Assembly (NCBI GenBank): GCA_002118135.1
Contig: BDIU01000399.1
Span: 62,204 to 126,203, forward strand
Source of the DNA: Trebouxia sp. TZW2008
Lineage: Eukaryota; Chlorophyta; Trebouxiophyceae; Trebouxiales; Trebouxiaceae
Direction of reading: 5' to 3'
DNA: 64,000 nt
Part shown: positions 1 through 64,000 of the stretch, piece by piece
Layout: each line of letters starts with the position of its first letter
Position numbering within the stretch: position 1 is the stretch's first letter
Translations under genes and position numbers: made by a program
Notes under the pieces: generated by a model
What the model was told of the DNA's origin: nothing
Databases searched by the model: none
Seen by the model: only the letters and a program-made list of their open reading frames with translations

Positions 1-3000
1 AGTGGACCAGACCTGACTCAAAGTGCAGGCTCTTGCGGGCTATGCAGTTGTTGCTGAGGTGACTGAAGACGTTCGTGAGGTCAGACAGGCTGTAGTCCTC
101 AGCACAGAAGCGTAGATAGCAGTCCTGGTAGAACCAGGCCGTCATGGGAGCGCTGCTGGTCACCAGCACCCACTGCCGGATGTCAAACTTCCTGCAATCA
201 TGCATAGCTTCTGGCCCTTCCGTACCTGACACAAAGGCTGCAGTATCAAGCATTTGTAGATGGCCCATGGCACTAACACTGGCAATGGTGTTTGCAGCAC
301 GCAGCACAATGGCTTGTCAAAGGCTGGGTGTTGATTCTTGTGCACTGTGCATGGAAAATTTGTGAAAGGTAAAGGGACACTGGCTCAGAAGCGTGAATGC
401 AGCTTGAACGCATACATCAGCATTCAGAGCATTGCTTCTGCTTGACAACGCATGACTGTGCTGCAGTAGACATGCAGCAGTGAGCAGACCTTCTGTTGAT
501 GATGAGGGGCTGCTCAATGTACTTCTGAGCAACCCACATCTGGGAAGTGCCCTCTGCAGCAGCAGCATCTGCATCTGCCTTCTCCTGCAACATGTGCATC
601 ACACAGTTTTGCTCTATTTGGGCATGCTGATAGAGGTTGGCAAAACAAGTCTCAGCTTGCTTTGGCTTTGCACAAACTTCTTGCAGACAATTTACTGCTG
701 CTATTGCCTCTGGCCGGGTCACAGAACCTCACAAGCAAGTATGTAAAGGATGGTGATTATGGTGATGATGGACATGGGCCTGGTCACTGAATGTAGCCAT
801 TGCCACTACGTGGCTGATGAAATCAGCATTGCTGGCTGCTTCAAGCATGGGAAATACCTCCTGTTGGTTGTTTGCACATGGTGGCAGGCACTTGTCTGTG
901 GTCAATGCTTGAGCACTATGTAGGTCATTCAGCAGCATGCAGCAGCTGCTCAGACTCAGCAGCATGCCATTGCTGCATCATTGGTTGGGGAAACTGATGT
1001 GGCCAACAGCTGCAGCTGACTCGTGCTGTAAATTGCCAGGATACGCAGAGGTCAGCCTGAGCTAGCAACATCAAGCTACACTGTACTGTGCTCACTGCCA
1101 AGAGAAATCTCACAGGAAGTGTGAGTCAGTTGCAGCAGAGGCCTGTTGCCTATGGCCGTACAGTGCGCTTGCGATGCCCTGACGTTTCTCATTATTGACG
1201 CGTCAGGCAAAGCCTAGCTATAAGATCAACAGACTGTTCACAAATCTGGCCTTGATGCCAGCCCAGCTGTTGCAGTAGAGGCCTGTGTGACATAGGGGCC
1301 GTAACTTGGCGTCCAGTACAATCTATGGGCCTCATATTGCACCAGACTCACTCTGCCACGATGGGGCTTCTACTTTTCACTTCGAGTTTGTTACAGCCTG
1401 TTCTCTGTGGCTATAGCATGCCTCTGCAAGACCAGGCAATGTCTTGGTGCAAACTCAGGAAATAGCTCATGATGCTACCTTGATGTCAGCCCAGCTGTTA
1501 GTGCAGAAGATGCCTCGCCCCCTGGACTTGCCTCCAGGCTTTAGGATCCAGATGTTGCTGGCGCCGTCTATGCCGCTCTGTGCATGCCACTCTGCCAGCT
1601 CAGCCACTGCTGCTGCTGCCTCGGTCTTTAGTGCATCAGAGATGGGCCGAGTCTTGCCTGCATGCGCACCTCGCAATTGGTTGTGGTATCATCAGGTATT
1701 TTGCAGACAGACACTTGCTGCTATAGTTGGCTGCACATTGCATGGCATGGCAGGAAAGGGTGCAACACACAGGGCTGGCAACAGCATCACGCATCATTTC
1801 TGATGTTGTCCTTCTCCTTACATCATTATTTAGATCATAATAATGTTTTGTGAATTACAGTTGTTGTGGAATGCAAGGATTCTTGCAATGACAAGAGTCT
1901 TGCTGCAACGCATGCATGACCAGACAAGCTGTCCTCAATCTTGACACCGTCAATGCTGCTCCAGGTTAGTGTGCACTATATTGCAGCAAAAACCACACAA
2001 AGACCCTTGCATCACAAGCAAGCGCGAATGTTGCATGTGGTGCTTAGTGCAGTACCTGAGGAGGGCCTGGAGTTGGGGCGTGAGGGGCCTCTAGGGGTCA
2101 GCTCGCAGTTCTTGAAGCAAGGGCAGCCCAGCAGAAGCGCCCACTTCTCCTCTGACAGCATAGGCAAGCAAGCTAAGGCCCCATCAGCTGCATTGTCATC
2201 AATTAGGTCCTTCCTGAAGGCTGTCTGCTGTCTGCACACCCTCAAGGCCAGCTGCACATGCTCAACACTGGGCACACCCTCATGACTTAGACCATTGTCC
2301 AACAGCAGCCGCCGTAGTATTGAAGCTGCTGCACACCACTTGAACTCTGTCTCTAGCGCTTGGAACTCTGCTGGTGTTCCCAGCTTCATGGCCCGGGGAA
2401 AGAAGGTGCCCACGTTGACGTCAAAGTACCACTTGATGTGCTGGATGGAGTCCAGCAGGCCGTACTTGGTTGTGAGGCATGCGCCTGCTCCTGAGTAGTG
2501 ATTGACTATCTGGTGCTTGAGTAGAGGCGGGCTGTAGATTGAGCGTGTCCTCAAGCACCATTTAAGGTCAAAGAACGAGCTCTCTGGGTCGGGGTTTTCG
2601 ACCCAGCCCCTGGCTAGCAGACATGCCCTCACGTCTGGGTACACTCCTGTGATCACAAACACCTGCGCAAAGCAAAGAAGGCTGCTTCTATCGTTTTGTC
2701 ACTCATTCTAAAACATATGCTAGACTGGCTCAGCAGGCCCAGCTAGATATGTACTGGAGCAATCAACTGTCTCCAACCAGTTGGTCCTGTGCTATCCTAA
2801 ATCTTTTCTACTGAGCATGAAGCATGAGCTTGCATCTCGCCAACACACGCTTAGTCACTTGATGGTGAAGCACAGCGGCACAGCAAGACCAGCTGACTGC
2901 CTGGGCCTGCTCAGCATGCTTGAGGGCAGATGCACGATGAATGAGAAGGGTCAGAGCAGAACAGATTTTGTGACAGGCAAGCAAATGGGCAGCATGCCCA

Positions 3001-4056
3001 CAGCAGGTGCTGTATGCATATTTGATTAAGGTGTTGCATTTGCGTCACCACACCAGAGACTGGACTAGCTGACAGCCTCAGGCACAACAGGGATATATAC
3101 CTTGGTTTCAGGTGCAATTCCATTTCTTCTACGCCACCGTGCATATTCTTCAATCCAAGGCCCCCTGTCCTGCATGCGTGACACAGACTCATCTCACAGC
3201 CTCTATTCAAGCACACATGCCTGCTGAACAACATGTGTACGTTTCTGTTGCATTCAGTGCTGTAAAACAGAGGTCCTCCGACAGCAAAACAACATGCTTT
3301 TGAGGAGCAGCCTTCGTGCGCATGCATTTGTAGTTGGGCAGTGCTGCCGGCAACAGCTGGGTGATGGGTTGATGCCAAGCCTGGTGAAGTTTCAGCAATA
3401 TGGGTGGCTTGCTAGTGGTGGGCTGGCACCTGATGGCGCTCTGATGGCACCCTTTGAGGCGACAAGCTATTGCTCCTAGCAGTGAGGGACTGCATGTATG
3501 GCTTGCCAACTATGTTCTCCTGCTCCCTGTGGCTCACCGTGGGCACCGGCTTACTTTGACTGGCCTGGCAACAAAGAGCATAGGTTGGCTACTTCAATGT
3601 GCACAGCTTGTGAGTCAATGTGACACTTTGGCTGCTGATCCTGAACTTTAGAGGTATGCAGTTGTGCCATGAGTCTGGAAGTTACAGCACAAAATCACAT
3701 TATTGCGCACATGCAACGCCTTGCATGACACAAGGCGGGACTACCTTGTTTGCATTGTCTGTGGCAGACAGGCAGCGTCTGGGAGGAGATGCAGCCTTTT
3801 GCGGGCTCGCATAGGGGTTTGGCATGGTGTCAGAATGAGTGAAGTTGCGCTTGCTTGCTTCAGCTCCACCAGCTGGAGAAGCACTGCGCTTTTCCTCACG
3901 CATTGACAGCACTTTTTCACGGAGCTTTCTGCGCTGCCTGGATTCTGCCAGCACGGCAGCTTCTGCCATTCTGACTTCATGCTGACGCTGCTGCTCCAGT
4001 TGCTGGATGTGCTGCTGATTTTTCCTGACGAAGTCTGTAGGCCCTGAGGCAGCCAT
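1..4056 (-). CDS. TTLL3: TTLL3-type tubulin glycine ligase, 3' end cut by window edge
   Basis: Adds the first glycine of glycine side chains to tubulin in cilia (family knowledge). Exons in transcript order: 3745-4056, 3101-3169, 2056-2662, 1479-1657, 490-584, and 191 to beyond position 1. Phases agree throughout, giving about 485 residues before the edge. Exon 1 is a charged, coiled-coil-like leader starting at the ATG at 4056. Exon 3 carries YPDVRACLLARGWVE and LTTKYGLLDSIQHIKWYFDV, typical of the TTLL3/8/10 group. Exon 4 has the ATP-grasp segment NIWILKPGGKSRGRGI, exon 5 WVAQKYIEQPLII, and exon 6 KFDIRQWVLV and WFYQDCYLRF. The C-terminal end of the TTL domain lies outside the window. Monoglycylase is preferred over polyglutamylase from overall resemblance; the exact subfamily is less certain than the TTLL call. 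Sequence near 1240-1290 resembles the donor edge of exon 4, a possible duplicated exon edge. Confidence 0.88.
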
Positions 4057-4589
4057 AAAGGTGCAAGCAAAGCTGCAAATTCTCGCGGCTTGTCTCCGAA
4101 ACGCTTAACGGCTCAGAAGAAGCCCGGCGTTCATGCCTCAGCAATTCAAGTATCGAGGCGGCTATTGTTGACGAAGAGCGCAGCACAGCTGTGAGGCTGT
4201 CTGAGCGCACATGCAGTCAAACTCTTCACGCATGCACACCGCTCAAAGGCTAGCTCAATAGGCACTGATATCAATACTGATGTAGTGCGGTGTTGCGGCA
4301 GACCGAGACAGACGGGTGGACAGCACAGCGCAGGAGGTGCTATGCCAAAAGCATTGCCGCCATGTCCGCCCCTGCAGGCGTCAAGTCTTTGCCTTTATTG
4401 CACTTTGATGTTGCACAAACCTACCACATGACACATTTGCGCAGCGGTGTCAAGTCCGCTCACAGCGCTCTGCCATCAGTTCATTTGCGCAAGCTTTTGC
4501 CGGTAGGTCAGGGCATGAGTCATTCGCTGACTAAATTAGCAAATCGCTGCAAACAAGCCTTCTGAAAACCTATATAGGGTAGGACCGGT

Positions 4590-5312
4590 TTCCCATACCC
4601 TGGAAGAATTCCCTGGCCCAGGTGACATGCAACAACCTGATGTTACCAAAATTCGAGCCATAATTGTGTGTTCTTGCAGGTAAATGAAGCTACAGACAGA
4701 ATTTCAAAGATTCTCTGATGACACGATGATCTGCCACGAAGTCATGCAGGGGCAGTGTGGGCCAGAAGGGTGTCTTACGTAATCTGCGTGTTCTACGTAT
4801 ACGATATATATTATTTCACTATGTCATAGACTGCCTGAATTTCATGATTATATAGTCATTGCCACAGTGTGGCACATGTGATGATCAGCCTTGTTGGCTG
4901 GCTAAAGCATGTAAAATTATTCTCTCTCTCTCTCTACGGCCAGTAGGTCATACACCTCATTCTCTCCTCTGTCTGCTGCATGCGAGTTCCCGTTCTTCAC
5001 ATGTAGGTAGATCAAGAAAACGCAGGTAAGCAACAAGTAAGTCTTGCTGCGTGTCAAGTGATTGCCAGGAGGTATCTCAACAAAGAAATGTGTATGTCAT
5101 TTCATCAGCTAAGGGGCAACACAATCCCGCCCGCAGGTCTACGAATTTTGCGGAAGAGGTGAGCTACTGCGAAAAAAATTGTGGGGAAACGTGATTAACA
5201 TCATGGCACTGGATTGATCAAAAGTGGCGCTCTAGTTGATACCTTGGGTTATATATACAGTCTTGATGGTTGCAATATTGAGTCAAATTTGTGGCTTGCC
5301 CCTGATGTCAGC
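4590..5312 (+). repeat. Diverged direct repeat, copy 1 (partner at 6590-7104)
   Basis: Blocks in the same order occur in both copies: a segment with TGAAGCTACA, a shared CTGCATGCGAGTTCCC stretch, AGGTAGATCAAGAAAAC, GGGGCAACACAAT, and a 3' block with ACCTTGGGTTATAT and CTTGCCCCTGA. Copy 1 is longer because it contains an extra piece at about 4774-4951. No coding sequence is evident. Confidence 0.75.
4774..4951 (+). mobile_element. Short interspersed element, copy 1 (filled site)
   Basis: About 178 bp present in one copy of a local duplication and absent from the other at 6590-7104. Its core (about 4814-4912) matches about 38346-38442, sharing TTTCACTATG, ATATAGTCATTG, GGCACATGTGAT and TTGGCTGGCTAAAGCAT. 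It ends next to a (TC)n tract. I see no coding capacity, clear terminal inverted repeats or pol III boxes, so its class is open. Confidence 0.65.
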
Positions 5313-6589
5313 AGGACTAGCTGAAGCAGAGCTGTAACGGGTTGACAGCCTTGGAAAGGCGCTCGTTGACACTTAGTGCGCAACCCCTTTTGTTACAAGA
5401 GCAGATAGCTCATGCAGTTGCCGTGAATCTAGTTGCATACAGAGCAAGTTGTATCTCAGCGATGCAGCAGGCTCGCTCCTATGTAGGCCTGTCTCCCAAC
5501 TTCTTGATGCATCTGCGTAAGGGAGTACTTTTCTTTTCTTTTGTTTCCTTTCTCAAGGAGTCTACGCCTATTGTAACGGCTGCGTGCGTTACAATACCAG
5601 TCCTAGGTTGTAACGTCCTTTAGGAGTTACGAACCGGCATATAGGCACTGCAACCAACGCCACTCGTGTGATTTCCATACGACCTTCTTGCGCATAGACT
5701 CAACTCCGTTATACCTATTTTGTCACTCATTGAGCTTTGGCTGTCTGTAAGTGTAACAATGACCACTGTTTGCACAGGGCACAAACTGAGACCTTGCTGT
5801 TGCTGGTGAGACTGGTGATGGATAACATCTGGCCCTTCTTGACCTAGGCACATTTTCTAGAATTGCAGCAAGGACATCAGGTGAAACGGAAGGCTGTCAC
5901 AATCAGATGATCCAAGAGTTGTGGCTGATGCGCTGAGACTTGCAAACCACTTCTTTTTATGCTTGGCTTGCAATTGCCTTGCCTTGCCTTGCTAAAACAT
6001 AAAGTGCAACCTGTGCCCAAATTAAAAACTACTGCTTTGTGTTAGCCTGCAATAGCTTTTTGACAAGCCTGTCGACATGCAAAGACAGCGTCGTTAGGAT
6101 TGACGACTGTCGGTGTGTGGCGAGCGGGTTTTGCAGCAGCAACAAATCACTGAATGCCGTTATATGCATGGTATGTTACCTCGGGCTAATGCTGGATGCG
6201 ACAAAGGCAGACGCCTTTCGCTTGCACCAGCTTTTGGCTGGTCTTTCCGTTGCAAAAGACACCTCTCGCATCGGCCCTGGCGATTTGCATGTTCTTGCCG
6301 TCTTCAATTGCGGCAAGACCCTGTGCTCTTGTGTCTAAGTGGGCGCAGACAATGTTTCCCTTGAACTGTCGTCAGGTCGGTCGGTGACGTGTCCTTGTAG
6401 CAAGCGGAAGGGACTTATCCACAGAGCAAGTCGTGCGCAGACGCCGAAGTCACAATGTTGATGTCTGCGTGCGCGGCTTTGCCACAACAATAGCGACGCT
6501 GTCCTGCCCCTCCACAAACCCTACTTGGGGTAGGGCTTCCTCCCATAGTCTCGGCAAATTTCTCAGCCCGAGCGATGTACAAGCACCCA

Positions 6590-7104
6590 GTCACCAGAAC
6601 CCTAGTCAACATTGTGTGTTCTTTCAGGGAATTGAAGCTACATACAGGATCAGAAGATTCTTCGATGGCATGATGAGCTTCGACCGAGTCATGCAGGCTC
6701 AGTGTGGGCTAGAAGGGTGTTCTACACACCTCATTCTCCCCTCTGTCCGCTGCATGCGAGTTCCCATTCTTCACAGGTAGGTAGATCAAGAAAACACAGG
6801 TAAGCAAGAGGTAAGTCCTGCTGCGTGTGGAATGATTGCAAGAAGTTAACTCGAACACAGAACTGTGTATGTCAGCCAAGGGGCAACACAATGCTGCCTG
6901 CAGGTCTAGGAATTTTGATGACGAGGCGATTTAACGTGCAGAAATTTGTAGGGAAAGGCCTTTCCCTAGGGAATTGTCATCATGGCACTGGATATACTCA
7001 GATTGATCAGAAGTAGCGCTCTGGTTGATACCTTGGGTTATATACAGTGCTGATGGTTGCAACTCAATTGAGTCAAATCTGTAGCTTGCCCCTGACATCA
7101 GCAG
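6590..7104 (+). repeat. Diverged direct repeat, copy 2 (partner at 4590-5312)
   Basis: Collinear with the repeat at 4590-5312 but without its internal insertion. At the point matching the insertion, this copy runs straight from GAAGGGTGT into CACACCTCATTC, so it looks like an empty site. No function is evident. Confidence 0.75.
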
Positions 7105-7584
7105 CTATGCATACAGCATCAATATGCACGTGGGTCAACGACATCACAAAATTGCAACATTCTTAATCCACATTCCAAAATAGTTTTGTGCCTTGCATTT
7201 GAAAGGCCTTGAAGCTGCAATCAGATTCAAGCTGACATATGCACCCATGACTATCCAGTCAATGCTTATGCAGCCATGATATTGACCTTCAGCTTGTTTT
7301 CACAAGATGCACCATGTCAGTTGATGATGCATGCATAGGTCCTGCAGAGCTCAACCCTTCGCAATATTATGCCAGCTGCATTCCGTGCATCCAGTCAATT
7401 GAGGTGTAAAATAGAGTGCAGCATGTACCGCAGCTGCTTGTGATCAGTCACAGTTGATCAATCACGTCAGCTTTGCATTGCAGCAACAGGTCTCTTTTGC
7501 CAGCGCCTGCACTGCTGTGTATTGCTTTTTGCTGACAAGACAAGATGGCTTTGGCATGTGAGCCGGGAGGTATGGACCTGTACA

Positions 7585-10500
7585 TTAAATGAGACCCTGC
7601 CGCCGCAAGTCCTCATATGTTTTGCGATTGTAAACATTGCCCTCTGCATCTTCATATTCTTCATCAACTTCTATTTTGTGACCTGGCTTTTCACGTTCCT
7701 GGAAAACCAGTCAATGCGACTTCAGGAGATCAGCAATCCAGCAGCTGCCCTGAGCTAAAGGCTTTTAGCTTGACGCAACATTATTTGTGAACACTTCCAC
7801 TCCACAAACTGTGCATAAGTTCAGCGCTGCACTGTGCCACCTTGATGCCACAGCTTGCAATTACAAGTGGACCGTCTTTCTAAAACAAACATCAAGCATG
7901 CGCAACTGCGCTGAGAGCAATCCAGAATGAAGGTGTGTGATTTGAATCTTGCGCACAACTGCTCACATTTCAGTACGCTTTTTTGCAAAGGCATGGCTTG
8001 CAACATACAGAAACTGCAGCCCAGTAGATAGCCTGGCTGTACCTGAATGTTTTTCCACAGCTTCTGAGCGTCCGCAACCTTGGTGATTTCATAGAAGTTC
8101 TTGGTGTTTGGGATGCCCAGCACACGCATGCTGGCTTGGTGGCGGTACTCTCTGAAGTGCCGCTCAAAGGCTCGCCTGCCCCAGTAGGTCACGCCGCCAC
8201 AAATCTCACACTGGAACTCCTGATTGAGGCCATGCAGCTTGTACAGCCAGTAGGGTATGGGCTTGCCATCCCAACCCAGCGGCAGCTTCAGAGGGTTGTA
8301 GATGAAGTCATCTTCTTCATCACTGTCACTAGCAGCAGCTTCCTATGTAAACACCAAACCAGCTCAGGCATGTACAGCCAGTATGGAACGTGTTTGCCAT
8401 CTAAATTTAGCGGCAGCTTCAGAGTGTCATAGATGAGGTCATCTTCTTCATCACTATCGCTAGCAGCAGCCTCCTGTGTAAACACCAGACTTGTCAAAGC
8501 ATGCTTGCAGTATGCTCAAGAGCCAGATAACTCATGCCATGTCATGGTGCTCTTCAGCGTGTCTCATGACAAGTTGAGAGGGTGGCGTATGAAGTCATCT
8601 TCTTCATTGCTGTCACCAGCAGCAGCCTCCTGTGCAAACACCAAATCAGCATAGGTCATGCTTGCAACATGGTCTGAGTCAGTCAGCTCATGTCATGCCG
8701 TGTTGGTCCTTGGCATGCCCTCTGAGATCTTGCATTGCTCTTCAGGTCCAGCAAGCTTACAGAGCTTGCCCTGAATTGTAGAGCATTTCAAGAAGCCCAA
8801 AAGGAAGATGCAGAAAGCTGATATGCATGTGTGGCTTGCCTTCAATGGTTCAAGATTGAGGTCAAAAGATGAAGCAGGACAAGTCTATGCCAATAGGCAT
8901 CATCGTGAGTGCCTGTGTGAGGATCGACAGTCAAAGTGCTCACAAGACAGCATGCTGTTGTATGACAGCAAAATCAGGTGAAGCAGAAGCATGTGCACCT
9001 CCTGATACTGATTTGCTGAGCACCTAGCATGCACCATGCTGTGTCATAGAACCTTATGAGATAGCGTGCGACTGACAATGATGATGATGATGATGACAAC
9101 GACTACCTCTTCAGCTTCCAGCTGTTCTGCCTGCAGCTCCTCATATGTGCGCGCTTGCTTCTTCTCAATGTTACCAACAGTGTCTGTGAGCACCTTGCCT
9201 AAGAGGTCCTTGTCCTGTAGCAGCAGGCGTATGCGGCTCTCCTGCAGGGCTGCCTCCTTAGCAGCAGCCTTTTGCTTGGCTGCCTGCTCGCTATCTCTAG
9301 CTGCCTGCAACGACCATGTGTGCATTGGCAGCTTGATCAAGCCTGACGCTTCCTGTGGCTGCAGTCATTACTCGTTCAAGCGGTGCTTGCATGCTTAGCT
9401 TGGGACTCTGTTGCATGTGTAAAGCATAGAGCAGTGAAGCGGCCGCGGTGATCAGCTTGAGATTTTCGGTTGCAAGCAGGTGTCTATGGCAAGACAAGGT
9501 GCCAGCTTGACCAACAAGAAGCACATATAAGTCAGATGTGTCATGAATGCTATGGGCACACTGCATGCCACTTAGCAGCATAAGTAGGTCAGTAGTTGGT
9601 GATAAGGCGGGAGGAAGCTGTACCACAGGGACAACTCCTTTTGCAAACAGCTTGCGGTCTAGCTTCTCCAGGGGTGTGTCCTTGGTGAGCATGAGCCTGT
9701 CAGCCCGCTGTCGCATGGTGCCCCCGCACTTCAGCCCCAGTTTGGCCAAAGCATCCTTCAGTGCATCAGCTCCTGCACATGAAGCCGACACATCTCAGCA
9801 TGAAGGAGAGACACACCAAGCCGAGACATGAAGCATAATTGGCATGAAGCATATTTGCATGAAGCATATTTGCATGAAGCATATTTGCATGAAGCATATT
9901 TGCATGAAGCGAAAACATGGAGCATATTTGCATGAAGCCGAGACATGAAGACGACACATCTGAGCATGAAGGAGAGAGATCTGTTGTTTGACTTGTGACA
10001 GTGTCTGAATCTCACCCCAGTGGGTGTCCAATGACAACAGACTGCTGTTGATCAATTGAGATGTGAGTCCCGGCTTGCATAGTGACCCATGCATACGCTG
10101 CAGGATGCTGTGGTCTCAGCTGTCTTTGTGAAACACAATCTGACAGATATCGTATACCAGACTGCAAGCCATCAGCACGGTCAAGACAGACTGACCTTTG
10201 CAAATGGCAAGCAGCATATCTAGGGAACAACAATGCCGCTACAGCGTAGCTGCCTACCAAGTGACTCCAGCTCGTCGACTGTGTCAAAGGCTTGCAGGTC
10301 AATGGTGTTGCCCTGGTCTCCAGGCAATTTGCCAACACCCCTGTCCTCCCAGCCTGGCACCTGACCCTCCTCAAAGGCTGAGTCAAAGTCCTCTTCCAGC
10401 TTGGTGTACACCTTGCTCAAGCTGCCCAGAGGGTTTGTGCGCTCGTAGAATTGCTCTAGATAGCCAAGCAAGGCTTGCAGGTAATCCCTGCACAGGAGGA

Positions 10501-12323
10501 AGCTGAATGTTTGGCACTGGTGATCGTCTCGCTGGATCTCAACTTAGCTGGGTGCACACAGGAAATCAGCATTCTGAGGCAGCATGTCAGATGTTACTGC
10601 AAACTGGCACAGATGAAGAATTGCCTGGCCTTGATGGCATGGGATGGCGAAATCGAAGTCTCAAGACCTAGTCCCACCCCAACTCCCAGCAGCTTAATGA
10701 CCTAGCAATAGGTGGCAAGACAAAGTCACAGAAAGTCAGGTGTCATAGGCTTGCAGAAATTTTGTGAAGGCATTGACATTACCTGTAACCTCTGCTTGTT
10801 CTGTGCTGGCGAGGGATCTGGGTAAACTCTGTGATGGAGGTCACATACTCCTGATACTCCTTAGGCGCCTCCTCTTTTGAGAACCCAAATTTGGAGTTGA
10901 TGAAAGTCTGGTAGTGCTCATGCAAGTCCAGAAAGCGGCCTTGGCCCTCCTCGCCACTGAAGTCAACTCGAGGCTCCTCTCTTACACCCAATTCATCATT
11001 CTCAGCCTGAATGACACCGAGAGAGCATCAAACAGCAAATGCTGCGCAATGATTGCCAAGACTAATTTAGGGCTCCTCTTCCTTCATCTAGTTCATCATT
11101 CTCAGTCTGAATGACAACAAGAGGATGAGACAGCAAGTTCAGCATGGTGATTGCCAAGGTCAACTTGAGGCTCTTCCCTCACACCCAGTTCATCATGTTC
11201 ACCCTGGATGGGACCAACCGGGTGAGACAGCAAATGCAGCATGGTGTTTGCCAAGATCAATTGAGGGCTCTTCCCTTACACCCAAATCATCATTTTCAGC
11301 CTGAATGACATCAAGAGAATTGGACAGCAAATGAAGCATAGTGATTGCCAACATTAATTCAGGGCTCATCTCTCAAACTCAATTCATCACTTTCAGCCTG
11401 GACAGCACCAAGCTGCAGACAGCCCATGCAGCATTGTGACTGCCAACAAAATACTTGCGTTATCCCCAGGGTATGAGATCAGATTTGCAGCACGGAGGCA
11501 AGGCTTGATTTGAATGTAAGGCTGCATGCATGGCTGCGGGCTGCAGCAGACAGCGTTAGATAGTATACAATGCATTGTGCTGCTACACTGTATGCAGTGC
11601 AGCTCTTGAAGCAGGTTAAACATTGAAAGGAAAGAGAAAGGAAAAGTTCACACCGTTAGGCGTTATAATGGGAGCCTCTTATACATGCAGCCCAGCATTG
11701 CTGCTCTCAAAGCAGCAACCAGCAGAAGGTTGAACTATGAGGGGTCAGACTGACTGACCTCTGTGACCTCAATTGGTCTGTTTCTGTAGAAGTCCTTGAG
11801 ATCACGGACTCTGTCATAAAAGACCTTGAAGTCTCCCTGTTCTACCTTCAGGCTTGCAATGTCATCTTTGCGTGAGCTGTCCTCATCCTTGTACACCTCT
11901 TCCTGCACATTTGAACAGATACATGTCTGTTGGTGACAACACAAGACTATCGACGTATTTGTTCAACTCTGGTTGCATGTAGTGTTTGCTTTCCTGCACG
12001 CTGCACATGTGCATGAATTTTGCATAGCATACCAGCTTTTTAGCTCTCTCTTGCATGATTTCCAGCATGATTCTGACACGATGGCTCTGCTGCAAACGCT
12101 CTTTATGACCTTTGAGGTCATTTCTGAAATCTTTCACAATAGCTCGTTCCAACTGCTCAGCTTCCTCATGATTCGCTGTGATCAGCGGGCAATCCATCAG
12201 TTTCAGCTAACAACTTGTTAGTGACAAGTGCCTCCAAGAGTGCCGCAAGAGTGCTCGACATGCGTTACAGATCAGCGACTGCAGTCACTTACAGCGAGTC
12301 TGCTCCAACACAGTGGTGGCCAT
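7585..12323 (-). CDS. SF3A3: Splicing factor 3A subunit 3 (SF3a60)
   Basis: U2 snRNP subunit needed for prespliceosome assembly in the nucleus. Nine exons in transcript order: 12293-12323, 12033-12175, 11759-11902, 10783-11006, 10258-10487, 9636-9772, 9107-9304, 8043-8342, 7585-7698. They total 1521 nt, exactly 506 codons plus stop, close to the usual 500 or so. The start is set by [15 protein letters not shown], which matches the family N-terminus across a phase-1 intron. Landmarks: [10 protein letters not shown] (exon 4); the SAP-like [11 protein letters not shown] and LFAKG (exon 6); [20 protein letters not shown] followed by the matrin-type zinc finger (Cys in CEICGG, His in [10 protein letters not shown]) and LGIPNTKNF (exon 8); and the conserved end [11 protein letters not shown]. 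Two introns carry tandem copies of neighbouring exon edges. Confidence 0.96.
8365..8640 (-). repeat. Two decayed tandem copies of SF3A3 exon 8 5' edge
   Basis: Exon 8 begins at 8342 with [12 protein letters not shown]. The same acceptor and exon start recur upstream in the transcript. Copy 2 (about 8365-8473) reads [20 protein letters not shown] and continues to PYWLYM, then runs into the next acceptor without a good donor. Copy 3 (about 8561-8637) reads [14 protein letters not shown] and then meets a stop. The genuine exon is the one continuing into the zinc finger. Confidence 0.85.
9838..9932 (+). repeat. 15 bp minisatellite in an SF3A3 intron
   Basis: About six head-to-tail copies of a 15 bp unit, GCATGAAGCATATTT, with decayed units on the 3' side to about 9990. 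It lies in the intron between exons 5 and 6 of SF3A3. Open frames across it are by-products of the repeat. Confidence 0.9.
11007..11420 (-). repeat. About 100 bp tandem array copying the acceptor edge of SF3A3 exon 4
   Basis: Exon 4 starts at 11006 (CATTCAG, then GCTGAGAATGATGAA). Four further diverged units follow in the intron at a spacing near 100 bp. Each repeats the acceptor, a CTGAGAATGATGAA-like exon start, and the TGTAAGGGAAGAGCC-like continuation. The copies meet stops or lose the frame, so they look like decoy acceptors rather than exons. Confidence 0.8.
11610..11710. repeat. Short dispersed repeat shared with 23360-23455
   Basis: A stretch containing CACACCGTTAGG, TTATAA, GGAGCCTCT and GCAGCCCAG in an SF3A3 intron has a diverged counterpart in a gyrA intron around 23360-23455, where an A/G-rich lead-in also precedes it. 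Limits are approximate and the class is unknown. Confidence 0.5.
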
Positions 12324-12792
12324 GCCAGCCCACTACTAACGCGAAACTGCCGATCTCGTACGTGACACAATGAGCAGCGCGAATCACGCTCAGGGAAGAT
12401 GTTACACTCCTGTTTCTTTATGGTTACGCCGGTGACTTCAACCGGCTAAGCAAGCTCAAGGCTTAAGCTTGCAGAGAGCTACTGCTGTCGTGCTTTCTGT
12501 ATGACTTCATGTATGTAAGGTGCGCTCACGATCAATGGCATTGTGTTTGCGAGTGCACTGCAGCAACGAGACGCCCTCAGGCCGGTCAACCGTAGCGCCC
12601 TGAAGCTGTGACCTAACCGCCCTTAGCATTCCGATTCACACTGCGAGCTTTGACCTGCGCTTAACACGCGCCTTCGATGCAGCGAGACCAAGGTATGTGT
12701 AACTTCTGCACGTGAGAGCTATCAGGCATCTCTATGCTGAGTGACGCGCAAAGTTGGCTCTGGCCGGAATGCGCTGAGCTCCTGAGGAGTTC
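12324..12792. promoter_or_regulatory. Presumed divergent promoter between SF3A3 and a membrane protein gene
   Basis: 469 bp separate the SF3A3 start (12323, minus) from the next start (12793, plus). No coding signal is seen. The promoter role rests on the head-to-head arrangement; no specific motif was recognised. Confidence 0.4.
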
Positions 12793-15601
12793 ATGCCCAG
12801 TTCAAATAAGTGGGCGGCCTTCTGTTGGCTTTTGCTGACTTTCGGTCGCTCATCGAGTGCGCAAAGTAAGTCACAGCCAAGCAAATCAGCTACTTCAACG
12901 CGCGTTTGCTGTTTGTCTGTCGCACAGACCTGTGCCAGTCGCTCGCGAAGCAGTGACAGTGATGTCCTTAGTCAGCTTATCCCCGTCATCATCCTGAGGT
13001 GTTTGGAGCTTTGCTGATGTGCTCTTTTGTACACAGGCAGACCGAAGGCTGTCGATATTCAAAGCTTCAGCCTGCTCTACCTCACTATGGAGGCACTGTC
13101 AGTCACAAGCAGTGTGATTGGCCAACCAAACAGTACAGTCATTGTGTCATGTCTTGACAACACTGGTGAGTGAAAGTCGTTATGCTTTGATGGCTCACTT
13201 TTACAGGCTGCTTGCATCAATGTATGCTGCATGCATGAAAACGCCACTGCATGCAGCCCTGCCTTTCCACAAGTCGCAATTTTGGATGCTGCAGGCTTGA
13301 GTTTCAATAACATCTCCTTGAATGTCGCTGATGATGCTGTCACTGCCTCAAGCTCGACTGCAACATTCTCAGTTGGTCAGCATGTTGGTTATTTGCTATA
13401 TGGTCGAAGCATTGCCTGCAGGTATGACGTGTCACCGCTAGTTTATCGAGACTCTGTACATCCTGCCGCTTGCATGCATGACATGCACAACAAGCCTGAG
13501 TGCTGTTTGAACAACCTGTTTCTTGTTTGAGACACATCTGTCCAAACAGCTTTCTTCTATGCACCGCACCACTATGTCAAAATGGCTTTGGACAAAACTG
13601 TTTGGAGGCAGCTCATTGCTTCTGCGTGCACCTAGCAGGCTTTTGGACCCTCACTAGCAAGCATGTAAGTGATGATGTTGACGATGCCCAGTTTTTTGAT
13701 TGTCTGCAGTGTCGACATACAGTTTCGCTTGCCAAACGCAAACCTTACAGATGTCCCTGTACTGTCAGCTGGCAATGGCAGCTGTTGGTTCAGCTACAAC
13801 TTGTTTGTTGGTACTTCAGGTAAGAGCCCTCCAATACTCCGTTCTATCACCCAGCACAGTAACACGACATTACAACATGCGTACATCATGCCATGATGCA
13901 TGCAGCACTGATGACAATGACCTGATGACTGATATGTGCTCTGCATGGCTGGCATGACTGCGTCAATGTCACCGTAATGTTAGATCAACATTCATCCCTG
14001 GTGTCTGGTCTGGTCAGCAAAATTTTGTAGGCTCTGTTCACGTCTGGCCGTGCAAGTCTGCATGACAACCAATGGCTCCTGCAACAAAGGGCAATTTCTG
14101 ATGATTTGCAGGTAGCAGTACAGGCGCAACGTCCTGGACATGCTCAATGTCTGGCGTTAGCTATGTATTATTGTGCCAGGACTGCAACACTGCAACACCC
14201 AGCTCAAGCACCAGCACCAAAAGCGGTGGCTTGAGTGCGGGTCAAATACAGACAGTGTGTATAGTCATTGGATGTGAGTTGGTGCCCTTGCCCTTGATAC
14301 AGCCTCAACATATGCTGACTTTTGTTTGCCTATGCGACAGCAGCAGAGCTGACACTCTGTATGCGCTCCTTGGACTTCTGCTCAGCTTGAGACCAGCTGC
14401 AAGCTGTAGTGTCATACTGATACCAGATTCATAGTGTGTGGAGTGATCACACAGATTGGCTTGTTGTGCTGCATGAACTGAGCTCCAGCATGATTTGCTG
14501 GTGATTGTGCTGTCATGTGCACTGTCACCAAATCATAGCGTAGGCTATGGATGTGCAGGTAGTCTGGCAGTGGCCTTGGTTGTCATACTTGGCTGCAGCA
14601 GAGTCAGTAGCTGGCGCGCACATGATGTCAGAGATACACAGCATCTGGTGAGTAGCCCATCTGCAGCATTAAACTTGGTATTTGGGCACACCATATAAAC
14701 CTATCACCACCAACTTGGTTTGCATGAAGCTTCTGTTCATCACTGATTGCTTGCCATACAGTTGACTCTCCTCAAGCACTGCAACACAGCGACTGATTCT
14801 AGTCTCTATTGGCACGCAGAAAGAGCAGCACAAACTGATGATGCATGTAGCCTGGACAACCATCGCAACAGCAACAGGCAACCCATGTGTTATGTTGTCA
14901 CTGCAAAGCCAGGTCATGCTGCATGAAAAGCCCTACCCCATTAAAGCTTGGATGAGTGACGCCTTCTGTGCTGGAACAGCCGGAAGATGCAGCAAAGGGA
15001 GTCAACTTGCGGCCTCCTGGCTTCTTTGTAGCAGTCAGTGCCAGTCAACGGGCCATAGACAGCCCTCGAGGGCAACAGCCCTCACTGACGGAAGCTGCCC
15101 TGCCTCCAGTGGTGATAGTGTCCTATGGCAGCGCCAGCACTCCCACTGCTGAGCATTTCCACCATGGCACCTACGCTTTGGCCAAGCCAGAGGTGGCGGG
15201 CCAAACCCAAAGAGCAGACTCTGGCTGTGAGGTAAGCCCTGTTGTACATAAGCTGAGGCACAGTGCTGCACAACTGCATGTCTAGTCAATTTCTTCAGGT
15301 CTTGCATACTCATAACAATTGCAAGCAGTCAACAAATTAAACCGATTGTGCAGTCACGCTCATTTTGTGGTCACGAGATGCCATGCAGACCTGTGCAGCT
15401 ATTATGCCATGCACCATGCCTGAATGGGGAGCAGAATCTCTGTGTCATGCGAAAAGCAGGTGCGCCATGTTGTGTTGCATGCAGGAGCAAGCACAGCAGG
15501 AGGCATGCAGCTCTTTGCAGATAACTGCACAGGAAGCTCCAGAAGCCAACAGTGCAGCAAGTCCTAGATCACCCGCAGCAGTACAGCAACAAACACTATG
15601 A
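12793..15601 (+). CDS. Type I single-pass membrane protein, function unknown
   Basis: Nine exons: 12793-12865, 13037-13165, 13295-13421, 13710-13819, 14112-14273, 14559-14647, 14762-14846, 14957-15231, 15485-15601. Phases agree and give 388 aa. The N-terminus (AAFCWLLLTFG then SSSAQ) looks like a cleavable signal peptide. Residues about 25-190 form a Ser/Thr-rich ectodomain with several cysteines and potential N-glycosylation sites (NST, NIS, NLT). A hydrophobic segment near residues 193-213 includes CSLAVALVVILGC. A tail of about 170 residues follows, rich in Gln, Ser, Ala and Pro and ending SPAAVQQQTL. I recognise no family. The acceptor of exon 8 (14957) is the weakest junction; an alternative at about 14948 would shift the tail frame. 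Confidence 0.65.
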
Positions 15602-16508
15602 CAGTCCACCTCAGCCATGCAGGCTGTGCATTGGATCATGATGCGTCGCAGTGCCATAATCATAAGGTCACATCAAGCCTCGGTGACGACATGGAAATTG
15701 GTCTGCTCTCCCAACGTCCTTGCACAGCATTGCAGCCATTGTTGGGAACTGAATCTGAGCTGCAGACGTGTAGTCAGCTGCGTCCATCACTTGTTCAGGT
15801 ATTACAGCAGGTTGAACAGGACTTGGGTACTGCTTACAGACGTTGCATTGACGCATTTGTACAGGCGATAGTCTGCTCTGGCTTGTTGTGACCTCTCACA
15901 TGCAAGCAGACAATTCTCAAGCACACAAGTTCTGTTTTTGTTGACAAGTCAACAAGCACTGCAGCATTGCTGCTTTCAACAGACTGTGCACTGCATGCCT
16001 TGACAGCTGTGAGGGAAGTCGTGCATGTCAAGGTCTCAAGGCATCCTTGTTGTAGAGGCACTGTGAAGCTTACTGCACTGACTTGTGTTATGAGAACTGC
16101 CAGCAGTCAACATCATGAAAAGAAAATGTGGCTTGGAAATTTGTTGTGGCATTCAGAATGTATGCATGTTCTCACGGCATGTCAATAGTGGTCGCGTTGC
16201 TGAGGGACATCAGCAACAGACATTGCGACCATGCCCATGTGAAGCTTCTTGTAGGACAGCATGCAAAAATGCGTTACCATTGACGAGCCATACTTCATGA
16301 TGTATAAAGGTTGTCATACATGTAATTCACTTTATTGGCACTGAGACGCCTGTCAGAAGCTCCTTGAATATCAAATCAAATAATGAACATACAGCTGAGT
16401 CGACACACCATTACATTGTGCTTTGCAGCTCCGCAGCAGCTCTGCAGCGTTCAGGATGTTCTGAGATAACTGGCACACAATCAAATTAACAAGCACAATC
16501 TGCCACCT
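15602..16508. other. Convergent intergenic spacer
   Basis: About 900 bp between the ends of two convergent genes. Short open frames here (for example around 15780-15890) show no family resemblance or exon pattern. It probably holds both 3' untranslated regions. Confidence 0.5.
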
Positions 16509-17813
16509 CTAAGCTGCACGCTTCTTTGGTGCCTGCAATTACACAAAACAGAATGAAGGCCTGCAAGTATGCAAGACTTTCAAGCAGCTCTTCACAGCAC
16601 CTTGCAGAAATAGAGGAAGTTTCTGAACAGCACAACAAGCAGGTGTCACAAGACAGCAGGATTTTTGGTGCAAAGCTGCTTGACTCATGTTCATATGCTA
16701 GACTTACTGCTTGAGTGTTCAGCTTGAGGAGTGTGTAGTTGAGCACTGAGGCAAAGCTGACCCAAGCCAGGTATGGCAGCTGCAGGTACCCTGCTGAGGG
16801 CTCAATACGGTAGAACGTGCCAATCAGAACAACAACCAGCGCCCACAGCACTGCAGGCAGCAGGCAGTCATGAGCAGAGCAGCACAAAAGTTCTCTGTGT
16901 GAAGCAAGTCTACGCTCCGATGCACACAGGACAAGAGGACCTCATGCTGACTGACACTGCGCTGTCATACAAGTTCAATGCTGCTCAGTAGTGCAAGATT
17001 GGCAAAAGCAGCCAGCAAGCAAACGCAGCTGCCTACCTCCAATGTCAAACAGAGCTAGTGCCATGTCATGCTTCAAGAAGAAGATTGGGTTCCAGAAAAG
17101 ATTGAAGACAAGCTGGAAGACCCACAAAGACAGGGCGTCTTTTTGTACAGCCCAGCCACCATGCTTCCACACCTGCAGACATTCAGCAAACATTACGATG
17201 AGCAAACAAATAATTGACAGCCGAGCTGAGTCTGCAATCAACAATATTCAGGATGCTGTACCTGCCAGCCTCCAACCCCCATCACTACGTAAATGACAGT
17301 CCAGATAGGACCAAACAGAAATGCAGGTGGTTGCCAGCTGGGCTTGCGTATGGTTTTGTACCTGTAAGCCACCACAAATTGGCATAAGGCTGCTGAATCT
17401 GTTTGTCACAATCAAGCTTGCACAGACGAGCTAACAGGCAGACTACAAGTACATGCGCAGCCAGCAGTGTACAGTGGAGCAGGTCTTACCAGCCACCTAT
17501 CTGTGATGCAGACAAAATGCCAACAATTTGTCCCAGAACCAGCGGAACCAGCACAAATGCTGCCTGCAGATCACAGTGCGGGTGGCTCACGCAGCGAGAC
17601 AGTCACCAACACAGGTATGCCAAATGCCAAATCATAACTGCAGGGACGCTTTGCAGAACTCTTGACGGCGTTAAGTGCGCCTTTATGCCACAGACTATAG
17701 AGTCTTACCAGTGCCTTCATGCTCTCGGGGTTGCTAGGCTGCCACTGAAGAATGTCCTTTGCAGCATTGGCAGAATCGCTCACCGCAGCGTTAAATTGCG
17801 ATTGTACTGTCAT
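16509..17813 (-). CDS. TSPO: TspO/MBR family protein (translocator protein)
   Basis: Small five-helix membrane protein that binds porphyrins and tetrapyrroles in this family; the organelle here is not evident. Exons in transcript order: 17709-17813, 17490-17563, 17262-17361, 17037-17172, 16708-16850, 16509-16532, exactly 193 codons plus stop. After a polar 35-residue leader come helix 1 (VPLVLGQIVGILSASQIGGW), the signature KPSWQPPAFLFGPIWTVIYV, then LWVFQLVFNLFWNPIFF, ALVVVLIGTFYRIEPSAG and LQLPYLAWVSFASVLNYTL. The W-P-P-F-P-W-Y and final WVSFASVLNY motifs are diagnostic. The last exon adds only a short basic end, APKKRAA. Length fits the family once the N-terminal extension is allowed for. 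Confidence 0.95.
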
Positions 17814-18265
17814 GGTGCCTACGGACCTTTGTGGGCGCACAACGCTACGCCTGGCTTAGGATCTTGGTTGACTGCCTGTGTAGTTTGAAAGGTACTAAAT
17901 GCAACTTCATTGTTGCAAGCCATTCTGTAAGGAATTTTTCCGTTTCAAGGCTGCATCATTACGCATGTCAGCAATTAAACAAGTTATATAGAGTTTGAAA
18001 GGTGTATAAGACTGCTGACACTGCAATCAATGGTGTTATTATGCTTACTATCTACTACACGTTTGACATGGACAACATCAACAGAACATCCTCAATGACA
18101 CAAATTATCCAAAAAATTGGTCTCAAAATAAGGAAGAACGGGGAATCTGACGAACACGCAGTACAGACCATCTCAGCTACAGCAAGCCTTCTCAAAATTA
18201 TATTGACAGTAACTTTGCTGCTCCACCTCAATTACAGCATGGTGTGCTCTGTAGCATACACATGA
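17814..18265. other. Spacer upstream of TSPO
   Basis: 452 bp, more A/T-rich than its surroundings around 17990-18150, between the TSPO start and the stop of the EF-hand gene. It should hold the TSPO promoter and the EF-hand 3' end. An open frame at about 18002-18265 has no recognisable content. Confidence 0.45.
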
Positions 18266-20011
18266 CTAATTGTCCATAGACCGTGTCCACCAAACAGGGT
18301 CTTTGCTGAGTCTCCTTAGCAACCGCGCATCAGCTGAATGGGATTCAATGGCTTCTGCCTCTACTATAGCCACAAATTGATCCAAGCTGACAAAACCATG
18401 TACATCCATGGCATCTAGAATCGTTGCCACACTGGTGCCAGACATTTCATCACCAAGCTCACGCATAGCCTCTGCAGAAAAGCCACATTGGAAGAATTTG
18501 AAGACGGGAAACAATCAAAATCACACTTTGATGGCCTGACAGCACTTGCTTTGCATCTACATGCTGAAGGAGTTTGAGCATCCACAAAATGCAGCCTACG
18601 CTTTTTTCAGAAGCTCAAATTCCCAAGCTGCTTTTAGATAAAAAGGCTTATTATCACATTCACTAACAATGCTTGGGGGTAGAAAGCGCACTGTACAAAA
18701 TCAACTGGTTCAAGCTGTTACGCTTTATTCTCCCAAGCTAGCAGCGCAAGCAGTCTTGAGCTGGACACTGCTGCCTTGCAAGACTGTGTTACAGTCAATA
18801 TCTTGTGCGAAGCACAATGCTATGATGCAAAGTGGAAGTACCTCTGAACTCTCCAACATCTAATTTGCCATTCCCATCCTTGTCCATGGCATAGAACAGG
18901 TCTCTAACGCGATGTCGCCTCTCAGCGGCCTCCTGCTCTGAACCGCCAACTGTGGCTGTGCTGCTGTCTAGCGATTCCTGCACCTTCTGTGCAGCTTCTG
19001 CAAGATCAGGATGCTGATCTGCTTCATCTCCTGCATGCAAGACATAACAGTAATCAAGCGATGCTTGCACGTCCCAACATGGTTTATGCTCTGAGCTCAA
19101 TCTGATGAAGGACAACACAAGCTCTTGAGACAATGAGCTGAAGCCTCATGCTGTTGAATCCATGTTTGATGAATCTCAGAACACTTGCAGAGTAGGGCAT
19201 CATAAACTCATGAGATAGTGAGCTGAAACTTCATGCTGTCAAGCAGAAGGCATGACATTTGTACAGCACTCTACATGCGACACCAAGCTGAAGCATCCTG
19301 CTCGACCAGAAATGGTCACAATGATTGGAAGTGGCGACTAAGATGTGCTTGCCAGGCAGAATGGTTGCACTGCCTACCAGAGTCCCCAAGCTCTTTAGCA
19401 AGACGTCTCTTCTCAGCCCTATTGAGTGTCTGCAGTGTAGATATGAAGTGGACAATGTGGCCTTCTCCAACTGACTGCCGCACGAAGTTCTCAAACTGCT
19501 CAAGCCGTGCGCACTGCGGCTGTGAGAGTCCATCACTGCTTTCCCATTCAAGCTCGCATGCCTCCTCAGCTTCATGCTGCAGAACCATCTACCAATTGAG
19601 TCTTTGTCGTCACAGACCTGCTGCAATGTCAACAAGCTTGCAGCTCTTACCCTTTTGTCCTCATAGTATTGATAAGCACTCCAGCATTCCTCTGACTCTT
19701 GATCAGCTGAAAGAGCAGAACAGAAACCTGCAAAATTGCAGCAACAATCTTTGGCACTCGGACACTTAATATGCCGTGTCGCAACAGGTCAAGTCTGGCG
19801 AAGAAACCCTTAGTTGCAACACATGCATCTCGGCTGCGTCAGTACCTTCTAGATCATGCTCGGCAACATTCAGTATTTCATGTTTGCCAGGGCGCCTGCT
19901 CCTTTCTTCTTCAGTGCTTTGCAGCGGTCGTGAGACCTTTGGTCTTTCTTCCGAACTTGTAGAACTACACCGTACCTGCAGCGACAACATGTGGTCACGA
20001 AGGGCACCCAT
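18266..20011 (-). CDS. EF-hand calcium-binding protein
   Basis: Exons in transcript order: 19846-20011, 19651-19706, 19378-19588, 18842-19030, 18266-18471, in consistent phase, 275 aa. The N-terminal third is polar and basic (SSTSSEERPKVSRP). The middle contains CWSAYQYYEDKR and a charged helical stretch around FENFVRQSVGEGHIVHFI. A canonical EF-hand loop, DKDGNGKLDVGEF, follows near residue 200, with Asp, Asp, Asn, Lys and Glu at the coordinating positions. After the next exon junction a second, degenerate hand (DAMDVHGFVSLDQF) lacks most ligands. So it probably binds one calcium ion, as a sensor or regulator; the partner is unknown. Upstream ATGs were not tested for an extra 5' exon. Confidence 0.8.
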
Positions 20012-20778
20012 GCCAATTGCAAGGAGAGCAGCGGCGGGCTACCTTGCAAGCGCGGTGTTTATCATCATTTGCAGACCCAAATGTCTTGCGGCATGGAATG
20101 TTGTGAGTTTGTGTCACGTTCACCCGTGCAGCATGCATCAGGACAGGCTACCCGTCAAGCACTTGCGACCGATGCAAATGCGCAACAGGGCTTGAAGCGC
20201 TTTGCAATTCCGTGCGTGCAGAACCTCCAATAGGAGAGTGCTGTCCGGTATGTATCGAATCGATTGCAGGCATGACACATAGCCTTGACACTGCTCCTAG
20301 GGTATGCACGCCCTGTCTAATTTCTGAACATTTGTCTGAATCCAGCCCTGAGCCAGGTCAGCAAAACCCTCAGCAGGCATGGCAGCACGGCTTGTCGCGC
20401 TAGCTTTCCACCCTGCACCCGTGTCTTGACCGCCTGCTTCAGTGGCAGCAGGCATCCCTCGTAGTGTTTGCTTTGCTGTACTCAGACGCTCGGACGCATC
20501 GTGTTTTCCGATGTTTCAAGCGGCGTTATTGTTCGCCTGTGGCTGTTAGGTCAACGACATGCACAGATCAGACATGACCTTCGCCCAGGCCTGGAGGTGC
20601 GGGCTGCAAACTGCTGCCTGCCACGTCAAAGCGCGCATGCATTGCCAGCATCAGCTGCCGCACCCGCGGAGTCTGCCTAGTCAGGTCTGCAGGGCCTGAA
20701 TTGCTGCAAGTCTCGGCGCAGTGCTGCACGTCCAGTCAGGTCATAGCCTGATTGATAACCCTCTTCCAATGCTTGCAG
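20012..20778. promoter_or_regulatory. Presumed divergent promoter and gyrA 5' region
   Basis: Lies between the EF-hand start (minus) and the first solid gyrA exon (plus). A tentative gyrA first exon is at 20379-20420 (MAARLVALAFHPAP, then a GTGTCT donor); it would join the next exon in phase and looks like a transit-peptide start. No promoter motif was identified. Confidence 0.4.
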
Positions 20779-29543
<8,765 letters not shown>

Positions 29544-30469
29544 TCAGCAAGCGCCTGTACAGCCAAGCAAGCTAATTGCCATGGCCTGCGGACGCATACC
29601 ATGCAATCAAATGTTGATCTGCAACCCATAACAGAAAAGGGCTCAACTATTGACCACAGCGCTGCTGAAAAGGCTTGCAGCAGGCAGCTTGACACCATCA
29701 CAAGCTTGGGCTTCATGAATCATGCTCCGCTTCCACGCTTTGCAGCCGGCGTGTTTATAGCCATCATGGTTGCTGGTCCGCGGCAAAGTCTGCAGCCATG
29801 TACTGTGCTTTGTTAGTGAAACAGATGCAATACATGAGTCCAGGCCCTGTGGCAACCCAGACTGCTTGATTACAATTTTGACATTGCGTTTGCTGCCAAC
29901 ATTGACCTAAGTATGACGCATATTACTGAAATTCAATCAAACATGAGTTGGAAAGCTTGCGCAACATATGACTTGACATCTTGCAATATTGTACCAGCTT
30001 CGCTTTTCTGCTTTTGTACCCAATCTAGGATTTAGGACAATATACAGACGCATCTGGTCGCCAATGTTTTGATTACTTGCAGCCTGGTAAAAAGGCATGC
30101 TTCGTTTCCCATTAGTACGTGGCAAATGCTTCGCCAACAGGGAAGATTATCACAGCATCAATCTGCAAACGCACAGCATCAGAGCGGAGTCTGACAATTA
30201 CTGCATAGAATAGCATTCAGCGTGGCAATTAGGGGTGGTTCACCGCAAGCTAGCCAAGCCATGCCTGGCCAACAGCATTGGTCTGCTTCAGGGTTTGTTG
30301 ATGTCCCGAAAATCCTGCTCCAGGGTCGTGGTTGACATTACCAGGCCCCGAGTACAAGGAGATTGCAATTGTAGCTCAGTCCACGCTGCTGGCGATGACG
30401 CGCTGGATGCCCATCGCTGCAATGCCGGAAGCACGAGCAACTTGCTGAGGATACACTGCACGTTTGCTT
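29544..30469. other. Spacer upstream of Hel2-like copy A, partly duplicated
   Basis: About 900 bp between the gyrA stop and the next start. From about 29840 it is collinear with 36390-37006, sharing AGGCCCTGTGGCA, CATTGCGTTTG and the CGCTGGATG stretch before the start codon. It therefore belongs to the large tandem duplication and probably includes the copy A promoter. Confidence 0.6.
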
Positions 30470-33400
30470 ATGGCGGAAACGAGAACCGATCAAGCAGAGT
30501 GCAGGCTCTTTGAGGAGGAGATTACGTTTGAGCATGAAACCTCTTCAGACGCTGAAGAGTCTGATATAGCGACAGATGCTGAAGAGTCTGACAGGTCAAC
30601 AGACGCTGAAGAAGGCGAGACTTCGTCAAATGCTGAAGAAGGCGGGACTTCAACAGCCGCTGAAGAAGCCGAGACTTCACCAGATGCTGAAGAGTCTGAG
30701 GTTCTGACAGATGCTGAAGAGGCTGAAACTTCACATGCTGAAGAATCCGACACTGCATCAGATGATGAACATTCCGAGACTTCAACAGATGCTGAAGAAG
30801 CCGAAGCTTCATGGCGTGCTGAAGAGTCTGAGTGCCTGTGCCTCCTCTGCTGCGAGCCAATCAAGGTGCTTTTACATGCGACTTGCTGATCGACTGCTTC
30901 ATCAAAGCCTTGAAGCCTGCTTGCTGTGCAGGTGCTTGCCGTTGGCAGATGCAACCATCAAGACATCTGTGCAGAGTGTATAGTGCACATGTTCCTGCTT
31001 TACAAGGACTTCCGATGCCCTCTGTGCAAATTGCAGCTTGACAAGGTAGCAGCATAACACCTGCCTGTATGTGCAGAACAGTGTTACAAGTAATGACCGC
31101 AAGAGGTTATTTCAACAGGCAGGCATATTGTTTCCAGCTTCTGCAACTCTTCATGTAGCACATGTTTCAAGGGCACAGTCTGTCTTTTGCGAGCTAAATT
31201 TGCTACTCACTCATGCAGTCACACCTCGACTGACCATGCATCGCTTATCACACGATTTGAACTGTGCAGCTGAATTCTGCACTTGTGTGTATATGCAGGT
31301 TGTCATCACGCCTCGGCGTGAAAACTCCACTGTGAACTGGTCACAAATATTCAATGGCTCCAGTAAGCTGTGGTTCAGCTCAAATTGGTGCCCCAAGATT
31401 TACTTTACACAGGACTACTATCCTGGGGGCATGCAGCCCTTGCATGCATACTTCCGACAGCTGACAGTCAGAGCTTGCAGCATTTGTGATGCGCAAGCAC
31501 AACGCCCCTTTGACAACAATGCTGCTCTGATAGACCATATGATGACAGAGCACAGTCGCTGCCTGTGCCTCGTATGTTTGGAGGTGATCTACCATGACAC
31601 TGTACACACCCAAACAATACAGCCATGCCATCCTCCCGTCCATTGCTTCCACGACAAATCAAAAGCACCCATTTTTGACATTTGCAGCCATCTGAAGCTT
31701 CTCTGCTGCTGCTTGTGGTATGCTTGTTAGTGCCTGTATGATTTGCTTGAATCAAGCACAAAGCTAGTGCATTGGCCTGCAACTGCGCAATGCTGGAAAC
31801 TGTGCAGCAGCATACAAGTGATTAATTTTGATAGGGTTGATTCGTCTCATGTTACTGCAGGCAGGACGCTCTTCCTTTCCCCTCAGGCTGCCAACTTACA
31901 CGGCTGAGAGTCTCAGTCACCACCTAGATGCACAGCACCAAACCTGCCAAATATGCAAGGTTGCCTTCTTTGACATTGACTGCTGGTTTCAGCATGTCAG
32001 GGCTCAGCATCCCTTCTGCCGAGGATGTGACGCTGTCTTCAGAACTGTAGAGGACCTAGCTCAGCACCACAGGTACAGATGGAAGCTAACTTCCCTGCAT
32101 GATTGTCTTGCTGTGATGGGGTATGAAGCAGTGGTCCTTCCTTGCAGTATTCTTGCTGTGACGGCATACTAAGCAACAATTCTTCCTTGCATTCCATTGC
32201 AGTCCAGTGCAAGCATTGCTTCAACATACGCTGTGTACTCTTGATTTGTAAGTTGACACATTGTCTCCTGCAACTTGGATTTTCTGCCGGACAACCTGTG
32301 GCATATCAGAGCAAACAGTTGCAAGTCTGCAGCTCTGCGTCATGAAGTTGTGAAACAAATTTTCCTCAGCTTGCCCTTGACAGACTGTGCATTCTGTGCA
32401 GTTCACAGACCTCACACGCACAGGCAGGCAACAGAGCACAGGTGTCAAGCCCAGCCACTAGAACGGCAGCGGCTGCGGGCACTGGTGCTGATGAAAACCG
32501 TGTTCAAGCAGCCAGAGGAACTGAAAGACAGGCAGCCTCTGCAGACAGCACTGCACCGGCAGCAGATGCTACTTCACCAGCAGGCCACGCAGCCACAGCA
32601 GCTGATAGACAGGGATCATCTGCAGGCAGCCATGCTCAGTCAGCAAGTTTGGCATCAGCTGCTGCTACAGCTGCAGCGCACACAGCTACAGCAGGTGACA
32701 GACAGCAATTGCCTGCAAGCAGCACTGCACAAGCAGCAAATTTGCTACCAAATGCTACTTCACCAGCGGGCCCCGCAACCACAGCAGCTGACAGACAGTG
32801 CTTGTCAACTGCCGTTACACCAGCAGCCCACAATGTCAGAGCAGGTGAACGACCGGGATTCTCTGCTAGTAACACTGCACGGGCAGCAGACCTGCTCTCA
32901 GATGCTACTTCAGCTGCAGTCAATGTAGCCACAGCAGCTGACAGACAGGACTCGTCAGCTGTCATTACACCGGCAGTGCACACAATCAGGAGAGCTGACA
33001 GACCAGGATTGCCTGCTACCAGCTTTGCACAGGTAGCAAGTCTGGCGGTGACATTTTCTGCGCTGCTAGCAGCCCACAGAGCCGAAATTGCTGACAGGCA
33101 ACAAACATCCAGGAGCATTGACGCACAGGCAGCAGGTGTGGTGCCAAGTCTTAGCATGCATATCAGGGAATTCGCAAGACAGCAAGCTGCTGCCACCACC
33201 AATGCACAGGCAGCAGGTGTGGCACCAACGCCGGCTACAAAACCAGCTCAAGCAGTTAAAACAGCTGACAGCCAAACAGCTTCCGCAAGCAGCAACACAC
33301 AGTCAGCAGATGTAGTTTCAGCTGGTTCTACACAACCTGCTAGCACAGTCAGAACAGCTGACGCCGCTGCAGGGACTGGACATGGTATGCTGAGTGTGGC

Positions 33401-35902
33401 TGGCTCATCCACCCACCCACCAAGTGCAGCTACCACAGCTGACTGGCAAAGGCCGCCTGTGAGCCACATTAAACGCAGTGCTTGGTCTGCAGCAGCTCAT
33501 GCGCTCAATGCAGAGCTCCTTGCTGCAATAGCTGGCCAAGAAGCAGCCCCCCTGAGCAACAATCAACAAGATAACATAGCTGACAGGCAAGGGCCGTCTG
33601 CAAACCACAGTCACCAGAGTGCTGAGCCAGCTGTAGGTTCTGAGATGCAGGCAGTCCTCCTTGCTGCAACAGCTGGCCAAGAAGCAGCGCCCATCACCAA
33701 CAATGGACAAGCTGACATAGTAAACAGGCCTAGGCAAGGGGCGTCTGCAGCAGATCACGAGTTCTCTGAAGGGCTCGTTGCTGAAGCAAATGGCCAAGAT
33801 GCAGCGTCCATAGGAGGCAACAGCCAAGCTGACACAGCTGATAGGCAAGGGCCGTCTGCAAACCACAATCACCACAGTGCTGAGCCAGCAGTAGATGTCG
33901 AGATGCAGGCAGCCCTCCTTGCTGCAACAGCTGGCCAAGACGCGACGCCTGTGGGCAGCAATGGACCAGCTGCAGATGCTGGAGGTCTGCTGCCAAATGC
34001 TGGTGTTGCACCTGGCCAAGCACTTGACTCCACAACAAGACGCCTTGATGCTATGTTGGCAGTTCTGCGCGAGTCAACTGCTGAAGCAAACAGGTTATAT
34101 GACACGCTGGCAAGAAGTGCCATTCACAATCAGTCACCCTCAGTCTTGGCGCAGCACACACCATCAACTGAGACAGCCAAAGCAGCAACTAGACCTGCAA
34201 TACCGGTGGAGAGCAATGAAGATCTGACAGGTGTTGTACAATTTCATCATCCTGTCGATCTGCTGTTTTGGATGTGCTGTCTTTTCCAAGCTGTCAAACT
34301 GCCTTTGTGATTGCAAAAGAAGCGCTGACCTTGTTGACCACATTTTGCACAACATGATTCAGTTGAATGCATTATTCTATGTCACCCAGGAAGTCAAACC
34401 TAGGCCTGTTGTACAACACCTGTTGACCTTCTTTGTGCATGTATGTAGGGCATCTGGAGCAAGGTGATCTTCCAGGGGCATCAAGCTCCTTATCGTTCAC
34501 TTCTGCTGCATCAAGCTTTGATAACACAGATGTCAACTCACCCCCAGCTGCCTCAGATGCCACCGCCATGCTGCTGACACCACCCACAGAACATTCCGGA
34601 GCACTGCAGTCACAAGATCAGGATACTTTAGCTTCCACGCCTACACCGCTATCTGATGGACTGTCCGCTCTGCAGCTGTTGCGTGCAATGGCAGCCCTAG
34701 CTGTGCTTGAGCTGGTATGGCCTGCACCTGCCAGAGGCAGTGGCAACAACGCTGTGGCATCCAACAGCATTGTGACAGAATCCAACAGTGTTGTGGCAGA
34801 ATTCAACAGCATTGTGGCAGAATCTGAGGCAAGCACAGTCAGGCAGACTGATGGTGGTCTTGTGGCGCCTGCTGTTGCAACAGCAACTCAGCATACCTCA
34901 ACCCAGACTGGCGCCCAAGTTGATAATGACTGTCCACGCCTTGAGATGAATCTCAGGATGCAAAGGCGGCTTGCCCGTGTTAGACCACCTGGCACGTATG
35001 TCTCTGAACCCCGACTGGTGCGCAGCATGCCTGTCACAGCTGTCCGTAGAGGCGCAGTTCTGCCGAGACTGCCCGTCCCAGATGTCTATGGACCTGCACT
35101 GCCCAGATTGCCTGTTGCAGACGTCTCTGGACACGCAGATCCGCCCAGACTGCCTGTCACAGATGCCTCTAGACCCACACTGGTGCCCAGACAGCCTGTC
35201 ACAGACGTGTGTGGAGACACAGCATTGCCCAAGCTGCCTGTCACAGATATCTCCAGAGACACAACTCCGCCCAGACTGCCTGTCGCAGATGTGCCTACAG
35301 ACACAATTGCGCCCAGTCTGCCTGTCACAGCTGTCCACACAGACACAGTCGCGCCCAGACTGCTTGTCACAGATGCGCCCAGACTGCCTGTCACAGATGT
35401 CTCCAGAGATACACTGGTGTCCAGATTGCCTGTCACAGATATCTCTGGAGACACAGATGCACCCAGACTGCCTATCACAGATGTGCCTCAGGACACGCGT
35501 TTGCCCAGACTGCTTGCCGCAGATCTCTCTAGAGACACAGATGCGCTCAGACTGCCTGTCACAGCTGTCCCTATAGACACAAGTCTGCCCAGACAGCCTG
35601 TCACAGATGTCTCTAGACCCACAGTGCTGCCCACAGCATCAAATGGCAACCCCACTGTCAGCAGATCAAGCTCAGCTGTACCAGATGCTGCTTCTGACCC
35701 TCAGACCTCAATGCAGCAGCCCAACAGTGTTGTGAGCCCTCATTCAACACAAGAACAACAGACAGCAGCTGCAGGACCTTCTCACAGTACACATGAGAGG
35801 ACTGCGCACGCTGCCACAATCAGACGCTTATTGCCATTCTGGCGTCGCCAGTGGGCCCGCATCATCAAAAAGCAGAATTCAGCTCAGCGTCAGGATCGCT
35901 GA
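30470..35902 (+). CDS. ZNF598/Hel2-like RING and C2H2 protein with giant repetitive tail (copy A)
   Basis: The family are E3 ubiquitin ligases that mark collided ribosomes. Six exons: 30470-30865, 30932-31045, 31299-31583, 31861-32072, 32402-34230, 34449-35902, in phase, 1429 aa. Residues 10-120 are an acidic repeat (DAEESE-like). A C3HC4 RING spans about 124-164: CLLC, then GRCNHQDICAEC, then CPLC. Next come WCPKIYFTQDYY, CSICDAQ with HMMTEHSRCLCLVC, TCQICKVAFFDIDCWFQH and HPFCRGCDAVF, the zinc-finger series of Hel2. About 1090 residues of low-complexity sequence follow: Ala/Thr-rich with recurring ADRQ, a block repeat of about 48 aa, and a 14-aa repeat (LPVTDVSRDT-like) near 1138-1343. The basic end is RRQWARIIKKQ. 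The tail is unlike known members, so its role is open. Confidence 0.78.
30530..30835 (+). repeat. Acidic coding repeat, copy A
   Basis: About ten imperfect units of roughly 30 bp centred on GATGCTGAAGAGTCTGAG encode runs such as DAEESE and ETSTDAEE. The same repeat is at about 37078-37345 in copy B with different unit order, so it has been reshuffled since the duplication. Confidence 0.85.
33505..33950 (+). repeat. Three coding repeats of about 145 bp in copy A
   Basis: Units near 33515, 33660 and 33800 each encode a LLAATAGQEAAP-like start, a DIADRQGPSANH-like middle and a SAEPAV..EMQA end, about 48 residues per unit. The middle unit is most diverged (NRPRQGASAADHE). Confidence 0.75.
35026..35640 (+). 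repeat. 42 bp coding minisatellite, about 15 units
   Basis: Units built on CCCAGACTGCCTGTCACAGA encode 14 residues of the form LPVTDVSRDTxxPR. One unit is shortened to 8 codons. The unit length is a multiple of three and stops are rare, so a second plus frame (34971-35576) and stretches of the minus strand are also open; these are not separate genes. Confidence 0.9.
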
Positions 35903-37006
35903 GTATCAGCAACTCTAGTGCGGGCGCTCGTGCAGGTATTGTTATCACCGCCCTGAGCTGCCTTGCATATCGTGGTCGCATTGCACATCACCCCACATAT
36001 TGCTGCTGTGATGACTGGAATGACAGCTCTCTTGATCGATGTTGCATCCTTGCTGTTGTCATGTGATCAGGCAATTTAGCTCCCTTGCAACGCCCATGGC
36101 TGCTGATACAATGCATCAAATTAGCCCGTCCACCATCACCGACTCCCAAGCTGCAGCCCTGACAGTGCACCAATCCATATGCCTTGTGATGCTTGTGGGT
36201 GGAGGCGTTGAGAGATATGTGTGTTTTGCAGGGGCTCAAAGAGACAGAGATACACCATGGCGTCATCATGTTGACATACCTGAGTTGGTTGAAAAGTCCT
36301 ATTGCTGTGTTGTGAGCTCACCTGTAAAGCTTTGATGGGGATGGCGTTGAATCAATCACCATGCTTGCATTGCTTCACTTGTGTGAAGGAATGTGTTTTC
36401 AGGCCCTGTGGCATCCCAAAATGCTTGTTGACAATTTCATCATTGCGTTTGTTGCAAACATTGATCTAAGAATGCGTTTGATGATGCATATTACATTCAT
36501 TACAATTCATGGCTTCAAATCAATTACATCCCGAGTTGTACAGCTTGTGCATTGTATGAGTTGACACTTTGCGTGACTGCATCAGCCACGGGTTTCTGCT
36601 TTTGTTGCCACGCTAAAGTTCAGGACGATGTACAGACGCACCTGGTGGTCAATGTGTTAGATTACTTGCAGGCTGGCCAGCTGGTCATGAGGCATGCTCC
36701 ATCATATCCCATCGAGCATGACATTGTGGCAAATGCTTCTTATCAACAGGCCGCCGCATCTGAAGCACAGCATATCATCGGGCAACTACTGAATAGCGTG
36801 GCATCCAGCGTGGCAACAGAATGTGCTGTACAGCAAGTGTGGCCAACAGCCTTGGTCTGCTCCAGGGTTTGATAGGTCAGTGTTGCAAATCAAGCTCGTG
36901 CACAATGGGAAGTCAGCATAGTAACTGTGTCCACGCGCTGGATGAGCATCCCTGCAATGCCGGACAAACAAGTATAGACTACTGAAACTACATTACACCT
37001 TTGCCT
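35903..37006. other. Spacer between the two Hel2-like copies
   Basis: The first 430 bp match the region after copy B (about 40410-40790) and the last 620 bp match the region before copy A, so the duplication junction lies near 36330-36390. No independent gene is seen. The open frame at 36552-36872 has no recognisable content. Confidence 0.6.
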
Positions 37007-40000
37007 ATGACGAAAACGAGCGGCGATCAAATAGACCGCCGGCTCGTTGAGGAGATCACGTCTGATCACGAGACCTCATCAGACGCTGAAGAGTCTGAGA
37101 TAGCTACAGATGCTGAAGAATCTGAGACGTCAACAAGTGCTGAAGAATGGGAGGCTTTATCAGATGCTGAAGAAGGCGTTTCCTCGGATGCTGACGAAGC
37201 CGAGACGTCATCAGATGCTGAAGAGTCTGAGACTTTAACAGAGGCTGAAGATTCATGCGCTGAAGAATCTGAAACTTCATCAGATGCTGATCAGTCTGAT
37301 TCTTCGACAGATGCTGATGTTGCCGAATGTTTATGGCATGCTCAAGAGTCCGGGAGCCTGTGCCTTCTCTGTTGCGAGCCAATCAAGGTATTTTTATGTT
37401 GTACTTGCCAACATGCTGCTTGATCGATGTGTTGATACTTGCTGGCTGTGCAGGTGCTTGCCATTGGCAGGTGCAGCCATCAAGACATCTGTGCAGAGTG
37501 TATGGTGCACATGTTCTTGCTTTACAAGGACTTCCACTGCCCTCTTTGTAAAACGCGGCTCAACAAGGTAGCGGCAGAACGCTCTCCTGCCTGTACAGAA
37601 TGGTGTCACAGTTGTTGACTACAATAGGTTGCTTGTAGCAGGCATGTGCTCAATATTGCTTCTAGCTTCTGCAATTGATTGAAACAATATGACACACATC
37701 ACAGGGCATTGTCTGTTGCAAGGTCTGTCTGCTAGTCGTACATGTAGCCGTACGTCTGACACACATGAAGCCATACCTTGACTGATCATGCGTCGCTTCT
37801 CGCACTTTGGCATTGTACAGCTGATTTCTGCGATTGTATATATGCAGGTGGTCATTACGCCTCGGCGTGAAAAGCTTACTGTCAACTGGTCGCAAATGGT
37901 TGATGGCTCCACTAAGCTGTGGTTCAGTTCAAAATGGTGCCCCAAGCTTTGCTTCACAGACGACTACTATCCTTGGGGCATGCAGCCCTTGCATATATAC
38001 TTCAGACAGCTGACAGCCAGAGCTTGCAGCATTTGTGATGCGCAAGCACAGTGGCGCTTTGACAACAATGCCGCTCTGGTAGACCATATGATGACAGAGC
38101 ACAGTCGCTGCCTTTGCCTCATATGTCTGGCCACCCCTAACACTGCACACAACCAGACAACATGGCCATGCTATCCTCTCTTTCATCGCTGGCATGACGA
38201 AGCGAAAGCGCAAGTTTGTGACACTCAACACTGGCATGCAGCTGAAAGTTTTCTGCTGCTGCTTACGTTACAAGTGTTAGTGCCCCTAAGTTTGCTCAAA
38301 TCTTTTACAGAGCCAGTGCATTCTTTGCGCAGCATCATTTGCGTTTGTTTCACTATGGCATAGACTGCCTTAACTTGATGGATATATAGTCATTGGCACT
38401 GTACGGCACATGTGATCAGCCTGGTTGGCTGGCTAAAGCATCTGAAAGGACTCGTTCTCATTCACCTGGTATTGCACAATGCCAGGATCTTGCCCGCAGC
38501 ATATGGTCTTGACACTTCTGATTTATCCCTTGTTTCTGCAGGACGCTCTTCCTTTCCCCTCAGGCTGCCAACTTACACGGCTGAGAGTCTCAGTCACCAC
38601 CTAGATGCACAGCACCAAACCTGCCAAATATGCAAGGTTGCCTTCTTTGACATTGACTGCTGGTTTCAGCATGTCAGGGTTCAGCATCCCTTCTGCCGAG
38701 GATGTAGCGCTGTCTTCAGAACTGAAGAGGAGCTAGCTCAGCACCACAGGTATGGCAGAACACTCACCTTTTTGCATCAGCAATTTTCTGTGATGGGATG
38801 CTGAGTTACTCATGGGAATTTTGCATTGTTTACCCGGTCAATGCTGGCACAGCTCTCGCACATGATGTGTAGTCTTGGTTCTGGAATAGATACACCTCTT
38901 TGTGCCAAATGCATTTTGTTCTCTCGCACCTTTTTGTGCAAGTTGCATGTACTGCTGAAGGATCCATGGCGTAATGGAGCAAACAGTTGCACGCCTGAAG
39001 TCCTGCATCATGAGCTTGTGTAAACAATCTTAAACAATATGGCTTTCTGATCATAAGTTATGCATTGTGTGCAGTTTGCAGCAGACCTCACAAGAACAGC
39101 CAAACACCACAGCACAGGCATCAAGCGCAGTCAACCGAGCAGCAGCAGCTGTGAGAACCAATCAAGCTGAAATTGTGAGGGTGGGGCCTAATGAAGACTC
39201 TGTTCAAGCAGCCAGAGGAGCTGAAAGACAATCAGCCTCTGCAGATAGCACTGCACATGCAGCAGATGCTAGCTCACCAGCAGGCCATGCAGACACAACA
39301 GCTGACAGACAGGAATTGTCTGCAAACAGCACTGTACAGCCAACTAACTTGCCAGATGCTAGTTCATCAGCAGCCACAGCAGCTGACCGACAGAGCTTGT
39401 CAGTCGCTGTTACACCGGCAGCGCACACAGTCATAATAGCTGACAGACAGGGATCTTCTGCAAATAGCACTACGCAGGCAGCAGTTGTGGCACCAGCTGC
39501 TACTACACTGGCAGCACAAGCAAGCAGAACAGATGACAGACAGCAAGCTGTTGGGAGCACTGATGCAGAGGCAGCCCTGGCTGTGCTTGAACTGGTACGA
39601 CCTGCACCTGCCAGAGCCCCCACCACTAGCATTGTGGCAGGTTCTGAACTCAACACACTCAGCCAGACTGCTGGTGACTTTACAGCTTCTGGCATTGCTC
39701 CTGCCTCTCAGCACGCCATAGCTCAGACTGGCAGCCAAGCAGACTGTGATTTCTTGCGCTTGCTTCAGATGAACATCAGGTTGTTAGCAGAGGCAAAGGC
39801 ATCAACATTTCCGTAGAGAATCGCAGAACCTTGTGGAGTATATCTCATCATTTGAGATGTTCTCTTCTGTTTAGATCATATTGAAGTATATTCTTTATTG
39901 AATCGAATGAAATATAGCCGTGTCGCCAATGAGATGCTATTGCGTCGTTTATCAATGGAGAGGGCTGTCACAGATGTCTGTAGAAACATGATGCCCACAC

Positions 40001-40407
40001 TGCGTGTCACAGATGTCTCCAGAGTCCGAGGTCTACCCAGACTGCCTGTCAGAAATGTCTCCAGAGCCACAAATCTGCCCAGACTGCCTATCAGAAATGT
40101 CTCTGTACCCACTCTGGGACCCACAACAGCTGTTCTCGACCCCCCTGTCAGCATAACTAGCTCAGCTGTGCCAAATGCTAATTCTGACCCTCAGACCTCA
40201 ACATGGCAGCCCGGCAGTGCTGTCAGCCCTGCCCATGCTCAAGTACAACAGTCAACAACTACAGAACCCTCGCGTAGCATTCATGCGTGGACTGTGCACC
40301 CTGGCACAATCAGGCATATGCGGCAGTGTGTGTGGTGGTTGGGTATGGAAAGAACAGTGATCACTTCTTCGCCCAGAACTTCTGAACATCAGCAGCTTCA
40401 GTGCTGA
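37007..40407 (+). pseudogene. ZNF598/Hel2-like paralogue, copy B, probably decayed
   Basis: Exons matching copy A: 37007-37387 (acidic leader and first RING cysteines), 37454-37567 (GRCSHQDICAEC then CPLC), 37848 to about 38132 (zinc fingers), 38542-38749, 39075-39816. RING and finger cysteines are kept. The donor that ends the third exon in copy A (TTGGAG then GTGATC at 31583) is replaced here by CTGGCC then ACCCC, so the correct join to the fourth exon is lost; reading on meets a stop at 38363. The tail is internally deleted: sequence matching exon 5 of A runs straight into sequence matching exon 6, and stops at 39816. A remnant of the 14-residue repeat and the C-terminus follows to 40407. 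It could instead be a short expressed RING protein, which splice data would settle. Confidence 0.65.
38346..38442 (+). mobile_element. Short interspersed element, copy 2, in an intron of Hel2-like copy B
   Basis: Matches about 4814-4912 over roughly 95 bp (TTTCACTATG, ATATAGTCATTGGCAC, GGCACATGTGAT, TTGGCTGGCTAAAGCAT). The corresponding intron of copy A (31584-31860) lacks it, so it inserted after the gene duplication or was lost from A. Confidence 0.65.
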
Positions 40408-41370
40408 GATCCCTCTAGGTATTGTCATCACCGCCCTGAGCTGCCTTGCATCTTGTAGTTGCAATGCACATTGCACCTCATATTGCTGCTCTGATGGCTG
40501 GAATGGTACCTTGGCTAATTGTTGCATCTTTGCTGTTGTCATTTGATCACGGCAATTCAGCTCCCTTGCAATGCCCATGGCTGCTGATTCAATACATCAA
40601 ACTAGCTTGTCCACCACCACTGACTCACAAGCTGCAGCCCCAGCAGTGCACCAAATGATATGGCAAATGATGCCAGTGGAGACATTGAGCCATATGTGTT
40701 TTGCAGGGTCTCAAGGAAACAGATGTGCACCACGAAGACGTACCTGAGGTCGTGGCAAAGTTCTAATGCTGTAACATGAGGCAACCTGCTGGGACGGAGC
40801 AAGCTCTATTGCAACCTGATGTACAAATTTTCAAAGTTTGCAGAGCCGCAATTTCTTAAAGTCCGGTTGTCATTCTGTGAATCATTTCTGGAGCTTGGCC
40901 TGATAAGTCTGGAAACAATGACCCTGCTTACATTGTTTCAACTGTTTGTATGTTACAATATACAGGATTTGACATGAAGATATAGACACTCTGAGTCAGT
41001 GTCAACACAATCCTGTAATCACAAGTGCATTACATATAAGCAGTGCGAAAACTCATTGAAGCAGATTACCACTGGCTTGGCTAAATCTGTGCATACTGTG
41101 TGTTATCTAGAGTTTGGCAGGCGCACGTTTGATAGCACTTGTACCTTCGAGAGCGCCTCTGACAGACGCCAACAGATGCAATGTGGCAAACTGCACGGAC
41201 GCCATAGCAAACGCGCTTTGACCGGGCTGCAGCATATTTGCAATGCCGTTGCGATGCCATCACCAGCTTGATCATCCAATCACCGACTAATTGCAAAGTG
41301 GCTCGAACTGTCTGACAGCTACTCCTTTCCGCTGCACGAAATCTCTGATGTGCTGAAGCTGATCCAAGCG
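40408..41370. other. Spacer between the Hel2-like pair and the transporter
   Basis: The first 380 bp are the copy of 35930-36330 and contain no gene. The rest, to the transporter start, shows no exon pattern and presumably holds the transporter promoter. Confidence 0.5.
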
Positions 41371-43114
41371 ATGGCGACACAGCAAGAGGCAGACGACTTA
41401 CAGCAGCTGCTGTTGAGCCCGTCAGACCATAACGAACCCACAAACGACGCGCCAAGTAGCGAAATCGTCGTTCCGGATCAAGCACCACCTGGCAGCAGTC
41501 CGAGAGAAGCAGGTGAGTGCATGCATGTACTGTGTCAACACGAAACTGATCGCACTCGTTGAAGCTTGCAATGCATATCAGGCTCAGGTGATGTCGAGTC
41601 AGCTGGCGACAAGCATATTTCAGCCCCGCATGAGGGCACCCACTGGGCCTTCACGACGTTCCTGTTGCTTGCGGACATGTTTGGCTTGGGGACATTGACA
41701 CTGCCAGCAGACTTTGCCAGACTAGGCTGGGCTGTTGCCTTGCCGGTAGTGGTCATTTGTGCAGCAGGCATGGTCTACTCAGGCGTGCTATTCGGCCGCC
41801 TAGCCAGTCATCTTTCATCTTGTCGAGCATTTGACCAGCTTGGCGCAGCAGCGTTTGGAGCTAATGGCAGGCGAATGGTGTACGCAACAGTCTATCTGAC
41901 GATCCTGTTTGAGCCAGTCATCTTCCACCTGACATGCATGGAGAGCCTTCAGCAGATGCTGTATTCTGCCAAGGTGTCACAGCTGGCAGCGGGCAGCATT
42001 GTAGCTCTTCTCATCTTTCCCTTAGGCCTCATGCAAGGAATTGAGGAAATCTCAGCTCTAGCAACACTAGGCACTGTTGGCATGCTCATAGCAGTTGCCA
42101 CTGCCACCTTCAAGCTGTGGACACTGCGAGTCGTTGACATCACGCCGACGGAGGTGGTGCATAGGGGCCATTTCAACACTACATTAGTGGCCATCATGGA
42201 TCTGGTACGGCATCAACACCTTCTGCTGCAGTAACTGCTGGTTTGTTGAAAAGCGCTTCGCGTACATCATGTCACACAGCATGGCACTTGGTCCTGTGCG
42301 CCATCTCAAACATGCAATCTGCCTTCCCTGTTTGCTTACATGAGTCAGCTCATTCCAGTTGTTGGTCATTGCAATAAACCCAAACAATTGGTTCACAGAG
42401 AGGTCTAAAAGGTTTAGTAAGTTGCCTTGCAGCCACTGAGTCAAGACAGCTGCAGCAATGCTAAAGTGCTGCTGTATGCTGCAGGTGTTCACATATGGTG
42501 GTCAGGTTAACTGGATGCGTTACATCACAGGCATGCGCCAAAGGTCTCAATTCAAGTATGCTGCTGGTGCCACAAGCGCCTTCATGACAGTACTATACAT
42601 CATCATGGGCGCTGTGGGCTACTACCGCTTAGGCAGTGTCTTTGACTTCTCTAGGCCTGTCACGTCCATATTGCCTCATGATGCATGGAACGTAGTCATG
42701 AATGCAGGTGTTTTCGTCCACTGCATCTTTGCCTATCAGATCAATCTGAATGTATGGGCGGATATGGTCCTACATGTTGTCATGCCGCATAGAAACAATG
42801 CAACAGCACACAGAACACGGACAGGGCGTCTCACCTGGGCCCTGGTTATTGTTATCGGCGTCGCCTTTTCATTTGTGATCTCAGTGTCTTTTCCTTTCTT
42901 CAGCATTGTGATGGCCTTGATTGCATCTATTGGAGACCTGGCGGCTGCATATGCGCTGCCCGCCATGTTCAATCTGAAACTGTTTGGGGACAGGCTGCCT
43001 TTGTGGGAAAAGCTTGTTTGCTACATTATCACTCCAGTCTCTTTGGTGTTGTCTGCGCTTGGTGTTTACTCATCGCTGGCCTCCCTGATTCATGAGTTTT
43101 GGCAGCGACATTAA
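41371..43114 (+). CDS. Amino acid/auxin permease family (AAAP) transporter
   Basis: Integral membrane transporter of amino acids or related solutes by proton coupling in this family; substrate not deducible. Three exons: 41371-41512, 41582-42204, 42485-43114, giving 464 aa in phase. The ATG at 41371 opens an acidic cytosolic leader of about 65 residues (QQEADDLQQLLLSPSD). The first helix has the family motif FLLLADMFGLGTLTLPADFA. Further segments include ALPVVVICAAGMVYSGVLFG, GSIVALLIFPLGLMQ, MDLVFTYGGQVNWMRYI, ALVIVIGVAFSFVISVSF and PVSLVLSALGVYSSLASLI, about ten to eleven helices. Leader and length fit plant vacuolar (AVT-like) members, but the branch is uncertain. Confidence 0.88.
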
Positions 43115-43922
43115 CTAAAAGCATCACAAGGCTACTTTGTAGGGCAGCCAATTCTTTTACAGACCAGTGGGTTTACATTCCTGTTGCAGAATCTGATCTC
43201 TAGAGTGCAGGCTGTCCATTGTTTCAGTAGTTCATGTCAGCTGGGCACAGACTGATTGCAGCACTCCCGCAATCAGCATGCTCTCAACAAACAAGCTGGG
43301 ATTTCATGCAATTAATCGCGCAGCTGACGCTACTGTGTGCGCATCATCTGGTGTCTGTATGCGCAAGCTGCCAGTGCCATGCATCGCGTTGTCGTGCTAG
43401 TTGATCTGTCCTTGCATGATATTGCCATCAACATATTCTGTTTTTCCTGGTTTGGCACAGCCCAGCAGGCTGCATATTGTGCATTTGCGATAAGCTACAG
43501 TAGTATCTGTCGATCCTGCTGACTGCTGCACGGTGTTGAGAGCTGCCTGCACATCCTTGCAAGATCTTCTAGAACAGGATAATTTCTGCTTGCCAGACTG
43601 TCAACTTGATGCAGTGTCATGTGCGGCACACATTCAAATCGTTGAGCCATGTGGACTACTGCATATAAGGATATGCATATGCAGCTGACTTGCGAGCCTA
43701 AACCGCATATTTCTTATGTTTGCAGGACATCATGATAACCAAAACCGCTACATCAAATTGTGTGAATCTCGTCTACTTCTGAAAACAGCACAGCACAGCA
43801 CCATAGAAGCTGTGCAAATGCCTGTCAATGAAGCAAAATCGGTTGCACAGATTGCAAGACTTTATGGAGGCTGAAATTTCTGTATTTTGACGCAGGACAG
43901 ACTTTGTGCTTGAAGCAGCAGA
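43115..43922. other. Convergent spacer
   Basis: About 800 bp between the transporter stop and the stop of the minus-strand plastid protein gene. It has A/T-rich and pyrimidine stretches but no exon pattern; expected to hold two 3' ends. Confidence 0.5.
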
Positions 43923-44423
43923 TTAAAATTTGGCAACAATCTCTGGGCTTTGAGTGTCCAGAGGCTGCATGTCAGGCAAGAATGATCGAGAAAAGGTAAA
44001 GAAAAGGGACCCTCCAAACAGTACCTGCACGTGCGATAACAACAGGAGTGAGTCTTTTGGTCATGGGTCCAATCCCACCAGTAAAAGTCACACTAATTGC
44101 GCAGGTTTGCAACTTACAATCAGCAGCGCCCATGTGACAATGGTTCCAGCTAGCCCTAGTTTTGGGACTTCATTGTCTGCTCCTTCATCTGCTAGCTTTG
44201 TTTTGCTGACCTCTGGCCTGACATCATTTTGACTGCTGCTCTGGTTATTTTGATCCTCGCTACTGGCTGAACATCGATGTCGGAGTCGTGTACTCTGTGG
44301 CAAGTTCCGTATGGATGCCACACGTGCAACTCCGCCCGGCCGCTGATGCAGCGATCTTGCAAGCTTAATACGGGCTGCGTTAGGCAATGCACATGACCTA
44401 CTACATCCAGCAACTTGTTGCAT
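43923..44423 (-). CDS. Small plastid-targeted membrane protein, function unknown
   Basis: Two exons (44118-44423 and 43923-44024) join in phase to give 135 aa. The first 50 residues are rich in Arg, Ser and Ala with almost no acids (SLHQRPGGVARVASIR), as in chloroplast transit peptides. A Ser/Asn/Asp-rich stretch follows, then one hydrophobic segment across the intron (GLAGTIVTWALLI joined to VLFGGSLFF) and a short polar tail ending SPEIVAKF. I do not recognise a family. Plastid location is inferred from composition. The ATG at 44423 was chosen as the first in frame after a stop-containing region; it lies 101 bp from the start of the divergent coiled-coil gene. Confidence 0.65.
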
Positions 44424-44524
44424 ATTCAAGACAATTCAGTGACAATGAATGCGTGCCTGCACAGTGCGTGCTCGATCGGGTCGCGCTGCGCTTCTCGTTG
44501 CACCACAAGGTTCGCAGGTTCATC
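44424..44524. promoter_or_regulatory. Short divergent promoter region
   Basis: About 100 bp separate the proposed starts of the minus-strand plastid protein and the plus-strand coiled-coil gene. Control elements probably overlap both 5' regions. No motif was identified; the plus-strand start may shift this interval. Confidence 0.35.
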
Positions 44525-47500
44525 ATGCATGTGTCCGGGCGTTTTGCAGCGTTACAGCGTAACGCAAGAAGTGTTGAGCCAGGGCTTCAGCTCGACAGGC
44601 TCGCGGTAGCGTGAGGACCCTGAGCAGGACCTGCAGCACGGCCAGACAGCCCATAGACCGCGTCGGAATCCAGTCGCCTAGCCATGGCCATTGAGGGCGA
44701 CTAACAGTACCTTTGCAACTTTGGCAGCATCGCAAGTACGTGCGGATGCTGCCGATAGAGGACAGCATATGCCTGGCGGAGCTCGCTGCAGGCACCAACT
44801 CATGGTCAGTAGCATCTCTTCGGGGCGTGCGTCATCGATTTTACCGAAGTCTGCGTGTTTGCCCTAATAGGCTACGTTAAGCTGGTTCGGCTGTCACTAC
44901 CATCTTCAGGCTGCAGCGTTTAACTGACTCACGACAAGTTGTTGCCTAACCAGGTACAACGTGACCGACTCAGTCCGCGATGCCTTGGAGACCCTCGTCA
45001 AACATGCTTCAAGTCAGAACAGACGCATCAGGTGAGACTCGCTGAGGAATACTGTATGATGCCATTGCCACTTGCCATTTGCTGATGACATGACAGCTGC
45101 ACAGCCAAATGTGTTTTGAGGGAGCACTGTGCACAGGCATTTGGAGGAGGCACTTGCCAGAAGCGAGTCTGGTACAGCTCGAAGCCATGACAAGCTGGAG
45201 GGCAAGATTGAGCAAGTGCAAGAGGAGGTTCAGTCTGCCAGGGCCTGTGCGGTGCGCACCACATCTCAGCACAGCACCAAGCACTTTGAAATTTGCACCT
45301 GACCTTCAGTCTCAAGCAACTTTGTCAGCATTGATTCATCGCTCCAGATTACCTGGAGAAAGCGCTAGACTGTTGCTGTGAAAGCACCATATGCATTGGC
45401 TGCAGTAAACTTGGCTGCATTAATCTTGGCTGCATTGTAAATTTTACCCTATGCAGCTGCAGTGCAAGTAACACAAGCTGTTGACGCAGCCAACGCACAC
45501 GGTGCTTTCACTGAAGGCCATCACAGACATCTGTGTTGCCTGTTTGTTCACAGCTCTCGCTCCATCTCATTGCGGGTGAATGCTACCTGCCAGAGTGATG
45601 ACTTATGATAGAGGGTGCAGCAGTCAGAGCTAATCACGTTTGGCATGAGCGTCGATGTCTAGATTGCCTGGCTGTTAGCTAGCACTGTTGTGTTATGTTG
45701 CAGATAGATGACACCTTTCAGAATGATGACCTGACGCACAGGTTGCAGCACCACCCCTGCAGACAGTCTGCAGCATCACAGATCTTGTGTTGCCCGAGTG
45801 CTCTGAGCTACCCTTGCATCTTGCTGCAGGTGGGGGCCACCATTCAGAGTGGCGACTTGAGGCACAGGGTGCAGCAATTAGAGCTAACCACATGTGGCAT
45901 GACCGTCTATGTTGCCTGGCTGTTAGCAAGTATTGTTGTGTTATGTTGCAGGTAGACGCTACCATTCAGAGTGATGACCTGAGGCACAAGGCACAGCATT
46001 TGGAGCTGACCACATGTGATGTGGCATGATTACCTGCCATGCATGTTTGCCCACAGCTACCCCTGCATGTTATCACAGCTGGCCACCAATCAGAGTGATG
46101 ACTTGAGACGCAAGGTGCAGCATCAGGCATTCATGTGTTATGACTGTTCAGTAACAGCTATATTGTGACTTGTTGCAGGTAGACGCCACCATTCAGAGTG
46201 ATGACTTGAGGCATAGGGTGCAGCATCTTGAGCTGACCACATGTGGCATGACCATGGATCTGGCTCGTGCCCCCAGTCCAGGGTCTCTTTCCAGCGAGGG
46301 CAGCCGCCACCGCCACTGGGGCCATGCCAGACCACCTTCTGGCCCTGCTGTGCTTGAGCGGCTCGACCAGATGGACAAGAGCCTGGAAAGCGTCAGTTGG
46401 GTGGCAAACAAAGCCAAGGTAATTACATTGCCTAACGCTATGACTTGTCTTCTCAGGCAAGATCAATATGATGCTGATTTTGCTGTCCTGATTTTGTTTT
46501 GAAGCTGGGAAATGTTCATGACAGCTGTACTGTAATGGCTGCAGTGAAGAGAGAGCGTGCATGCATTCAGACTGGCACATGCGTTCTGGCTGCTGGCTGC
46601 TCATCCTGAACCTGAGTTTGCTGAGTGTCAGGCATTGCAATATTGTGGGAGGACAAGGTTCATTCTGTTGGTCAGAGTCAAGACACGCTCCATGTTACAT
46701 GTCCCAGTACAGGCATACTGCTATCTGAAACGACTCATCACCAAGACTGTGAATTGTGCAGGAAGACTTTGAGGCCACCAACACAACTGTGTATGAGGTG
46801 GAGAAGCGCATGGAGGAGCGCTTGACTGAGGTCAGGACAGATCTGAGCCTTGCCACAGCAGAATGCCGGCAGGGAGCCCTGAGTGAGGCGCTGCGTAACA
46901 ACAAGGTGCAGCTGGACAGCTTGCAGGACCGCCTCACCCTGCGCATCCAAGGTAGACTGCACTTCCATATGTTCACAAGCCTGTGTCTCACATAAAGCTG
47001 TGGATTGCATCTGCATGGCTTTGCACAGCGTTGAATGCACAGAGCTCTGAGTGGGGCGCTACAAAAAAGCAAAGTGCAGCTGGACAGCCTGCAGGACCGC
47101 CTTAACCTGCGCATACAAGGTACCTTTGCACTCCTTCATGCTCGCAACGTATGTAAGCTCTGTCTGATGCAAGCTGTGTACTAAACTTGCCTGGCTTTGC
47201 ATAGCGCTGAATGTTGTTAGGGGCCTTGAGCAAGGCACAGCGTAGCAACAAGGTGCAGCTGGACAGCCTGCAAGAGCGCCTCACCCTGCGCATACCAGGT
47301 ACCCTGCAACCCTTCACGCTCACAATGCAGGCATGCTTCGTCACATAGAAAGCCGCGAATTGCACTTGCACCATGCAGCTCAATAGGAAGCGCGCTCGAA
47401 GGCAAGCCGTACAATGCTGATGTGCAAATAGCAATCTGCATGGTGCTCTTTCAAGGTTGGAGCAGCAGCACAGTGACCTGGCCTCGGCAGCTGAGCAGAG

Positions 47501-50500
47501 CGAGGCCAGGGTGAGTCAGCTGGAGGTGTCAGCCGCCCAGCTTCTCGATTTTTAGCTTTTCACAGTACAACCTTAAAAGTGCAGAAGGAGCCAGCATTGC
47601 CCAACAACCACCAAGACATTGATGTAACCAGGACATGATTGTGCGCTGTAGGAGTGGAACAGCAGCAACACAATGAGCTGGCATCAGCAGCTGAGCAGAG
47701 TGAGGCCAGGGTGAGTGAGGTGGAGGCTGAGCTGGGTGCTAAAGTGAGGGCTGTGAGTCAGTTGCTGGACCACACGGCTAAGGCAGGCAGCCAGGTCATG
47801 GCTCACGTGGCTCAGCTGGAGGAACAAACCAAGGCAGACCTCGCAGGTCAGACCCTTTTCCTCCTCACCTGCCATTGCTGCATGCAGGCTATGACTGCAT
47901 ACTCATGTGAATGTACCCTGTGTCCTGTAACTCTACACTCATGTGAACAAGCTAAGTTGGGTATTGCCCGTGTGGCTCAGCTGGAGGAACGCTTGAAGGC
48001 AGACCTTGCTGGTCAGACACCTATTTGATGCATGCTCAAAGACGTTCTTTGCCTTCCACTGTCACTGGTGTTCAAGGCTGGCGCGCCACAATTTGGAGCT
48101 TCATGGGATGGAACAAAGAAGTGCTGCAGGTGTACTATGCTTGTGCACTCATGTGGATGTGCCAAGATTGACATTGCCGGTCAGGGTCCATCCTCATTGC
48201 TTTATGCACACCATACCTGTACATTCTAGTGCATGTGTCAAAGCTGGCATTAAGGTCACAGTCCATGTGACTCAGCTAGTAAAGCACACAGGACGCAGAC
48301 CTTGTTGGTCAATCCCTGTTTGTCTTGCTGACAACGTGTCAATACTGCCTGCATCAAATCAAACAGCAAGATCAGAGCATGCTCTCTGCAGTCCAAGCAG
48401 AAATGATGATTGTCACGATCAGAGCGATGCCAGGCCACATACTTGCAGCGCAACAGTAGTGGGCATGCTGGCACAGTATAGCATCTGAACAAGCGCAGCA
48501 GCTGTTCAGAAGTTGCCGTCATACACAGCCACGCCAACAGACAATGTATGTCATGCAGCAGCTGAGCACAAGATGCATGAGCTGTACACTTTCATACCAC
48601 CCATGGACACACAGACGATCAGTAGCATGTGGCGTCTGAGTATGAAGTGTGTGCAGGGTTGGATGAGGCAGTGGAGAAACTGACGGAGCAGAAGGTGGAT
48701 GCTGGCGGCATGGAGAGCTACACCCACCAGATCAGCAAGGTGTGCCTGCATGTTTCTTGCTAGCCCAGTTGGTTTTTGCCGTAATGCTTGTTGACTCTAC
48801 AAACATTCCTATCATGATTTCCAAATCAGACTGGCCTGGTAACACAGCTAGCACTTGTGCCAGCATGTGTAGCATTGCCATTATCATGTTGATGACCCCC
48901 CTGCAGACTTCCATTGCCTTGCAGAAGATTTCTAAGCTAGACAGAAGAGATGCTGAGCAATGCATGCTGTGCTGTGCAGCTGTTTGAGCAGAGTGGGCAA
49001 GGGATCAGGAAAGAGGACATGCAGCATGCTGATGAGCTAGGAAGACAATCTTTTCTGTTGCCAGAGCAAGACAAAAGATTTTGTGATCACTGTATGCTTT
49101 GATGAGGAGTTCTAGGAAGCGGATAATAACGTACACCTCACTAGCTCCAATGATATTCCATAAAAAGCATTCCTTTTCATGTTGCAGCTGTTTGAGCAGA
49201 GTGCGCGAGGGGTGAGAAAGGAGGCCATGCACCATGCAGATGAGCTGCATAGGGCCCTAGGGCAGCGCCTGGAGGCAGGGCTAGGGCAGAAAGCTGATGC
49301 AGCCCTAGTGGGGCGGGAAGGGCAATCTGCCAGGAAGCAGCTTAGTGATCTTTGGGCTGAGGCGGAAGCTGCCAGGGAAGGGCTGGACCATGTGAAGGGC
49401 AGTTTGCAGCACACCGAGGGGCAGGTGAAGGGCCTGCAGGACAAGCTTGCCCTAACCAAGGTCAGCTCATAAGCCTTGATTATGAGTTTGTAAAGTTGAG
49501 TCAGCGTCCATTCTGCAAATGCCAGGATTGTGTTGAACGCCAAAAGCGACTTGCAGTATTGACATTATGCCCCAGGTCCCAGGCTGTTTCAGGCAGCGAA
49601 GGCTGCTTGTACGCTGTAAGAACAATCGATGTAAGGACAATCTCAACGCAGAGACAATGCCATTGGTAACCACTGACTGCATTCTGACTGCCATGGTCCC
49701 TCTGAGTAAGCATAATTTGATGTAAGACATTATTCCTGGTAATCAATGCAGTTGTCACATTGAGAGATTACTGTATCATGCCTCAAGGCAGAAACTCTGC
49801 TTACTCATATTTTGTCTGTACATTTACGCTGCTGCCGCTGACGAGGATCTTGTCCTTTGTACCTTTCATGCTTACCTTCTGTCTGTGCATTCAAGATGCA
49901 TGATGTTTTTGCATTGAAGATAAATTTATTCTGTGCACTCAAGACCAGCTGGTAGAGAACCTCACCTTTTCTGTTTGGATTCTCAGGACAAGGTGAAGGA
50001 GGTGCAGAATGAGGTGGGCCTGGCTGATGCCGCTGCTGCTGCCACCACTGCTGCTTTGGAGGCCGAGTCAATTAGGTCAGCCATCCCTGCTTCAAGCATC
50101 TCCGCTTGATGTGTGATCCGCATCCTGTATGGTCTTGGTACAACCTTGGGCCAGCCCACATGCACCTTTGCCCTGCACATTATGATGTACAGTTTCTCAT
50201 TTGTATCCTGCTGTCAACATACATGTCTTGCACAGCATATAATGCATTCAGTTCTCAAGTGTGTTGAGCTGTTAGTGTACCTAAGTGTTTCTTCACTGCT
50301 GAGGGTACACCTTCACGCAAAATTGTATGGATGTGCAGGGGCCGCGAGGTGGAGCAGAGAGTACAACACCTGGCAGGGGCAATTGCCATCATCAAGGAGA
50401 CTCTGTATGGCCCTTCTAGCAGCCCTGACCGCCCTGTCTCTTCTTCGCCTTCTTCCCGCTCCCGCTCTGCCTCCCCTGCCCCAGGAAGGGCTGATGGGGG

Positions 50501-53500
50501 AGCCCTGCTGGCTAGCCATGGTAAGCATGGAATGCCCTATGCTGTATCACGGTACATTGTGCATGCAATGTCATGGCCATGCAGTAATATTACTGTAATT
50601 CTCAGAGCTGATCATGTGCAGAAGAGAGGGGTAATCAGTTAGCACATGGTAGTGATGTTTCACCCGCGGCTCTTGCCTTAGCTTGCTAGGTGTGTGTCTG
50701 ACTGATACAAGACTTTGCAATGAATTCGTACAATCGTGGACACTGCAGCTTTTCAAAGCTGCACCATCATCGCTCAAGTGCCTGAAAAAGACACCGCCAG
50801 TGGCTGAGTATCCTTGATGTCCGTGCGACCCAGTTCTCAGCCCGTCACAGCATACCATACCAGGCAATTCACCAACGCTGCAGTCATACAGCCGATTTCT
50901 GACAAGATGTGGGCCATATGCAGGTGCATTGACAGGGCGTCTGGCGGCAGTCGTGGAGCAAGTGGAGGGGCTGCAGACCACCTTGCAGGGCAAAGCCGAT
51001 CAAGCAGCCTTGCAGGAGACAAAGCAGCAGGTGCAGGAGGGCAGGCAGCAGGGGCAGGCCACCAGCACTGCCCTGGCCCAGCTTGAGGGCAGTTTGAGGC
51101 AGCAGGGGCAGGAGCAGGCTGCGGCCCTGCACCGCCTAGAAGCCCTGCACGCCAAATCATCCCAGGGTGAGCATGGCCCTACATGCCTGATGAAAATGGA
51201 ATCTGGGTGCAGGGGCACCACAGTTCTTGTCGTGATCAAGACTGGATCTACAGGGAAATGGCCTGCTGCAAGCCGTTTGGCATAGGGATGGCTGAGCTGC
51301 AGGAGGGTCATTTGGGGTGGCTAGGCCAAGAGCAGATAACAGGCCTTCACTGCATGAAAGGCAGCTTGTCATATGACGTCAGCGTAGCATTGATCCATGT
51401 GGAACATGTGTAACACAGATCATGTCTGGAGCCAATTAGCCTAACCCCAAGCAGGATCATCATAATTTGCTGAAATTGCCTGGGCGTCTTAAGCTCTTGC
51501 CGCAAGACAATGGGGCAAAGCTCCCTGTTGTGCTGGGTTCAACCTGCTATTCCGCATTAAGTTTTGGCAGATGACCGTAGTGACGCATGCAATTGTGTTT
51601 CATGCACAAGCTGCAGCAGCACCTGCAGCAGCAGCAGCTTAGCCCTTGAGGAAGCCTTCTGTTGCATTTGGTCAGCACAACAGCATCTCAACACTCCTCA
51701 TCTGCTTGCCCACCATCAGCAAATCATCAGGTGAGCTTGCTGACTAAGAATTTGACACAGCTTTTCCAGCTGCACAGCCATGAGCAACGGAAAGTTGATT
51801 TAAAGCTGTGAATGCCTCAGAAACCTCTGGCAGATTCCATGCAGGGGTGCAACAGCAACGCATGACGTCAACAGTCCACCAACAATCTCAACTGTGACTG
51901 TTACTTACTGCTGGAATGCAGAGCGCGCAACCACAAGTGAGGTGAAGCGTTGGGTAGGTGAGGCCATTGAGGAGGGCAGGGGGCATGTCAAGGAGAGGGT
52001 GGGGCTGTTGACCTCAGCCCTGCAGCAGCTGACTGATGCTGTGGAGCAGGACAGGTCCCAGGCTGCTGAGGTGGCTGGTGACTACACCCCCAAGCAACTC
52101 CAGGTCAGCACTATGCCACACAGCTACAATAGTTGCATCAGCTGTTGGTGTATTCTTGCCTTATTGAGTTGCTGCCTCCATTGCATGCTGATGTCTCACG
52201 GATCTTGCAGGTTGCTCAGGTGGCGGGTGACTATAATCCCAAGCAGCTCCTGGTCAACACCATGGTATCGCGTCACAGTGGCGTATTGCATCAGCTGTCA
52301 CGTGTCATTGACATGATTGCTCCACTGCTGCTTCTCCCACGCGCATTGGTGTGGTGAGGTTCATCTGCAGGCAGTCTTGTGCTTCAGCGCTGTATGAAGT
52401 GGGGTTTTCTGCTGGTTTTCCACTGTTTCTGCAGAGCTGATGCCTGACACAATGACATGGGGTACAGGGAGCGCGCTGCTCGTGCAGTAGGGATGATGTT
52501 GATGACAGTTCACTTGTGACAACTCCTGTTGCAACAAGGCTCAGGACCAGGGCTGGAGCGGCAGTGCTAATGCTAATGCAGTTCTGATAAACGCACGCAT
52601 CACAGGATCTATCAATGCAGGACCTGTTGGCACAAGGGCCCGCGAGCCTGCTGCTGGTGTAGTGATGATGATCTGATGACAACAACAGGGGGAGATGCCA
52701 CCTTTCTGCAGCCGACACTGCTGGCTGATGCAGCAGGACATTGCTGCAATGTGCATGCTAATGTTGATGATGGCGGCAAGGCAACGCTGATAAAGCTGTA
52801 TGGTCACTAAGGCAAATCTGACAAGACTTGTTGGTCAACAATGCTGGTGGCATTGCAGGACATGGTGGCAAGGGGGACAGAGAGCCTGCTGGTGGTGCAG
52901 CGCCAGGTGGCATCAGTGCAGGCTAACGCTGAGGAGCAGCTAACCCGCACTGCAGCTGGGCTGAGAAGCAGCCTGCAGGAGCTGCACAACAGTCACCACC
53001 GTCACCGCGACCTCCTTCAGGTGTGCCTTTATCTCTGGTATCATCCTAAGCCTTGTTGTGACTGCTTTGCACGATTACAGAATGCCAGAAGGTGCTGGGC
53101 TGAGGGCCAGCCTGCAGCTGCACAACAGCCACCACCGCCATAGGGACTTTCTCCAGGTATGCCTGTTCTTGCATTAACAGATGTCTCACTGTAGCAAGGT
53201 GCATTATGCAATGCCCCGCGACATTGGCACAATGTTGTGCAAGCATGACACGTTCATCAGCTGCTGCTTTGGAAGCTTTCCACAAGCCCTGTGCCACACC
53301 TCTTTCTTCCTTCATGCCCATGTTTGCCCCTTTCCTGCTGCCTGAGGAGCCAACATCTGCATGTTGCTGTCAGGTTGATACAATTGGTTGTGTTCATACA
53401 GTGGTACGTGTTGATACAATGGCATGTGTTGATATACCTTTCAAATGGGCTGATAGGATGCAGCATGCTGATACAATGACATGTGTTGATATAGGTCTGA

Positions 53501-55952
53501 GTCAGGCCGATACAACCATGTGTATTGATACGATGGGATGAGTCGACACATTGGCGTGTGTTTCTGCAGGCAACAGAGGAGCAGGTGGCACGGCTTGGGT
53601 TGGATGTGGGGGGACGGGTGACACCCGACCAGGCACGCGCTCTGGTAATTAGGGAGCTCAGGGGACGCGACCAGGCGGACTCTGACAAGTGGCAGGTCAG
53701 TCTCCTTGCTGTTGCTTCCTTCTACTTGTTGAGGGTCCCTTCCCTTCCCTTCCCTTCCCTTCCCTTCCCTTCCCTTCCCTTCCCTTCCCTTCCCTTGTGC
53801 AGCACTCCACTCATCCATATCAAGCCGTATGTGTGTACATCACCTGTATATATCACTTTCAAAAGCTTGAACTCATCTTGACGAGTAGCTTTCATACCAT
53901 CATACCAAATCAAGCTTCAGGTGCATTGGCGTGTGACTGAGGTGGCTCAAACAAAGCTGCCACTGAAAGTATTCCAATGTGTGCAGTGCCTGGTGCAGCA
54001 CTTCACCAATGCTTTTGAGGAGACCAAGAGGGAGCTGGAGGGCACGAGGAGTGACATGGACACTACTCACAAGAGGTGTAATAGTTTCTGACCAAGTCAA
54101 TTCAAACAAAGCTGCTGCTCATGCTGTAGCACTGTGTGTGTGCAGAGTCTGGTGCAGCGCTTCACCAGCGCTTTTGAGGAGACCGAGAGAGAGCTGGAGG
54201 GCATGAGCAGTGAAACAGACACCAGCTTCCAGGGATGAATCTATTGTGCTTGAGCAATGCTGCCACCAATGCTGTAGCGCTCAGTGCAGACCCTCCAAAG
54301 GGACCAAGAGAGAGCTGAAGGGCATGAGCAGTGACATAAGTGCCAGCTTCCTAGCGATGATCCTGTTGTACTTGAGCAGTGCTGCCATCATTGTTGTAGC
54401 ACTGGGTGTGTATACAGGGCCTGGTGCAGCGCTTCACCAGTGCGTTTGAGGAGACCAAGAGGGAGCTGGAGGGCATGAGCAGTGACATGGACGCCAATTT
54501 GAGCCTGCAGCTGGCCAGCAAGCTCAACACAGAGGACCTGCCTCAGAAGCTGCAGGAGGCCAGCTTAGTCAGCCGAGCTAGCCTGCAGGCCCAGGTCAAG
54601 CAGGTCAGTTACCAAAAAGCACCATTCTTCAAACCTTTCAACACAAAGCTATGTCTAGAGTGCTCATGGTTCAGTTGCACTTTTGCTTTTACAAAGCACA
54701 GAGACCCGCAGCATTGCACCTGCATTGTAGGCAAGGCCAGAAAATGGTGCATAGGCCATGATGTTGAACCTTTGTACATAGTGTGTGATTTGCCAAGGAA
54801 CACGACAGTATCCAAAAGTTCTGATTATGAAAAAAATCAAACATGCCGAGGATCATGAGCAAATTGTTGGCTTGCACATGTCCAATGACATGTCAGCACA
54901 CTGCGCTGAACACAAAAGAACGTCACGTCATGATATAGTATTTGAACCATTGATGGCTTGTGGCAGGTTGCAACATGCGCATGTTCCGGCATACATGATC
55001 AGCTCACAGCCCATGCACAGCACCTGGTCATTTGCATCAGCAAGTTTGACTGGTGGCATGATCTTAGAGGCAGCCAAGGCAATGCTGAATGTCACAGTCT
55101 CACGGTATTTGGCTGAGTGCATTGAGACATAGGCATTGCATGGTGTGGATTGTTCATCATCTCACATGCTATAATTGTAAGGTGTTGACTGTTGAACATC
55201 TTACGTGGTGTGGTGGTGCACATTCAGCCTGCATGATACAGGTGGAGGCATCCTGTGAGAGGCTGTGCCAGGCTCTGGGCGGGGAGGTGCACCGCTTGGC
55301 GCTGCAGGTGCAGGTCCTGGAGCAGTCCGACACCCTTGCCATTGAGGCTGCAGAGGTGCGCCCTGCCTTGTCAAGCAGATGCTTGCACAATTGCACATGC
55401 AAGGGCAGTAGACCTTGAATGCATTGTCAAGCTTCCATGAAGTTTCGCGTATTGTGAGCCTGCTGTACACATCTTGCATGTCTCAAGCCTCGTCGCTTTG
55501 AGGCAATCGATCAGCGCGAAGCATTGAGGCTGAAGCAGTGCACCAATAGTATGCACCAGCAATGATGCTCATTTTCTGTACATTGTCAGCCTTATTGTGT
55601 ACACATTTTGCTGTACACTCTCTGCTGAAAAGTTTGCCATCTGCAGGATTTGAATCACCTCAGAAAGGCAATCAGCAAGAAGGTAGACAGGGAGACCGTT
55701 GAGATGGATCTGGAACGTATTCACAAGGCTTTGCGCTGCAAGGCGAATGTGCATGCCATGTCAGAGGCATTGTCACAGAAGCTGGACATTCATGCCTTTC
55801 TGACAGCTAATGCCTCTGTCCAGAAGATCCCTGCTTATGACCCTTCTGAGCAAAAAGATCACGAGCCCAAGACTGATCTTTCTGCTGTCAAGGATATCAA
55901 GGCACCGTTGAGTAGCAGACCCAGCTTGGCAAGGCAAGGCTGGAAGAACTAG
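44525..55952 (+). CDS. Large coiled-coil protein, function unknown
   Basis: Exons: 44525-44605 (tentative), 44728-44804, 44954-45031, 45137-45251, 46179-46418, 46762-46951, 47652-47846, 48657-48739, 49188-49460, 49987-50075, 50339-50520, 50924-51166, 51922-52103, 52859-53020, 53570-53695, 54418-54603, 55242-55355, 55647-55952. All phases agree, giving about 973 aa. After a short globular start (KYVRMLPIEDSICLAELAAG) the protein is almost entirely heptad-like and rich in Gln, Glu, Leu and Ala, for example KLEGKIEQVQEEVQSA and LDSLQDRLTLRIQ. Two Ser/Pro-rich linkers occur, near SPGSLSSEGS and in exon 11 (SSSPSSRSRSASPAP). The C-terminus has MSEALSQKLDIHAFLTANA. This is a cytoskeletal or ciliary-type architecture, but I recognise no orthologue. 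Introns are long and full of copied exon edges. Confidence 0.75.
45690..46178 (+). repeat. Four extra copies of the acceptor edge of coiled-coil exon 5
   Basis: The true exon starts at 46179 (VDATIQSDDLRHRVQHLEL). Diverged copies after TGCAG-like acceptors or their remnants start near 45705, 45831, 45954 and 46080, spaced about 125 bp. Each keeps CATTCAGAGTGATGAC-like and CATGTGGCATGAC-like stretches to varying degree. Confidence 0.85.
46878..47310 (+). repeat. Copies of the donor edge of coiled-coil exon 6
   Basis: Exon 6 ends at 46951 with LDSLQDRLTLRIQ and a GTAGAC donor. The same exon end plus donor recurs near 47045-47122 and 47220-47300 (AGCTGGACAGCCTGCA, then CGCATACAAGGTACC and CGCATACCAGGTACC). 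Here the donor side, not the acceptor side, was copied. Confidence 0.85.
47455..48310 (+). repeat. Copies of parts of coiled-coil exon 7
   Basis: The 5' part of exon 7 (EQQQHNELASAAEQSEAR at 47652) has an upstream copy at about 47458-47540. Its 3' part (HVAQLEEQTKADLAG and donor) has downstream copies near 47960-48020 and, more decayed, 48262-48315. Copies therefore flank the true exon on both sides. Confidence 0.8.
48985..49055 (+). repeat. Copy of the acceptor edge of coiled-coil exon 9
   Basis: CTGTTTGAGCAGAGTG and following sequence match the start of the true exon at 49188 (LFEQSARGVRKEAMHHADEL). The copy then diverges and loses the frame. Confidence 0.75.
49600..49772 (-). mobile_element. 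Inverted-repeat element (MITE-like), copy 1, in an intron
   Basis: About 172 bp in the intron between coiled-coil exons 9 and 10. It aligns along its length with the reverse complement of the element at 63166-63337, sharing CCATTGGTAACCA, TTCTGACTGC and TGGTCCCTCTGAGT. Its termini are worn, so the inverted repeats are no longer obvious. Confidence 0.7.
52205..52260 (+). repeat. Copy of the donor edge of coiled-coil exon 13
   Basis: The exon 13 end (AEVAGDYTPKQLQ then GTCAGC, at 52103) recurs at about 52212-52255, reading AQVAGDYNPKQLLV before diverging. Confidence 0.75.
53080..53165 (+). repeat. Copy of the donor edge of coiled-coil exon 14
   Basis: The exon 14 end (LQELHNSHHRHRDLLQ plus donor at 53020) recurs at about 53095-53160 with GCACAACAGCCACCACCG and a GTATGC donor. 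Confidence 0.8.
53737..53796 (+). repeat. (CCCTT)12 microsatellite
   Basis: Twelve perfect CCCTT units in the intron after coiled-coil exon 15. It does not match the plant-type telomere repeat, so it is a simple repeat and not a telomere remnant. Confidence 0.95.
53987..54417 (+). repeat. Three extra copies of coiled-coil exon 16 start
   Basis: The true exon is 54418-54603 (GLVQRFTSAFEETKRELEG). Copies start at 53987 (CLVQHFTNAFEETKRELEG), 54146 (SLVQRFTSAFEETEREL) and about 54280 (decayed). The first two keep an acceptor and the correct phase, but lack a donor that would restore the frame. Confidence 0.85.
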
Positions 55953-56625
55953 ATAGCAGCAGATCTTGTACAGGTTCAGCAGTGATGTATGCAACACAAT
56001 GACTGTGTGTTGTTCAGACCATTAGGCAATTGCAGGTGACGGTCTTGTGCATGTCGCCAGGGTCAACATGGCCCTGTCTCAGACATTGCTATGCAGCATG
56101 TGTGTAATGTCATCTGATGCTGCGGCATCACATGCGCAAGGTACCCAAAATGCTGACAAGGTGAAGCTGCTATTTTCACACTGCACTTTCAGTGCTGCTT
56201 CACAGTACACGCAGCGTTGTACCAGACTGAATGTCAATATGTGACTGTCCACATCTCAACGAGACTCGCAATACCAGCAACAAAATTGTAGCACATTAAA
56301 AAAGTATACGCAGTGAAAGAAACATCGCATGCAGTGCTTGTGACACATACAATGTCCTGCGGCATGGACAATGCTCTCTGAGACATGCTTGCAGCTAGCA
56401 ATGCAGGCATGCAGCTGGCAAAACTTGGTCTGAAGCTGCTGGCACTTTGTCAGGCATCTGATACATGTCTCATAAGTGACTGGTCATTGGCAAGCCCAGA
56501 ACTGCTGCAAAGCACGGCTTCAGCACAGCTTGCTAGGCTGTCCCACACCACAAGCACTGCTGTCAGCAGACGCTGGCAGGGATTCTTTGTTACTGTCCTG
56601 ACCAACTGCATCCTGCATAATCAGA
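55953..56625. other. Convergent spacer
   Basis: About 670 bp between the coiled-coil stop and the HCF244 stop. No exon pattern was found; presumed 3' untranslated regions of both genes. Confidence 0.5.
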
Positions 56626-59596
56626 TCAGACGTAGAAGTCTGTCTGCCTGCTTTGTGCGCCAACCTCTTTTAGTTTCTTCATGATGTTTGTATAGTACTC
56701 TTGCAAGTATGACTCAAGTGTGGTCACACTGCTGGGATCAATATCCAGAAGCTTGTAGGTTTCATCCATTGGCGCGCTGAATGTCTCGTTGCTGGACAGA
56801 ATGTCTGCGAATGCCTGCATGCCAAAAAGCTGTTCTCAAGACACAGACAAATCATATGGCAGAAATCAACAACGCATTGCACGCCCATGGAACAAGTCCC
56901 AAGGCATGGATTGATCACATGCTGAGACACAATGTGCTGTGTGAATGTGTGCAGCTGGCCCTGGTGTTTCAGCACTATGCTGCAGCAGACCAGCCCATCA
57001 AAATTTGATGGCTCTACATGGCAATGCATAACACAGTGATGGCGCAACGGGGCTTACCAGACGGTCAGCAGCATCTCTTGCCCACTGAAAGCTCTTCAGG
57101 ATGTTTCTGGTTGATCTGAGGAGCCAGACTGGAACCCTTGTCACCTGCACAGGCAGAGCTGTACTCACTCACTGAACAGATTTGGGTACGGCTTAAGCAC
57201 CATGACCTCATTTTGCCTGCTCAGTGCTTTCATTACGTGTCCTTCATATCAAAACGCTCAGAACCGGGCAGCCTGCTGAAACAGACGACTTGTGCCACGC
57301 TCAAGCAGACTCTATGCTGGACAGTGTAGCAACCATGATTCTGATCATCAAATTGCAGCTTGCTGGGTTGTCAATGAGATGTAGAAGAGCTGCAGGATAT
57401 GCAAAGCTGCAAACAATCTTTTAGCACTATGGCATCTGGTCTCAGCAAATGCCCTACGAACAAAGCATCAAGCAGGGATTGACAACAGAGCATGGGAGGG
57501 AGATGGAGGTGACTTACATCTGCTCGCGCATCAGCATACTTCTCACACAGTGCAATAACCTCATCCACTGTCCAGGCTCTAGGCCCTGCAAGAGTCATGG
57601 TCTTGCCTGACGTAGCATCGCTCCTGCAAAACATTACAGCGAAGTTCAGAGACATAAGAAAGCAACACCTGCAGTCTTGAAAGTCAACTTGAAACATCAA
57701 CACTGCAGCCAATATGCAACTGCTCCAGCAGCCCAGCAAAGGCTTTGCCAAAGGATGCATAGTACTGGGAGCTGTTACGTGCTACTATTGTGTGTTGCCG
57801 TGTGAAGGGCTCTGCTTTGACAGGCTTTGCATGATGTACAAGAACATCTGCAATGGTGACACTCCTTTTTAAACCAAGTGCAGAACAGGCATTGGAGACA
57901 ATGTGATGTATCAGAAATAGGGCACACGCGCAGAACAGAAACGCCATTGCTGATCAGACTGACATGCGTTATTTAACAGTGAGCATTTGCATGTCCTGTG
58001 TTGACATGCAGCTTGAATGCTGGGGTACATGAGCTGGCCTACCTGAGAGCTGCCAAAGCCATTCTAGCAACATCTTGACTGTCCAAATATGCTGTTTTGG
58101 TGTCATCGCTGGTACCCCACACTTGCTTGTCTTCCAAAATGGGCACAGCGTAGTTGCCAATGATGGCCTGCACGATGCGGGACAACATGAACAAGCAGCA
58201 ATCTTTGCATGACATGCTGGCTGCTGCAACAAGATTGCAAGGCACTCAGAGGGCGGCTGTTGATTCCAATTCCATCTGACACTGACGGTTATCACACCAG
58301 TATGCATACAACTTGTTCTGTAGCAAATTGGCAAGAGTTTGTGCTGCATGGGACTTGCTGAGATGTGTCATAGAGCTGTGCACATGCCAAGAGAGCCTGA
58401 ATCTTACTTGCATGAAGCCGCAGAGCCTGAAGATGGTGTAGTTGAGGCCACTTTCTGCCAGATACCGCTCTGTGCATGTCTTCATTTGCATGAGTGGGAC
58501 CTCAGGGTGCTTCTCACAGTTGTGAATTGAGAAGAACATGTATCTCTGAATGCCCATTGCCTGCAAGCACAATGCAATGTGGTGACCATGCTAGTGCTGG
58601 ATTGCCATGGTACAATGGCTTGGTCAAGAGTGTTGCACTCCAAATGCAGATGCCAGCATGTATGCAATGCTGCACAAGCTGTCTGCTATATGCACCGCAA
58701 CCCTGTGATCAGTCGCGTTGATAACAATTGCATGCAGCTCGCAAGGTCCAAGCAGATTGCATGGAACAGGTTGATGCCACCAGACGTTGTGCCGGGTAGG
58801 TTGCATCATGGAACATGTGCATGCAGGTCATATCTGATTGTGCGTAAACAGCATGATGGGACGTGAGATGGTTGCTTGAGCTTGATACCTGGGCAGACTG
58901 TATGAGGGCAACCTTAGCGTCCCAATCTATTTTCTGAGCAGACTCCTCTGGGCGTGCTGTAGCACAGTCAATGATTGTGTGTATTCCCACTAGCGCAGCT
59001 GGAATAGATGTTGGATCATTCAAGTCAACCTGCAAACAACAGACTGGGTAAAGGCGAAATGGAACAGCTTGAGTGTGACAAGCAGCAACACTAACCTGCA
59101 CTGTTGTAGCTCCCCAATCTCGCAAAAAGTCTGCTGGTGTCTGTCTGGGCCTGACAGTACATCTCACATCGTACCCTGCGTCCAATGCTTTCCTGACAAG
59201 CTGCCTGCCCAGTGTTCCTGTGCTGCCAACCACAAGCATGCTTTCCTTAGGTACAGGCGTCCCTTGAGTTGCTGCTTTAGCTTGCGCACGGCACTTCCCG
59301 CCCATCCTTGAACCTGTAAGCCTTGAGAGGTAAGTGATCGACCATTCAGCTCCAATGTTTGGCTGTACACGCCGACTGCTTGTGCGGTATGCTGCTGGAA
59401 AGCTTGACGCAATCGCAGGCGCACCTTTTACAATTCTGTGGCATGAGAAGGGCCTGCAGCTGCCGAAAGTCTCTTTCTCTTGTCTCATCTTCCTCAACTT
59501 TGTAAGCTGTTGAGGTCGAACATGCACGCGATCTCTGCAAACATGCTTGGAGACTGGCCGAGATGCCTGAAGTGTGTTCCCAGACAAGCACTCCAT
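56626..59596 (-). CDS. HCF244: HCF244-like photosystem II assembly factor (NmrA-type SDR)
   Basis: Plastid atypical short-chain dehydrogenase needed, in plants, for psbA translation and D1 assembly; the cyanobacterial homologue is Ycf39. Exons in transcript order: 59096-59596, 58889-59029, 58408-58560, 58043-58167, 57518-57623, 57058-57144, 56626-56814, totalling 433 codons plus stop. The first 115 or so residues are basic and serine-rich, a transit peptide. The nucleotide-binding motif is VVGSTGTLGRQLV, then DVRCTVRPRQTPADFLRDWG. Other hallmarks: GIHTIIDCATARPEE, FFSIHNCEKHPEVPLMQ, LNYTIFRLCGFMQ, YAVPILEDKQVWGT, TLAGPRAWTVDEVI and the end SRQTDFYV. All landmark blocks are present, so the gene looks intact. 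The ATG at 59596 is the first in the frame; a later Met within the leader is possible. Confidence 0.95.
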
Positions 59597-60289
59597 GACT
59601 GTACACTGCTAGACGGAATTGTTTGCTTGCAACCGGTGATCGCACCGGCAGATTGCCAAGCTGACTGAACGCCTGGCTGTAGCATGTTTACGTTTATATT
59701 CCTAGCTCACTGCAGGATTCGAACTGCGTGCCTTGCAAGTCAATTGACCATGAAGCAGGCATCACACTTGAGTTTGCACAGCACAGGGTAGATCCAGATA
59801 CGGTATTGATGAAGACTCAAATCTGCTCACACACCTCGAAATATCCCTTGAAACGACTAACAAACGTTGCCGTATTACTGACTTCACTTCTTGACAACTC
59901 TCAAAGGAGCACATTGTCAATGTCAGCTGTTGGCGATACGAAATGGCAGGCATGCTGCATGATCATGCAGCCTGGCTGCCGGTCTACTCACTGCTTCAGA
60001 ACACTCACTGAAGACTTGCTGCTGTGTGCTCCCAAAAATGACGCACTGTTTTCCTTCTTTCAATTGCGCAAAGAGGGTTGCATGTAGCGCTACATTTCAT
60101 GCACAGCTTGGAAAAAGGTGAATTGACCCTTCTGACTTCATGCCCTGCGAGTACAGCTTCATGCCCCAAGATGCAAGGTTGGACAAGGACAATCATGAGC
60201 TTTGTTATGTGACGCGTACTGTACTGTACCACCTCACAATACACTTGCGCTCCATCTCATTGATTTTTGCCAGACGCTGCAACAGTCTT
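59597..60289. promoter_or_regulatory. Spacer upstream of HCF244
   Basis: About 690 bp between the HCF244 start and the stop of the next minus-strand gene. It should contain the HCF244 promoter. No coding signal or clear motif was recognised. Confidence 0.4.
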
Positions 60290-62501
60290 TTATCTGTTGC
60301 GGTCATGTGCTGCATCCTTTGCTGGCAGCTTTCCCAAGAAGGCCCAGTTGGTCACCAGCACCCCTGTCACAGTTGACAACCAGATAGACACCCCATACAA
60401 CCAGTCTCCACTAAGGACATTTGTCACAGCCAGAATCAGTATCCAAATATACTTGAATGGGAAAACACCATATGCCAAGCCAACCATTTGCACAACATGG
60501 CGCCGATGCGCTGTGATCTCCTTCCTTTTGGCCGCTATCACACCCATGGCCAAGTTGTATACAGAAGCTGTGATGTTGAAGGTGAAGCCAAGCCCTGTCA
60601 CCTGAGCATATGCACAAAATCCAAATCAGTCCACATGGCACAACATCTGACGTCTGCAACACCTATGTCTCAGGTGCAACAGCGAAGCTCTGCCTCACAG
60701 CATCAGAGCTCTAGTGTTGTTGATTGTCCTGACTTCACAGCTGTACCATGAAAGTCAGCAGTACTAAGTACTGCTACTTAGTGTCGATGCGCATTTGATT
60801 GGCTGGTGACAAAGGATCTGACGAAGCTGCCAGCTGCAGCGCAGCTGCATGCATCTCAACTGCAAGCTCTGCAAGGAGTTTGGCAGTCATGACTGATGCT
60901 GTCATCAAGCTGAATGCACCCAAGTTGCAAGCAAGGGACAGCCCAAGGTCAGTGAGGGTCAGTTCAAGACATAGGCGCATTGCTGCTGTGTTGCATCAAT
61001 TGGCAGCCATTGCACAGAAGGCAGAATCAACTTGAAGCACAGAGGATGTCGGCTTGACAGAGCGATGAGAATTGGGTTTTGCTGCAGACCTTGGCCTACC
61101 GTTTCAGGCCAGGTCTCCCCAGTCAGGTGATAGTATGCAATCTGTGCTGCTGGCACATACGCCCCAAGCATGCATGCCATCACAATTCTCCCAATAATTT
61201 TATGTCTGGTGTAGCTTTCATGCCTGAATGAGCCCCACACCTGCATGGTCAAACCATGCATTTCAATATGAGTGCATGTATCTATGCAGGTAGACAATAT
61301 CAGCATCAGCAGCGTCTGCATATGCTTGCTTGATACCTTGCAATCAGTAACGCAGCGTCGACAACGATTCCGCACCTGTGCCCTTGCCGTGTGACTACAC
61401 AAATGATCAGAAGCTGTGAGATGTGAGGTGCAGGTGAGCCCCTTAATTTGCTAGGACAGATTCAGGACAGCTGGCAATACAGCACAGCTGTGAAACGCAA
61501 TGTGCCAATGATGATCAAGGTCTGCACTTACCTGTAGGGGCCATAGCACGCCAGCAATAGCTATGAACGCCAAGTGCACCATGAGAGCCAATGATTGCTT
61601 CTCGATAAAGGTCTTGATGTAGTGAAAGACTGCACTGAAGTGCAATGTAGCTGGGTCATTGGAGTACAGGTTTTCAAGCGCCTGCATGGGAATTACAGCC
61701 TGTTGTCAGTGCTACATGAAAACCAGTAAAGGTGCTTGTTGCACAAGGCTGTTGTTCTTAGTGCCGTCAACTGTCAGTACGAAAAGAGACTGTAACACAG
61801 CAATGACTGTGCTCCCTGCATACAGTAGCTGATGCCAGCAAAGTCCCCGTGCTCAATGCAAGCGTTACAGGTACAGAAGGAATTGCAAGCACGTATCCAT
61901 ACAAAAGTGCGTATCAAATGTGACAGTCACTTGCCTGTGCTCTTTGTGCGATTGGCACAGTCTCAAAGCTGCACTGTGCAGGGTCTTCAAAGGGGCAAGG
62001 TGCCCATTGACTTGAAGGCGTGAATGGCCACAATTTGTCCGTCTACGACCAAAGCAAATAAAATTTGAACCAGACAGCCGCATGTCGCGTAAAACGAGCG
62101 CACCGGCCTTACCATCCAAATCGCGTTGGTCGTGCCCCATCGAGTGCCAAACAGCACGTATCTGCCGGCGTACCAAACGATGGCGCTGCTTGACGCAAGT
62201 AATATCTTGTCGGAGAGGTCTGCACGCGATAAGATGCAGCGAGATCAAAGGCTAGACAAATGCAGGTCTTGCTTAAGACGGCAGCTGTTGATGCAGCTGA
62301 TATGCAGAGCCAGTCGGCAATCTCTGCAATGCCCGCAGCTGGCTTACTTGTTCGTCTGTTGCTCGCCAAGGTATAGTGCAGCAGCAGGACAAAGACGGCG
62401 GTCCCCGTCAAGATCGTCAAGTCTTGTGTGATAGTGACTGGGATCAGTATGCCGCGGTCGCGAACACAGTCCCGCCAATCCTGCAAGGTTGACGCATTCA
62501 T
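60290..62501 (-). CDS. Seven-helix membrane protein, DUF2306-like
   Basis: Exons in transcript order: 62348-62501, 62113-62219, 61532-61681, 61100-61240, 60290-60601, in consistent phase, 287 aa. Hydrophobic segments: LTILTGTAVFVLLLHYTLA; ILLASSSAIVWYAGRYVLFG; LALMVHLAFIAIAGVLWPLQ; GRIVMACMLGAYVPAAQIAY; GLGFTFNITASVYNLAMGVI; MVGLAYGVFPFKYIWILILA; and YGVSIWLSTVTGVLVTNWAF. The loop RHKIIGRIV and the later AHRRHVVQMVGLAYG fit the layout of the DUF2306 predicted membrane proteins (H-x-x-x-G-R, then H-R-R), an assignment from memory. Molecular function is unknown. An open frame at 60774-60980 falls in the last intron; adding it would break the phase. Confidence 0.65.
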
Positions 62502-62820
62502 TCTGTGGCAAGCTGACTGATGACTTGACTTTCGTGTTGGATGGCCCGGCGTTCACCGCGTTTGACAGCGTCGCTTGAACCTCGCATCAACAGCAAAATA
62601 TCGGCTTCGTTATGCAGCAGTACATTCAAATGCAACAGCTGACTCATCAAGGCAAACCTACTTTGGCACTGCAGCCCTGCTATATTAGCTTTCATGGACC
62701 CATCATTGCACAGCTTGCTCTGGTTGTACCTGAGATAGTGCGCAGCTGCATTCTGCCTTTCACTCAAAGCAACTTTATCAGCGCTTGTCTTCCGGACCAG
62801 ATAGCAGCATGTACGCAGGG

Positions 62821-62973
62821 TTAGTGCAGAGCAGCTGTTATTGGCATTCTCACCAGAAGAATGAGATGACCACATTCGCACCTATAGTCCAATGACTCCA
62901 CATGCTGCCATTCACACTCCTCACCAATGGTAGCACACAGTTGCCATGGTGCCTTGACTACTTGATCTGACAC
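62821..62973 (-). CDS. Possible terminal exon of a small unrecognised protein
   Basis: After a GGGCACAG acceptor the minus strand reads VSDQVVKAPWQLCATIGEEC, then a short stretch ending in YRCECGHLILLV, to a TAA at 62821. An in-phase short first exon is possible at about 63037-63060 (MASLKAPA with a GTGCGG donor), which would give about 59 aa. The clustered cysteines (C, C, then CEC) could bind metal. No family is recognised and the model is speculative. Confidence 0.22.
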   Translation of the reverse strand: MSDQVVKAPWQLCATIGEECEWQHVESLDYRCECGHLILLVRMPITAALH

Positions 62974-63165
62974 CTGTGCCCACGCAAACGCGAAGTAGGT
63001 AACAGGTATGCCTCACTCTGTCTCTGTAGGCCGCACAGCAGGTGCCTTGAGACTCGCCATTTGCTCTTCAGCAGGGCATCTGCAAGCAGCTGCGATAAAT
63101 GTGCACAAAACAAGGCGTAGTAAAATCTTTCAGTAAGCTACCAGATCATTTTGACAAGGTGCTAC

Positions 63166-63337
63166 AGTAAACTCTCTCTGTAACGACTGCTTTGGTTACC
63201 AAGAAATTTGTCCTGACATCAAATTGTCCTGACTCAGAGGGACCACTGCAGTCAGAAAGCAATGATTGGTTACCAATGGCGTTGTCCAAACATCAGGATT
63301 GTCCTTACATCAAGTGTCCTTACAAAGAGAGTTTACT
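63166..63337 (+). mobile_element. Inverted-repeat element (MITE-like), copy 2
   Basis: 172 bp bounded by AGTAAACTCTCTCTGTAA on the left and the near-perfect reverse complement, TTACAAAGAGAGTTTACT, on the right. The interior is partly palindromic (GGTTACCAAGAAATTTGTCC against GGTTACCAATGGCGTTGTCC). No coding capacity. A diverged full-length relative lies at 49600-49772 in opposite orientation. Target-site duplication is not clear. Confidence 0.8.
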
Positions 63338-63339
63338 AA

Positions 63340-63626
63340 ACTAGATGCACCAGGAAATGCGCCAGTACATGTGCCAGTGGTTCTGCCAGTAGCTCTGCCA
63401 GCAGGTGTGCTGTAAATGCGCCAACAGTTGTGACAGTGGGCTGACCTACAGGCAAACCTAATGACAGACCAATTGGCAGACCTAGTGTCAGATGTAGTGG
63501 CAGACCTAGTGGCAGACCTACTGGCAGAACTACTGGCACACCCACCGACAGACCTAGTGGCAGACCTAGTAGCAAGCCTAGTGGCTGACCTACTGACAGA
63601 CCTACTGGCAGACCCACTGGCACGCT
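63340..63626 (+). repeat. 12 bp minisatellite
   Basis: Head-to-tail 12 bp units near GGCAGACCTAGT, most regular at 63449-63623 and decaying leftwards. Because 12 is divisible by three, frames on both strands stay open and mimic Leu/Ala/Asp- or Gly/Leu/Pro-rich peptides. I see no reason to call a gene. Confidence 0.9.
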
Positions 63627-64000
63627 GTATGTCAGCAAAGGAAGTGGTCAGTCACTGCAGAGCATAGCAATGTGTCACAGTGCAATGTGCACCAATAGCA
63701 GTGCCTACTGGCAAGCGTGACAGTACAGGTATCAGCGGTTAGGCTGCTCACTGCAGCCTTGCTACATTGCCATGCAAGCAGGCGGCAAGGCTGTAGCGAA
63801 AGATCAATCAACAGTTCAATCAATAGACAGCCTGGCCAATCACCTCAGGTCCTGTTGCCAGCCTAAGCTATCACTCTGCTGCTGTCACTGTGCACCGAAC
63901 ATGTTTCTGTGCATCTGTCACTGGGTTTGTCAAAGAAGGGTGTGGACCTGACCTATCTGGGCAGTGTTAGCAGTGTTCTGGCGGTGGGGGGGCAGGGGTA

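Follow-up and report, generated by a model that had tools for sequence, protein, structure and literature searches.

About one in four of the introns that we sampled in the genome of the lichen alga Trebouxia sp. TZW2008 carries decaying copies of the edge of an adjoining exon, with the splice site included. These copies are probably made by recurrent small tandem duplications of DNA which cross splice junctions and are tolerated via splicing. They had been noted in a preliminary description of one stretch of 64,000 nucleotides (assembly GCA_002118135.1, contig BDIU01000399.1, positions 62,204 to 126,203 of the forward strand), here called the window, and all positions given without a contig label refer to this stretch.

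Gene models were obtained by spliced protein-to-DNA alignment of Trebouxia orthologues onto the window with a purpose-written aligner. The SF3A3 gene occupies 7588-12323 of the minus strand with 8 introns and 9 exons, which the spliced alignment placed at 12323-12293, 12175-12033, 11902-11759, 11006-10783, 10487-10258, 9772-9624, 9304-9107, 8342-8043 and 7698-7588; 452 of 507 aligned residues were identical to those of P0001 from Trebouxia sp. C0006, and the database comparison gave 86% identity of the SF3A3 protein of the stretch to a Trebouxia sp. C0006 protein. The gyrA gene, encoding a plastid-type DNA gyrase A, lies at 20559-29540 of the plus strand with 17 exons and 16 introns (aligned to P0122 of Trebouxia sp. 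C0009, with 693 identities over 931 aligned residues). Its alignment was repeated at a higher intron cost, which removed a zero-length exon, and its product was 76% identical to a Trebouxia sp. C0009 protein and 75% identical to another record in the database comparison. The coiled-coil gene (44746-55953, plus strand, 17 exons) was modelled from spliced alignment together with the open frame, and its ends are the least certain, as the 5' end differs between the two references and the 3' end is that of the open frame; its protein had two relatives among the matches found, in Trebouxia C0004 and C0010. Judging by these identities, the alga is probably a different species from the reference strains. 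SF3A3 and gyrA are close together in the window (7588-29540), and the gene model Astpho2 (P0136), presumably from Asterochloris, has the Pfam domains of both; this neighbourhood may be conserved. A profile search also located exons of a TTL-domain (TTLL) gene on the minus strand at about 32-193 and 1479-1646, outside the region for which copies had been described, and this is probably the gene that had been called TTLL3.

Local direct repeats are visible in the window by self-alignment. The scan for copies consisted of a self-alignment of each exon-intron-exon unit with a cut-off of at least 40 bits; each intron is set only against the two exons that flank it, so that a duplicate of a whole exon with both its introns would escape it. 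The preliminary description had claimed at least ten cases in SF3A3, gyrA and the coiled-coil gene, at both kinds of splice site, and the scan bore this out: 12 exon edges in 11 of the 40 introns of these genes, 8 acceptor edges and 4 donor edges, are copied into the adjoining intron, and a 13th, the acceptor of coiled-coil intron 5, was scored separately because the first 9 or so exon bases are not part of its alignment.

In what follows, the range given with each intron is that spanned by the exon edge and its copies. In SF3A3 (minus strand), the acceptor edge of exon 4 (11006) has four upstream copies in intron 3 (10962-11448) with a period of about 97 bp, the intron part being repeated too, and the acceptor edge of exon 8 (8342) has two decayed copies in intron 7 (8237-8708) at distances of 131 and about 287 bp. 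In gyrA (plus strand), the acceptor edge of exon 12 (25695) is accompanied by two upstream copies with a period of about 69 bp in intron 11 (25532-25737), and the acceptor edge of intron 14 (28162; region 28000-28243) by one upstream copy of 85 bp at 87%, whose clear homology ends at the splice site. The remaining cases lie in the coiled-coil gene (plus strand). Acceptor edges are copied upstream in intron 3 (45570-46259; edge 46179, four copies with an outer spacing of about 122-128 bp and a partial copy at 46082-46124), in intron 5 (47461-47726; edge 47652, with 47461-47526 matching 47661-47726 from about 9 bases within the exon), in intron 7 (48975-49246; edge 49188, copy 48975-49038), in intron 12 (52613-52900; edge 52859, a weak copy of 78% at 52613-52662) and in intron 14 (53978-54496; edge 54418, three copies). 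Donor edges are copied downstream in intron 5 (46858-47325; edge 46951, two copies at about 168 and 347 bp), intron 6 (47807-48018; edge 47846, copy 47972-48018), intron 12 (52059-52264; edge 52103, copy 52208-52264) and intron 13 (52955-53164; edge 53020, copy 53094-53164). The largest arrays, those of SF3A3 intron 3 and coiled-coil intron 3, have five copies including the intact one, the latter with a sixth, partial copy, which agrees with the two to six copies per array first described, and in the window genes the decayed copies stand next to one intact exon copy, again as described. Coiled-coil intron 14 also contains a perfect TCCCT pentamer array of about 12 units (53736-53796).

To see how far this extends beyond the window, exons of chaperonins, HSP70, kinesins and cullins were located by profile search in the genome (68.5 Mb in 527 contigs), giving a sample of 44 loci from four conserved families, which perhaps do not represent all genes. 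An intron was called when a scored GT/GC-AG pair linked two consecutive profile matches in frame; 140 introns from 41 genes passed, while 36 of 176 gaps were dropped for a score of 8 or less or a length mismatch of more than 3 residues. Exon-edge copies were found in 33 of the 140 introns and 17 of the 41 genes, making 40 edges (24 acceptor and 16 donor), so that the recurrence of direct local duplication in many genes, proposed from the window, is seen elsewhere in the genome too. The affected introns were 7 of 34 in chaperonins, 8 of 36 in HSP70, 6 of 19 in cullins and 12 of 51 in kinesins. All six affected cullin introns belong to one of the three cullin genes (L032 on contig C68, 6 of its 7 introns), and over the sample the copies were clustered by gene, with 17 genes affected in comparison to 22.5 expected (P = 0.004), a clustering which we count against tandem duplication. 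When exon edges were compared with introns swapped in from other genes, none of 540 trials gave a match; together with the 33 of 140 introns in an independent sample, this shows that edge copies exceed chance, and the control counts in favour of tandem duplication. Duplicate coverage of a like kind appeared in the profile search itself, as three stacked matches over HSP70 positions 132-167 at C150:63970-64534, and also at C78:73988-74363 and C324:26843-27105, loci outside the 44-locus sample.

The copies are direct, local and partial. All 40 edges of the sample are direct local duplicates holding a real splice junction, and no inverted one occurred in 180 exon-intron-exon units, where the 11 inverted pairs detected never linked an exon edge with an intron; this also counts for tandem duplication. 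The longest exon part per edge ranged from 13 to 119 bp with a median of 68 bp over the 52 edges of window and sample, and was 35 to 119 bp in 48 of these 52, the preliminary description having given about 40 to 100 bp. None of the 86 junction pairs extended to the far end of the exon, and in every junction pair the repeat distance was less than the length of the containing intron, the largest ratio being 0.96. Copies from the exon interior without contact to a junction were seen in 5 of the 140 sample introns and 3 of the 40 window introns, most of them near a junction within an array, and the scan of the 140-intron sample gave no exon-exon or other mixed-type pairs. Tandem duplications of a like size, 75 to 210 bp, are present inside introns as well. 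The distance to the nearest copy was 73 to 262 bp with a median of 166 bp for 46 sample events, 6 intron-internal ones included. This is near the scale of nucleosomes and Okazaki fragments, and a duplication unit of such a size is only a lead, on which the literature matches listed held nothing to the point. The median length was 608 bp for introns with copies in comparison to 329 bp for those without, longer introns also offering more room. Collapsing the detectable repeats reduced 62.2 kb of intron to 50.9 kb, and a detectable share of intron length seemingly comes from such duplications.

We propose that small tandem DNA duplications of about 70 to 260 bp (median 166) would recur in the genes of this alga. 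A duplication across a splice junction would give two copies of the splice site and the exon edge, and if the outer donor or outer acceptor were used in splicing, the normal mRNA would be restored and the inner copy skipped, which would make the change nearly neutral and the intron longer by one unit. The outer exon copy would stay under coding selection, the inner copy would decay, and arrays would form when existing copies were amplified by ordinary tandem duplication or unequal exchange. On this proposal we infer that splicing skips the copies and that duplications are placed at random along the gene, and any excess at junctions would be survivorship, owing to the protected copy together with slower loss, or exchange-driven refreshing, of exon-derived sequence. 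The small number of exon-interior copies (5 introns) and the absence of exon-exon pairs in the sample would be expected if a copy must adjoin a junction.

With random placement, the ratio of junction to intron-internal opportunity was 0.86 for the present intron lengths and 1.17 for the collapsed lengths. With simulated detection, it was 0.94 to 1.03 and 1.28 to 1.40, respectively, in comparison to 1.69 in a second simulation, the overall expectation being 0.9 to 1.7 junction events to 1 internal event. The ratio observed in the sample was 6.7, from 40 junction edges and 6 independent intron-internal events, the latter counted by hand with copies of copies removed. This excess is significant (P = 2e-6 against 1.17 and 3e-4 against 1.69) and counts against tandem duplication. 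In the surplus copies, clear alignment is confined to the exon part and the splice consensus. For duplications with the intron part also repeated, the counts were 9 at junctions (7 by the nearest-copy test, L021 by the flank test and L013 by an earlier intron-part test) and 6 internal, matching random placement and counting in favour of tandem duplication. When exon-derived copies were taken to decay about three times slower than intron DNA, the excess lost its significance (P = 0.07). The 40:6 excess was not accepted as direct proof of a junction-specific process, since the surplus lies in copies without a recognizable intron part. The preliminary description had seen a process acting specifically at junctions, and had held that junction-spanning duplications no commoner than intron-internal ones would speak against it. 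The raw excess favours junctions when all detectable duplications in the 140 introns are counted, but among the well-preserved ones junctions were no more frequent than random placement gives, and a junction-specific process is thus not required.

The fate of the intron part does not fit the simple account well. A single tandem duplication decaying by a uniform clock predicts that 92% of detected cases have a recognizable intron part (81% to 89% in the second simulation, and still 81% with a higher indel rate), whereas clear intron homology was found in 12 of 46 nearest copies (26%) in a test which left out copies more than 300 bp distant or with spacers shorter than 35 bp. A flank test gave a homologous intron part in 8 of 45 cases in comparison to 41.5 expected. 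Uniform-clock tandem duplication was therefore rejected as a complete account, and this shortfall is among the evidence counted against tandem duplication. Slower decay of exon-derived copies in the model brought the predicted intron parts to 39% to 56% and the junction to internal ratio to 2.8 to 3.4, in comparison to the observed 26% and 6.7. A first intron-part test, which had scored 30 of 52 as homologous, suffered from a weak shuffle control and from some copy edges misplaced after indels, and it was superseded except for L013, whose exon part is too short for the later tests. Nevertheless, copies without clear intron homology retained a small but significant residue of intron similarity, which exceeded the level for further introns of their own gene by 0.73 +- 0.17 z (n = 33, a test resting on dozens of copies rather than hundreds). 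This indicates that at least some of them are old tandem duplications.

In the better-preserved cases the copies form tandem units. The spacers between copies resemble each other (mean z 4.98, n = 47), the flank outside the outermost copy much less so (mean z 1.23, n = 51), and in 14 of 19 arrays the inner similarity is the greater. Repeated inner spacers are seen in the sampled loci L028, L039, L047, L012 and L021, in gyrA intron 11 and in SF3A3 intron 3, which counts for tandem duplication. The outer flank scores as repeated in SF3A3 introns 3 and 7, coiled-coil intron 5 and L013; in L021 such a repeat is apparent by eye, without support by score. In L028, L039 and L047, the best-preserved arrays, homology stops within about 4 to 8 bases of the outermost splice site, and this ending is counted against tandem duplication: 40 exon bases of the outermost copy are 90% to 97% identical, while the outer flank is unrelated by score. 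In L047, the outermost copy matches the exon at 97% over its last 40 exon bases, and unrelated sequence follows after GTAC.

Three readings of the lost intron part remain: old duplications that were refreshed, deletions at microhomologies ending at splice motifs, and copying anchored at the splice site. We favour old duplications in which unequal exchange with the conserved exon would have renewed the exon parts, the outer intron drifting meanwhile, because exon-edge copies are never inverted in the units scanned and seldom come from exon interiors. Anchored copying would paste a splice motif with up to about 119 bp of exon directly into the adjacent intron, roughly 70 to 260 bp off, with tandem amplification later, for example through short-range template switching at TGCAG or CAGGT microhomology or through a splicing-coupled process. 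In favour of such copying are the junction excess of 40:6, the lack of clear intron homology in 34 of 46 nearest copies, the homology of the outermost copy stopping at the splice site in the three best-preserved arrays, and the unrelated sequence after GTAC in L047. Template switching, by the criterion we adopted, should also have produced inverted copies, and there were none in the 180 units; the motifs are expected inside exons too, but exon-interior copies were few; and both the residual similarity of intron parts and the repeats that continue past the outermost copy in the four introns or loci named above (and by eye in L021) speak for duplicated intron. We regard anchored copying as unlikely. 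It is kept alive by two features, the longer survival of exon-derived copies in comparison to adjacent intron DNA and the ends of some arrays at splice sites. The corresponding general claim, that Trebouxia has a junction-directed form of duplication in which the splice site is the fixed end of short direct exon copies pasted into the adjacent intron and then amplified, is likewise doubtful; if it is true, introns would extend outward from exons and be stocked with decoy splice sites and ready-made pieces of exon.

Another reading is that the inner copies are functional alternative exon edges under selection, serving as alternative acceptors or donors or as poison sites that trigger decay. At the sequence level, the supply of decoy splice sites claimed in the preliminary description is supported: splice dinucleotides are retained at 49 of 58 copied edges, with AG in 31 of 36 acceptor copies and GT or GC in 18 of 22 donor copies, and this retention is what functional edges would show. 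Of the 43 indels in 57 inner copies, however, 36 are frame-breaking (exon parts under 25 to 30 bp were excluded from the indel and flank tests). The ratio of nonsynonymous to synonymous changes was 372:241 in 58 inner copies, summed over four groups, a count over dozens of copies rather than hundreds and about what neutral decay of the inner copy with synonymous change in the exon gives; the pattern fits with or without gene conversion of inner copies by the exon. Stops numbered 9 in comparison to 15.8 under the neutral expectation, and the 14 youngest copies, chosen for high identity and lack of intron homology, had 58 synonymous and 36 nonsynonymous changes; this subset looks more constrained and speaks against a purely neutral account. 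Both observations favour functional edges and count against simple tandem duplication. A coding function of the inner copies, at which a third-position bias had hinted, was weakened by the codon-level count and set aside. The copies are partial exons, and one copy per exon suffices for the Trebouxia orthologues of the window genes. Selected alternative edges are quite improbable; the inner copies look mostly like non-coding debris beside a single working exon copy, in keeping with the earlier statement that selection maintains one copy.

Two further explanations concern the origin of the repeats as such. A short mobile or introner-like element that had entered at an exon border and duplicated a long target site would give the order edge, element, edge, and the arrays do read as edge, spacer, edge, the spacer in several of them bearing no relation to the outer intron. 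When 16 spacers were searched against the 68.5 Mb genome, all matched their own loci alone except for one low-complexity spacer, although this search is weak for short spacers, one of 21 bases having missed itself and those under about 45 bases being hardly testable. A captured foreign spacer or introner was accordingly rejected, no dispersed relatives of the 16 spacers having been found within the limits of the search. Spacer length is variable, 40 to 196 bp in one set with shorter ones down to 25 in the flank test, and target-site duplications of the length required would be unusual. Element insertion is very improbable. An assembly artefact or strain mixture might be suspected because pairs with a conserved exon part and a diverged intron part look like two haplotypes. 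The exon parts of the copies differ from the exon by 5% to 27%, the spacing is regular in some arrays, a quarter of the introns sampled hold copies, and a related Trebouxia is reported as haploid in the available part of its genome paper (PMC12712428), all of which makes an artefact extremely improbable.

The nearest published case that we found, as far as the accessible text of the report goes, is a potato RdRp gene in which a tandem duplication across an intron-exon boundary created a new intron (Ma, Lan, Niu 2016, PMC4974935). As described there, the duplicated segment ran from the 3' part of an intron into the 5' part of the following exon and took the acceptor, the polypyrimidine tract and the branch site along. 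The potato event is a single case in one gene, with a new intron and an inserted exon piece (PMC4974935), whereas the Trebouxia copies lie within existing introns, involve 40 edges in 33 of 140 introns and donors as well as acceptors, and often form decayed arrays; what is shared, judging from the same text, is the DNA event, not the outcome, the frequency or the junction types. An adjoining intron segment in the duplicated unit, as in potato, is clear in 12 of 46 nearest copies, leaves a weak residue elsewhere and, beyond the outermost copy, is missing from the three best-preserved arrays but present in some others. In the model of Rogers (1989), as cited in PMC4974935, an intron is gained by tandem duplication of an exon segment containing AGGT, and for Drosophila PMC2891723 attributes introns to exon segments that carried a proto-splice site and were duplicated in tandem. 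The likeness is a tandem duplication within a gene which is tolerated by splicing out one copy. In the Rogers model, as summarized in PMC4974935, it is the duplicated exon segment that becomes the new intron, with the length of the unit, while the Trebouxia copy contains a real splice junction and the distances of all junction pairs are below the intron length. Introners (PMC9860276) also change intron content genome-wide, but they are dispersed similar copies, in contrast to the local copies of Trebouxia with 16 tested spacers that look unique save the low-complexity one. For Trebouxia itself, a check of the available text for the term "intron" gave one occurrence in one genome paper (PMC12712428) and none in another (PMC11523091). 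Among the open-access literature matches listed, none described introns in which copies of exon edges are frequent. Tandem exon duplication and mutually exclusive exons likewise place exon-derived copies locally in introns. Here, within the reach of the unit-wise scan, exon edges alone are copied, with no complete exon in 86 pairs and frame-breaking in most indels.

The origin of intron DNA is often attributed to transposons or introners. In this alga, a plain mutational route, namely small duplications hidden by splicing, seems to have left its trace in a quarter of the conserved-gene introns sampled. The exon copy is protected and provides a standard against which the decay of the copies beside it can be read, so that ordinary genes should allow one to measure how often such duplications arise, what sizes they have and what becomes of them, and a steady supply of decoy splice sites is predicted for this lichen alga.

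Larger repeats are also present between gyrA and the coiled-coil gene. A direct duplicate with long open frames was observed at 29841-31773 and 36400-38322, its copies about 6.6 kb apart and 72% identical, and between these copies lie tandem-repeat stretches (32505-35633) with units of about 42 to 234 bp.
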